From: Trebouxia sp. TZW2008
Taxonomy: Eukaryota > Chlorophyta > Trebouxiophyceae > Trebouxiales > Trebouxiaceae
Assembly: GCA_002118135.1 (NCBI GenBank)
Contig: BDIU01000121.1
Span: 1-64,000, forward strand
DNA length: 64,000 bases
Direction: 5' to 3'
The position numbers and the translations under genes are program-made. This document shows, piece by piece, positions 1-64,000 of the stretch; positions within the stretch are counted from its first letter, which is position 1; every line of letters begins with the position of its first letter. The notes beneath the pieces are model-generated. The model saw only the letters and a list, made by a program, of their open reading frames with translations, had not been told where the DNA came from and did not search any database.

Positions 1-104
1 GATGATGGCCAACACTCTTCCTTGCACTCCCATGTCTTCAAGGACCTGCCACAACAGAGCGCGGGTGGGTGTCGAAGTTCCGCAGATCGCTTGAAAGACG
101 ACCA

Positions 105-260
105 TCCCTGAGTCCGAGCCCCCCCTGGGGTTGGAAGGTGACCTTCAAGATGACATTGATGATCTTCGAAACAGATCATGCGGCAAGCATCATGCCTGTG
201 TCATTCGACATGTCAGGGATGATGTACTTGTCGCATGCAAGTACCTAGACGAATTAGCAG
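105..260 (+). CDS. possible partial exon of a gene cut by the left edge
   Basis: One frame stays open from about position 105 to a good splice donor (GTAAGA) after base 260. It reads as an acidic, polar segment with residues such as GDLQDDIDDLRNR and a C-terminal KYLDELA. A second frame is also open over much of this stretch, so the frame choice rests on the donor and the composition. I do not recognise the protein. Three near-copies of a CAAGGTAAG donor follow at 261-310. No downstream exon could be linked to it. Confidence 0.25.
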
Positions 261-419
261 GTAAGACCAAGGTAAGTCCATGCCAAGGTAAGTTCACGCC
301 AAGGTAAGTTGTCACTGCTGCTGTTGCTCATGATCACCCTTATTAGCCAACACAGTGAAAGCTCAGGTGTGAGTGGTGTCACAGCTATTGTTCGGCCTAA
401 TGAGCTTAGAATGTCCAAC

Positions 420-500
420 TCGAGGTGTATCTTCCTAGTGCCATGAGCCTGCTGAGCCTGCCTAGCCCAAGTTCACAATGAATGAATGAATTATGAATTG
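420..500 (+). repeat. fragment of the LINE 3'-end repeat
   Basis: The stretch contains the signature GAGCCTGCTGAGCCTGCCTAG followed by an AATGAATGAATGA tail. The same signature occurs at 13.2-13.4 kb (+) and, reverse complemented, at 34.9, 52.8 and 63.9 kb. At 13 kb it follows a reverse-transcriptase-type C-terminal coding sequence, so this is read as a truncated 3' end of the same non-LTR retrotransposon family. Confidence 0.6.
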
Positions 501-675
501 TTGCCCAAATGCTTTATCTGCAGTTGCTGCACTGCACAGTTCTGCAGACACTGTGCAGTGCAGAATGCAGTGAGTCAAAAAGAGATGTCCGTCAGTGCGG
601 ATGTTCGTGACACTCCTGCAATGGAGGTACAGCTCTCACAGCAGATCAGACTTGCGGGAAGCTTGTAGAGGGCAG

Positions 676-703
676 TTGAACGAGACTTTCTGGCCCTACT
701 ATA
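676..703 (+). repeat. direct repeat left of the transposase
   Basis: The sequence around TTCTGGCCCTACTATA is matched at 2517-2545 by TTCTGGCCCTACTTTA within a longer similar context (AACG-GAC-TTCTGGCCCTACT). Both copies point the same way, so they are not classical terminal inverted repeats of the transposon lying between them. Confidence 0.5.
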
Positions 704-963
704 TCGCTGGTGATCAGCCACTCGATCAGCGCTTGACAGGCAGACTTTTGTTGTTCTGCTGGTTTCAACAAGCTCTGCTCATCACTTTGCGCCTCTGCCC
801 TGATTGCCGCTCACTGCAATTGCGCAAATTGCTTGCTGCAGCAGTGCACGACTTAGAGTGGGCTACAGTGATCTGCTGCTCTAGGGTCTGTTTGCTGCAA
901 TTGATCTTGCACTCTGCTGCAGGAACAGCACCAGCCTGCTGATGGTTCTGGGCCTCAAATCTG

Positions 964-1934
964 AAGATTATCTTCGTCTTGAAGCTGTCGGCCTCAATAA
1001 GCATCATCCAGGTTGGTCTTACAGCAAGATTGGCAGGCAGATTGGCAAAAACCACAGCTTTGTGAGCAGCTAGGTTCTCAGAGAAGCACAGTGTGGGCAT
1101 GTAGAAGACTCTTTAAGATCAGGCAGACCTCCAAAAGCAGATACTGCAGCAGTGCAGCATCTTCTCACAGCAGCAAACCATTCAGAATGCAGAACTGCTG
1201 CTGATATAGTAGCCAAAGTTCAGCAAGATCATCTGCTGCAACTCAGCAAATCCACAGTCAAAGCTGTTCTCAGAAACAATGGCTTGCAGCATTGTTCATC
1301 AGTGGCAGTTCCCATGCTCAAGCTTGTGCACAGGAAGGACACGATCAAAATAGCTATAAAGGTGCTAAGAAGGGAAGAGACATCAAAGTATGTGGCGCTC
1401 ATCACTGACAGCAAGATGTTTCTGTTACGTAAGTCAGCCAGAGCTTGCCGCAGATGGCGCATGCTGAAGGCCAGAGGCACCATCCCCAAACACAAAAAAT
1501 GCCTTGCAGCACATGTATACATAGGCATTAGCTTCTGGGGTGCCACCAAGCTGAAGTTTGTCACTAGCACAAGCAAGCAGAAGTGCAAACACATCAACCC
1601 CAAGATCAAGCGCCCTCGTACTGGGGTGGGGGGTGATGAGTATCAACAAGTGCTACGAGACTTTTATGCGGCAGAGGGCAACCGGCAGGACAGCCAGACA
1701 GCAGGAAAGTATAAAGACAAGTGGCGGCTGCAGCAAGACGACGCTCTGCCGCACAAGACAGCCCAGCACAGGGCCGTCATTGCAGCAAATCTGCCCAATG
1801 CTCACTTTCCCAGCTGGCCAGCAAATTCACCCGACTTGTCACCCATAGAGAACCTTTGGGCTTGGTTGGATGGTCAACTGCAAATGCACCACAAAGAACA
1901 TAGAAGAGATGAAGGAATGCTAAGAATTCGTTAG
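964..1934 (+). pseudogene. Tc1/mariner-like transposase, decayed
   Basis: The frame starting at about 964 encodes a helix-turn-helix-like start (WSYSKIGRQIGKNHSFVSS), then an in-frame TAG at about 1069, then a conserved link ending RSGRPPKADT. The open frame continues to 1934. In the catalytic part, ALITDSKMF supplies a likely first Asp, LQQDDALPHKTAQH the second, and NSPDLSPIENLWAW the last acidic residue, which is the usual DDE/D layout of Tc1-type transposases. The TAG in the DNA-binding region and the lack of a good ATG suggest an inactive copy, although an intron could also remove the stop. Flanks carry a direct, not inverted, repeat (see 676 and 2517). Family is known from motifs; inactivity is inferred. 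Confidence 0.85.
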
Positions 1935-2516
1935 GCAGTCTATACCACTTAGCATGTTGCGTACATTGATGTACAGTTTGGATTCCAGAATGAGGAAGTT
2001 CATTGAGCTGAATGGTGGCTACGTAGGAAAGTAAACCAGCATGAGTGCTCATAGTCCAATATCACCAGACACCGTGTGTGACTGCTGAACATGCAATCTG
2101 GCTGTTTCAAACTTGACTCTGACTTGCTGAATATATAGCATGTCTTGTCCAGCAATTGACAAAGGGACCCCTGAACTGAATTTTTTTGACTTGTTCCAAA
2201 CAGGGCTGACTTGATGTCCTGACAGTCTCCATGTCATCACAGTGCATAAATATGTTGATTGATGCCATTAGACATGCATTGGCTGCACTCAAATGACTGT
2301 GTACCAACTTGCAAAAAAGGGCTGAAATGCCTACAGAGGAGCTGGAAAGTCTTGATCAGGACATTTGCATGAGTCACAGCTGTAGCAGTGTCTCTCGGCA
2401 GCTGTGACTCGGCATCAAGCAAGCTGTGTCGTTGAACTTTCTATGCTGAGTCGCACCGCCGCGCAATGGCATTGTTGCGCTGTCAGCATTGACTGCAAGC
2501 AGAAATGGGTAGGGAA

Positions 2517-2545
2517 ATCGAACGGGACATTCTGGCCCTACTTTA
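2517..2545 (+). repeat. direct repeat right of the transposase
   Basis: This is the partner of the repeat at 676-703. The two copies lie about 1.8 kb apart and bracket the transposase relic and its flanks. They may be part of the element or remnants of an earlier tandem duplication. Confidence 0.5.
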
Positions 2546-2705
2546 CTTTGTATGAGCCTAAAGCGCAGCTGATAGATTGACATATTGGGCCTACTATGCA
2601 GACGGCACGTATCACCAATCTTGTCGATCTTACATACGGGTGCAAGGTAAACATCTCCTTCAATTGATTAGGTATGATTAGGTATTAAGGTACGATTTCA
2701 GGCGC

Positions 2706-5700
2706 TCAAACTTCAAGATGTAGATTGACCTTGTGCAAATTGCCAAAAGTGACTTTCCATCTCTGGCTCAGCTGCTTCTTGGATAGCTTGCTGACACCCT
2801 TGCCTGTCCACACAGCATAGTGCATCAAGACAGACAGCAATGCTCACAAAAAGGCCGTCCATGCAACAAAGCTAGGAGTTTGTCTTTGCCCACTAGTCAC
2901 CGTGTCACTCGTGCAACATATCTGAGGGCAAAGGTGAGCATGCAGTATCACGCATAACGGTGGGCCTTAAGCCATAAGCAACACGGCCAATAGGCTCCTC
3001 ACATTTGCAAGAGTCTCTGTGAATGACTAGGAAATGTGATGACTTTAATGCAACGGCAGTCAAGCTTGGGCGTCATACCTGTTCTGTTCTGACGTACGTC
3101 TGCAAGCTGCCACTCTACAACGTCTTCACCTTCATTATAGTTTGCAAGCTGCAAGACCTTGGTGTCTGTTCTGCAAGCAAAGTGAAATCTCTATGAGATG
3201 CAATTCAATTCCAGGGCATTCTCAATGAAAGGACAACAAAATTGGGAACCAAGCATCCTAACTGCAGTAGTAAGGATCTGAGTAAGGACAATCCGGTACA
3301 AGCAGAATTTTCTCAGGAACCAAAGCAATCACTACAAGGAGAAGTCAGTGTACCACACATGTCCAAACTCAGGCCGTCAACCTATGTTTCAGTGGCTCCT
3401 GCAAGTTTGGTTTGCACAAGCAAAAACGCAAAGATGCAAAAAAATGCAAACACGCAAAGACCTTGCATCAACCGCAACCACTGTGTACATTGTCGTGAGC
3501 AGCCTTGTATCAGGTCTGTTGTGGACTGCCCAACACTACACAACATGACCATACTGCAGTCATGTCTGTTTATAAGGACACTTGAAGGGCATTCTTGATG
3601 TAAGGACAGGGCAATTGGGAACTGATCACTGCATTCTGACTACAATGGTACTGTTGAGTGAGGACAGGTCAATGTAACGATGTTTTCTTTGGGAGCCCTT
3701 GCAGTAGTAATCAAAAGACAACACTATACCCAACACTACTCAACATGACCGTACTACCCAACATCCTACCCAGCAGGGTAGGTATGCAACACCCAACTAC
3801 CCAACAAAGCAAATGGTGGGCATCGGAGATGAGCTATTGCCAGGCACTGCTGCTTGCAGGGAAGACAATAGCCTGGCTAAATTGCATGTCAGTCTCTGTG
3901 TACTCACTTTTGACTGTCTTCCAGCTGAAACGTGACTAGCATTGGAAGATGCTTGAACCGCAACAGGTCTTGGGGGATACGGACCTGCCGCTCTGCGCCC
4001 TGAAAGAAAACAGCGCACATGACCACACAGCCATACGGTGCCTCAGACTAGACACTGCAGTTTGCAACTTCCTCAGGCATATGAACACAGTGAACAATCA
4101 TGCAAAACATTGTGCTGAATACGGTGTATGCTTGCATTCAGTTTGGCAGCATTGCACCTTTTCACATGCTAGCCATTGCTGCACACAGTAAGTCCTAGCT
4201 GCTATGTTGCAGAGCCACTGCCAGGCAAGTAGCGTCACACCATGAGTCATGAAGACAGGCTATACTGTGTATTACAGTAGTGAGATGGCTATTGACAGCT
4301 GCCAAACACACGCACGAACAAGCTTTCCAGTGAAGAAATCTCAACAGCAATGTCTTCAGGCCCCTCACCAGTGGCATTGAGTCATAAAAGGGCAATACTG
4401 TGTATCACACAAGTACAATGGCCACAGGAGGCTGCCAGATGCACGCATGAATCAGCTTACCGGCGAAGAAATTTCAACAGCGACGTCTTCAGCCTCCTCA
4501 CCAATTGCACTTTGGTACTCATTGGAGAAGTGCCGAGAGAAGACAGTAATTTCATCTAATGATGGTGAACCAAACTCATCCACTGGCTGCAATAAACAAA
4601 TGCACAAGTCAATAAACAGTTCTACTTGTTCAGTTGCTTGACATCCATAAAATGCGTATTATGGGATAAGTCATGCATGTGCAATTTGCTGTTATCGTTC
4701 TTGATTATGACTCAGTCATTTCCTCATGTAAAGACTGCATTGAACAAGCGAGCTGTCGGTATTTCAAATTATTACTTTTCAAAAGTACCATGACAGTCAG
4801 AATGCAGTGGTCGGTTCTCACTTGCATTGTTTTCACATCAAGAATGTCACTAAATGCAGTGTCACTGCAATAATAAAATACTGTAGTAGCAGTGAGGACA
4901 CAACACTCATTGCCAAACTTGGGATCTGAGCAGGACAGTTCCAATGGATGCTGCCTGTGTGAATTGCATGGCAGGCACTTTGAACAAAGAGTGGATAGTA
5001 GAACATTATGTAATTTGGCAAAGGGGTATCAAAAGTGGCTCCAAAGCTGTTTGTCAGAGCTCTGGAAGCTCTGTTAACATCAAAGACTGTTTATTGGCAC
5101 TACAAATGGTGTCCTGTGGCCCTACTGTTGGGTCTCTGAAAGGAGGTTGAATGCAGTCAGGATTAGTGATAAGAGCAGGATGATTGGCTGAGCAGATGAT
5201 TTAAACAGCAGCTGACCTTGTCAAGTCGTATCTTGAGCTGCTTACGGCCGGCGGTAGCTATCAGAGAAAACAGAGCCAACTCTTGCATGTCAGGCTGCTG
5301 CAGCACCTTCTGGACAACCAGTAATGCCTGCTTTCCCCTGCAAAACAGTTGCAATGTTGCTTGCGAGACTGCTGCAATACAATGCACACCAGACAAGTAT
5401 CATGCTTGTTGCATGTCAGCCTGCTGCAGCACCTTTTGGACAACCAGCAATGCCTGTTTTCCCCTGCAACACCACGTCATCTTTCTCGGAGTCATGTGTC
5501 AGCCTCTTGACTGTTCAACTGCCGCAAATGCAATGTAAGCGAGTCAATGCCGTCAGTCGATTGCATGATGACCACTGCAGAACCTTCTGGACAACCAGCA
5601 ATGCCTGCTTTCCCCTGCAACACCATCTGATGATTGTAGACCGATGAAAGATGTATGAGAGAATGTTGCATGTTAGCCTGCTGCAGCACCTTCTGGACCA

Positions 5701-6132
5701 TCAGCAATGCCTGCTTTCACCTGCCACACCGGTTGATGTTTCGTTGACATATGCCTGCAATCGAGATGTTCACTCAATACCCAACAGGACCGAGTCAAAA
5801 CTGGAGGGTATACATCATGGGGCGGTAGCAAAAGAAGTGACAGGAGAAGTGAGCTTGCCAGTCAGTGCTGGCAGTCTCAGTCACAGCCAAAGTCAAAATC
5901 ACAGGATATAGAAAACGAGGTAGTCGCTTTTGGCGTGCAAAAGAAAATGACGTGAGAAGAAAAGCTGACCAGTCAGTGTTGGCAGTGTCAGTCACAGCTC
6001 CTTGGGAACTCTCATTCTCCTCCAGCATTGCTTTGATCTCTTCCTCATCAAAGTTGTCTTCTTCTTCATTGTCTTCATCATCCTCCTCTTCTTCTTCTTC
6101 TTCAGCACCCGTGGACTGTAGATCATCTGCAG
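2706..6132 (-). CDS. unrecognised multi-exon protein with acidic stretch (gene D, partial model)
   Basis: Five exon-like segments on the minus strand look coding. About 6132-5990 is an acidic run of Glu/Asp then FDEEEIKAMLEENE. 5337-5217 carries VVQKVLQQPDMQELALFSLI and ends in KQLKIRLDK at a GTCAGC donor. 4586-4461 runs from PVDEFGSPSLDEITVFSRHF to VAVEISSP at GTAAGC. 3999-3908 carries RQVRIPQDLLRFKHLPMLV at GTGAGT. About 2812-2706 carries WTGKGVSKLSKKQLSQRW and a TGA at 2706-2708. Not every link is phase-checked and further exons may be missing; the 5' end, upstream of 6.13 kb, is unknown. The acidic run suggests a nuclear or nucleolar protein, but I do not recognise the family. Introns hold ghost copies of exon edges at 5.40-5.73 and 4.33-4.39 kb. 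The five segments might belong to more than one gene. Confidence 0.5.
3215..3720 (-). repeat. two pogo-like MITE fragments, reverse orientation
   Basis: Two stretches (about 3215-3300 and 3560-3720) match the reverse complement of the short repeat seen repeatedly in the ZW10 introns. Shared blocks include GATGTAAGGACA, GGCAATTGGGAAC and CACTGCATTCTGACT. They lie in an apparent intron of gene D. Ends are not well defined here. Confidence 0.55.
5390..5735 (-). repeat. three ghost copies of a gene D exon start
   Basis: The acceptor and first 60 or so bases of the exon at 5337-5217 recur at about 5400-5470, 5560-5622 and 5660-5730. Each has the block CTTTCCCCTGCA or a close variant plus TTTGGACAACCAGCAATGCCTG or similar. 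All copies lie upstream of the real exon on the minus strand, in the intron before it. Confidence 0.8.
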
Positions 6133-6760
6133 CGATGCATACTATGTCATGCAGCAGACGATTACTCATGCATCTGTGGGTTGTAGATCATGCATGGAAT
6201 GTAGATCACGCATGGGAATCATGCTGTAGATTGTAGATCATGCGTCTGTGGGTTGTAGATCAGCTGCAGCAATGCATACAGTGATATGCAAAACAAGACA
6301 ATGCAAGCATCTGTTGAATGTGGATCATGCAGCAATGCAGATCACGTCATGCAGAAGAGGACAATTTATGCATCTGTGGATTGTAGAACATTGTATAGAT
6401 CGGAGAACATACTGCAAATTGTGGATTGTGCATTGATGAAGTCTAGGTCATGTGCAGCAACGCGTATGATGTCATGTAGAAGAAGATGATTTATGCATCT
6501 ATGGATTGCAAATCATGCATGGATTGTGGATGATGCAGCTGTGAAATGTAGATCATCTGCAGCAATGCACACAATGTCATGCAGATGAAGATAGTTCATG
6601 CATCTGTGGACTGTGGATCATGCATGGATTGTAGATCATGCTGTGGACTGTAGATCATGTGCAGCAATGCATGCAATGTCATGCAAATGAAGACAATACA
6701 TGCATGCCATCAACGTCATGGGACTGCAGCAGGCTGTCAATTCTGAGGTGAACGCTCGAA
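6120..6760. repeat. degenerate satellite of CATCTGTGGATTGTAGATCATGC type
   Basis: Imperfect units built from ATCATGCATGGATTGTAGATC, CATCTGTGGATTGTAG and GCAGCAATGCATACAATGTC recur many times. The region begins at the 5' edge of the acidic gene D exon, whose edge (GATCATCTGCAGC) is part of the repeated unit, so the array probably arose from an exon-junction duplication. No coding sequence is evident in it. Confidence 0.75.
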
Positions 6761-7614
6761 TGTAGCAAGGCATGCTCTCGCCATCCCAATGCAAACAGCT
6801 TGTTTTGCTCAAGCCAATAAGAGCTGATTATTAGCAAGGACGTGACTTGCCATTTGCGGGATCATTTTGACTTGCTGAACTGGGAGTTGCGCTACAAAAT
6901 ATTGCCCTGCTCTCATGGCTGCCTCTGCACGCATGCAGCAACAGTTATTGTGATGAGGGGAGGACTGCATGCAAGTGAGTCTTGGCAACACCTCACATGT
7001 GCCTTAACAAGCGACTGCTATAGCTTGCCGGACAGTTGCTGGCAAGCCCAAGATTTGCCGAACTGCTTTGCTGGCGTCTTGTATGATGTGAAACGCATTC
7101 AGCAGCTGCCCTTGCGCATTGCCGTCTGCAGCGCCTCTCAGGTGCGTTCAACCACGCGCGTGGTAGAGTGCTGCTATTGCTGCATACTGCCGCTGTCGAC
7201 CGCAAATGACCAGAAGAAGTCATCTTGATTAGATCTCGGAGGACAGACATGTTGAAGCAAACCGGCATCGACGCTGTTGAGGTGCGCTAAGCGCAAGTTG
7301 AAGTTTCGTATGTTTTGGTTTCGGAGCCCAACAGCAAGAGCAAAAGCCTCAGAGAGAGAGCGATGACTCCTTCAGATTTGCGCTGGGCACGCCAAAATCA
7401 GCAGCTTACTTAGGGCGAGTTATCGCAGGATGCGGGCTTGACGCCCTGGCGTCTACGGGATGGACTTTGACACTGTACATGACTGATCAAGCTTGTGGTA
7501 AAACTCGCGGGCCTTGAAGCGGGCCCTGCTACATGATGCAGATCGAGAACGCTTTAGATGCGCTCATACCATCAGAAGAGACGTTGCGGGTGATTGGCAA
7601 AGTTGACTGTCAGC
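6761..7614. other. intergenic region between gene D and ZW10
   Basis: No gene model is convincing here. A short minus-strand frame near 6.85-6.99 kb and a plus-strand start at about 7.25 kb (MLKQTGIDAVE then GTGCGC) are possible first exons of the flanking genes, but neither could be linked. The stretch should contain the divergent promoters of gene D and ZW10. Confidence 0.4.
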
Positions 7615-7945
7615 ATGTCTCTGCTTCACCCAAGTATGCTTATCAAGCCAGAGTTATGCGCGCAGACCTATGACATCAGTCAATACAAGCAGTGCAGAGA
7701 CCAAATCAAGGACATGCAGAGTCAGGCAAGCCTTCACTGCAGTATGCTCTGTAGCATCCCTGGCTCCAGTGTTGTCAGAACCGACCACTGACGCAGCATG
7801 TCAGTTGTCAACTGCAGCTCCATGCCACTGATTAGGCGGTGTTTCAAAATGCCATACACTGCCTTAAGTTTATGAATATGTAATCATTGTCAATATCTGG
7901 CCTATGCGATCAGCCTTGTTGGCTGGCAAAAGCATGTAACATCAT

Positions 7946-7996
<51 letters not shown>

Positions 7997-10900
7997 GTCA
8001 CTTCTCTGTATGATGCAGGTGCTGCAGTGCATATATCAGAAGGCAGCTCAAGCTTACCTGCATGGCAGCTCGCAAGGTTTGCCAATCAATGCTGCAACCC
8101 TGTTAGCTGTGCATAGTTCCTTGCCGACATGGTGTCATGTTTGCATGTATGATACTGCAAACATGTGTGTAACATCTTCGCATACATATGTATACATGGC
8201 AGGCAACATGCTGCTGCGGCACAGCTGCCTGTGTCATCATCTGCCCCTTCAACATGCACTGGCCACACTCAGCATGGATCAGGCCGAGCATGCTCAAATG
8301 TATAAGCTTAGCTCAGTTCATGCTATTGCACTGCTGCCAAATATTTTCATCTTTTGAGCCCTATGATGCTTGCATGCAGAAATCGCACAGTTGCATGATG
8401 TCCTGAAGCAGCTGCAGCCAATTGGTCAGCACCAAAGTCTGCATGAAGCAGCAGCCATTGCTGACCTGATAGCGCAACATGATGGAGTGCAGCAACAGAT
8501 TGCAGAGGCTCAGCAGCGTGAAGTCAGGCTGCAGCTGGTAGCCAATTTGGAGCAGAAACAAGCCCATTTTGAGGCCTGCCTTGATGCTGGTAAGCAACTG
8601 TAAATTAATCAGTCACAGATCAATCAGTGAGCATTAGTAATCATCATCAAATCGTCAACCACTATGCATCTTATCCAAGGTGTGGGCATGCATGTTGTTC
8701 CACAGAACAGCAGAAGTGAAGCCTGCCTTGATGCTGGATAGTGTACATTCTTAGCATCTGTTTAATTCAATTTGTGGGCATGCACGTTACATGATGTTAC
8801 ACCAGATGTGAGGTCTGTGTTGATGCTGGTAAGCGCGAGTGCATGTCATCAATCAGACTGAACATGTGCGTACGCAATCAATTTCCCCTACTGTGTGCTA
8901 GATAGAGCTTGATTGATGGCAACGGATACATGCTGCTTCATGTGGTACTGATTTGGACATTGCCTGCAAGCTTTGCCTTCGTTTGTGCGCTGACTACCTG
9001 ACCTTCTGACCAAATGTACGCTGTCAGTGTCAATGGCTGCATGGCCTGCCAAATCCTCTCAGTTGCAGTGCTGTGCACTGATCCCTGCTGAGAGTTGAAA
9101 GCAGCTACAATGGCTTCCCTGATGGTGACTGCTCTGATTGGTTCCCAATAAGATTGTCCTTACATCAACTTGTCCTTACTCAGAGATACCAATGCAGTCA
9201 GAATGCAGCAATTGGTTCCCAACTGCCTTGTATTTACATTGAGCATGTCCTTACGCCAAGTGTCCTTGCCACAAGAAAACACTTTATTTGTTTTTGGTGC
9301 AGAGGAGTTTGCCCAAGCTGCAGAATGCTTGCAGAGCCTGTTGAAGTTCTCACAAAGCGACCAAGGCGCAACTTTTCCAGGTTTCCATGATCAATGCCTT
9401 GGCCAGCAGTCAAGCCTTCAACAGGTAATTTGCCCTGTTTTTTGTTCTCAACCAATCAAAAAGCGTATATGGCGATTTCTTGATATCATGACTTCATTTG
9501 TCACCAAGAATTTTGTCCTTGTGTCAAATTGTCATTACTCAGGAGCATCAATGCAGTTGGAATGCAACGCCCTGCTTGGCTGAATTCACAAATTATGTGG
9601 GAACAAGGCATTTGTGCATTCCAGCATACATGTGTTTCATCTAATACTCTGCCTTGACACTTTCAATGGCGTCATGTTCTGAGAGACTGGAGGGTTTGGT
9701 CCAGGAGGGCTGTTTACAGCAATGCCCCTGCCCCTCCCGACCTTGTCATCAGCCCTGCCTGGCTGTCTTCACATGAACCTTGTGGAAGCAACGCATTTTT
9801 GCATTCATGCATACGTGCGTTTCATGTAGCAGGACACATGACACTTTGCCTTGAAGTTGGTAACAGTGTCATGTTCTGCAGAGACTGCAGGATTTGGTCC
9901 ATGAGGCTGTTCACAGCAATGCCTGTGCCCCTCCCCACCTTGTCATCAGCCCTGCCTGGCTGTCTTCACACGAACCTTGTGGAAGCAACGTATTTTTGCA
10001 TTCATGCATACATGCATTTCATGTAGCAGGGCACGTGACGTTCTGCCTTGAAGTTGGTAACAGTGTCATGTTCTGCAGAGACTGCAGGATTTGGTCCATG
10101 AGGCTGTTCACAGCAATGCCCGTGCCCCTCCTCACCTTTGTCATCTGCCCTGCCTGGCTGACTTCACAAATCTTGTCCAAACAAGGCATTTGTGCATTCC
10201 TGCATACATGCAATTCATGTAGCAGGGTGCATGGTACTCTGCCTTCAAGTTGTCAATGATGTCATGTTCTGCAGAGACTGGAGGATTTGGTGCATGAGGC
10301 TGTTCACAGCAATGCCCCTGCCCCTCCCCACCTTGTCATCAGCCCTGCCTGGCTGACTGGGGCTGGGACAAATGCCCTGGAGGTCTGGAAGGCACTGCAA
10401 ATTCTGGGTCAGTACTGCTTTGGTCCTAAATTTCCTTACCTCCTGGCTTTTCTTGTTGCAAGGAGAAATGCACTGCACCTGATCTGATCATCATTGTCTT
10501 GATGGTCTGGAAAGCAGTGAAAGTATCTGGTCAGTATCAGATTGACATGAAAGTACATTACTTTTTACTGACTGCGTTTGTCACTGAGAAAGCTGTCAAT
10601 TCTCAGAACTGCCATTTCAGTTGGAATGCAGTGATTGGATCCCACTGGCCGTGTCCTTACATTGAGAGTCTCCTTATATCAGTTGTCCTTATAAGGAGAA
10701 ACAACTGTAATTCGGATTGATATGAATGCGTCCCTGTGAAGTGCTGCAGGAGTGCCTGCCCCAGCGTCATTGCTGTAGGCTCAGCCTGCGTTAATCATGT
10801 TAGTCACTAGTCATGACTTGATAGTCATCAAATGGGGCAGCTTCAGGCAGAAATGTTTGAAGGCAGTTTGCTGCTTCAGCATGCACTGAGGAGAGTCATG

Positions 10901-13900
10901 ATCCTCATTCGCAAGCATGCATACTGACTTTTGATGCTGACGATACAAGCTATGCGTTGGCTTCCGGCCCTGGATCTGTGCCATTGCCAGAGCTGTGGCC
11001 ACAGCTGTCCCACTGCTCTGTGCCAGAGCGTGTAAGACGACATAATGGAACCACGCACATGGGTCAACAAGTTGGGCTGCTGCTTGTGGCAGCCAGAGCA
11101 GCTTCATCACCGGCCCTGTGTCCTCATGCTTTTGAATTACAAAAACAAACTTAGTACCTTGCTTTGTAACGATGTTTGCTCTGCCGCTGATGAATCTGTA
11201 TACATGTTGCAGGCTGCTCCCAAGCTGTGGTCACCTGTGTTGCCAAAGATCATGTCTTGGTGCCTCTCTTGCAGCTGCAGCCCTTGACTTGTAACAATAC
11301 TCACCTTGCTGATGATACTCTTGTTACTGGCTGCTCACAAAACATGATCACCTCCCTTAACTTGTGACATTAGTCACTGTGTTGCTGATGATCTGTGTGT
11401 ATGTTGCAGGCTGCTCACAAGCTGTGATCACCTGATGATGAGCTATGCAATTTTACCCTGATACCACTCTTGAGATGGCGACCCTTGACTCACACCACAC
11501 TTCAAGCTGCACTCATTGCAACTACACAGCCCAAATTCAGAAGCAACTAGACGCTGAGTCTTACATCATGTATCTGATGACCTCGGATCATGTTGCAGGC
11601 TGCTCACAAGCTGTGATCACTTCTGTTGCCAATGAGCTGTGCAACCATGTCCTGGTACCCCTCTTGAAGCTGCATCCTAGTCAAGTCAGTTACAAAGCTC
11701 AATTGGAGAGGCAACCAGACGATGGGTCTTACACTGTGTCAGTGAGCTATGGGAGGCAGAAGACCCTGGCAGAAGAAGAGGACCACAGCTCAGTGGAAGC
11801 GGCGACCCTGCAGTGCCTTCAAGCTGTCAAACGTAAGCGTAGTCTCAGGTCTTGCCTTACTGGTGGTTTGCTGCTGCTTGGCCTGATCTGGTTGATGCAT
11901 TTTGGGTGACTTGGTCCATGAGGTTGCTTTATGTGGAACGCGACAGATCCTACTTGCCACATTTTGAAAAGTTGCAACTTGTTATTGTATGCAGATTGCT
12001 TTCCTTTGTGATAGTCCCTGTGCATCAATTGAGGTCCCTTGCTGCATACTGCTGCACGCGCATTGCTGGAGCGTAGCTTTCCGCATGATCTTGTACGCGG
12101 ATCGCACTAGAGACAATAGTGGGAATGCTGGCTCGCTTATAAGATAAGCACTTGTCAGAAGATTGTCAAGCAGCACTGCTCAAGTCTGCCTGCTGCATGC
12201 AGAGCGTGTTTTCAGCAATGACAGGCAACTGACCCTGGAGCTGGGCCGCGAGCTGTGGCCACAGCTATCTCATCACTGCAGAATCCTGTGTCAGACTGTG
12301 TGACATAGTAACATGATTGTTGTTACGCTTCTGTGCTGCATGCAGACCATGTGTTTAGCAACGACAGGCAACTGACCCTGGGGCTGGGCCGTGAGCTGTG
12401 GCCACAGCTGTCTTGCCACCATATCACCCTGTGACAGAATGTGCAACATAGCATCATCCTGTGTCAGACTGTGTAACATAGTGTTATGGCTGTTACGTCT
12501 GTGTGCTATATGCAGAGCATGTGTTCAGCAATGACAGGCAACTGACCCTGGAGCTGGGTTGTGGGCTGTGGCCACAGCTGTCCCATCACTACATCACCCT
12601 GTGCATGAAGCCAGACCAGCAACAGATGACTGATGCCTCCCAGCTACAGAATCTGCTGAGCCATTTCTCCACAGCAGAGGAATTAGAATCTGCAGCTGTC
12701 AAGCTCTTGTAAGTCATCCACACTGATGCTTTGGTGTGGTTGCGCCGTGAGGTCTGCAAAGCAAATTTCCTCTGTTCAGGTTTTGACCAACAGACTGACT
12801 GATGTAGCTGTATAGGTGCATGCGGCCTGTGTCAATGCATGTCCATTGTTATCAGCTGTATGGCAAAGGTCTCACACACTGCTTGACAATCTCTGCACAT
12901 TGTAGGCAACTGCCAAAAGCGTGACAGCATCAGGACCCTTTGCATGCTGCCTAGCCTTGATCAGGTTGTTGCTCATAGGAGGCTTGAATGGCCTAGTCAC
13001 ACAGCACGTATGTCACAGGACAGACTGCTGTATCAGTGTATGTTTGGGCATTTATCAGGCACTCAGGCCAAGGGTACACCCAGAGATACTTGGCAGTCAA
13101 CTGTGTACAAGGACCTCTCTGCCCTTCATGTTCAATATTGATGGTTTAGGTTAGCACATGATTGAACTGGTGGGAGACAGTTGATTGCTTCTGTACGTAC
13201 CTAGATGGGCCTGCTAGCCCATGTTTACAATGAATGAGTGAAATGAAAGACAGTTGATTGCTCTGTACGTACCTAGATGGGCCTGCTAGCCCATGTTTAA
13301 AATGAATGAGTGGAATGAAAGACAGTTGATTGTTTCTGTACGTACCTAGATGGGCCTGCTAGCCCATGTTTACAATGAATGAGTGAAATGAAAAGCGTGT
13401 GCATGGCAGTAATGGTCACCCCAAAGCCATTTGCAATGGCATCTATAGTAATAGTAGCACATGTGCTGAGTGGGCGCGGCACAAGACTTGTCTTTGTACT
13501 TATGCCAAGCCCAAAACATGATGCAGGCATTTGGACGATCATATGGCAGCATCAGACAGCGCCGAGTCACCGCCGGATATCTCACGGATACACGATTACG
13601 CCCAACACTGCATCAATGGAGCCATGCACGCCAAACGCATGCAGGTATGCAATCTCCTCATGTTTCAAGCCACCAAATTGCACAGCATCTGTCTGATCTC
13701 AGAGTCATCCCAGTCGCTGCTTGCTGTGTCAAGGTTCAGATGCATTGGGTTCGTTGCCTGTCATACAGCCCAGGGTGGGGCTATGCACGCCAAGCACATG
13801 CACGCATACCATCTCTTTGCACCTAAGCCACTAACAATCACTGCACAGCATCTGTCTCATCTCAGAGTCATCCCAGTGGCTGCTTGCTGTGTCAAGGTTT

Positions 13901-16900
13901 AGATGCATTGGAGTCGTTGCCTGTCATACAGCTCAGAGTGGGGCCATGCACGCCAAGCGCACGCAGGCATACCATCTCCTTGCACTCAAGCCACTAACAA
14001 TCACTGCACAGCATCTGTCTCATCTCACAGTCATTGCAGATGCTGCTTGCTGTGTCAAGTTAAGGATGCATCGTATGTCATTGCTTATCATACAGCTCAA
14101 GTTGGAGCCGTGCACGCCAAGCGCATGCAGGCATCCAATCTTCTCATGCACAGATGTCTAAGCCACTGAAATTGTACAGCATCTGTCTCATCTCACAGTC
14201 ATCGCAGATGCTGCTTGCTGTGTCAACTTCAGGATGCATTGGTTTGATTGCCTTATCATTGAGGCCAAACTGGATCATTTGTTGTTGCGCTTCCAGACAG
14301 GCATGGCAAGTCAGTTTTGGTGCCAGCTGTTGGGGTTGCTTGTTGTTGGAACATGGCAGCTGAACAGCTTTACAGTTGTATAGTTTCAGCAGAATAATGC
14401 CTCGATAACTCATGTCCTTCATGTCACTCATGTCTGATCATGACACAATGATATATTCAGATGTTTGAAGTAGAGACTGCCTCTTATGGCATGTGCAACC
14501 AGGCTTGTTGCCTGGCTGAACCACGCAATATGGTTCTTTTTATCTCTGACTCATCTTGTTTCCCTTTTCTTTCCCTCTTTTTCTTCCTTCACCTTGTGGG
14601 ATCCTCAATTTTCTGTCTTGGCTACAGGTAGTGGAGCAGGCAAGGGATGTTGTAATTCATGACACCCAGCTGGAAACTGCAGTGGTTGGGGAGGACATCC
14701 TTCTGACCCCTGAAGCAGCTTCCAGTAGGCCTGATCAGAACAGCCAAAGCTTACTATCAGCAGGTATAGTTTGTTGGCAGATTGTGACAGATCCTCACGC
14801 ATGTGACCTGGTGTTACCAACTGTAACATGCAGTGCGCCATGTGTTGTAAGCATTTGACAGGTATGACATCTTGCTGACCCCTGGAGGAGCTACTGCTGG
14901 CACTCGTCAGAACAGCCAAAGCTTACTATCAGCAGGTACAATTTGCTGAAATCTCAGGACAAATTGTTGCACATGTGACCTGTAATGTAAGCAGTGGCTG
15001 GGGAGGATATCCTGCTGACCCCTAAAGCAGCTACTGCTGACACTGATCAGCACAGCCAAAGCTCATTTTCAGCAGGGATAATTTGTTCAAAGCTGGTAAG
15101 GTCATTGCATATGTGACCTGCAACGTAAGCAGTGATTGAAAAGGACATCTTTCTGACCCCTGGAGCATCACAAAGGGCCTTGTGCAATGCTTTGCCAGAC
15201 ATCATGTTCATTCCCAATGTGGACTACTTGTCTCATACTGCACAAGTGTTGAAGATGACCAAGCTGACTCACCAAGGCAATGCTTGTCTGATGCTGCAGG
15301 TTCATTCACTTTGACAAAATCAACTCATCGAGTGATGCAGCTGGTGGGGGGCTTTGTTCAGGAGGCCGTGAGCAGCGGCAGCCCTGCAGTGGTACAGGCA
15401 ATGTGCAATGCTGTGCCAGACATCATGGTCATCTACACCCAGCCACCACCCAAAATGCAGGAGCAGCTAACGCAGGTAAAACACCACTTACTACAAAGAC
15501 GCTCTTGTTCTAGATCTGTGCTCCTTGGCACAAAAAACAGCGACTGAGCTGCATATTTCTTGAGTGTCTTTGTAGGCAGTGAGTAGCTCATGACATCTGG
15601 AAAGACCAATCATATTGACTTACTCGAAATCACTTCTTGTTGACATTCTGCTGGCTTTGACAGGTGGCGCAACTGTCCTGCCTTCACTACAACAGCTGCC
15701 AATACCTTGCCCATGAGCTGTGCTGCCTGCCTTTTGCCACTAGGCCCCCACTGGCAACCTTGATAGGCAGCAACGGCCAATTCCTGGAGTCCATTAGGGA
15801 GCTGAGAGCCTTTGGCCAAGCATGCTTGGATAGACAGGTACATTCCAGCTTGATATTTCGTGCACTGGAGTCCCCTGCTGCTGTTGACATTAAAAGCATA
15901 GTCAACCGCAAATGTTGTGCATGGCAGTTTGTTATGACCGTCAAGGAGCTGGGAGCCTTTAGGCAGTCATGCTTGCATAGACAGATAAAACCCATTTCAG
16001 GTGTTTTGGGCACTTGTCTTTTTCTGTTTTTGGAAGCACTGTCAATCTCAGGTGATGTGCTGCTGCTGGCACCAAGAAGCATAATCAACAATAATAATAG
16101 TATGCATGGCAGCTTGCTATTGATAATGAATGTATAGACTGCCCAGCTGCTGACAGCCTTTGGGCAGTCATGCTTCAATAGACCGGTAAATCCCAGTTCA
16201 GATGTTTTGGGCACTTGTTTTTTCTGCTTTCTGTGCTACTGTTGGCCTCAAGAAGCATAATGAACAACAACATTATGCATGGCAGCTTGCTGTTGATAAT
16301 GAACGTGAAGACTGCACAGCTGCTGAGAGCCTTTGGGCAGTCATAATTGGATAGACAGGTAAGTGACATGGCCTGCTGATGGCACCAAAGTTGCTTATGA
16401 GATGGAGTAACATTCACAGAGTATCATTGACACCTGGAAACATTGTCGTCAATCACATTAGCATACAGCTGGCAATTTTCATTGGTGTTGTTAAATGTAT
16501 CACACCAGCAATTGCGGCTTGAATTCTCTTGGACTCTGCCAAGTGCATCAGTCATGTGACAATGTATTCTGGCATCAATGCCCTCTGTCATCTGTGTGTG
16601 TACCAATGGCAGGTGCAAAGACAGGCAGATGAGATAGTAGGGCTGTTAGGTGTAGCCCAGGGCTTCAGGCAGGTGACTTCAGGGCAGAAGGGCATCGCCG
16701 CACGGAGGGTGGTGGCTCAAGTGCTGCACAGCCTGAGCCGACTTGGCGATGCCCTAGGCGGCATACTGCCCTCTCAAATCTATGTGCAAGCTGCTGGCCG
16801 AGTGCTGCAAGCTGTGCTGCAGACTGTAATAGGTAGGGCAACACAAAATATGGAATCAAGGAAACAAATGGGGGAAGTCTGTCATTCAGACAAGGGGTCT

Positions 16901-19637
16901 TGGCAGCGAATTGCAAATTGACTGACATGCTACCAGCGTCTGGTATGCATGTCACTTTGCAATGCCCTAGGCGGCACACTGCCCTCTCAAATCTATGCAC
17001 AAGCTGCTGGCCAACTGCTGCAAGCTGTGCTGCAGACTGTGATAGGTAGGGAAACACAAAATGTGGAATCAATGGACTTAATGGGCAAGACTTGCCATTC
17101 AGAAAAGCAGGCAGCAAACTGCAAATGAACAGGAATGGCACCAGCAACATGTATGTGTCTGACTTGACAATGCACTTGTCGGCATACTGCCCTCTCAAGT
17201 CTATGTGCAAGCTGCTGGCCAAGTCCTGCAAGCTGTGCTGCAGACTGTGATAGGTGCAGCAGCACAAAACGCAGAATCAAGGAATTCAACAGGGGAAATT
17301 TGTCATATAGAAAAGGAGTCTAGGCAGCAAGCTGCAGTTGAACAGGAATGGCACCAGCAATTGGTATGTGTGGGACATGACCATGCCCTAGACGGCATTC
17401 CATCCTTCCAGGATTATGTGCAAGCTACAGTCATATGCGATGATGATAGGCTAGTATTGGTCAGCTGTGTTGGTGACCTTCAAATTTGCAACACGCAGCG
17501 CACAAATTCCAACTTTCATGTATGCATCGCTGGCAAATGTCTGATACCAGAAGCATTTACCGAGTCTGTTGATACATGCGGCAGACCAAGAGGGGCGATC
17601 TGGTAGTACAGCTACTCTGACTTGCTGCATTCTGCAGTGCTGGCTGGGTACTGTAGAGCTGTTTCGAAGAAACAACTGCGTTTGTTACCAAACTGTTACT
17701 ATATTGAGTTGTCACTGCTCAGGAGTAACGGTGCAGTCACGACGCACTGACTGGTTCCCAGTTACAGTGTCCTTATATTGAGAGTGTGCTCATGTCGGGT
17801 GAAACAATGATGATATGTCGAATTTCCTTATGGAGTGAAACTGCTGCTCTCTGAATGGCTGTATTTGGTGGTGCCGTGGGTGGGTATTACTGTCCTCACA
17901 ATGTGCTTGATAGGCATGCCAATCCGCTCTGACTGTCATTGCCTGTCATCATAACATCAACAAGAATTGTCCAATAGCAAGAATGTCAATGACTCCAAGC
18001 TGTTTGCTAGACGGTGCAAGCAATGAGAACAACAACAATAGGGTATACAATTCAGCACAGGCGCTAGGTTTGCATGACATACATTCTATCTTGCCGGGCT
18101 GGGTTGTTTTTAGCATCATGGTAAGGACGCCTGATGTCAACCACAGAAAAGTCTCGTTGTAACAACCGTCTTGGTTACCATCAAATTTGTTCTTACTCAG
18201 AGTGACCACTGCAGTGACCACTGCAGTCAGAATGCAGTGATTACTTACCAATGGCATGGTCCTCGCATTGAGCCAGGCAAGACAAAGTCGCTCCAGATCT
18301 TCCCAAGTCAACCTAGGATGCCAGGCTGCCTCTTTAAACAGAGGCTCCTGTTATGATGCCTCCTGGCGTAGAGTTGTTTTTCTATTCAACCTGGGAGATT
18401 TGAATGCAGGCAACCTAATGGCCATCAACGACATATCAGTGGATGACAGCGAGGAACTGCCTAAGATATTGGGGCCATTGGTGGAAGATGGACCAGAAGC
18501 TGCCCTAGGCAGGGCCCATCAGCAGCCTGGAAACGCCCTTAGCCCTGCCACAAACAAGAGGCAACTTCTGCAGACCATGAAGCTTGCAGCACCTGCCATT
18601 GTCAAGCTGCAGGTACAACAAAATCAGAACAATAACAACCGTACATTCCAGCACATGTGCTAGGTGTGTGTCCCCCAAGTCCTGTCTTGCTAGGCAGGCT
18701 TGTTCTGAGCGTCTTTGTAGCTGCAGGTACAGTAACATCTCCTTATAACGACTGCTTTGGTCGCCAAGGAAATTGTCCTTGTGTCAAATTGTCCTTACTT
18801 TAGAGGCACCAGTGCAGTCAGACTGTAGAATTTGGCTCCCAATTGCCTTGTCCTTACATTGAGAGTGTCGTCATATTGGGTGACTTCACAACAAGAATTG
18901 CTGTTTGCTTTTCAGTCTGGAGTTTCTGCTATGAAGTTGATGCACATTCAATTTTGTGGCTTTCGTGCAGATAAGGAACACACCCAAAGATGCATGTGGC
19001 TTGCATTCATGACTACTCAGCATGAGCAAATTGCTGCAGCATGCACTACCAGCATTTTCTGACGGCCCTCCCCATGATCAGTCATCCTCATATATATTCA
19101 CATACTCATATACTCATATATTCACTGCTTTGGATCATATCATATATGGCGCATGCATGCACAGTACACGCTTGCATAAAAAAGACACTCACTTGTCCAG
19201 CATATATTTATAGCAGTGTCAAAGCGTTTGGTTGTCCATCACTGCACTCTGACTGCAATGGTGTTTCTGAGTAACGCTTACTTGATGTAGTGACATTGTC
19301 CTTGACAATAAGTGCAGTTGTACCATCAAGAAATCATTGTATACATATGCATTGTTGTTACATCAAGAATGTTACTAAAGTGCGTGTTGCTGCAGCAAAG
19401 AAACACTGCACAGCAGTTCAGGCCATTGCCACACTTACAGCACAAAAGCCATTGTCATGAGTGCAGGAGCTGTTGGAGCTGATGGATGTGCGACTTGTGG
19501 AAATTGATGACAGATGGGAGTCTGGCAGGCTGCAGGCATGTGGCTTCAGCAACCAGGAGGTGATACATGTGGTCAGGGCTCTGTTTGAGGATACAGACAT
19601 GCGAAGACGCGTCTTGCACAATGTAGCCAGCACTTGA
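7615..19637 (+). CDS. ZW10: ZW10 homologue, 14 exons
   Basis: ZW10 is a subunit of the Dsl1/NRZ ER-Golgi tether and, in animals, of the RZZ kinetochore complex. Exons, all phase-consistent: 7615-7725, 8019-8076, 8380-8589, 9303-9424, 10275-10407, 11599-11832, 12516-12708, 13527-13644, 14628-14763, 15300-15475, 15664-15837, 16613-16832, 18410-18612, 19467-19637. They give 752 residues, close to the 740-780 usual for the family. Recalled plant ZW10 is matched along its length: HYNSCQYLAHEL, then LGDALGGILPSQIYVQAAG, then the C-terminal DDRWESGRLQACGF and VRALFEDTDMRRRVL. The N-terminus is least certain: ATG 7615 is the first plausible in-frame start and intron 1 needs a GC donor (CAG|GCAAGC). 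Introns carry ghost exon copies, MITEs and a LINE 3' end. Identity rests on remembered alignment, not a search. Confidence 0.9.
7947..7994 (+). repeat. (CT)n microsatellite in ZW10 intron 1
   Basis: A pure run of 24 CT units ends 24 bases before the acceptor of ZW10 exon 2 (exon start 8019). It could act as the polypyrimidine tract of that acceptor. Confidence 0.95.
8700..8842 (+). repeat. two ghost copies of ZW10 exon 3 end
   Basis: The end of exon 3 with its donor (GAGGCCTGCCTTGATGCTG|GTAAGC) recurs at about 8717-8742 (GAAGCCTGCCTTGATGCTGG) and 8808-8840 (GAGGTCTGTGTTGATGCTGG then TAAGC). Both lie downstream in the same intron. Confidence 0.75.
9136..9300 (+). repeat. pogo-like MITE copy
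   Basis: This copy contains TTGTCCTTACTCAGAGATAC, AATGCAGTCAGAATGCAG, TTGGTTCCCAACTGCCTTG and GTCCTTACGCCAAGTGTCCTT. It matches copies at 10.55, 17.65, 18.15 and 18.73 kb. It lies in ZW10 intron 3, just before exon 4. Confidence 0.65.
9660..10270 (+). repeat. three tandem ghost copies of ZW10 exon 5 start
   Basis: Units of about 200 bases at about 9673, 9873 and 10072 repeat the acceptor and first two thirds of exon 5 (GTTCTGCAGAGACTG then the AVHSNA coding block and CCCTGCCTGGCTG). The first lacks the CAG of the acceptor. The second keeps an intact reading frame. The third has an extra T. Only the last copy (exon 10275-10407) continues into NALEVWKALQILG and a donor, so it is the real exon. 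Confidence 0.9.
10490..10545 (+). repeat. ghost copy of ZW10 exon 5 end
   Basis: GTCTGGAAAGCAGTGAAAG followed by TATCTGGTCAGTATCAG copies the exon 5 end and donor (GTCTGGAAGGCACTGCAAATTCTG|GGTCAGTACTGC region). It lies downstream of the exon it copies. Confidence 0.75.
10548..10714 (+). repeat. pogo-like MITE copy with readable right end
   Basis: The right end reads TTGTCCTTATAAGGAGAAACAACTGTA. Its reverse complement begins TACAGTTGTTTCTCCTTATAAGG and resembles the left end of the 18.73 kb copy (TACAGTAACATCTCCTTATAACG). A TA next to CAGT is the pattern of pogo/Tigger-type termini with TA target sites. No transposase is present, so it is called a MITE. Confidence 0.65.
11205..11598 (+). repeat. 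tandem ghost copies of ZW10 exon 6 start
   Basis: The acceptor and opening of exon 6 (GTTGCAGGCTGCTCACAAGC) occur at about 11212, 11404 and finally 11593, with a poorer copy near 11328. Copies include degraded versions of CATGTCCTGGTACCCCTC. The last copy is the one joined to the full exon. Confidence 0.85.
12195..12515 (+). repeat. two tandem ghost copies of ZW10 exon 7 start
   Basis: Blocks at about 12200-12290 and 12343-12430 repeat TGCAGAGC-TGTTTCAGCAATGACAGGCAACTGACCC and GTGGCCACAGCTGTC. The last copy starts the real exon at 12516. A shorter match to the GTGGCCACAGCTGTCCCA block also sits near 10990. Confidence 0.9.
12925..13393 (+). mobile_element. truncated non-LTR retrotransposon (LINE) 3' end
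   Basis: The frame at 12944-13141 has the C-terminal signature common in LINE ORF2 proteins: HRRLEW, then HTARMSQDRLL, MFGHLSGTQAKGTPRDTW and VYKDLSAL. After the coding end comes a 3' segment with GTACGTACCTAGATGGGCC and an AATGAATGAGTG tail. That 3' tail of about 72 bases is present three times in tandem (13169-13248, 13249-13320, 13321-13393). Everything upstream of the C-terminal coding part is missing, as expected of 5'-truncated LINE insertions. It sits in ZW10 intron 7. Confidence 0.8.
13760..14350 (+). repeat. three tandem ghost copies of ZW10 exon 8 end
   Basis: The exon 8 end GCCATGCACGCCAAACGCATGCAG|GTATGC is echoed at about 13783, 13943 and 14107 with a spacing near 160 bases. Each unit also carries intron blocks such as CACAGCATCTGTCTCATCTCA and TGCTGCTTGCTGTGTCAA. 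All follow the real exon. Confidence 0.9.
14866..15220 (+). repeat. ghost copies of ZW10 exon 9 end and exon 10 part
   Basis: Exon 9 ends CAGAACAGCCAAAGCTTACTATCAGCAG|GTATAG. Copies at about 14905-14940 and 15040-15080 repeat this block almost exactly, and a shorter copy of its middle (GACATCTTTCTGACCCCTGGAG) is at 15144. At 15177-15220 a separate ghost of exon 10 appears (TGTGCAATGCTTTGCCAGACATCATG). Confidence 0.88.
15930..16365 (+). repeat. three ghost copies of ZW10 exon 11 end
   Basis: The exon 11 end (GCCTTTGGCCAAGCATGCTTGGATAGACAG|GTACAT) is repeated near 15955, 16156 and 16328, with following intron blocks such as CAGATGTTTTGGGCACTTG also repeated. Splice donors of the copies are damaged to different degrees (for example AGACAGATAAAA). 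Confidence 0.88.
16955..17460 (+). repeat. three ghost copies of ZW10 exon 12 end
   Basis: Copies at about 16962-17046 and 17177-17256 keep the frame of LPSQIYAQAAGQLLQAVLQ and LPSQVYVQAAGQVLQAVLQ and still end in TGATAG|GT. A third copy near 17383 (GCCCTAGACGGCATTCCATCC) is badly decayed. The unit is about 215 bases. The first, full-length copy is exon 12. Confidence 0.9.
17640..17810 (+). repeat. pogo-like MITE copy
   Basis: Matches to the family include GAAACAACTGCGTTTGTTACC, TGGTTCCCAGTTACAGTGTCC and TTATATTGAGAGTGT. The left end reads GTACTGTAGAGCTG. It lies in ZW10 intron 12. Confidence 0.6.
18150..18275 (+). repeat. pogo-like MITE copy, internally duplicated
   Basis: It begins near GTCTCGTTGTAACAACCGTC, continues with TTCTTACTCAGAGTGACCAC and has CAGTCAGAATGCAGTGATTAC. 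The block GACCACTGCAGT occurs twice in tandem. Confidence 0.55.
18728..18895 (+). repeat. pogo-like MITE copy with readable left end
   Basis: The left end TACAGTAACATCTCCTTATAACG is followed by GTCCTTACTTTAGAGGCACC, CAATTGCCTTGTCCTTAC and CATTGAGAGTGTCG. This is the clearest family member and was used as the reference for the others. It is in the last ZW10 intron. Confidence 0.65.
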
Positions 19638-20452
19638 ACACATTCTGAAAAAGACATGCATTTCAGATGTTGCTACAATATGTGATCTTGGCGATTTCTC
19701 AAAGCTTGCTCGTCAGTGCACTTTCAGGAATCTGCTTCCAGATCAGCGCCTGAGTACTGCATTTCAGATGGGATCGAGCACATTAAATGCAGGCACATGG
19801 TGAAGCTGCTTGTGAGCCCTTTGTGTTTGTTAGTCATGATCTTGTACGCGTGAATGCAACTCGTCAGTATCAATGAAACCATCATGCAAGCTTCACTACG
19901 AGGGAGCTTCACTACGAGGAGAGGTGCTGGCAGCAAAGCGAGACAAGTCTAAAAAGGATGGCGCTTGTGCAATGCATGATGCAACCAATTTGCCATCGAA
20001 AGCCGGCTGCATGTGCCTGCGCACAGCGAATCTCGTGCAAAGCGTGCAGCATACTATGGAAATCTGCCAATAGCCAAAGTTCCTTATCCAAACGGCTTAT
20101 GGCACATGCGAGCACGGTCACGAGATTGTGCCCTTGATGGCTGTGAAGTGATGCGAAGGCACTACAAGGGCCACGTGCTTTAACTGCCCCTTTTTAGTAC
20201 CAGATCGAGAGCGCAAAAAGATGCCTTACCAAAAAGTTTTGGCTGATTGATGATGGATTTGAATTTTGGCATCCCGCGCAAGTACTGCCTCAATGTACTA
20301 ATTTCGCGCTGAATGTCGATGTGGCAAGAAATCATGTAACAGTGGATGAGGTATGGATGACATCGAACAAAGGCCTCTTGGATAGAATATTTGGCAGGCA
20401 CGGCTCGGGAACGCACCTGGCCGGCGCATCTGTGCAGCCTGCAGCAAATCGC
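19638..20452. other. intergenic region between ZW10 and the MYB gene
   Basis: No gene is convincing. It should hold the ZW10 3' untranslated region and the MYB promoter. The MYB frame is open upstream to an ATG at 20321, so part of it could be coding. Two tandem CTTCACTACGAGG(A/G)AG blocks lie at about 19890-19922. Confidence 0.4.
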
Positions 20453-22832
20453 ATGGAAGTACGGCCGGCGCGCAGGTGCTCCAGTTGCGGGCAACAGGGA
20501 CACAACGCGCGAACTTGTCTGGAGAAAGACGAGCGGGTTGGCCCTGTGCGTCCACTAGACCACTCGCTGCAGGAAGCCGTCAGTCAGGAAGGTTTTGAGC
20601 AGCAAGGCTCGGCAGATGGCTCCTCTCAGTTGCACGGCCTCGTGCACAAGCATTTGTCCGCTCCCACAGCTAGCATGTCCGGCTCTGAGTCAGAAGCCCA
20701 GAACGTGTCGCAGCTTCCGCACATTTCTAGAGAGCGCAGACGAGGTGCGATACGACCTGATGCACTTTAAGCGTTCGCCAGCCGCTCTTTCGCGTTTATC
20801 GCGTGCGTGGTTCTGGTCAGCGTCTTTCACGACCTTTGACACTCACAGCTTCATCTGCTGCTCAGGTACGCCCTGGACGGAGGACGAGCACCGGGCATTT
20901 CTTGCCGGCTTAGACAAGCTTGGAAAGGTATGTGCTCAGGCTCAGCAGTCGATTCGCTGATCTGCAACGAAGCCTGACTCAAACGTTTGAGCGCCAACTT
21001 CAGGGCGACTGGCGAGGTATTTCGAAGGACTTTGTCACAACCAGAACTCCCACTCAAGTAGCCAGTCATGCACAAAAGTATTTCATCAGACACAATAATC
21101 AGAGCAAGCGCAAGAGAAGGACAAGCTTGTTTGACCTCAAGGCAAACGCTGACACCCTGGAAACAGTAAGCGGCAGCTGTGTGATGTCTGTCAGCCTCAC
21201 ACTTTAACTGCACAGCACCTGCACAGGCATTTGCAGTCCCTACTGCCCAACAGCGGCTTGGCAGCACACCAGTCACGCTATCATTGCAACCCTCAAACCA
21301 CCCCTGTTGTTGTACATTGTACGCTGCTCTGCCTAACAAGCAGAGTGTTGGCAGTCATTGTCACAGGTGCACTTTACCTCATATGCAGAGCACAAAGGAC
21401 CCAGCTTGGGACATCTGATGCCCATTGGTCAGCTTGGTGTTGCTTGCAGGGCTCTGCAGAAGCCACGTCAACAACATGGCCAGAAAGAACACATCAGGGC
21501 TCCACTTCTGTTCCTGGCCATGCTTTGAATGGCCAGCCTCTGCATTCACATGCCCTTTCACAGCATGGAGATAGGAGTGCAGTCCCTGCTGCAACACAAA
21601 GCAGCGGCAGTGCCTTCCCAGGTCACATGTGGCTGCCCTCAGGTACTGCCCCCATTCTCACTTCTTTTGCTGTATGGACACACCACATTGCTGCAAGACC
21701 ATTCATGTCACAATGTGCCACCTTGACATTGAGGTCTCCAGCTGTGCTCTCAGCTGATTTGTCTATAGTCTATGTAATGGCAACTGCCCTGTTTTATGTG
21801 CACATGACCACGTAGCACTGTGACAGTCTCCAGAACAGCATCAAGTCTAGTGACACCTGTCTCCCAGCTGTACAGCAGTTGCATCGGTCATATGTGCTCT
21901 TGCACATGGCTTCTCCTCGGTGCCTCATCGTTGCCTCTGAAGCAGCAAGAATACAACTCTGGTGTTTTGTTGCAGAGCCAGATATGGCTTTGATGCAGCA
22001 GTACATGGCAATGGCAGCTGGCCAGATGGACCCAGCCGCCCTACAGATGCTTCAGTTTCAGATGGCTGCAGCGCAAGGCCTGCAGAACATGCCGCGTTTC
22101 CCGGGCTTTCCAGCACCAGGCTTAGCAGAGCAGCTCATGGCTGTCTATGCTGCTCAGGCCGCAGGTTTCCCTCCCAGCTGCTTCCCGCCATATCCCAGCG
22201 CAGATCAGCAAGACCCTGGAGCAGTTATACAGCAACAAGCTGCAACAGCAGCTGCACTTGCCAACATGTACTACAGTCAGCAGGCTCAGCATCAGTCAGC
22301 CGCGCATCAGTCATCTACCCCAAAGGACCAAGCTGCTGCTGCAGCAGCTGCCTGCGCACTTGCTCAAGCAGCAGCATACCAAGGAGCTGTCCCCAACTTC
22401 CCTTTCCCTAACAGTCAAGCACAGCAGCCGCTAGGCCCTGCCCAACATTCCTCTGATAAAGCAACGCATCAGCACTCGGCGCCTAGTGCATTGCAGCATC
22501 AGACTGCAGCAGTAGAAGGTGTATCAGACAGACAATCCAGCATGCCACTATTGAATGCTAAGGCAACTGTGGCGGACGACCCAGCGTTTGGGCACGGCAG
22601 ACTGTATCGGCCTCAGGCATCCCATGCCAAAGCTAGTGTAGCGCCCCCCAGTGGCAAGTTTGGGGGTGCAGTACATGACAGCTTCCAGTGTGCGAGCGCT
22701 TTGTCCAGAAACTCAAGCTCAGAATCAATACTGCCTCCTGCAAGCCGCTGCTTTGAGACAGCGCGAGGTCAAGCCAACGCCCTGAAACGTGCTGAAGATG
22801 TGACTGCTGCTGCTGCTGCGCACTTGATCTAG
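20453..22832 (+). CDS. MYB-related transcription factor with CCHC knuckle and SHAQKYF motif
   Basis: Exons: 20453-20744, 20866-20927, 21004-21165, about 21227-21366, about 21391-21642 (its first part uncertain) and 21976-22832. The N-terminus has a zinc knuckle ([14 protein letters not shown]), as in plant MYBS3-type proteins. Exons 2 and 3 encode one MYB repeat: [40 protein letters not shown], then [11 protein letters not shown]. The C-terminal exon is rich in Gln, Ala and Ser, typical of an activation region. ATG 20453 is preferred because relatives start just before the knuckle; an in-frame ATG at 20321 is the alternative. It should act in the nucleus on I-box or TATCCA-like DNA (family knowledge). 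It is convergent with CYP97. Confidence 0.88.
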
Positions 22833-23453
22833 CTGTTTTGGCCCTTTTTCTGTGTTGTGGGTTTTGTGCTTTTGAGGAGTGGAATGCATAGTTCTGGGAA
22901 TGTATGATGCAAGCAGGATCTGATTTTACCAACTACAGTGCACAGTCTGATTGAAGAAGCGTAGATGCCTGAGTAGCAATACATATGGAGCGCTGCATTG
23001 CAGTACTTTTGCCCACGTTGTGCAAGACAACTTGTATTGCTACTCAAGCTTGGAGTCATCATGTTGCACTGAACATTTAATGCTTATTGATGTATGCGAA
23101 CTATGTGATGACGCAGCTTGAGCAATGAGCGCTGAGAAAGTTTTGCTGGTGTCTACTTGCTGATCATTATTGATTTCCCCAAAGACTGCAAGGCTTCCTA
23201 CTGAGGTAGTTGATTTGTGTTCTAAATCTTCTACTACCTTGCGTCAATGTTCGAGCTGCTCAAGTGCAACAGCAGACCTGCATCTTGTACCATTTCGTCT
23301 TTCATGATGATCAATTGTGCCATCCACGCTGCATGACATATGGAAGCAACGGTCGCAATGATATACTTTACCAACATTGACTTGAGGGACCAATCATACA
23401 GCAAAAATTAAACGTCATGCTGTCAATGTAATTTCAGAAACAGGTACACAGGC

Positions 23454-26400
23454 TCAAGCATTGGCAGCAACTGCTTCTTTTTTCTGTGTGGATAAGGTCT
23501 GCTTTCGTGTTGATACATTCATGTACAGCCCATTTGTGGTGTGAATGGTGGCCCCAGTTGTCATGCCTATCTGCTGCCCAGGAGTCAGTTCAAAATCAAA
23601 CTGATGCAGCACAACAGCTACTGCAATGACTGCCTCCATAAGTGCAAATTGATCACCAACACACTTTCTTGGACCTCCGCTGAAAGGAATATACCTGTAT
23701 GCAAACAGCAACAATGCCTTTTATTGAGCCTTGTTGCCTTAGAGCTGCACTGTTGTTGAGCATGGCTGCTGAGACAGAAAATGCAAGACTTTACACACAT
23801 GAAGCAACAGTGAGATTGTCATTGCTGTGATGAGATCTGGCATGCAAACAGCTCAAGGCTGTACGGCAAGCTTCATTTTGCAAGCACTGCCACAGGCTGT
23901 GTGACTTTAGTCAAGGAGTCAGAAAGACAAGCGTGCTCAGTGGCCAATACGATACTCTTACTGCAACAGGGCAGGGCAGGGCAGGGTAGGGCAGGGCAGG
24001 GCAGGGCAGTTGCTGCGACCTGTAGTCAGTATTCTGCTCATTGGGAGTTGGGGCATCCAGACTGAAGCGCTCTGGCATGAAGGCATCTGCATCATCCCAC
24101 ACTGCTGGACTACGATGAATGTTGTACACTGAGATCATGACATCCTGCCCTTGCGGAACTGTATACCCTCCTGCACATGCTTGACACGCTGTAGTGCTAG
24201 GAAAATTGTTGGGTTCAGCCCCACTTATGGAGCATTTGCTGTTTGAGTGGCGCAGAGATGAGTGTGGATCTTGTACACTAAGGTTACGACACCCTGGCCT
24301 TGCAGGAATGAGGAGCCTCCTGAATGTGCACTAGTTTCTGACTCAGTGATCCATAAACAATGCACTTAAGTGTGCACCATCTACTGTTTCCGGAATTCAC
24401 AAACGCTTGGTAGACTCCTACATATGCATATTCGAGCCGCCTTTAACTGATGAGACGCTCCATAACATGCAAAAGTAGATTGTACAGATTCATGTATGAG
24501 TATGATTGCATGAACTGGGGCAGTGACCATCATGCGTGACGTTGTTAGGTGGCGTCATCATGCTACCCAATCAGAAAGTTTCACGGTGCATGGCATACAA
24601 GGCGTAGTTGGCAAGGAAGCGTTGTGGTACACTGTATACAGGGTATGAAACCCTACCAGGGAGCTCATCAGGAACCATAGCTCTCCTGAGAAGCACTGGC
24701 GGATGGGGATACAGGCGCATGCTCTCATTCACACACCGCATGACGTACTTGAGCTTGGTGTAGTCCTGCATGTTGGGCTGCTGCCGCTCCCCTAGTAGCT
24801 CATCTATCTCTTGCTGAGCCTGCATCAAAGCCAGGAGAGCTCAAACAGAAGACTCAGTGTCCACATGAGGAGAGCACCCACATGCTGAGTTTTGAACACA
24901 TCTGTGGCAGAAATCCCAAGCAATATATTGAACTGAGTTTGCATGCAGGCAGGAATTCAAGTCAAGGACTTTGTCAGTACGTACAGACATGAGGCAACTA
25001 CAGCACACTGGAGGCTTGGCGTCCATGCAGGACCTCATGCAAAAGGCCTGACACAGCATGTGCAAACTGCAGCAATGCTCCCAAGCACAGCTTTGCTTTC
25101 TCTGCACAGATAGGACAGGCTTTGCGCATCTTGTTGGGGTTCTTGGCCAGCAATGCAGATCTCGCAACTCTCGCACACTGTCTCTTGATCACACAAGCAG
25201 CAACATTCACAGAGCAGATCAGAGGCCTGACCTTGCATGAATGCAACACCTCAGCTGGAAAGCCTATTATCAGCACACAGACATGGATGCGATACACATA
25301 AAGCAGACCGACAGAACGACCTTGCACACCTTGTCAGGATTCGTGCACGCGCACAACACTCGCACTCTGGCTCTTAACGCAAAGCAGAAAGTACTGTTGC
25401 ACATCTTGTATGAAGCAGATCAGAGCACTGACCTTGCGCATCTTGTCAGGATTCTTTGCCAGCAAATACAGCGTCCAAGTCAGCACAGAGCCAGTGGTCT
25501 CATGCCCAGCCACTAGCATGGATAGCAAGTCATCTCTGAGCTGATTTGCTGACACCTCATCCCTGGAAGCTATGAGGAAGCGAAGGATGCTGGGATCTCC
25601 CTCATTGATGTAACCCTCCTCAAAGCGGGTCTGCAGCACAGACAATTCAGATCTCAAAAGGCAAGGGCACAGCGTGCACAGCATGCAGAGCAGGTTGGGT
25701 TTGATCTGATCTGCTAACGCATTGTTCCTGGAAGCTATGATGAAGCGCAGGATGTTAGGACGCCCTTGATTGATGAATTCCTCCTGAAAGTGGGGCTGCA
25801 GACACAAGCAACTCAACTTGGACAGAACAGGGGCAGAGCATGGACAACAAGTTATCTCTTAGTTGATTGGCAAAAACCTCAAACTGGAGGCTATGAGGAA
25901 GTGCAAAATGCTGGGATCACCCGCTTTGATGTCCCCTCCTCAAAGCGGGCCTGCGGGCACAAACGATTCGGATTTTGGAAAGGCAAAGGCACAGCATGGA
26001 TGACAGGTCGTCCCTCAACTGATTGGTACAACATTTGTGTATGGAAGCCATGAGGAAGCGCAAGATGGTGGAGTCCCTTGATTGATACATTCCGCTCCAA
26101 GACAGGCCTGCAAGAACAACACTCCAAAGTACAGAAGTTTGACCCCCTGCTCCTATTCTTGTCTGACAATCAAGCCATATGCACAGGATTGGGTGCTTTG
26201 TCTGACACGTTTCCAACCAGAAGGCGCTATACCTGTTGCTCAGCATTTTGCACTTGTTCATGAGCTCTTCTGTGGCTTTCCTGATCAGCCTCACAGCTTG
26301 TCCTACCTTGCGCTGACGAGGTATGAGGGGTGCTGACGACAAAGTAAAGCTGATACATGTCACTTGTTTGCCTGCTGATCCATATTCGCTTTCTGATGAC

Positions 26401-29400
26401 GACCATTTTATGATGACGGCCTTGATGCATGGCTGCATACCTGTTCCTCAGCATCCACCAACTCTTTGCACTTGGCTATTAGCTCCTCTGTGGTTTTCCT
26501 AATCAGGCTCACTGCTTGTACCGCCTTACGCTGTCGAGGTATCAAGGGGGCTAAGGCTGGTACCTTCCACAGAGGTAATACGTCTGTGGCTCTGGACTCT
26601 GTCTCCTTCAATGCAGTGTAGACTGCCTGCAGAGCAGCAGGAACATATCTGACATTGTTGAAATGTTCTGTGGGTTTTCCTGATCAGGCTCACTGTCTAC
26701 ACTGCCTTTCGCTGTCGAGGTGTTAGGGGCGCTAAGGCTGGTTCCTTCCAAAGAGGTGATACATCCGTAGCTCTGGACTCCATCTTTCTCAATGCTGTGT
26801 GAACTGCCTGCAAAGCAGCAGCATGTCTTGCACTCTGGCAGCGCAACTGTAGCCTTGGCTTTTGTCTCTGTTGGTGCACTGTGTACTGCCTGCAAAGCAG
26901 CAGCAACACGTCTTGCACTCTTGCTGACATCTGGTAAGTAAAGTTCTGCCTCCTTGAATGTGTTTGCGAGCCACGAAGGAATGCTTCACACCTGGCACGC
27001 TGTTATCCTAGACTGTTAACAGCTGTTGATTGACAAATTGATAGCGTGCATACTGTGAGTCAAGCTGAGTGCAACACGCATAGACAGCACTGGATTTCTT
27101 GGCTCAATCCAGAACTTGTCATTTGGCCAACATGCAGGCAATGTGGCAAGCTGTGCATCTGTTGATGATCCAGTCTGCCATGAAAGCACAGCAGCTGCAA
27201 ACTTGTGTCTACTGAAACTGCTGCAGAGCGTGCAAAGCACGCAAGGAATTCGTGCATTGCGCTCGCAGGTGGTCAGATAGGCAAAGCTGAGTGGGCCCTG
27301 AGGGGGCTGTCAATGTTGGTCACTGCAGAGCTTGCTGCAAAAACACAAGATGGCTCGAATATGCATGCAGGCAGAGCACAACCTGTCTGGAGGGCCAGTC
27401 CACTACGACATAGCAGCTGATTGCTTGATACTACAGAACCTGCTGCAAAGCATGCAAAGCATGGAAAGTCTGGATACCTTGTGCATGCAGGCAGGTTTGT
27501 GCATCTAGCTAAGGGGGGTGCCAGCGTTCAAAGAGTCGAAGGCACAGTTGAAAACGAACTTGCTGCAAAGCATGCAAAGCATGGATCAAACTGTGTAGGC
27601 AGGCGGGCAGATCTGTATAAGAGGGCTGTGAACACTAAGGGAGTTGAAAATTGTAGCTGAAGACAAATCCGCTGCAAAGCATGCAGAGGGCAATTCAAAC
27701 TGAGCATCCAGGCATTTCATGTACCTGTGTGAGGGGGACGTGTACCACTGCACAGCAGCGGGTAGCTCACGTTCACAAATCCTGCTGCATAGCGTGCAAA
27801 GCACATAAGGCGTTGGTGGATTGTGCTTTCAGGCAGGCAAACAGGTAGGGAGAATTGCAGGTGGGGGCTGTCAGTGTTGCTGACTGCAGAGCTTGCTGCA
27901 AGGCCTGATGCAGATGTGCATGTATGTGTACTGTCAGTGTTCATACAGTTGAAGTCTTAATGGAAACGGACTTGCTGCAAAGCGTGCAAAGCATGGATTC
28001 AGGCATGCATGCAGGCAGGTGGGTGCACCTGTATGAGGGGGCTGTCTGTGTTGAGGGCGTTGAAGTCATAGTTGAAAACAGACTTGCCAATGACGTCCAG
28101 GGTGAGTTGACTGAAGCAAGCCTCCATGTCGATAGGTTCTCCTGCTTTTGCTGTTGACTGCAGCATTCAACACATAATCATGGACATCCATGTTGTTGTT
28201 CAAATCCCACAATCCACAATACGTAAACCAGAAGAGCAAACCCAATGATCCCTCAATGCAACTTTCCGGCTTGGTTTGTTCAAGTGAAGCCCAACTTCTC
28301 TAATTGAAGCTTCTCCGCCAGGTGCAGCGCCCAGCCCAGGGTGCAAATATTTTGTCAATCAACACGTTGTCAATCATGGTGTGCAGATACATGCAGTGCT
28401 TCTACCTGAAGCTTCCCAGCCACATGCAGTACCAAAGGAGCAGACACTGTGTCAAGTACTGAGTGTTCATACCCTTTGTCAAGTGTCAAGGATGTAAACA
28501 CTTGAAGCACAAGCCGTTAGATTGGCTTTGTGAACATACCTTGAGCTTTTCTGCCAGGTGCAATGCTGATGGTGCAAACACTCTGTCAATCATGGTGTTG
28601 AGATAGGCCTTGTGCAATGCATGTGTTTCACCAACTGCCAAGGGTGCCCACATTTTGTCATTCACTGGGATCAAGCAGGCCCTGTGTTTGTACCTTGAGC
28701 TTTTCTGCCAGGTGCAAAGCTGATAGCTCAACCACTCTGTGAATCATGGTGTTCAGGTAAGTTGTGTGTCTTTACCTGAAGCTGTTTCTGCCAAATGTGA
28801 TGCGAAGGGAGCACAAAGTGATCAAAAGCCAAGGGTGCACATATTTTGCCGATAGCTGTAAACTCGCAGACCCTGTATTTGTACCTTGAGCTTCTCTGCC
28901 AGGTGCAGTGCTGAGGGGGCAAATACTCTGTCGATCATGGTGTTGAGGTAGGCCTTATGCAGTGCTGGGTTGACAGCTCGCCTACGCACTCGCCACTGGT
29001 CACCTCCTGCCACAGCAAATCCATCACCAAACAAAAATTGAGACACCTGCAAGACACCTGGTGCCCATCATTTTCATCTTGCATCCAACATGGGTGCATG
29101 CATGTGTCACAAATTGCACAGCAGACTGATCGCCTCCTGCCACAGCGAAGCCATCTGCAAAGAAGAACTGAGACACCTGCAGGACATCTGCACTTGTGTT
29201 CCACCTTGCATTCACCATACATGCATGCATGTTTTAGGGATTCCAAGAAAAGCGTACAGCAAGATGAAGACAGATCCATTGCCAAACAAGAGTTGAGACA
29301 CCTGCAAGACATTTGCATTCGCATTCCACCTTGAATTCACCATAAATGCATGCATGTGTCACAGATTGCGGAAGAAGCGCATTGAACTGAAGACAGAGCT

Positions 29401-31850
29401 AAGTTTGAACAAGAATCGAGAAACCTGCAAGACGCCTGCACTTGTGTTTCAACTTGCATGGCTGCATGTGTCAGGGACTTGACAAGATGTACGTTGCACC
29501 AGGCATGAATGCATGTGTTAGTAACTGCATGTCAAGTGCATAGAACACTGAGGACAGACAAGGGTGTGCAGCATCACACACGGCTTTGAAGCAAGTAGTT
29601 CTCTCACAGTCATGGATCCCTGAGACAAGGATATGCAGCAGTTTGTGTCAGGCATCCATGTGTCAGGGACTGCATAAGACGTATGTGGTCACATGCACAC
29701 AGACAAAGGTCGGCAGCTTTTGGTTCAGCTCTGAGCATGCAAGCAGAAACCACATAGTCTGTGCAGTACTCACTTCTGCAACCAGGCCTTTGTCATAGAT
29801 GGGGTTCTTAGGATTGTCACTGGCACGCAGCACGTGCTTGGCGGCTGCAGGGTCACTGATCACCAGGAAACTGCTGGCAGGCCCTGCACACCACCAGCAC
29901 TTTACACAGGGATCATGCATTCCAATCGTGATATTTAGTTAAATTCTACTTTTGCATCGTTTTGCTGCATTCTACTTTAATTTGTTTGATTGTGTGTTCT
30001 TTTTCCAGCTGGGTTTTGCTAGCTGATTCCAAAAGAAACTTTGTGAGTGGTGCAGAAGTTGACACACTTGACTTCCAGTGCAAGTGTGTGTGGCATTAGG
30101 CAGCTGCAATGTCACTGAACACCAAGAAACTGCTGGCAGGCCCTGCAAACCAAAACCTTTGTAACTCATTCAAACAAGATCTACTTGCTGTATGTGCTTG
30201 CTTATGACTATGCATTTAATGTATGCTTGCAGTTCTGATTCTGCACTTTCATAGTCTCATTGCAGTGACCAGGGCGCTGCACTGCACATCACAATGCATA
30301 TATGTACAAGCATTGCATAGATACAGCATCAGCGCATGACCATGTCACTGCACTTTGTTTGTTCTTGACAGTGTTTTCAGGTCCATTGGGTTTCAGGACA
30401 AGCTTTTATGAAAAGCAAACAGAAACACATCAAAACCAAACCCAGCACTGTTCCAGAGTCTGGTAAGATTGACTGCAGATAGTGAATGATGGAGTACTGA
30501 AGCAGATCACAGGCAGCAACGGCGGCCAGGTGCTTGTCAGTATCTGTCAATCAAGCCTGATGGGTCGTTGTCAGTTGCATGATTAGAGTCTACTGTTCTG
30601 CCAGCAAAGGAGCATGCGCATGTGCGAGCTGCCTGCGCAAGCAAGCTGCGTTTCATGACAACCACAGAAGGTGCTGGCTACCTGTAGGCAGCAGGTGGAC
30701 CGGGCCTGACTACCATCATCACCATTGTCATTGCTGCAACTGTCATTTGCATTGATAGTCATGGTCATTGCAAGAGCGTGCTGGCTAATTGTTGCAAGGA
30801 GGTAGGCTGGGCCTAAGCACTATCATTGTCATCATTGTTACTGTTAGTTCTGTTTTGATTGGTGGTGCAAAGTTAGCAGAGAGTATTGCCTACCTGTAGG
30901 GAGGAGGTAGACAGGGCCTGACTCCTGCATCCATTTGAATAACGCTTTGAACAGAGCGCCACCCAGCAAATCCTTGATGTCATCAGGCTTTGCATCGGCT
31001 ACAGGCGTATCCTGCAAAACATGCAAACAAGGCTCTGAGGACACAAACAGCATGTGCTACAGGCGTATCCTGCAAAACATGCAAGCAGTGATCTGAGAAC
31101 GCTAACAGCGTGTGACGTGCTTTGCAAAACGCAAAGCAAGCTGATCAGGAGCACTTGCATTTCAAAAGTACCTTGTGAAGCCCCAAGTGGCGCTGAAGGC
31201 AAGCCACAAAAGGACACCATAGTATGTCTGCTTGCATGCTTTGACATCTGGCATGAGAGATGCATGTGACAGCATTCATCACAGAAACACAACAACATGA
31301 ATTGAGCAGTGCCGTCCTCCAGCTTTCAGTCGCAATGATGATACTGCATGCAAGTTGTACGAGGGATAGCACTTACTGATTTGCCACCCCACAACCTGCC
31401 CAGCTGCGTCAGCCAGCCAGGGCTGGTAAAAGATTTGCCTGCTCCCGCGGCATCAATCAGCTTCTTCTTGACTGCATCAACTGATGTGTCTAGATCAACA
31501 CTTTCCTACAACACAGGAAGGGTGAAGAAAGGGAGTAACAGCTGTGCACTTACTGAACAGCGACATGTAGCATCGATATGCATGGTCGGCAGTGCAACAG
31601 TTGAGCACAAACAGCACATGATTTTCCAGAGATGTGTACTCGACACGTCAACTATTGTGTCCATTGCGCAGCTTGCCCAGCTTACCTCCTGCTGCACTGC
31701 TTGAACGGAGACCTGCCTGCGCGGTCTTGACATGCGAGGGGCCGTTGAGGGCAACACCCTCGCGCGACATCCGGCGTTTGCCACCAGATGTCCAACAACT
31801 GCAGGTGTCGGGGCGCCTAAGCACCTGTTACTTGTGCTGGGAAGAGACAT
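23454..31850 (-). CDS. CYP97: cytochrome P450 CYP97 family (carotenoid hydroxylase), 11 exons
   Basis: CYP97 enzymes hydroxylate carotene rings in plastids on the way to lutein and zeaxanthin. Exons, all phase-consistent: 31850-31686, 31505-31377, 31011-30894, 29883-29774, 29046-28885, 28157-28029, 26626-26441, 25630-25433, 24819-24657, 24170-24020, 23694-23454, giving 583 residues, normal for the family. The first 55 residues are basic and Ser-rich, like a transit peptide. Family marks in order: [36 protein letters not shown], the I-helix [19 protein letters not shown], the K-helix [20 protein letters not shown], and the heme loop [19 protein letters not shown]. The tail [15 protein letters not shown] is typical of CYP97A and CYP97C; I cannot separate these subfamilies by eye. 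Almost every intron contains ghost exon copies. It diverges from the OPA3-like gene across about 530 bases. Confidence 0.95.
23966..24008. repeat. GGGCA pentamer microsatellite
   Basis: The run GGGCAGGGCAGGGCAGGGTA continues for about eight units. It lies just after the donor of CYP97 exon 10, in the last intron. Confidence 0.9.
24240..24330 (-). repeat. ghost copy of CYP97 exon 10 start
   Basis: Read on the minus strand, GCAAGGCCAGGGTGTCGTAACC and AGTGTACAAGATCCACAC copy GCAAGGGCAGGATGTCATGATC and AGTGTACAACATTCATCG of exon 10. It lies upstream of the real exon. Confidence 0.8.
25100..25345 (-). repeat. two ghost copies of CYP97 exon 8 end
   Basis: The exon 8 end AAGAATCCTGACAAGATGCGCAAG|GTCAG is echoed at about 25120-25150 (AAGAACCCCAACAAGATGCGCAA) and 25320-25345 (AATCCTGACAAGGTGTGCAAGG). 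Both lie downstream of exon 8 on the minus strand. Confidence 0.85.
25660..26115 (-). repeat. three ghost copies of CYP97 exon 8 start
   Basis: Copies of the exon 8 opening (CGCTTTGAGGAGGG and the [12 protein letters not shown] region) are present at about 25660-25800, 25840-25955 and 25990-26110. They decay with indels, for example CATCAATCAAGGGCGTCC. All are upstream of the real exon on the minus strand. Confidence 0.9.
26225..26330 (-). repeat. ghost copy of CYP97 exon 7 end
   Basis: The translated block [20 protein letters not shown] mirrors [20 protein letters not shown] of exon 7 and continues through a damaged donor region. It lies downstream of exon 7. Confidence 0.9.
26640..26905 (-). 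repeat. ghost copies of CYP97 exon 7 start
   Basis: At about 26812-26650 the exon start is copied nearly whole ([20 protein letters not shown], then [12 protein letters not shown]) followed by a frameshifted tail. A shorter copy of the acceptor block (TGCCTGCAAAGCAGCAGCA) is at about 26885-26910. Both lie upstream of the real exon. Confidence 0.9.
27225..28020 (-). repeat. array of ghost copies of CYP97 exon 6 end
   Basis: The block from the exon 6 end through its donor (plus strand CACCTGTATGAGGGGGCTG and GAACAGACTTGC) is repeated at about 27270-27340, 27500-27580, 27610-27680, 27720-27790 and 27840-27905. Linked intron blocks such as GCTGCAAAGCATGCAAAGCATGG recur with them. The units are about 120-170 bases. 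All lie downstream of exon 6. Confidence 0.88.
28275..28790 (-). repeat. ghost copies of CYP97 exon 5 end
   Basis: Three or four copies of the exon 5 end and donor appear: about 28545-28620 (frame intact, [20 protein letters not shown]), 28695-28750 ([19 protein letters not shown]), 28400-28440 and 28300-28370. The full exon 5 is the copy at 29046-28885, upstream of them all. Confidence 0.92.
29130..29440 (-). repeat. three ghost copies of CYP97 exon 5 start
   Basis: The exon 5 acceptor and opening (GGTGTCTCAATTTTTGTTTGG) recur at about 29175-29130, 29310-29270 and 29430-29395. One keeps [17 protein letters not shown] before diverging. All are upstream of the real exon on the minus strand. 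Confidence 0.9.
30098..30152 (-). repeat. ghost copy of CYP97 exon 4 start
   Basis: The plus-strand block CACCAAGAAACTGCTGGCAGGCCCTGC copies the exon 4 opening CACCAGGAAACTGCTGGCAGGCCCTGC, including the acceptor AG. It is upstream of exon 4. Confidence 0.9.
30675..30830 (-). repeat. two ghost copies of CYP97 exon 3 end
   Basis: The plus-strand block at the exon 3 donor (TACCTGTAGGGAGGAGGTAGACAGGGCC) is echoed at about 30680-30715 (TACCTGTAGGCAGCAGGTGGACCGGGCC) and 30790-30830. They lie downstream of exon 3. Confidence 0.88.
31050..31085 (-). repeat. ghost copy of CYP97 exon 3 start
   Basis: GCTACAGGCGTATCCTGCAAAACATGCAA is present at 30996-31025 across the real exon start and again at about 31055-31085. 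The copy is upstream of the exon. Confidence 0.92.
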
Positions 31851-32379
31851 GCTTGCCGTCTAGGGCTGACGGACAAAGTCCAAGTCACCGCCGGCTGCGG
31901 CGCAACCGACGCACTTTGTCGCGATGCTTGATTACTCTGGCCGTGTCGAGCAGTGTCGCAAAACAGCTCTGAACGCAGTGCGCTTGCCTGCATGCTCGAT
32001 CAGTAACTCGATAAGGCTTTGCTAGGATTGAGTCATGTTTGTAGCATGTGGATTTAGTCATGTCTAGAAGCTTTGCACCTTCCTGCGCTTTGCGAACGGG
32101 GAATGCGTTAGGTACCACAGCACCCTGTAAACATCAGAGCTGTAATCGTTTGACATTCGAGAAGCTCGTCCTATAGTGAGATTGCGTCTCGGGCATTTCT
32201 CTAGTTTTGAAAGCGTACGGTTGACGGATCAGTCGTATCAAAGCTAGAACTTGAAGTGCGAGCTAAAAATCCGCTTGTCGAGCGTGATGTGCTACAATCG
32301 CAAGCGTCGCGAGCTGTAGCGTGTCAGAATGCCCTGAGCGGATACCGTCAAACAGTCGGTCTTGAGCTGACATGCAGAC
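31851..32379. promoter_or_regulatory. divergent intergenic region, CYP97 / OPA3-like
   Basis: This 529-base gap separates the two start codons of oppositely oriented genes and must hold both promoters. I see no clear TATA box or known operator. Calling it bidirectional is inference from position alone. Confidence 0.5.
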
Positions 32380-33419
32380 ATGGCTGCCCTTCTGTTCAAA
32401 GTCTTCACACTCAGTATCAGAACAGCCGCAAAGCCTTTGGCCGGCAGGTTCCAAGCCTGGGTGTTGGACCATCCCACCCTCAGACCAGCTGTTATCAACC
32501 TGGCGCAGGTGCCTCTTGCAAAGCAGAAACCGCACACAGGTGACTGCAGAATGTAGAAAGATGTGTATGAGCCTGCTGTTCAATTGCAGAAAATGCACAA
32601 GATAGAGGTTGGCATCAGCAGAGCTGCTGAAGGCAAAGTCGGCAAATTTTTCGTGGGCAACATGTCAGATGAAAGAGCCCTTGAGCTTGCAAGCAAAGTA
32701 GCCAGTGAAGGTTTTGTGTTTGGGGTAAGGCTTTTTTTGGAACATCCAACACACTGGTCTGCAGCCTTGATCGATTTTGGAAAGCCTGCTGCAAAGTGAA
32801 TTGACAGATCTTGCTTGATGGTCATGACAAGGCCATTTTGAACATCATCATCTTCTTATGCGCATGATGGCATGATGAGTATACTTGCTGCATGTGCAGG
32901 TAGGTGTAGCAGTCATAGCTTGGGAATATGAGCGGCAGCGCAAGAAAGACCTTGATAAGAAAGCCAAAGAAGATGCTTTCCGCAAGCAAGTCGATGAAAA
33001 GTATATTGAAGAGCACAGGGTATGTCATTTGCAGGTTATCATTTGTCAGCTGGGTACTTGCCAAACATAACGTCGGCATGCATGCAATTCATGCTATGTG
33101 TGCTTCATGCTGTTGCAGCTTAAGCAAGCATGTGCATATGTTGCTGACTGGCCCCTTTGTCTTAGCTGTATTGTGCACCTGTATTAATGCTGCGGAGCTG
33201 CAGCCACTGCTGCTGTTCATGTCACAGATTGTGCTAGTACAAAACATTGTGTACTGCATGCTGCAGTGTCTTGAAGAAGTGAATGCTCAGCAGACAGCAA
33301 TGCTCATGACAATGGTTGACCGAGTTGAGAAGTTGGAGCAAATCCTCCATACCATAGAGCAAGAGCGTGAAAGGCAAAGAAGGTCTTCGTGGGGCATCTT
33401 TAGCCTGCAGACTCGCTGA
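32380..33419 (+). CDS. OPA3: OPA3-like mitochondrial protein, 4 exons
   Basis: OPA3-family proteins are small mitochondrial membrane proteins of unclear biochemical role. Exons 32380-32508, 32590-32724, 32900-33019 and 33267-33419 are all in phase 0 and give 178 residues, close to the human length of 179. The N-terminus is amphipathic and basic (KVFTLSIRTAAKPLAGRFQ), matching the conserved R.(A/V)(S/A)KPLA start of OPA3. Then come a region ending FFVGNMSDERALELA, a hydrophobic stretch GFVFGVGVAVIAWEYERQ and a C-terminal coiled coil (MVDRVEKLEQILHTIEQERE). The start is the first ATG giving the conserved N-terminus. Identity is from motif memory. Confidence 0.9.
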
Positions 33420-33469
33420 GCATCATATAATGTTGTGACCTGTATAGCATGCATGTCAACACCATGCGG

Positions 33470-33770
33470 CACGTGTGTATCATAAGGTCACACTGGGTCC
33501 CTGGAGTATGTGCTAGAATTCTGGCACACATGTGCACTGCTACTGACGCTCAAGGTCAACCGTTGTATGTACTGTGTCATGCTCGAATGTCCCCTTGCAG
33601 TTTGTGCACTCCTGTCAACGTGAGACATAACAAACTTTGAAAGCCTTCAGGATCTTGCAACGTATGGCGGCAAGCTCCACTGCCCAGCGATCGGATGTAA
33701 GAGCTTTGGTTCGGTCGCTGCGCCTCACAGTGGCACACGTCAAAGCAGCAGCTCTGGCAGCTAATGTAAT
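33470..33770 (+). repeat. segment duplicated at 47.12-47.45 kb
   Basis: About 300 bases match 47120-47450 in the same orientation, with blocks such as CACTGGGTCC, AGAATTCTGGCAC, AAGCCTTCAGGAT, CCCAGCGATCGGAT and CAGTGGCACA(C/A)GTCAAAGCAG. An open plus-strand frame covers part of each (RSLRLTVAHVKAAAL here, RSLRLTVAQVKAVAL there), and a minus frame is also open. It lies between OPA3 and the metallophosphoesterase. I cannot tell a dispersed repeat from a decayed exon. Confidence 0.7.
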
Positions 33771-34060
33771 TGCTGCAGCTGACCAAGCGGCTTCTGCAAG
33801 CGTTAAAATCAGGCGTTATGTGGTGATGATCAGTGATGCGCGATTGCTGTGGCGATGTCATGCAGGCCTCGGCGCGTCGAAACAGCAGCGAAGCGTCACC
33901 TTGAACCCTCAAAACCTCAGAGGCAGCACCCGAGCTTCGTCACTTCTCGCCATATATCCTAGTCACCTTGTCCTGATCTGTGACCATTGCTCTGGCGACT
34001 GGATGTTGCATACACTCACTGCTTGAACGACGGCCAATCTCCTTGATTGTCAGCTCAAAT

Positions 34061-36912
34061 ATGCGCATCTGGGCTGTGTCAGACGTACACACGGACTACC
34101 AAGAAAATATGGCGTGGTAAGGCTGGTGTCTGCATGCATCAGCTGTATCACCTGCTGAGGTCACCTCCAAGCTCAGATCAACACCTCGCAGGTGTGAGAG
34201 CATCCCGGACGAGTACCAGTCTGACTGCGTGTTGCTTGCTGGCGACCTTTCTGACAATCTGGACATCTTCAAGGCTACCTTGCTCTGTTTCACAAAGAAG
34301 TGGAAGGTGAATCAAGTGTAACGCTCTCTCAAATTCTGCTTTCACCTTGGCCACAGCACTTTACAAGGCAGCCCAATACACTTACGACTTTGTCCTATCA
34401 CTTAGCGCCATGTGAGACCGTGTGTGAATGACAGACGTAAGCTTGCAAGCTGTCTTCAATCTTGTGACATTAGCGTGCTGCGATTGTATGCAGCATGTCT
34501 TCTTTATCCCTGGCAACCATGACCTGTGGACTAGAAGGGACGAAAGGGGCAAGCACAACAGCCTAGGCAAGTCTCTTGGCAAGTGTCATCACATGTCATG
34601 ACAAACAGCTGATAGCTATCAAAAAGGCAGCCTTGCCCTTTTCAAGCCTGACCTGGAGTTCAAGTGCACGCACAGCGCTGAATTATCATATCTAAAGCCA
34701 GAAATATGTATGTGTGGTTCATGCTAGAACTGTCTGTCACATGAATGTGTGCAGACAATATTGGCAACCACAATACTGAACACCTCCACACCTCTATAAT
34801 CCACAAGACAAGCCATACTGCCTTGAAGCCTTGTCAAAAGCCTGGCAACTAGTGCAAACCACTCTCATGCCAATACACACATAGCTCTACTGCAGTGCGT
34901 CCAAACTGCTGTTGTCATTTCATTCATTTTCATCATTCTAGACGTATGCTAGGCAGGCTCAGCAGGCCCAGCTAGGTACGTACTGGAGCAAGCAACTGTC
35001 TGCTGTTGTGTGCTGCAGAAAAGCTAATCCTGCTCCAGCAAGTCTGCACTGACCTGGGAGTGCATACCATCCCTCAGTGTTTGAAGGGCATATGGATTGT
35101 GCCACTGTACTCTTGGTACCATGCTAGCTTTGACCAAGAGCCAGACATTCCAGGAGCTATCCCAGCACACAAAGTAAGACAACCATGTTCTCTGCGGTGC
35201 TCAACCACCCTCAGCACTGTCCCGTGCTTGGTGCTGACTGAGCCAGTGTGTACTCTTGATAAGTTGTTGAGGACGAACAACACTTTCTGTTTGAGTGCCC
35301 GTATTGGAGTGTCATCAGAGATCGACAGTTTTCTTTGTTGCTTCAGCCTTTCATCAGCAGGACATCCACCTTTTCTGTGAGGCAAACACTGATCAGCTGC
35401 CTTTGGTTGCCAGACACGTTCACCTGTGCTTTCAAGCCAGGAAGTCCGATGAGTCACAACTGACTCTCCACCCCAGACTGTAAAGTCCATTGACAAGCCC
35501 TCACATTGTGGTCTGCAGCTGACGATGGATTTCCATGCCTGCACAGACATGTCTCTAGAAATGCGCTCTCACCGCATGAACCAGGAGCCTGCAGCTGATG
35601 TGTTTGTCATTTGAATACATGCAGTGGCAGATAAAGTCCCATTGCTTGCGTGCGGCAATACGGTCAATGCTGAACACGAGTTAACAACTGCAGCTGATGA
35701 TGGATTTCCATGCCTGCACCTGGCCTGAGCCCCTGAATGGCACAGACACGTCCTTGGCAGCGTACTTTGACCAGATGAATCAGGAGCCTGTGGCTGACGT
35801 CATTGCAGCGCTTGATGCAGGCAGTGACTGCTTTGAGGCCAGGATGCCTGTCATCACATTCAGCCACTTCTTGCCTGTGCAGGTAATGCTGCTGTTTGAT
35901 GTGCACATTACTTCACTGCAGTGCCATGTGAATGTGCTTTGTGGTGTGTGCACTGTTTGACCTGCAATGTTGCCAGGCTTGGGCTCTTGACTCCGTTGCA
36001 GTGCAATGTGAGTGTGCTTCATTGCATGTGTACATTTTAAGAGACCTGCAATGCTGCCAGATTTTGGCTCTTGATCCCATGCGTCTTCTGCAGCCTCAGG
36101 TGTCTCATACTGACTCCATCCACATGTGCACTTATTGTGGCAACTTGCATTTGTATCAGACCGTCAAACACAGCACTTGGCATGGCCTTGCAATGTTTGT
36201 GCTGATGTCCTGTTGATTGCTGATGCGTGAGAAGCAATTACGGGCTGATGTGAGGGCTGCTTGATGCCACTGAAGCTGTGTCATGTGTGCAAAACAGGAC
36301 CTGTTGCCTGAAAAGAGGATGGTGTATCAGCCAAATCTGGCCAAGGCAGTGGGGAGTCAGTTACTGGCAAAGCGAATACAGCAGTTACGGCCTGTGGCAC
36401 ATGTTTTTGGCCATACCCACTTCAACTGGGACAGCACTATTGATGGCGTCAGATACATTCAAAGACCGCTGGCATACCCTAAGGAGCGAAGGTGCTGCAC
36501 CCTTGCTGCTCCCACAAACAAAGAAAGACGAAACAATGTGCAGCAAAAATTCCCAAAACCTTCAAGCTTTCAGTGTGTTGTCATATGCGCCTGGGCTTGT
36601 CTCACTGCTGCACACAACCTTTGTTAATGCTGCTCATACTGCCAAAAGTAGGTAGCTGCAGTGTAGCACAAATTTCCTTTGCTGAGCTAGGGTGTGCTTG
36701 CTCTGTGGACAGGCTTGCAAGCGTTACAGTCCAATTTTTAACATCTCCTGCTGGTGTGCAGGAGACATGAGGCTGGACATGATTGGCGCCCTGCACTTGT
36801 TTTCGACACTGCATGCGGGCCGTCTGTACAGCGGCGGACATACTGGAGCAGCTACTATGCTGATCATCCCAGAAAAGCAAATATCGTGCAGGCTGCACCT
36901 TGGATCCTCTGA
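34061..36912 (+). CDS. calcineurin-like metallophosphoesterase, 7 exons
   Basis: The protein belongs to the calcineurin-like dinuclear metallophosphoesterase superfamily; its substrate is not known from sequence. Exons 34061-34116, 34192-34306, 34494-34566, 35019-35173, 35694-35882, 36298-36491 and 36762-36912 keep phase and give 310 residues. Metal-binding motifs appear in order: SDVHTDYQENMAW (DxH), LLAGDLSDN (GDxxD), FIPGNHDLW (GNHD), TFSHFLP (an H motif) and FGHTHFNWD (GHxH). The C-terminus WSSYYADHPRKANIVQAAPW matches plant and algal relatives I recall. The intron after exon 3 uses a GC donor (CTAG|GCAAGT), supported by phase and by the family sequence across the join. A further 5' exon in the 33.6 kb segment is possible; ATG 34061 is chosen because it starts directly at the conserved core. 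Confidence 0.9.
34915..35005 (-). repeat. LINE 3'-end fragment, reverse orientation
   Basis: CATTCATTTTCATCATTCTAG is followed by AGGCAGGCTCAGCAGGCCCAG and CTAGGTACGTACTGGAGCAAG, the reverse complement of the LINE tail at 13.2 kb. It lies in metallophosphoesterase intron 3 and ends about 14 bases before the exon 4 acceptor. Confidence 0.75.
35511..35612 (+). repeat. ghost copy of metallophosphoesterase exon 5
   Basis: The acceptor and opening GCAGCTGACGATGGATTTCCATGCCTGCAC copies exon 5 at 35691. After an internal deletion, ATGAACCAGGAGCCTGCAGCTGATG copies a later part of the same exon. It lies upstream of the real exon. Confidence 0.9.
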
Positions 36913-37540
36913 AGTCTGAATGGCTGAAGCGACTATAAGTTGAGCTCTTCATCACGCAAGCCTATGATCAGCGGCGAAGTCATATCGTTCAATGTAGATT
37001 CTGTTGTGACGTTCCAGTTACCTTCATTGTGTCTCTGGCTGCCATCATTATTGCCTGTGCCATCAGACCTTAGCATCATACTTGTTGCTCACTGACTGCA
37101 GCAACTGCTGTGCTGACGCTCAATGCAATGCAATGTAGATGAGTCGCACGCACTGCTTAATATCCTGACGAGGGTGAAAGGCAGCCTGGCTACCCTTCTA
37201 TGACATTTACAACAGCGTCTTGACCTGATGTTTTTAGGCATTCGCAGCCATTGCGCAAGCTGAATGCCTGACCGTGCAATCATGTATCCCTCCGTCAAAT
37301 TCAAAATGGAAGACAAAAAGGACCCAGCAAGGCAATGTAAATAGCACATCTGTCAAAGATCGTACACGATTCGTTCAAGCGGCATCATGTCAGTATGCAC
37401 CATGCCATGATGGCATGGAATAGCCAACACCAGTCAAAATGTGATTGCAGTCTGATTGACATGGTTGTGCTGAAACTCCATGACCGCAAGCAGCCCCACA
37501 TGCAATCCTGACAGGCTCTGCTTTTGTCAGTGTCACAGCG
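36913..37540. other. intergenic region between convergent genes
   Basis: This holds the 3' flanks of the metallophosphoesterase (+) and gene F (-). Nothing else is recognised. Confidence 0.5.
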
Positions 37541-40500
37541 TCACATTTCAAAGGGCTCTGCCATATACAGCAAGGGGTCAGCATCATGGCCACTGCCCAT
37601 CTGTGCCTGCTGCTGGCAGCGAATCAAACATGCTGCTGCCAGCAGCTTTGTGATCCCATCGTGCTTGCCACTGCGGATTTTGGTCCTGCCCCATCTCTCC
37701 GCTGCAGGTGGAGCCAATTTGGTTGTGTACTTTGCATGTCAAGAATGCTATATGCTAAAAGGTGCTCTGTGTGCAGCAAATACAAATCACAAACACGACC
37801 TAGACAGTACACTGGCATGTTTGTGCAACATCATCAACAACAAGACCAGAAGTCGAAGAAAACATGTGCAAGGTCAGATCTTACATGACTTGCCAAATGC
37901 AATCTTATGCTTTCTTTGATGTCATGATTGTGCTTGAAACAGCTCCTACCTGGTCTGAGATCAGTGAGAGGTGGGCTTGAAGTTTGAGATGTCTCTTGTA
38001 TGTCTTCCCCAGCTTTACTTGGGTCAATGACTCGGAACTCTGACGCTGAAGTAGCGTGAAGGCTTGCTTTGATCTGCACAACGCAAAAGATGCTAGGCAA
38101 GTAGCTCAACAAGGGACAGACAGCTGCAATTATGAGAAGCCTTTCTGTGCAACCAGGTAACATGGCATGACAAGGCCAGGAAGTTTGTGAGACGAACCAA
38201 CTGATCGTCAAACCGGACACTGCACAGCACTGCAGAGGATATTGACACTTGGAAAGAAATGGCTGATTTTGCTGGCAGGCACACAGATCTTGCTTGGATA
38301 CCATAAACAATGACCTATGCTTGAGAGCCTTGATATGTCGGCTGCACCAACTTGACTGATGTTCAGCAAGTCAGTGACATGCTACAAGGTCATGCTTGTG
38401 CAAGCTGAATGCAGCAGTGCTTGCCACAGCATGAGCTTGCACCTTGATGGCATTCTTTGACACTTGCTCACTGTCTTGAACAGGCTGTCGATGCTTGCCT
38501 GTGGCTGAGTCACTGTTGTCTTCAGCCTGCAGTCAGAAGCAGAGGTTGAATAGCTGGTTCATGATGCAACACTGCAACAGAGTCAGCCCTGTTGGGTTGC
38601 GCACATGTAAGCACCAAACAAGACCTGAACAAAGTGCAGAGCGCCTTGAGGCAAAACAGTCAGCTCAAGTGCTTGCAAGGCATCTCACTGCATGTTGACT
38701 GATGCAGCACAATTTTGCATAACAGTACAGCGATGTGTGTTGAAGGAATTGAACAAAGCCTAAAACAAGTCAAGACAGTAGGATCAACTTATCACCTGGT
38801 CAGAAGGCAAAGACAGCTGATCGTTAGATGTCTGGTTAGGGTGGCTTGGGCTGATCTGCTTTTGACGTGCTGTGTCTGTAGTCTTGGTGTTGATGGCATT
38901 GATACCATTGTCATTCACTGCTGCTGTCTGAGTTTGATAGCTGGAGAAGGTCTCACGCTTCTCTGGCGCCATCTCCTGCTTTGTTGATGGCATCATGGAT
39001 TGTGTCTGGTCTTTGGGCTGCTTGTGTGCAGCTTCCTCTTCTGTCAGACGCAAGGCGTCCTGCAGGACGAATGTTTGAGTTTCTTGCATGCAACTGCAAT
39101 TTGAATGTGTTGCATATGGAAGCACTTGCCCTGATTGCACCTGCAGCACATAATTGAATCGATGTCATGACGGGGCAAGGAATACCTTCTGACCTGTGAC
39201 AGTCGCAGAGCTGCAAAACTTGCATCACAACAGCTGATTGTAATGTACAGAGTCAGACTGTAGTGGACAATTGTAGAGTCAGCCAGGTTGTGAAGCAGGA
39301 TATGAGCATGCCCTGTGTATGCAATCGCGCGAATGACAATAGAAAAGCATTGTGCAGAAACAAGTTACACTTGAACACCATGCTTGCGCTTGACATCTGA
39401 TGCAAACACCCCCTGCGAGGTGAGAGTCAATGAGTTGAGGCAGAGAGCTCCTGGTGGCATAGCGCCGAGAAGTTGGTGGTGGTGGAAGTGACTTTGGCAG
39501 ACCCACTTTGGGATGTGCTGTGCCATGGATGCAATAAGCAAGCCTTCAAATTGCTTGGAGAACAGGCCTTGACTGCTTCTACCGTTATACAGACTAGAGC
39601 TCAGGTCTTCAGTGCCGTTTGGCAGTCTATCATTGGAGTTGCTATGCCCTTGTGCAATATATTCAGTGTGTCAACCGACAAATGATGGTGGCATGACCAT
39701 ACGCATCGTGTCAAGTAAATGAGGTTGCAGACAATGTTGGTGGGTCAGGTGGCAGGTGGCAGATAGTGATGGTGGCTCAGGTGGCAGGTGATGGTGGTGG
39801 GTCAGGTAGCAGATAGTGGTGGTGGGTAAGGTGACAGACACCATGGTGGCTCAAGAAGAGGATAGTAGAGGCGAATCAAAAGGGGTAGCTAGGCAATTAC
39901 CGTACCTGACACACAAGTGAACTGGGAAGCAGCAAGAACAAGACTTTCGCTTGAGTCAGCCAACAAGGCTTGTTGCGTGTGACATGTGATGACAATGGAT
40001 GTGCAATAGCCTTGCAGCTGATTGGCTCATGGATTAAGAGTGGCAGCAAGTGGTGGAGGTCATGAGCCGCAACGAGAAGTGGCTTAGTGACACACAGTGA
40101 CTGTTGACATACCTTTCAACAGCTGTTGCTGGGGCCTGCAGCAACAAGGAATTGAGTTGCAACCAAGCCAGCAACAGAAATGGGACAACACTTCCCTGAC
40201 CTGTGGTGCTGGGATGGGCTTGGTGTGGGCACCATTGCCAGTCATCCTTGGTGAAGCTCCTGTGGACTTGGGCACACATGCATCAGTCTCTGTATCTTCC
40301 TTCTCTGCCTGGCTTGCCCTTTTGGACTGAGACGGTACTGGCTTTGACACCTGAACAGGCCATGTCAGCAGAGTATGGTCAAGATGCCAAGCCACATGAA
40401 GCTGGGCAGCCTTGATTTGCACCAGCCACTCACTGATTTGTAGTCAAGTTGCAGCAATGGTCTGTGAGGTATACAGATTGCATCAAGTTCCACAACATGC

Positions 40501-43500
40501 ACAGCTGGCAAGGCATTACTGAGCCAAGAGCAAAGCTGGTATTCAGCACACGAGTTCTGCTTGCATAAACACATGCCTGGCACAATGATACAAAGCTTGT
40601 TGCTGCATGCTGACACATGAATATGCATGTAATGGAAAATCCTGGATGCACATCTTCTGAGCATGCATGGAAATGCATTACAGCAGTAGCAGCCAGTCTG
40701 AGGTATGATATCACAAGAATACTTGCCTGATCATTAGTGATTGATGCTTCAGCCTTGGGAACAGCAACTCTGTCTGTAGCCTTCTTCAAACTGATCTGCT
40801 CCAGAGTCTTGTGCATCAGCTGCGTCACAGCGAGTACAAACCCGATCTCCAATGAAGTGCCAGGCACCTGCTGAGAGAAGTCAAAGAGTTGACTGACTTC
40901 TGGTTTGAGATGCTCTGCTCTCTGCTAGCAATTCATGCCTGACATGGACAAGCTTGTATATGATCAAAGGCACACTCTGCAATTCCTTGTGCAAACAGCC
41001 ATCATGTTGCGGACAGTTGTGCCATGCCAGCATAAGATGCTCAACGCTCATGCAAAACCAGCAAAGGTCACTGGGGTTGCGAGGTACGTCATGGTCACAA
41101 GACGCAATTTTTGCACCAAGCCAGGAACAGCATTGCATTGGCAGAACTTGTGTGACAACTGTATCAAACTTTAGACCTGTTACATGACAGATGTTGTTTG
41201 CAATCAAGCTTTCTCAAAGTCTGGTTTGCTGAGAGTAGTGCACACACGCAGTTTGCAAACATGAACATACAGTGTCATCAGACTTGATGTTAGCATTCAA
41301 AGAGCTCAACCAACCTTATGGGCTTTCCTAGGCCCTCTGCCAGTTGCGCCGTATCTTTTTGCAATGAAGTCTGCACTGAGAACACCACTGCTCTGATGAC
41401 CCTGAGGGCCGCTCTTCAGGCCCCAAGGCAAAGGCTTCACCACAGCCTGAACAAGCAGTAAAGAAGCTGATCAAGACAAAGAGCTTCTATGACACCAGCC
41501 TTGTATTGACATTTAACTTGCTGGTGACTGCTCAAAATTTGTAAATTAAGCACACCAGTTGCAAATTTGCTGAATTGTACGCCAGTCATTGTTTCCAGCT
41601 TTTGATGCAACAAGACAAGCAAGTCAAAATTGCAGTGTACAGTAAAGTTGTGCTTTGAACGACAATCATTCAGTACAGCGCTGCATACCAATGGTGTTTA
41701 CAAGAGCTCTTCACAAAAGGCTGCAAACAGGTGTTGCCATGCACGTTTCGAAACATATGGCAGCGTGGCATGAGAAGACACTGAGGCATTATTTAAAGGT
41801 TGCCTGTGGCTGCTTTGCTGTGTGCTTGCCATCCGTTGTTGCATCACTGCTGGGAACCTGGGATTGTTGTGCACGCTGGTGGATGCTTTCCTTCTTTGAA
41901 CTCCTATCTACAAACTCAGCTGCATGGCTTGCAGGACCCACAGTCCTTGCCTCTGTGTTGCCCTGCATGAACAAAGTGACTTTAAATGCTCAGGTGTTTG
42001 CAACCTTTCTGCTTAAAACTACTGAGTTATTGTTGAGTTACCCCTATATGTTGGGAGTTTGTAGAGGCTTGTGTGGATGCTGGCTTCAAGCTCAGTGCAA
42101 ATGGCTGCTTGATCAACTGCAGCATTGCAGCACACTGATCAATGGCTGATTTCTCTGGCTGCATAGCTGCAATTGCTGAGCAATAAATGCCGCTGCATGT
42201 TGTGGAAGGCAATGAACAGCAACACAATGAGCTTCTACGAAGATGAATTTGACATGAGTTGCAACACAACCCACAGACAGCGGGTTGAACTGGGATGGAG
42301 GTGTGGAGGGTGAGGGTGTAACGGTGGTGGTGATGAAGGCCATGAAGACAATGATGGTGGTGAACACAGTGACGATGACTGCATCCGCCCTTACGTCTAT
42401 ACAAGCCCAGACTGCATGTTGAGATTAGCTTGTCGCAGGTAGCAGAAGGGATGCAAACCTTGGGTGCGCTCCTTGGCAACATGGTGGTCTCAAGCATATA
42501 GCCAGGAGGCCTGAAAGTAGAAGCCTCTAACTCCTCATGGCCTCTGTGTACCTCAGCCAATCCTGTTGAGTCAAAGTCTAAGGCACATCCCTGCGGCAAG
42601 ACAGGAAGTTCGTTAATCAAGCCCAGGGAATTGCAAAGATGCACTGCACATGCAACTACGTATCAGTGCAATTCTCGAAGAAATGCTCACAACTTGAAGT
42701 GCAGGAGGACATTATTCATCATTAGTTACATACGACTGGACCACATGTCACATACTTTCATGGTCATCAATAGTCAAGCGCGTTTTGGTACCAGATAAAG
42801 TTGAAAAGCCGATGATGAGACCACATATAAAGGCAATCATGCAGTCAATAGCAGCTGGACGACAGCATGCAGGATGAGGGTCTTGCCTGGGAATTGAGTG
42901 CCTCCTGCCTGTGAAAGGGGCCAGCACTGCCAACACTGCCAAATCTGTTTCCAAGTGGCTTCCTGCTGCGTTCTGAAAGCTTGTGGAGCAGACTCACTGA
43001 TGAGCTGACTGGGACAGCTGCCTGCATGTATCATCAGCATGTGTCACGGGGGTGAGCCATTTGCCAAACATCAGGTATATCTCAATTAAGCCACTCAGCA
43101 CATATTTGCAAGTGCAAGTGTACACTGCAACCAGCAGGTGTTACACCCTTGGCTTTGATATATGAAGAAACTTCATCCACAATTCTGTACTGTGAAAAGT
43201 AATTGCACTGTAGACAGACTCGTTGAACAGGCTACTAGATAAAACGCTTGTACGCATGTAGTCATGTATGTCTAGCATAGAGCGGCTGCTGTGCAGCCTG
43301 ATGTGAGCGAAACAGATTTTGCTACATATAATCGCACAGCAATGCCTAGGCAGACAACGTATGCCAACCTGATGAGTTGACTTAATGTAGTCTGCAAGGG
43401 GAAATGACAGTGCAGTTGCGCATGCTGCTCATTGCAGGCTTGAACATGCCCTTGTGTGCAGTCTGGCAGCAGCCAGCAAACATTGCTTCATTTTTGCAAA

Positions 43501-45201
43501 TTGTACCTTGTGAACCACTGATTTGGAATTGGCAGACGTCTCAGCAGCATCGGGCTTGAGCCCAGCAACAGTGGCGTTGCCATTGCTGCCAAGCACATCC
43601 TCTGCTTCCTGTGCACCTTGACTCACATTGGCTGACAGCTCTGCAGGCACCTGAGCAGACAAAATTTATTGTTGCTCAAAGACAAGCAAGCCACTGTTAC
43701 TCTGCCTTGCAATGCACCCATGCATGAGGCCTGCAGAGCTGTACAGCAAGGTCACAAGAGTGTCAAAGTGTCACCAAACAATTTGCAATCACATATTCCT
43801 GACCACTCTTGCATCGCACATTATTTTTCAAAGTATGCAACACAATTTTGAGTAAGTGTGTACAGCATTGCCATACATGACGTCTTTGCTGTGGCGAGTG
43901 TGCAGAGGTGTTGACGTAGAGCCAAAAGGAAGCGACTCAGCAGCAGACATCATTTTCCATGCAGAGTCCTTGCCTGAGGTCTGACTGTGCCCTCTTTGTC
44001 AGCTTCCCCATGACTCATAATAAAGGAGCTACTGCCTGAAGAGCGACTTGAATCTCTCTCCTGTTTGATCCTTTCCATCAAGCGTGCCGAGCTGCTCCCA
44101 GGCAAGAAAGCCATCAAGACAGCCCGGTCCTGCTCAGACATAAATAGTGCTGCAGTTATTTTGTCTTTGGTGGCTATGCAGCATCAAGAGAGACTGAGTC
44201 ACGTCAAACTCGAGTTCAATAATCAGGCAGCAAGCATTATTGGTGTACTCTGTGCATCATGACTGTCATGATCTGCAAAGTTGCATCAATTTGATTCAAG
44301 ACTGTATAAAACAACATCAACTGTAAATCACTGTTTTGTCAGTTACAGCTAAGATGTCCTGAAATCTGTAGAATGTCTTGACATAAGAATGTATTGAGAA
44401 CAAAGTTGCTCCCACAGGCATGACATACCTTGGATGCCTGCGTGACAGGGAGTCTATGAGCTGTAATGCAGTCTGCGCACTGCTTGTCTTCTAGCTTGCA
44501 AAACGGCAGGCCCTGAAGCATGTTGTAAGCAATGAAAAGTTTGAGACTACTGAAGGCTGAGCATCTACAATGTAAGGCGAGTCAGCACGTGTTGCTGAAC
44601 ATGCAGATGAACAGCAAATGCATGACGTCCAGACTGAGTTGTCATACACCAGAGGGCAATGCCTGTGCTATATAGTGGTGGCTGCATGGTGGCCATGAGG
44701 GACTCGCCTGGTCGACGTGGCGAGCAAGAGCAGCTGCCATCTGTTTAGTGTTGAGATTTGGCCTGTCCTGCAACTCCTGGCTCATTTCACCATACAGCTT
44801 CTTTAGCACTCGCCACGGGAAGAACTCATAGAATCTACTGAGGCTGCTTGTGCCAGGCTTCTGTGCTAAAGCTATACAGTCAGCTGCATCAGGCGACATA
44901 ACTCTGCTCTGGATACTGCTGAGCAAGTCAGTCTGCGGGAGGTCTAGCAGGTCGAGGTGAGTGGCAGCATACGACAAGTCTGCCGGCCCCACCAAAACCA
45001 GGCCTTGAAGGAACGCTGCTTGTCGCTTGTCCTGCAGCCATACAGTCGGTGACCGCTTTGCGTACACAGATCAGGCTCGATCCTGCTTGCGCGACACTAA
45101 GAATACTTCACGTGATTTTCAAACAACACAGGCGACCATCTGTCAGGACTTACCTGTCTTTGAAACGCGCGATCAGCAGAGGAACTCGCTACACTGGCCA
45201 T
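37541..45201 (-). CDS. unrecognised 14-exon protein (gene F)
   Basis: Phase-consistent exons: 45201-45154, 45031-44708, 44512-44429, 44129-43974, 43650-43507, 43021-42887, 42590-42459, 41446-41315, 40867-40727, 40350-40201, 39517-39371, 39140-38796, 38073-37950, 37701-37541. They give about 740 residues. All joins but the last are in phase 0. An N-terminal helical domain (PADLSYAATHLDLLDLPQTD, FYEFFPWRVLKKLYGEMSQE) leads to a Cys pair (CADC) and a long Ser, Gln and Lys-rich, probably disordered middle. The C-terminus GKHDGITKLLAAACLIRCQQ looks folded. Two segments resemble each other (SGVLSADFIAKRYG and QGVFASDVKRKHG), perhaps a repeated short motif. Four introns need GC donors (after 44708, 43974, 42887, 40727). 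I do not recognise the family. Extra small exons between 38.8 and 38.1 kb cannot be excluded. Confidence 0.7.
39730..39845. repeat. GGTGGCAGATAGTGATGGTGG minisatellite
   Basis: Short degenerate units of GGTGGCAG(G/A)T(A/G) and GATGGTGG(C/G)TCAGGTGGCAG repeat across about 115 bases in an intron of gene F. Confidence 0.8.
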
Positions 45202-47120
45202 GGTGATCCGCTCACGGAATTTCTGTGACGTCAGATGAACATGAAAACTCTATTCAGGACTCAAGGCATGGCTCATGAGCGCCTCCTTATATGCACAGCA
45301 GAGATGTTTTTGCCGTCAGCGACTCCTGCACGCATTTCAAAAAAAATGAGACTACTGTGCACAGCATAGGGCGAAGCTGAGAGCCCTAGGGCTGATGAAA
45401 GCAAGTCGAAGGGATCCTCACTACAAAGCTAGCTACAATCTGTTTTATACAATGTCTGGGGCCGTGTTTTTCCTTCAACGCAGTTTACCTTGTTTTCAAA
45501 GGGGCATTCAAATGAACATTGAATTGAGAAAGTTGTTGGGGATTTCACCCCAACACATCCGATCAGACTTGTTGGCTCGCTAAAGGATGTAAAACGTCTC
45601 TCTCTCTCTCTCTCCTGCGATCAGACTTGTTGGCTGGTCAAAGCGTGTAATCTCTCTCTCTTGCTAGCGTGGACACATTGCTGTCTTGGTTGCTGTTGCA
45701 CCATTTGTTAAACAAAGACCGCAATACTTCACATCGCATTCATTGCGCAATGAATCACCGTGAATCAGCTGTACTGTGACTCCCAAATTCGGATTCAGCT
45801 ATGACTGCACATGCATGAGGGTCAAGGTGGCTTTCAGACGTCTGCGGGATAGCATAGCCGTCCAGCTCTTCCCAGCAAAGTGCAGATTTGCCAGTTCAGC
45901 TGAGCACTCATCTGCAAATGCAAGCCACCACTTTCATTGGGCGTTTACAACCAGTTGCATCATTCTGTGGTTGCTGTGACTGTGTCTTGCTGACAAATAA
46001 ACTTGACAGGACATTGGTTTGTACTCAAGGGGGGGGGGCTCCTGGCCTCTTCCATGACAACTTGTGCACAGGGTGCTTTCTCAGCGTCTTTCTTTAGTGT
46101 CGCGCTCAGCACTATTGCGGTACCCAACCACACAAAGCTTGCTGCAGGAACTCCCCTGTGCAGCGCATGGCTGAGAATCTGTCAGGTGTGGGCTTGTCAA
46201 GTGCTCCACAGACTGCCCACAAATTGGCATTTCCTCCAGCAACAGCAGTTGCAAGGCTTTGAGACAAGTCGTGATCAGTGCTCAGTATAGCCTTGAAGCG
46301 GCACACAAACTGATCTAGCACGAGAAGAGCCTCTCTGCAGACAATCGAGTGTACTGACGCAAACCACGCATTGGTGCGTGGCTGTGTGCTGTCGTCGCAG
46401 ACAGCGATAAGCAGCAAGCTTCGCTGCTGGTCAGCAGTCACATGTTGCTCGGGTCCTTGTTGTCGCTATTGACAATGTGCAAAAGCTCAGGCCGGAACAG
46501 AACGTGTGATATACGTGTGACTTCTTGCAGCATCGAGTGATGCAGTTAGCCGCGAGCTGGTCGCTATACCCTGGAGAGGGCTTTGTGCCCATCCCATACC
46601 TTGACCCAAATGTGCATGCGGGCAAGCATACATATAGGTACTCTGATTTGCCAAATGCATTAACAAACTGCCCATCTGTGATGAATGCACAAAGTTCCCT
46701 TCCAACTTTTCTCTTGCAGGTGACTCTCGACGGAATTCATGCAGCCATCGTTTCGAGCAGCCGTTTTTCTCAAAACTGTTACTGCAGGAACGAATGGTTG
46801 CATGTAGGTCAGATGCCTCCGAGCCTCCCCCAAAAATCATCAGCTAATATGATTCTTTTTGGGGGGGGACAATCAACTCAAAGCACGATGCAAGCAAACA
46901 ACTACCCTGCATGGCCAATATTGCAGGCTATTGGCAACCAATAAAAGTCTTGGCAACTGCCAATTGTTAATTTAAAGGACATAATATGATGACAGGGCAG
47001 TGAACAGTAAATTACCCATGTCACCACAATTGCTATGGCTTCAGTCAAATCTGAATTTGGAACCACCTGATCATCGGAAGTTGCAACCGACTGCAGTCAG
47101 TCTTGCGCAAAGCAAAATCT
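45202..47120. other. region without a convincing gene
   Basis: Open frames exist (for example minus 46441-46112, ending near LDQFVCRFKAIL, and plus 46525-46944), but none could be joined by good splice sites to a neighbour or matched to a family. It has (CT)n patches at 45599-45615 and 45650-45661 and G runs at 46021-46029 and 46859-46868. A near-exact GCGATCAGACTTGTTGGCT(C/G)G repeat occurs at about 45560 and 45618. Confidence 0.4.
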
Positions 47121-47450
47121 ATTGATGCACACTGGGTCCACGAAGTAGTTGTCAGAATTCTGGCACTCATGTGCGTGACTATCTACGTGCAGATTGCAAT
47201 CGTTAAAGCACTGTGTCATGCTTGAGTGTGCAACTACCGAGTATCTACAGTTGAGGTTGACAGTAGACGTCGATCCTAAGCCTATTTGAGGCGCTCTTAT
47301 CAACATGCAATACAAGCAAGCCTTCAGGATCACGCAATGTGTGGCCGCAAGCTCCATTGGTCATGCCCAGCGATCGGATACAAAAGCTTTGCCTCGGTCG
47401 TTGCGTCTGACAGTGGCACAAGTCAAAGCAGTAGCTCTGTGCAGCACTAG
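47120..47450 (+). repeat. segment duplicated from/at 33.47-33.77 kb
   Basis: This is the second copy of the roughly 300-base segment. It differs by substitutions and a six-base insertion (ATTGGTCATGCCC against ACTGCCC) that would preserve a frame. It lies downstream of the SpoU gene's stop codon. Confidence 0.7.
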
Positions 47451-47647
47451 CTGTGCATCTGTCATGTCCATGCTCTACGAACTCGGAGACCTGCAGGCAT
47501 GTGCATGTGCATGGGCTTGCACAGCACATGCCATGTGACGCTACCAGTACTTTTATTCTAGGTAGTGCAACGTGTGCGGCACACTGTCTGCTGATGTGCA
47601 ATGCAGAGGACTGGCAATCATTCTGGTGTGCATGAAGAAGTTCTGTG

Positions 47648-49975
47648 TCATAAGAAGCGCCCAGTATCACGCTGCAACCTAGGGCCTGCAGTCAAGGATC
47701 CTTCTTGACTCCGCTCAAGCAGCTCCTCGATGTGCTCAGCAGTACGCCCCTGCACAGCAGCATCGCTTTGTGCTAAACCATCACAACATCATACAACTGC
47801 CTAATAGAAACCATTTTGTGCACAATCTGCAGGTATTGTAACATGAGTGCATCCTGTGTGCCCCTGACTTCTGCCAAGATAGCTTGTGAGAGACTGTCTC
47901 AAGAACGCCTTGAGAACTGTTAAAATGTCTTGGAGATCAAAGTGCTGCACCGTGTACGATACAAAATCACATGTGACTGTATCACAAACTTCAAAGCAGC
48001 GGCATGCTTGGTCAATCAAAAGCTCAAGTCTCTGCTATGTATGCAGGCCATCAGCAGTTGGACATGCATTTGTACAGAGCACCCCGTCAAAGGGGCATTT
48101 CCCATGAAAGCTGAACAGAGGTTTTGTGTTTGCAAGCTCACCTGTTGCCGAAGCAGCATCACAGCCATCAGAACTTGCTTCTCATGATCAGACAGGTTAC
48201 TGTGATGACCAAGTTGTGCTAAACGCGCTCTGCGAGCCTCGTAGAAGACCAATGCTGCCGCCACCGACACATTGAAGGAAGAGACAAAGCCCGACATGGG
48301 TATGTAGGCTGTAGAGTCTGCTAGCTGTAACGCTTCTGCTGATACCCCTGCAAAGAAGAAGATAAAGATGAAGGAGAATTCTACATGCTTTGACCAGCCA
48401 ACATGGCTGTTAGCATGTGCCACACAGTGGCAATGACTACAATACAGAGTGACTACTGTCCTCTTACCATGCATGACCATATGCAGGGATAACAACAGCA
48501 ACATTTGCAATGCAAGTACTCTTGCCCTAGCATATATCACCCAACATTTGTTACTGTAATGTGGGGAATGTCTTTCACATAAAGCTGAAAGGTGTCAACT
48601 TTGACTCAGAAGCTCACACATGTTCTGTCTGCTGGCAAGTCAAACTCCAGGTCACACACACATAGCACCTGTGCTGGAATGTATCCTGCGTCACTCTAAA
48701 ATTGTCAGTGTACCGTCGTGTTGTTGTCAACATCAGTGTGACTGCTGAACGCTTTCACTGTCAGTATGACCACCATGAATACTGTGTCTTTGTTCACAGC
48801 TCACCTTCCATTTCATTGCCTAGGAGGATGGCAGTAGGTCTTGCACTATCATTACGACCATCATGATTACTGTATCTTTGTTTATAGCTCACCTTCCCTT
48901 TCATTGCCTAGGAGGATGGCAGTAGGCTGAGTCCAATCCACATCATGTATGCTGACAGCCTCTGAGTCAAAATGGGTAGCAACCACATGATAGCCAGCTG
49001 CCTTGGCATTTGTAATGCAGGCAGTAGCGCTGTCCCATAACCTGATGTCCATCCATTTCTCGGCGCCTGCGCTGTTGCGCTGCTTGCGTGCTCTGTACCT
49101 CTGACTTTCTGCGTTGATGCAGTGGACTGCTCCCAGTCCCAGAGCTGCAATCAGAAGAGCGCTTTATCAGAATCGTGCACGACACAGCAAATGTGCACTT
49201 GTGTTGATATATACACAAATGGATTGTCAGACACTCAGATGCCTATGACAGAATATGGTGGGTTGCAAATTGGCATCATGTTTCTTTTTCAAGACTGCCA
49301 TGCAGCAAATGACATGAGCAACACCCAAGCTCATGCATCTTGCTTTCAGTCTGGACAGTGCTGATGATGCTTACCGTCTGCTGATCTGCAGACTGCGCCC
49401 AAGTTGCCCATGTCATGCAGGCCTGAAGGCAATCATCACAGTGTGAAGCCAAGAGGCCAACAAAGACTCCATTTGTTTGATGCCATGAATCCAATGCTGC
49501 TGACCTTCAACAATTGGCAATACGCTGAAGCATCTGCCCTCCACAACCTGCGTAACAGAGCCATAGCATGGTGAGGTGCTTGCAATGCTGGGCTATCTGT
49601 CGAGAACGCCCGAGCCACTAAAACTTTTGCCAAGCTTTGCAATAGGCTAGACTACTGCATTCATACCTTTGTCAACATGTCAAGCCTCTTTCCCGTGGCC
49701 AGAGGGCCTAGGCCGGCGATCATCTCAGCACCAGTACGTACTTCACCGCTAGGAAGCCGAAACCTATCAAGGAATGGGAATTTGGTGCTGCTTGCATGCA
49801 GGGCGTCATTTGTCTGCCTTGCAGCCCTAATGGGCGCCGCGCAAAGAGTTTTGCTTGCAGGAAAGGTAACAAGCCTCCGTTTACAAAATTGTGGCTTTGC
49901 AAGGACAGTCAGCGGTGTCGCTGTGAACGATTTCGGACGTGCGTAGTTCGCGGTGGAGATAGAGGGCCAGGGCAT
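47648..49975 (-). CDS. SpoU/TrmH-family RNA 2'-O-methyltransferase, 6 exons
   Basis: SpoU (SPOUT-fold) enzymes transfer a methyl group from S-adenosylmethionine to a ribose 2'-OH of tRNA or rRNA. Exons 49975-49667, 49547-49505, 49422-49375, 49144-48893, 48347-48142 and 47749-47648 keep phase and give 319 residues. The three SpoU motifs appear in order: DMGNLGAVCRSADG (motif 1, with the conserved Asn and Arg), AILLGNEREGVS (motif 2, GNE) and IPMSGFVSSFNVSVAAALVF (motif 3, Ser and Asn-Val-Ser). The N-terminal 60 residues are basic and Ser/Thr/Ala-rich, suggesting an organelle target signal; which organelle is not clear. The RNA target cannot be read from sequence. It is divergent from ACBP, with 221 bases between start codons. 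Confidence 0.92.
48720..48840 (-). repeat. ghost copies of SpoU exon 4 end
   Basis: The exon 4 end with its donor (plus strand ATAGCTCACCTTCC then ATTGCCTAGGAGGATGGCAGTAGG) is repeated at about 48798-48840 almost exactly. The following intron piece TATGACCACCATGAATACTG is also repeated (48767 and 48855). Copies lie downstream of the exon on the minus strand. Confidence 0.92.
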
Positions 49976-50196
49976 GCACTCCAGACAGACTAGATGCCGC
50001 GCTTGAGTCGCTCAGTAGCCAGAGCAGATTAAGCGCACCGCCGAACTCGAGTGCTCGCTATTTTAGTAAGCAAGTTTAGTCAGCATGTCGTGCACGGGAG
50101 AGACCAATTGGCGTTACGGGCGTTATATCACTGCCGCAGCGCCAGTGCGCATGTTGCCGCTAGAGCGTCGCAGGACCCTCTGCAGACGCTGTGACT
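49976..50196. promoter_or_regulatory. divergent intergenic region, SpoU / ACBP
   Basis: Only 221 bases separate the two start codons, so one short region must drive both genes. The local sequence is richer in CG dinucleotides (CGCGG, CGCACCGCCG, CGGGCG) than the surrounding introns. No specific factor site is recognised. Confidence 0.55.
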
Positions 50197-52082
50197 ATGC
50201 CGGGTACTACCGGTGCCGACAGTACGGTCGCTATGTTGAGTGATGCAGGGGACAGTGCCGACGCGCTTTCTATGGCGATCCAGCAAGCAGCGTACCTCGA
50301 CGACCAACCGGGCGACGCGAGACAAAAACTGAGAGGTGCGAAGGCTAGCGGTTCTGTCCGCGACTAGCTGCATGCATCATTCGCAAATCACATGACAGAG
50401 CTTTCTCAGCGCACCATGACACTGCAGCTGCCCGGACTAAGCTCCGCAAGTTGATCAAAGAGCAGGCTGCCAAGGAAGCTGCTGAAGCTTCAAAGTCGTT
50501 GGCTGAGCGATCTCCTCATGCAAAGCAGGTGAGCATACAAGGCTTGCAAGCTACCTGTCCTGTCGTGTTATGTGCCTGATCGCTGAGTGACACAAAGCTG
50601 CTGGAACAGTCCCGGAGTCCAGGGTTGATATGCACAGAAGCGTTGCCAGTGATCAGAACTTTCACATTACAAAACAGTCTGCTTGCAGCTTGCTTGATCT
50701 GTGGCAGTAGACAGTGATCTGATCACTCCATGCTGCCATGCATTAACCAGCCTACCTGGCTGTTGGCACAAAAAACTGCAAGACCACCGCCGATGCATTT
50801 ACAGTTGTTCTGCATTATTCAAGCAAGTGTCATGGAGCAGATTCACTTCAGAGCTGGGAAAAGGTACTGCCCGCAGCCGCAACGGTCAACTCATAGTGTT
50901 GACTGCAACTACTTTTGTGTAAACCTAAGTTGATGTTTCACTCTGGAGACTTGATTACTGACGTGTCATGTGAATGCCAACATCTATCACAGTCCTCTCA
51001 CAAGCAAAACTTCTTGTGCTGCATGCTGCATCTGAGCAGTTGCCGGTGCTTGCCTTGCAGTCGTATGATGCTGCTGAGGGTCCTGCACTTGCACAAAAAT
51101 ATGAGAAGCTAAACTGGCGGATCATCTCCAAGCCAGGCGGTGCTACAGTCAAGCCAGATGACTTCTACACACTGTATGGGTAAGCACACAATCCTGCAGG
51201 CTTTGCATGCTGCCCACTGTTGGTAAAGTGCCTCTGATTTTGTCAAGACATGGGACAACATGGGTTAGCATGAGCGCTTCACATATGCATGTGACACCAA
51301 TGCTGCCTCGCATATTAGGTCTTGCCAGATAGTAGCGTGTGTCAATTTCCAACTTGATAAATTTGTACAACTTGTTTGTGAGGGTCCGCAGCATTGAAAG
51401 AGCTGCTGCTTGCTCAGGTCAAATTAGTTGCTTCATGCTAGACAAGCAGTGTCAGCTGATGCAGAGCCCGATGAATTACTGAACGGCCCACAAAGCAAAT
51501 TTGAGAGAGTATGTGAGCACAGATCGCAACTGGACACACACCTGCAGTTGGTGGACTTCATAAACGCTTTTTACATGCCATGCTTTGTTGCTGATGATAT
51601 GATTTCTATTCACAAACTCAATCAACACCTGTGTGCTTGGTGGCGTTTGCAGCTATCACATGCAAGCTACCAAGGGCAACAATGCAGAAGAAAGACCTAT
51701 GTGGGCAGAGAAGGGAGGCCTTGACTTTGAAGGGCGTGCCAAGTGGGATGCCTGGACTGCTGTCAAAGGCACTCCCAGTGACAAAGCCATGCTGGCATTT
51801 GTCAAGGTCAGCATTCCTTTTAGTTGCCAGTTGCATAACATAAAGTAGCTGAGTCGCATGCACGTACAGACTGTGCTACCTACAACGTCAGCGGTTCACA
51901 GATAAGTCCTCATATGTCACTGTCTTCAGACCCTTCTCACCAGTGTCTGAATCTGCAGCTTGTTGGCACAAAGTGTCTGATGCTTTGTCAACTGCAAGAT
52001 GAAAGAAAGCTGACTGTCTGTCTTGGCTATGTAGGCATACTATGAGTTCCCAACAAAGGCCTTGTACTCGGACACACGCTGA
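50197..52082 (+). CDS. ACBP: acyl-CoA-binding domain protein, 5 exons
   Basis: ACBPs bind and carry medium and long-chain acyl-CoA esters. Exons 50197-50335, 50410-50528, 51061-51179, 51653-51806 and 52035-52082 keep phase and give 192 residues. The ACB domain is split over exons 3 and 4: KPDDFYTLYG joined to YHMQATKGNNAEERPMWA, then FEGRAKWDAWTAVKGTPSDK and AMLAFVK. This parallels the usual LYGLYKQATVGD and KWDAWN core, with the ligand-binding Tyr and Lys pattern, though YHMQAT replaces YKQAT. A charged helical segment (RKLIKEQAAKEAAEASKSLA) precedes the domain, and a short tail AYYEFPTKALYSDTR ends it. I see no signal peptide or membrane segment, so a soluble protein is likely. The last exon is short and is the least certain. 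Confidence 0.9.
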
Positions 52083-53020
52083 TGTATGAAGTGCGCAATG
52101 ATTGGCTTGTAACACGGACAGGCAAACAACTTGCAAGATCATGACTGAAATGGCATGGCAGTGCAGAGCATTCAAGTGGCGTTGTAAACAGTGATCATGC
52201 ATCACTTTGTATGGTTGACTTTGAAGCATTCTATCCTCGCGTTGTAAGCTATCTTCAAATACAGATTTGAAAAAATTCGATGCAGTGCTGGAACGTAGCT
52301 CTGAGTATTTGTGCTAATTGTCAGCAGTCGTCAAGTTGCATCGTGTGCATTACACGGATTGCCCATTTCTTTGGACGCTGAGCAAACTGGCATTTGTACC
52401 ATATACATTACTCAAGTTGCACATCTATACGCATTCTGAGGGAACTGGCACAATGCTGCAGTGCACAGGGGCATGCTGTATCTGTCTAGTGAGCATATGG
52501 AGTTTGCTTTCTACAGCATGTAATTGCTGCTGACTGCTATCTTCTATAGAAATAGCTAGCAGATGAACGCTTGTAAGCACAACGCAGACACTGCATACTC
52601 ATTGTGTGACAGACACGCAAGATGACCAACATTATCACTGATGTTCAGTATTGTTGTTTTGTCTTCTGGTCCTCTAGTCAGCTCACTGAATGCTGTTACG
52701 CCTGGTTGCCCTGCTGCTGACATTGCCTTCTGATGTGCGCTTACCCTGCAATGCATTCATCCATTCAACTTGGCAATACGCATGCTAGACAAGTTCAGCA
52801 GGCCAAGCTAGGTACATGCTGGAGCAATCAGATGTCTACCAGTTCAGTCCTGTGCTAACCTAACCATTTGGACTGAATCTGGAAGGCGGCAAGATCTCCG
52901 TACAATCGCAAGACAGTTTGGTCTTATTGACACTTCAGCTTATCAACACAACACTATATGACTATGCAGAAACAGCAGGACATTGCAGGCTATGCAAATA
53001 GTTTTTGACCATAGTGACAT
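52083..53020. other. region after ACBP with no resolved gene
   Basis: This includes the ACBP 3' flank and the unresolved 3' end of gene G. A LINE fragment occupies 52740-52960. No exon could be supported. Confidence 0.4.
52740..52960 (-). mobile_element. LINE 3'-end fragment, reverse orientation
   Basis: CATTCATCCATTCAACTTGG, AGTTCAGCAGGCCAAGCTAGG and TGGAGCAATCAGATGTCTACC followed by AGTCCTGTGCTAACCTAACC are the reverse complement of the LINE end at 13.1-13.25 kb. The match extends further into the element (GGTTAGGTTAGCACA) than in the other short copies. Confidence 0.75.
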
Positions 53021-53060
53021 GAGGTGAGCACTGTAGAAGCACACGTTCGCTTGCATTATA
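53018..53060 (-). repeat. ghost of gene G zinc-finger exon end
   Basis: TGAGGTGAGCACTGTAGAAGCACACGTTCGCTTG copies the block at 53347-53381 (TGAGGTGAGCACCACAGAAGCACACGTTGGCTTG) inside the zinc-finger exon. It lies downstream on the minus strand. Confidence 0.88.
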
Positions 53061-53314
53061 CACACCACAGCCAGAATGTTGCCTCAGTTAAAGCAAAGCC
53101 GATCAGAAGCATAAGCTGTGGTGGTGCCTTTTGCCCAAAGCAGTAGCAGATGTGGGTTGAGCATTTGAAAAGCTTACACTACCTTGCAGCGTATATGCAT
53201 TTCAGCCAGAGCATTGCCTTAAACCTGGCAATGCTAATGAGCAGCACAAGGTGTGGTTTCAATTAAATTCAGAACATTTCCGCCTTGCAAGGCAAGCTTG
53301 TGAGCAGATTATAC

Positions 53315-56300
53315 CTTTCTGCTGTAGGCAGCCGCCCCTCTTGGCGTGAGGTGAGCACCACAGAAGCACACGTTGGCTTGAGGCACGAACAGTCCTTCTT
53401 CATTGGCGTGCTTGCCATGCTGGCGCTGTTGAGCCCACTTGTCTCGGCATGCTTTGCAGGCGCCCACCTTGCACTTGCCACACTCTGACTGCAGTGTGCT
53501 CCTCAAGTTCCAGCAGCCATTGCAGGTGCCCTTGAACAGCACCTGCAACAAATGCAACAATCCAGGATGAGGTGGTTTGACAAAAGTCCACCACAAACTG
53601 GGCATATGAAAGTGATGTGATTTGGCATCAATTGGAAACACAAACAATCTTTGGACAGCGTGCTTCTCACTTTTCAGCAGCCATTGCAGGTTCCACAGCA
53701 CCTGCAAAAAGCAACATAACATGAAACTGAAGAAAGTTTGGCATAGATTTGGGATCACAGCAACTGAACAGCAGCGTGCTCCTCACTTTCCAGCACCCAT
53801 TGCAGGTATCTGCTAACAGCACCTGCAGTCAGTCAGTGATTTTGCGCACATCAGAAGCAATCTTAGAAGGGATGTGACATGTGTGCAGCATGCTCCAGAT
53901 GTGGAATTGGCTGCATTTCGGCAGCCACTGTACGTGCTGAGCGGCACATCCAGTAGCAAGTGGGTCGGCCATGTTTCAGCAGCAGCAGCAGCATCAGCAG
54001 CAGGAGCAGGATGGAAGCAATCTGTGTGCAGCATGCGCTGTGCGATCTAAGTCATTTTCCAATTCCTTTGCTAACAGACACAAAACATCACAAATTGAGT
54101 GAAGGTGTAAAGGTATGGCCTGTGGCAACCTGTTGGGATCATGTCACAGGCCTATATATGACTGTGAGATTGAAGCTCTTACTGTAGTTGATTTTTCCTG
54201 CACCGCAATTATCCACAATCATGATCTCTTCAATTTGGACTGATTACATGTAGAAACAAGCATCTGACAGGGTGGGTCACCTGGTGGGTAGGGGTAGGGG
54301 TAGGGGTAGGCGCACGTGACAGGGCATGACGCGCAGCAGCCGGTATGAATCAGAGCACAAGCCTTCATGGATCTGTGAGAGCATGCATGTGACAGGGTGG
54401 GTCACCTGGTGGGTAGGGCTAGGGGCAGCTGACAGGTGGGCCTGTGGAACATCTTCGCCCTTCAGCACCTTCACCCTCAACGCCTGTGGCTTAGGCCTGC
54501 CAGAACCTGTGCCATCATCAACAATGTCAGCAGATTGGCTGTCAACAGCAGCGGCTTGAGCCACTAATCACATGCCTCAAAAGATTATACGTGCAGCAAG
54601 GCTAGCAGTGCACTGACTCATCAGGGTCTTTGTGCGGTAGCTGCGCTTTGCATGAGGACAACTCAAGAAAGAGGACAGACAGCAATATGCCAGAAGGTGC
54701 ACAGCCGATTCAAAATGTTTACTGGGGTCTTTGTTAGTTGGTTTTGCTCCTTACATGGAAGTAGCCAAAACAGCAAAAGGCAGCGTACCGTAGAAGCAAG
54801 CAAGGCATGAGGCATGAGCAAAACGACACTGCTTTCACAGGCATGGTTGAAATACAGCTGTCAGGGGTAGTCACCAGGGTCTTTGTGGGGAAGATGGTCA
54901 GACAGGGATGACATTTGCCAGTCCCAGTGGCAGGCTTTCAGCACCCATGCGCGCTTTCTGGACTGCAGGAACTCTTTCGCGTTCTGATTCCAGTACTCAT
55001 GCTTGATCTGGTCCTGACGCCAGATGCGCCTGCTGCTCTTGCTTAGCCACTCTTCAGGTCGCTGTGGAAATGCTGCAAACACAGCAACAAGACTGTTGTG
55101 GGACTCCTGACAATTCTGCTGAAAGCGCTGCAGGCATAGCAGCAATGCTTTCCTGGCGCAAGTGCAGGCAAAGCAACAACACTGTTCTGAAGAAGCTGCA
55201 GGCAATAGCATTGCTGGGCAGTTGCTTGAGGCATAGGTCCTGCTCTACAACTGCTGCAGAAACACATGCTGCACTTGCTCAGCCACTCCTCAGGCCGCTG
55301 TGGGAATGCTACAAGCAACAACACTGTTCTGCAAATGCTGCAGGCATTGTTGCTGCTGGTTGAGAGGTTGCTGGTGTTGAGCAGTGGCTTGTCACAAAGA
55401 TTCTGGTTTTAGCCTTTGCTTTGAAAACCAATTTGCAGGCAGGTCAAGGGGTCAGCGCCAGCGCAGGGCTGACCTGATGCACAAGTCTGCTTGGTCTTGA
55501 TGCAGCTGCCATACAATGCAAATTTGCAACAGTCAGCTTGACACTGTTCCAGCTGCAAGAAAGTGTGGCAGAAGCTGTGGCCTCAGCATCAAGATTTGCA
55601 GGCTAATGAACTTGCAATGACAATGGACTGAACAATCAGGGTCCATGACCTGCCTCATGTACTGCAATCCGTGCGATGAGACACAGGCGACTCATGCCAA
55701 AAAGGTGACTCACCAGGCCAGGACAGCAAGTACTTGCTGGTCTTCTGCTTCAGCACATTTGCCTGATACCAGATCTTCTTGTCAGGATCCACACACACCA
55801 TCAGACTGCTCCTGCCATCCCAAAGGAAAGGCTCAGGGCAGTTTGAGTCCCAGGCCCGTTCATGATCCTGCCCTGGGGCATCTGCAGCATCCTGCCCTGG
55901 TGCATTTGCAGCATCCTGCCCTGGGGCACTTGTAGCATCCCGCCCTGAGGCATTGGCAGTGTCCTGCTCTGGGGCATCATCAGCATTCTGCCCTGGGGCA
56001 TTGGCAGCATTCTGACCTGCTGATGCTGAGTGTAAGGAGTCTTGCCCACCCAGTGGCTCATCTCCTGAGATTTCAATGACTGATGGCGAACGAGGCTTGA
56101 CAGGACTCGGAACAGCATCATCACCTGCAAAATTTGCAAAGTGCTTCAGGGCTGTGACACAGTTGACGATAGATAGCTGTTTGGGTATGCATTTTGGCAG
56201 CTTGACCATACATCAGTATGACAATGAGCAATGCATACTGCCTGTTGGAGAGCGCACTTCCTTTGGACAGAATGACATGTCAGTTCAGCAGAGCATTGCA

Positions 56301-58485
56301 TGTTGTGTTCTAGAGAGTGCACATTGAGCGATGGATCTGAACCTCTTGCAGAGCAGCACAATCTTGACATTTGAAAGCACAAAGAGAAGAGACAGGAGTA
56401 TCCGCCATGATGTCATGAGCATGATATGCGTCCAGTTTGTCTGAAGTGCGATCGTGCTGGCTTGCAGGCGTATACCAATGATGAATCAGCAGAACTGAGA
56501 GCTGCTCTGACTTCTCAAAACAGGCAAGCGCAATCTTGATCAGCGATGTCCGCACTGCTTGCATGCATCAACATGAACACACACTCACAACACCAAAGCT
56601 TGATCTGCACCAAGCAAATTGATATTGTTGGAGTCACCTCTCATGGCTTCACCAATAGTCTGCCAGTCCTGGAACAATGCTGTTTGGCAAACAGATACCC
56701 TGTTGCCCCTATCGCCCTTCTCTTCCTGATCACGCTCTGGCCTTTCAGCAACTGGCTGCTGTGTTTGCATACCCTGCTGCTGTGCCTGTGTTGCATGATG
56801 CCTTGACTCTGGCTGCTGTGACTCTCGCTGCTGTGTTTGCAAGCTCTGCTGCTGTGCCTGCAAGCCCTGCCGCTGCTGTGTTTCAATGCTTTGCTGCTGT
56901 GCTTGCTGTGCACGCGTGCCCTGCTGCTGCTGTGCCTGTGCTGCAGCTGAAACCAGTCCTGCAGGCTCTGATGCCCTCCTGGCCCTGTGACCAAACTTTT
57001 GGGTCACTCAAACAGTCACACAGGCAAGTGTTCTGTTGTCAGATGCTCATATACTCCATGCAGAAGCTCGTGTAATCATTACACATTGTGCACATGCTAA
57101 GCAAGCATGCTCTAGCAGGATAGCAGGTTGGCAACGTCAGCTGATGCACTTGTACCCAGCAGTGGGTCTTTGAGTGATTGACAGCATTCAGCTGTGAGAT
57201 TGCTTGCACAAAAATTGCCTTACAGGCATGCAGCACAATTTATTATGTTGCTGACCTGATTCTCTGCTCCACAACAGCCTGTCTGTCCGGTAAGCTGCCC
57301 AGATCTGCCAAGCCAGGCGCTGCTGCCAGTTCTGCCATCGGCAGATTTGGCTGCTTGAGGGCATGCATCAACCGCTGACCTTCAACGCCTAAAACAGTCA
57401 AGTCATCACTGTCACAAATGCAGTCTATCCCGGCGTGGGCAGTCATTACGCCTTGGGGTTGTGCTTGCTCAAACTGCAGCAAAACGCGCATCCTACACAC
57501 AAGGCATGCCTGGTGTGCTGAGGTGTGTCATGCCAGACACTGCTGCCAAGTTCTGCCATTGGCAGATGCAGCTGCTTCAGGGCATGCATCAACCGCTGAC
57601 CCTCAACACCTGAACTGGCATAAAACTTTAGCACATGAAGCATTTGCGCTATAGTCGGTGCTTGCTCTAGTTGCAACAAAGCATGGGCAATGTTTCAAGA
57701 TGTTGGGAGTTGCTTCTGGTGTGCTTGAATCTGATGAGACTCCATGCCTGCACACACCACCTGTTGCAAAGCTCATAAATGAAGCTGCGTAAGACAAGTT
57801 TGAGATGCAGCAATCTTGCCTGGGCGACACTTCCTAGCACCAGCATGTTCTGCACAGACTTGTTGTCCGTGCAGGGTCCTCACCTGAGGAATATACATGG
57901 CATCTCCAGGTGTGAGGATTTCATGCCGTGTACAGGTATGCAAAGATGCCGTCACCCAAACTGCTCAGCGCAAACCACATGCAAAGCGCCAAAGACAACA
58001 CATCGCTGCATGAAATGAAGAAGACATGTCAATTGTGTGCAGTGGTCAGGGATATGCATAAGCAGCTACACAGACTAGCTACTTGTTATGGGATGCCCTT
58101 GCTCACCAGCAGTCTGCGCAAGCCATGCATTGGTGCCTGCATTCCTCAGAATGTCCAGCAGCTTAGCCAAGCTCATCGGCTTCCTGCTAGGATGCTGAAC
58201 CAGCAGAGCATCGTCAAAGCGCTCTTGATCCTTCCAATAGGATCCCAACAACACTCTGGCCTGATTGCCTGTCAGCTGCATCAGGTGGTTGGCAAAGCGG
58301 TCCATGGACAGGTTGTCTGGCTCTGCTACAGTCAGCTGATACAGAGGCTCCAATAGGAGCTGTCCTGCCTGTCTCCCCTGCTTGTGCCCGGCTTCTACAA
58401 CATCAGGCTGGAGGGGCAACAGCGTGAGGCGTCTGATGGCTGCACAGAATGCCTGTTCTGGAGCTTTGCCACCTCTGCCTGTCAT
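53315..58485 (-). CDS. Tudor-like and zinc-finger protein (gene G, incomplete model)
   Basis: Supported exons: 58485-58107 (ATG; conserved-looking LTGNQARVLLGSYWKDQERF), 57960-57884 (HEILTPGDAMYIPQ), about 57000-56650 (Gln-rich), 56124-55714, 55072-54875, about 54554-54470 and 53542-53315. Exon 56124-55714 has about six degenerate eight-residue repeats (APGQDAAN) and then VCVDPDKKIWYQANVLKQK with KYLLSWPG, which joins in phase to FPQRPEEWLSKSSRRIWRQD. That pair looks like a Tudor-knot or chromo-barrel fold. Exon 53542-53315 has CNGCWNLRSTLQSECGKCKV, GACKAC and CFCGAHLTP, resembling zf-4CXXC_R1 (CDCA7-type) fingers. A chromatin role is an inference. The link between the two first exons and the rest, and the 3' end, are not secure; this could be two genes. 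Confidence 0.55.
53655..53960 (-). repeat. ghost copies of gene G zinc-finger exon start
   Basis: The exon opening (minus strand CACCTGCAATGGCTGCTGGAA and GAGGAGCACACTGC) recurs at about 53705-53655, 53822-53770 and, weakly, 53945-53890. Frame is broken in most (for example GCTGCTGAAAAGTGAG). All lie upstream of the real exon on the minus strand. Confidence 0.88.
54268..54440 (-). repeat. tandem duplication with TAGGGG run
   Basis: GACAGGGTGGGTCACCTGGTGGGTAGGG occurs at about 54268 and 54392. In the first copy the end is expanded to four TAGGGG units. The block continues into the exon at 54554-54470, so it is another exon-end duplication. Confidence 0.8.
55245..55312 (-). repeat. ghost copy of gene G exon (FPQRPEEWLSK)
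   Basis: The minus-strand frame FPQRPEEWLSKCSM copies the start of exon 55072-54875 and then diverges. It lies in the intron upstream of that exon. Pieces of the shared block GGAATGCTACAA or TGGAAATGCTGCAAA also repeat. Confidence 0.9.
57290..57690 (-). repeat. two-copy tandem duplication (VEGQRLMHALKQ)
   Basis: Units of about 180-240 bases both encode VEGQRLMHALKQ and LPMAEL (near 57600-57540 and 57388-57330), each preceded by a LQ(L/F)EQA block. One unit or both may be exonic; frames are open in each. The duplicated stretch includes TGCCA(G/A)TTCTGCCATTGGCAGAT. Confidence 0.85.
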
Positions 58486-59489
58486 TAGAGCGGCGTGTGC
58501 CCTAGAGCTGAGCGTGTAGCAACCTCATGCAGACAAACAGCTTGGCGTGAGTTTGGCAGAGAGAAGCACTGGTTAATTGGCCTACAACAGTATGCTGCAT
58601 CAAGCGAGGACGCTGTCTTTCAGCGTTGTATGCCATCCGTAGGTGATGTACCGAAGTATGCAGGTGTGCAGATACCACAGATACACTGTGACTGCCGGGT
58701 ATAACTGCACTCAGCAGTTTGGGACGGTTTTAATTCAGTTACAGGGCGGTGGCATCAATGTCTGCCACAAAACTGCAGCTACCTTGAGCCTTCAAACGTC
58801 AAAGCGTATACCAGTCAAGCGCTTGCTTGAGTTGACCGTGATGCTCTCCTTTGCATCAGTCCTGCCTTTCTCGTTCCCGATATCTGCACAATCCCGGTTG
58901 ATATGTACTCAATGACTGGTGATCATTGCCATCCTTATGCACGCGTCTGCAACGGTTCTTCAGGACTGCCTTGCGATCATGCCAGCGTTCAACTGTCTAA
59001 GCATCAGCAAATGCAAGAGCTGAGCCGTGCCAGTATTCTAATTCAGATTCGGACGCTTGCGCTTCTGCTTTAGCTTCCAACTTTTTTGGTATGACTCATC
59101 ACCTGGCTCTGCTGCCTAGGTCTACAGAAGCGACCGCTATGACCAAATGCGCTGAACTCTTTTATGAGTTAGCTGAGACCATGCAGATGTGTGCGTGAGG
59201 AGCCTTGCAAATCTGGCGCATAGCGCAGGATATTTCATACACGCACAGCTGACGGGCATCATCAGTGACTATCGCTCGTCGCGAGCTAATTCGGGCATAT
59301 AAGCCATGACGCAGCTGTTCGACCCTCAGCGTGAAGCAGCAGGCGCCGCGCAAGCCCGCGTGTGGATCAGCTGCCTTCAGACGCTGGTGGTAACCGTATC
59401 TGTGACGGTATGATATTTCTGCCTCCAGCAATACAAGCAGTCGCAAATGTCTTTGTCGCGAGCAGCATGCTGAAATCGATAGTCTTACC
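58486..59489. other. intergenic region between divergent genes G and H
   Basis: No gene is recognised. A few open frames are present but without splice support. It should contain the promoters of both flanking genes. Confidence 0.4.
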
Positions 59490-61652
59490 ATGCAGGCATT
59501 GGCCGCCGGTCTGATTCGCGACGTGGTCCTGCCGAGCCGCAGTCCATCAGACACCTTCAGGGCATTGCCCTGGATCCTCCTTTGTGAGCATCGCTTTGCA
59601 TACATACTGCTGCCAGCATGCATGTGTCAAGTGGTTCATTCCTGCTGTCTGTGCTGATACCCAACAACACATCCGCTGCATTGCGCTACAACCCCCACAA
59701 GGCTCGGAAGCAGGCTGCAGTGCACAGTTCTGCCCTGGGGAACATGCATCAGCAACCGCACTTTTGAGCATCACAGTGCATGAGGCCATGATAGCTGTGA
59801 TTGCAGGCTTGTGCCAGCAGCTGGGCTGCAATCTTGCATGCGCAGTAGCTAAAGCAGGAGCTTTGTTATTTGGTCATGCCCTTGCCTCCTGCTTGTTGTG
59901 GAGGCTGCTCCTTCTGGGAAAAATAGGTAAGTTCTGGAAGCACAGGCACTGTTGTGGGCAGGAACAGTAGCTGAATATGTTGCCAAGTTCAAGCATGCTC
60001 ATTACATACATAACGTAAGCAACTGGCATGCTTCTTGTAGGCAAACAGTCCATTCACAGTCATGGCACACCAATGCGCATATTTGGTCCGCCAGCTTGCT
60101 CGTTTGCATATGCACCTGGTGGGCATACGCATAATGCATATTTAGTTGGTTGTTGACCTCATACTCTTTTACTACACTGTCATGCGCAAAGTCACATCTT
60201 GACGCTGTCTTGATGCTGTTGCAGCCTGCAAGGAATTTTGTTCTCTTGCCTGAAGCACTACCCCACATGCATGCAGGCAGTTCTGTCATCACTGCTCTGT
60301 ATCGGGAGTGGATATCTGGCGTTGAGAGCTTCCACAGCTCTGGATTTTGGGCAGGTAAGATCTGTTGCATCTTCAAGTTGTTCTCTTGACGTGACCTGTT
60401 GACAAGCTTGACACACCTTTTGCATCTGACCTGTGGCATCTTTACTATGCTATCTTATCATGGCTCATTGACAAGCTCACCCACCTCATGCATCTGTTGT
60501 GTTGCACCTTCATCGAACTCCCTTGTCATGGCCTGTTGACGAGCTTTGGCACCTCATGCATCTGATCTGTTGCATCTTAAATATGCTATCTTACCATGAC
60601 CCGTTGACAAGCTCATCCACCTCATGCATCTGTTGTGTTGCACATGACCTGTTGACAACCTTCACATACCTTGTGCATCTGATCTGTCGCATCTTTATTA
60701 TGTCGCCTTGTCATGGTCCATTGACAAGCTCATCCACCTCATGCATCTGTTGTGTTGCACCTTCATTGAGCTCCCTTGTCATGGCCTGTTGACGAGCTTC
60801 AGGCATCTCATGCATCTGATTTGTTGCACCTTCATCGAGCTCCTTTGTCATGGCCTGATGACAAGCTATACACACTTCATGCATCTGATTTGCATCTTTA
60901 CCATGCTCTCTTGTCACAGCCTGTTGGCAAGCTCTTCACACCTCATGCATCTGACAGTGCCCAAATTGCTATGCAGCTTTCTGGCTGCACAGCTTCTGGA
61001 GCCTGTGTGGATTTGGGCACAGACGATCCTTTCGCAACATGTTTGTTGCAACTTTGTATGGTCTCATTGCCACAGCGGTAAGTTTTTGATTTCAGGGGCT
61101 GAGCATAATGTCTGAGACACTGATTAGTCTCCTCGTTTGCCGTGCTGTGTGAAATGCTGCGCTTGATCACAGTGTTTCCTTGTTGTAGTGACGCTCAATA
61201 TAGTCACATTCTGAATGCAACGACAAAGGAGGTGGGAAGCAAGCACTGCATCATCACTGCTATGGTACTTCTGTACAGCGAAAACTCAATGCAGTGGCAA
61301 ATCTCTTGCTGAAAGGTTTTAAGGCGTTTTAGAGTGCTGATCTCAACAGCAAGCTTTCCAAGTTTGGACCAGAGTGACAGTGGACAAAGTTTGCAGCTGT
61401 CGCATTGCTTGAGGTATGACGTGCTGGCTTGAATGCAGGCACTGGCGGCATGTGGTGTGCTGGGCCCTGTTGCAGCTTCAATGGTAGACCCATGCTTCAC
61501 AACTCCCATTGTACTTGCCTGGGTCACAGCAGGTATGAGTGACCAATCAACCCCACATGTTGCATCTGATTAGGTCAAGTCGTAGATTTGCAAGTCATGA
61601 TTTTGCAGCTCCTTGGATCCGTCTCATTGGGTCAAGCAATGCTATTAACACT
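59490..61652 (+). CDS. hydrophobic multi-exon protein (gene H, partial model)
   Basis: Four exons join with consistent phase: 60233-60354 (KHYPTCMQAVLSSLLCIGSG), 60958-61077 (AAFWLHSFWSLCGFGHRRSF, then FVATLYGLIATA), 61439-61532 (ALAACGVLGPVAASMVDPCF, then TPIVLAWVTA) and 61609-61652 (PWIRLIGSSNAINT). An upstream exon ending at 59926 (ALASCLLWRLLLLGKI) fits the phase, and ATG 59490 is a possible start. The segments are strongly hydrophobic, suggesting several membrane spans. More exons may follow at 61.85-61.96 (LAGLWWSAGVICSSLIKSYM), 62.5 and 63.25 kb, but their phases did not join. I considered TRIC-type channels and other membrane families and recognise none with confidence. Confidence 0.45.
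60395..60957 (+). repeat. minisatellite of TGTTGACAAGCTCATCCACCTCATGCATCTG type
   Basis: About nine imperfect units of roughly 60-70 bases repeat GACAAGCTCATCCACCTCATG and GTTGCACCTTCATCGAGCTCC. It fills the intron of gene H up to the acceptor of exon 60958; the last unit supplies the acceptor context CATGCATCTGACAG. It therefore looks like a highly expanded acceptor-side duplication. Confidence 0.9.
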
Positions 61653-63890
61653 GTGAGCCAATCACAAATCAGTGTTTATTTTGCAGACCCCTGCGCAATG
61701 CATTGGCGCCAACACATAACGCAGAGTATGCAAGAAGTGTAAGGCATCACTGGAAAGAAGACTATGGTGTCGCACTGATGTTGTATATATGTTATGTTTG
61801 TGAACAAACAGAATTTTACTCTTGATGAAATGTCAGCATGCGCTGCATATGCAGGGGACGTACTTGCTGGCTTGTGGTGGTCTGCTGGTGTCATCTGCAG
61901 CAGCCTGATCAAGTCTTACATGCTGGTAGTGTACCTAGGACTTTTTACAACAGGTGAGTCCTTTTTATATGTATATATATGGTTATAATCTGCCATTGGC
62001 ATGACAAGTGTCAATATGCATGTGACGCACGTGCTTGTACTATTTTGTTGGAGGGAGTTTGGTGTGTTTGACGTACAAATCAGAGGGCAAGACCGTTTAT
62101 GTGACGCTCAGAACAAGCCAGCCTGGCAAGATAGGACTTGGGCCATACACATCTAGCATGTATGCTGAAATGTGTCATCAAGTGTTATTCTTATTACTGT
62201 TTATATGTCAACAGCCAGCAGCGCTGATTGAGCAGCAACTGCACGTGGTCGCATGTTATAAAAATTGTCTTGCTGCTATCTGCTGCTTTTGTCAGCTGCT
62301 GACATCAATTTGGCTGTTTGGCAGCATGAATCATGCTTATCTCTATACAGCACCACTGTATAGCTGTTCCAGCAGTTTCATCAATGGCTCTTGTATGTTT
62401 TCTCTAAGTGCTTATTGCTGCACCTTTGTTCCTGTGCAATGTATCTATCTGACGTCTTACCGTCCAGAGCAGCTGGTACAATGAGCTTTGGGCTTTCTTG
62501 TGTTGCTGATGTGTGCAGGTGTTGCTGCATGTTGTCCGCCTTTCATGAGCGCAGAGCTTCAAGAACATTCTGTTCTGGTGCAGAGACAGAGCCCCTCAGC
62601 CTCTTGTACGCAGTCTGGATCCGACGCTTCCGGTCTCAAGGCGTCTGGAAGCTCGCCAAGCATGTTTTTCGCAGCAGCACTTTCAAGACTGCCTGCAAAA
62701 GAGCATGTATCCTGGTGTTGTGCTTGGTACGTTCAATGGTAACCTGCTTATTGACAGCTCATGGAACATGCTTTTGTGTCTCATGAGCCATGCAGTGTGT
62801 GTGTTACTGCCTGCTGCTTTTGGGGGCGTGTGCGTTCAGCTGCAGGCCTGCAAGATAATTTCACTTATCATTATTTCGTGACTTCTGTTCATTTTCATGA
62901 TCAAGGCTTAGTTTGATAAATCCTGATGCATCATGATTGTATTGTGCTAAAGCATGGTCTCACAGGCAAATACATAAATCACACAAGTGATTATTTCTGT
63001 AGCGGTCTCAAGTCTTAAGCTGAAGCAAGTGAGCAGCCATCAAAAAGTTGTGACTGCAGTCTTATGTGGCATGCTACTCTGTCCATGTAGTTCAGAGTTG
63101 ACTATGACAAGTGGTGATGCATCATGGCTGTGCTGGCACGCGGACTGCATGAACTATCCAAATGCTGCCTTTTGTACTAGTCTCAAGCTGACAGCATGTG
63201 AGCAGCATTGAAAATGTTATGATCGTGCTCTGACGTGCAATGCTGCTTTGTGCAGGCTGGCTACCATGGGTACTTTGGCGACTCAGGTGCTCATGTGATT
63301 GGGCGCATTTGGAAGATGTCACTTGGTCATCCAATCGTCACTTATTCCTGTGGTATGTTCTGCACTGCATCATTGCATGTTGTGTTCTTTGCTTGTAAAG
63401 CTGTGGACGTAATAGTGAGATCCTTGTAATTTACAAAACGCTTCACAGCTCTGAACCCCTTTATCAGTATCTGTTTTCCCCTTCCACGTCAGTGTTGAGC
63501 AAGGGCATACCTTGCGTAAGCCACAGACCCAATACTCATGGAATGCATAACTTGCTTCACTGCTGAGAACAGAAGTCTCTTGCACAAAGCAAGATATGCA
63601 AGCTGCAAGACGTGGCAATCTCAAGTTTTGCTACACTGCACAAGTAGCAGCAGCGCCCATCCAAGAAGCTACAATTATATGACCCGACACACAACACATG
63701 CTCAGTTTACCTAATTGCACAACCTCTTGAAAAGATGCTTAAGTACCTCGCCGTCTACCCCAGTACCCATATTACTTCAAATTCATCTTGAGCATTCTTT
63801 AGGTGTCAAAAACGCCGATGCATTTGGACGATGCAGCAGTGTTAAGATAGAAAGTCATTGTCCTTCCTGCATCAAACAGTAAACACAAAA
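61653..63890. other. possible continuation of gene H and its 3' flank
   Basis: Exon-like hydrophobic or charged segments occur near 61.85-61.96, 62.5-62.7 and 63.25-63.35 kb on the plus strand with plausible donors, but no consistent model was found. Nothing else is recognised. Confidence 0.35.
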
Positions 63891-63891
63891 C

Positions 63892-64000
63892 ATCATTCAT
63901 TCATTCATTCATTCATTCATTCATTCATGATAAACGTGGGTTAGGCAGGCTCAGCAGGCCCAACTAGGTAGATACAGAAGCAATCAACTGTCTCCAACCA
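63892..64000 (-). mobile_element. LINE 3' end entering the window from the right
   Basis: A run of about nine ATTC units (63892-63928) is followed by GATAAACGTGGGTTAGGCAGG, CTCAGCAGGCCCAACTAGGTA and GCAATCAACTGTCTCCAACCA, the reverse complement of the LINE tail at 13.2 kb. The simple repeat is the 3' tail; the element body continues beyond 64000. Confidence 0.75.

Follow-up and report, generated by a model that had tools for sequence, protein, structure and literature searches.

Exon-edge copies in introns suggest lengthening by tandem duplications across splice junctions

How do introns lengthen where no transposable element is at work? Such lengthening is seldom seen directly, and in the window (the whole stretch of 64,000 nucleotides that was analysed) exons leave a readable trace of it. 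The first-pass annotation had proposed that, between positions 5217 and 60957, tandem duplications across splice junctions add decayed copies of exon edges, each with its splice site, to the neighbouring introns. Does this pattern hold inside the window and beyond it, and which process would produce it? We consider it likely that junction-crossing tandem duplications persist in introns since the outermost splice sites, those attached to the exons, remain in use.

Local repeats in the window run almost exclusively in direct orientation. A first search returned 68 direct pairs against one inverted pair at distances below 750 bp; a more sensitive search returned 109 against 2, with 0–1 of each in five shuffles, and placed 19.6% of the window bases within local direct repeats. 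These extend from 3.2 to 63.3 kb, so that the proposed span was approximately right. A wider sample consisted of 53 regions surrounding exons of P450, kinesin, TCP-1 and tRNA-synthetase genes, 238 kb in total, 9.3 kb of which belong to the window. The duplications were likewise local and direct there, with 344 direct and 9 inverted local pairs (shuffles: 2 and 1). A pattern claimed throughout the window is also found outside of it. Most copies are 5–30% diverged. For one of the kinesins, the protein collection contains entries with 79–91% identity.

A coding-potential scan of the window gave a signal too weak for gene models; individual features are listed in Table 1. Of the six genes said to carry the pattern (ZW10, CYP97, SpoU, the metallophosphoesterase, D and G), it was confirmed in three: the P450, SpoU and ZW10 genes, the last with a junction that is probable only. 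The minus-strand P450 gene has a Pfam p450 match, while its subfamily label CYP97 comes from the first-pass annotation. Copies of a stretch of 16 protein letters lie upstream of its exon start, the exon end ...KNPDKMRK is copied twice downstream of the donor, and, with frames read by eye, further copies surround a stretch of 14 protein letters. The SpoU gene carries one duplication across the donor, the two copies of which align over the whole unit. For ZW10, the PF22766 match extends 40 bases past the probable donor. Repeats at 35513–35719 near the putative metallophosphoesterase exon could not be matched to any junction. A Pfam search with the open frame 12482–12709 gave no match above the cut-off.

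Table 1 Exons, exon-edge copies and tandem arrays in the window.
Feature	Position	Strand	Basis
P450 exon (p450 positions 240–299), donor GT at 25432	25433..25591	-	Pfam p450
P450 exon start (24 protein letters) with worn upstream copies, offsets 165 and 322 bp	25515..26093	-	
P450 first copy of exon end and donor, downstream of real donor; decoy AAG/GTCGTT kept at 25320	25298..25342	-	
P450 second exon-end copy; decoy donor lost (AAA/GCCTGT at 25120)	25122..25153	-	
P450 180-bp duplication: start of exon (31 protein letters) and upstream copy; junction not fixed	26487..26821	-	exon by eye
P450 exon end (16 protein letters), then about eight worn copies downstream, after ~28.0 kb; junction not fixed	27218..28087	-	by eye
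SpoU methyltransferase, original 88-bp unit across donor; exon end ...GNEREG, donor GT 48892	48840..48926	-	
SpoU intronic copy of 88-bp unit, ~88% identical; decoy donor GAAG/GTGAGC intact at 48804	48752..48838	-	
ZW10 C-terminal exon, extent of match; probable donor 16833	16709..16873	+	PF22766
ZW10 two further copies of 213-bp unit with exon end and donor-like ATAG/GT	16953..17397	+	
ZW10_C exon piece 15402–15432 and 31-base copy upstream, 15181–15211	15181..15432	+	weak ZW10_C match (E = 0.036, below cut-off)
Possible metallophosphoesterase exon, GNHD motif	34512..34595	+	PF00149 (E = 0.053, below cut-off)
Tandem array, unit ~197 bp, 3.5 copies	9569..10358	.	repeats only
Tandem array, offsets 143 and 313 bp, overlapping open frame 12482–12709	12184..12603	.	
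Tandem array, unit ~68/137 bp	60359..60954	.	repeats only

For counts at exact junctions, 38 of 114 candidate introns were dropped, having no acceptable in-frame GT-AG solution by the score used, which left 76. Exon-edge copies are present in 22 of them, at 14 donors and 15 acceptors, a frequency that justifies calling the process pervasive. These 29 junctions carry one copy (14 junctions), two (7), three (6) or four (2), in agreement with the ‘one to about five’ noted before. Across the 53 regions, 56 pairs consist of an exon start copied upstream and 62 of an exon end copied downstream; wrong-side copies are absent among these 118 pairs of the 238 kb, outside of which stand 21 ‘middle’ and 6 ‘whole’ pairs with no assignable side. 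No inverted exon-edge copy was found at the 76 introns. The consistent polarity stressed in the first-pass annotation is real, but is no independent evidence: when a tandem duplication crosses a single junction, the intron side is the only place where a truncated copy of the exon can end up. Coverage of exons by repeats, 17% adjoining the junction, declines with distance and reaches zero past 120 nt. Four pairs flagged as lying with both copies inside an exon sit in three domain blocks with in-frame stops; because of these stops the pairs probably span an intron or a copy, and they were left out of the exon-internal count.

Exact-junction introns with a repeat family have a median length of 677 bp compared to 342 bp without (P = 4.5e-9). 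Net of repeats, their median is 385 bp (P = 0.23 against 342 bp), i.e. host introns are longer by about their repeat content, which accounts for the extra length. Over time, the introns would presumably have grown; a one-way ratchet would require that deletions do not balance duplications.

What happens to the copies once they lie in an intron? Their description as decayed fits the data: mismatches to the exon at the three codon positions (0.136/0.113/0.240) are near 1:1:2, as might be expected if the exon is under constraint and its copy is not, and 8 of 54 copies hold an in-frame stop, 7 of 54 a frameshift. The decoy splice sites were not lost faster than expected (GT kept in 17/22, AG in 24/28). 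More than half look equal in strength to the real sites (12/22 donors, 19/28 acceptors), and at nearest copies the decoy was located at 28 of 29 junctions and kept in 25 of those 28.

The exon part of nearest copies is 85% identical to the exon, compared to 59% (gapped global) or 72% (ungapped) for the intron part. Together with the retained decoys, this difference would suit an explanation in which exon part and splice site are held exon-like by gene conversion or selection on the copy, and are not freely decaying fossils. Simulations in which the exon copy evolves at 0.35–0.5 of the intron rate indeed fit the intron-part identity better than a simple neutral one, but the identities are matched about equally well by a neutral model once larger indels are made frequent, at the price of fewer locatable decoys (186/257 simulated against 28/29 observed). 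The codon pattern, stops and frameshifts speak against conservation, as do differences between the exon parts of copies at all codon positions (0.205/0.203/0.306). A further point concerns where families lie. Junction families outnumber intron-only families 29 to 4, while neutral-decay simulations give 44–60% junction families (Poisson estimate for intron-only families: 19.5 expected, 4 seen), and only simulations with slowed exon copies approach the excess (66–73%). The ratio of 29:4 may be inflated, because arrays built by several events count as junction families when any one event is. Single-pair families alone give 11:3 and 21:8 (P ~0.02–0.12 for an expected 52–60%); as the excess mostly vanishes once arrays are set aside, we no longer treat it as strong evidence, and a mild excess may remain. 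Taken together, we regard conservation of the copies as unlikely, while giving it some weight.

Tandem duplication across the junction is the most likely origin of the copies, and arrays argue for it best. Units in junction families measure 61–262 bp (median 145), nearest-copy offsets reach 346 bp, and most arrays (12 of 15) show homology across whole units, including a recognisable intron part, compared to 4 of 14 single copies. Because of this low fraction, the origin of single copies is less certain, and we infer the head-to-tail arrangement for them. Among all 344 pairs, the alignment spans 0.75 or more of the offset in 82 and falls short of this in 262, part of the latter being non-adjacent array members or worn pairs. 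Of 40 young pairs (at least 87% identity, at least 35 nt), 11 reach this fraction and 29 do not. These many pairs much shorter than their offset, together with the scarcity of intron parts in single copies, would be understandable if single copies were templated insertions of a short nearby exon-edge piece during break repair. Such insertion should, however, also yield inverted and wrong-side copies, neither of which was seen at the 76 introns or among the 118 sided pairs, respectively, and it does not suit the arrays; we consider it improbable. Under tandem duplication, simple neutral simulations predict an intron part that is overall less worn than the one observed; to explain this, larger indels would have to be frequent, the exon part would have to decay more slowly, or the copying would have to follow another mechanism. 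Intron parts below 46 bp occur in none of 29 units of the exact set, where random placement predicts 26–32%, contrary to the prediction of a purely neutral model.

Are the copies simply exons? Alternative or mini-exons could be expected to keep decoys of full strength, as many copies do, and there is a precedent in potato (see below); six whole-domain-block pairs would also fit. The latter lie outside the exact set, in which no family spans both junctions, and splicing at the nearest decoy would lead to a stop in 29 of 29 cases. A second splice site is not enriched either: a strong donor lies beyond 5 of 15 acceptor copies (23% of random windows) and only 2 of 14 donor copies are preceded by a strong acceptor (50% of random windows), giving no mini-exon signature. 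The signature of recursive splicing, an exon that starts with GT, shows no enrichment: it stands at 5 of the 15 copy-bearing acceptors and at 19 of the 61 others (P = 1). We thus deem functional exons very improbable as an explanation of the copies. Cassette or mutually exclusive exon duplication was considered separately and, for the exact set, was set aside on the same absence of both-junction families, of second-site enrichment and of decoys usable without a stop. Gain of a new intron between two exonic copies of an AGGT-type segment was rejected as well, since the copies, as judged from the alignments, lie within one intron with a decoy site of their own.

Chance similarity, transposable elements or assembly error can practically be dismissed, as shuffles gave next to nothing, the repeats are local and exon-specific, and 5–30% divergence is not what misassembly should leave. 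Introner elements would appear as related introns scattered over the genome; 8 of 76 introns match another sampled region (within 238 kb of a 68.5-Mb genome), and a few introns may therefore carry dispersed repeats.

Returning to tandem duplication, the proposed course of events is as follows. Short tandem duplications in direct orientation would arise frequently in this genome, and those within exons or adding exon sequence would be removed by selection. The survivors would lie inside introns or cross exactly one splice junction. In the latter case, the exon-attached site (the first donor or the last acceptor) would still be used and the mRNA would stay unchanged, leaving a truncated exon edge with its splice site in the intron. 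Repeated events would build arrays, and each copy could decay freely, recognisable for as long as the conserved real exon offers a reference. The original formulation, in which the innermost acceptor is used, needs correction: the donor and the acceptor that must be used are both outermost, and the acceptor is the one attached to the exon. Domain continuity across the introns suggests that these are the sites used in the mRNA. Fixation would presumably be neutral; this hinges on splicing ignoring a strong decoy, because both sites are identical at birth.

A related event is described in a report on potato RdRp, in which a boundary-crossing tandem duplication gave rise to a new intron, helped by a cryptic donor (PMC4974935). 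As in our introns, the duplication there covers one intron–exon boundary and the splicing signals are inherited from the parental structure; in contrast, that is one case with a new intron, whereas here an old intron lengthens, no new intron is inferred and 22 of 76 introns are affected. Intron gain by exonic tandem duplication at AGGT or proto-splice sites (Rogers 1989, Hellsten 2011, Gao and Lynch 2009, as cited in PMC4974935; for Drosophila, PMC2891723) shares with our model that splicing silences a tandem duplication. In that model, the duplicated segment is exonic and the new intron arises between the copies, whereas the segments in our case include a junction from the start. According to PMC10946897, spurious 3' splice signals in introns are selected against near the 3' end; acceptor-like sites compete within introns there as well, whereas strong decoy acceptors persist in the introns studied here. 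Among the papers listed in searches of mostly non-subscription literature, and judged by title and opening of the abstract, none describes a build-up of exon-edge copies in introns. Whole-exon tandem duplication gives rise to mutually exclusive exons. There, too, exon sequence is copied beside itself within a gene, but as whole exons, whereas those of the exact set cover part of an exon, hold one splice site each and are wearing away.

Each copy sets a splice site against a twin of nearly equal strength and local sequence, and therefore bears on site choice. We tentatively put forward, at somewhat less than even confidence, that about three introns in ten owe their build-up to duplications spanning a junction, and that the spliceosome routinely skips the intact, full-strength site copies, one to several of them ~85–350 nt away, and chooses the exon-attached site. 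If true, position or exon context, and not site strength or the shortest intron, would decide on splice-site choice; the genome would offer natural replicate experiments on this rule, and the intronic exon edges could serve to date intron growth. The genome itself appears green-alga-like, and its introns with copies, about twice as long as the others, often contain a good-looking splice site in the copy.

Self-comparison of the window yielded 68 direct but only one inverted local pair at distances of up to 750 bp, and a more sensitive search gave 109 direct versus 2 inverted pairs (0-1 in shuffled sequence), covering 19.6% of the bases. The first-pass annotation had claimed that tandem duplications across splice junctions lengthen introns and leave decayed copies of exon edges; the pattern of exon-edge copies in the window is real. 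The clearest case is SpoU, in which an 88-bp unit spans the donor and GAAG|GTGAGC is kept in the copy, and in the P450 called CYP97 copies flank several exons on both sides. In ZW10, a 213-bp unit recurs twice more at a probable exon end. Of the six genes named in the claim, these three show the pattern.

To look beyond the window (C117:1-64000 of the 68.5-Mb genome of 527 contigs), we used Pfam matches to P450, kinesin, TCP-1 and class-I tRNA synthetase as gene anchors, which gave 53 regions (238,073 bases, 209 exon matches) representing conserved genes of four families rather than a random sample. Apatococcus is a trebouxiophyte, and Apatococcus fuscideae was the best species-named match among the 120 matches listed for one kinesin (67% identity), with 14 matches at 79-91% identity ranking above it; the genome is therefore probably that of a trebouxiophyte green alga. 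Splice junctions are predictions based on the continuity of domains across the intron and on a splice matrix whose training set was these introns themselves; 76 of 114 candidate introns could be delimited to the base.

The pattern extends outside the window. We found 344 direct versus 9 inverted local pairs in the 53 regions (shuffles: 2 and 1). Among pairs touching an exon match, 62 were exon ends copied downstream and 56 exon starts copied upstream, the others comprising 21 middle parts, 6 whole blocks and 4 pairs within stop-containing blocks; no start or end was copied on the wrong side. The proposed polarity is consistent, and the zero count speaks against dispersed copying, but it is silent on selection, since any tandem duplication that crosses a single junction can only put the shortened exon copy in the intron. 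Copies were present in 22 of the 76 precisely delimited introns, with 24 pairs distributed over 14 donors and 30 pairs over 15 acceptors, and no inverted exon-edge copy occurred in these 76. Over all 112 adjacent exon pairs, with junctions fixed or not, we counted 26 families at acceptors, 21 at donors and 12 confined to the intron.

Introns with a repeat family had a median length of 677 bp (n = 26) compared to 342 bp without (n = 50); after subtraction of the repeats the median was 385 bp, no different from introns lacking a family (P = 0.23). The families account for at most 22% of intron bases, an upper figure because every intronic base of junction families was counted.

Compared to their exons, copies showed mismatches at 159/1169, 133/1178 and 280/1168 of first, second and third codon positions, close to 1:1:2, with an in-frame stop in 8 and a frame shift in 7 of 54 copies. 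They behave like free copies of a constrained exon. Differences between copies also showed a third-position excess (0.205/0.203/0.306), which serial budding off an evolving exon would give, and which may be compatible with some constraint on the copies. Within the copies, decoy splice sites were kept in 17 of 22 (GT) and 24 of 28 cases (AG), leaving out 2/24 donor and 2/30 acceptor pairs in which the site could not be located. As this is near the retention expected from 12.5% change per site (0.77) and from neutral simulations (0.73-0.80), decoys are eliminated no more quickly than the remaining sequence. Judged by sequence, they appear strong: 12/22 donors and 19/28 acceptors lie above the lowest tenth of real sites, compared to 5% of random intronic GT and 9% of AG. 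Splicing at the nearest decoy would introduce a stop in 29/29 cases, and the 76 introns carried no signature of recursive splicing or mini-exons.

Several observations fit poorly. The intron part of the unit was recognisable in 4/14 single copies versus 12/15 arrays, that is about half, whereas neutral simulations with few indels predict 0.92-0.98; they agree once larger indels or slower decay of the exon part are added. In 262/344 pairs (29/40 young pairs) the alignment spanned less than 0.75 of the offset, partly due to wear and non-adjacent array members. Junction families outnumbered intron-only families 29:4, compared to 44-60% junction families in neutral simulations, yet single-pair families (11:3 and 21:8) indicate that the excess is at most mild. 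The intron part measured at least 46 bp in all 29 units of the precisely delimited introns, where 26-32% were expected below 46 bp; this hints that units lacking the full splice-site region are not tolerated. Outside this set, an array on contig C489 (kinesin match 48-138) has coordinates that point to an intron part of only some 16 bp.

Tandem duplication is an accepted route for intron gain. The proposed mutation is the same here, but an old intron would lengthen instead of a new one forming. Judging by titles and abstract openings, we found no report of a pervasive build-up of exon-edge copies within introns. A potato study describes one tandem duplication crossing an intron-exon boundary (PMC4974935), a single case there compared to many genes here.

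Repeats and open frames in the window and in two sampled regions
Location	Strand	Feature	Remarks
1074-1931	+	open frame, 286 aa	PF13358 DDE_3 (E=1e-8, above cut-off), PF01498 (E=8e-7, below cut-off); resembles a Tc1/mariner-type transposase
6104-6705		tandem array	unit about 105 bp
13617-14259		tandem array	unit about 163 bp
20198-20767	+	open frame	presumed zinc-knuckle-like motif, no Pfam match; overlapping downstream frame 20559-20960 with presumed MYB-like piece
55865-56019	-	24-bp tandem repeat, 6.5 copies	within open frame; codes for Ala/Pro/Gly/Asp-rich stretch (...APGQDAANAPGQDAAD...)
L053 (TCP-1 region), 1736-1913 and 2194-2373		inverted repeat, about 178 bp	84% identical; a rare inverted local pair
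L026 (kinesin region), C489:5727-8993		about five 112-bp units upstream of exon start; 126-bp array at next exon end	94% identical; among the youngest-looking arrays observed
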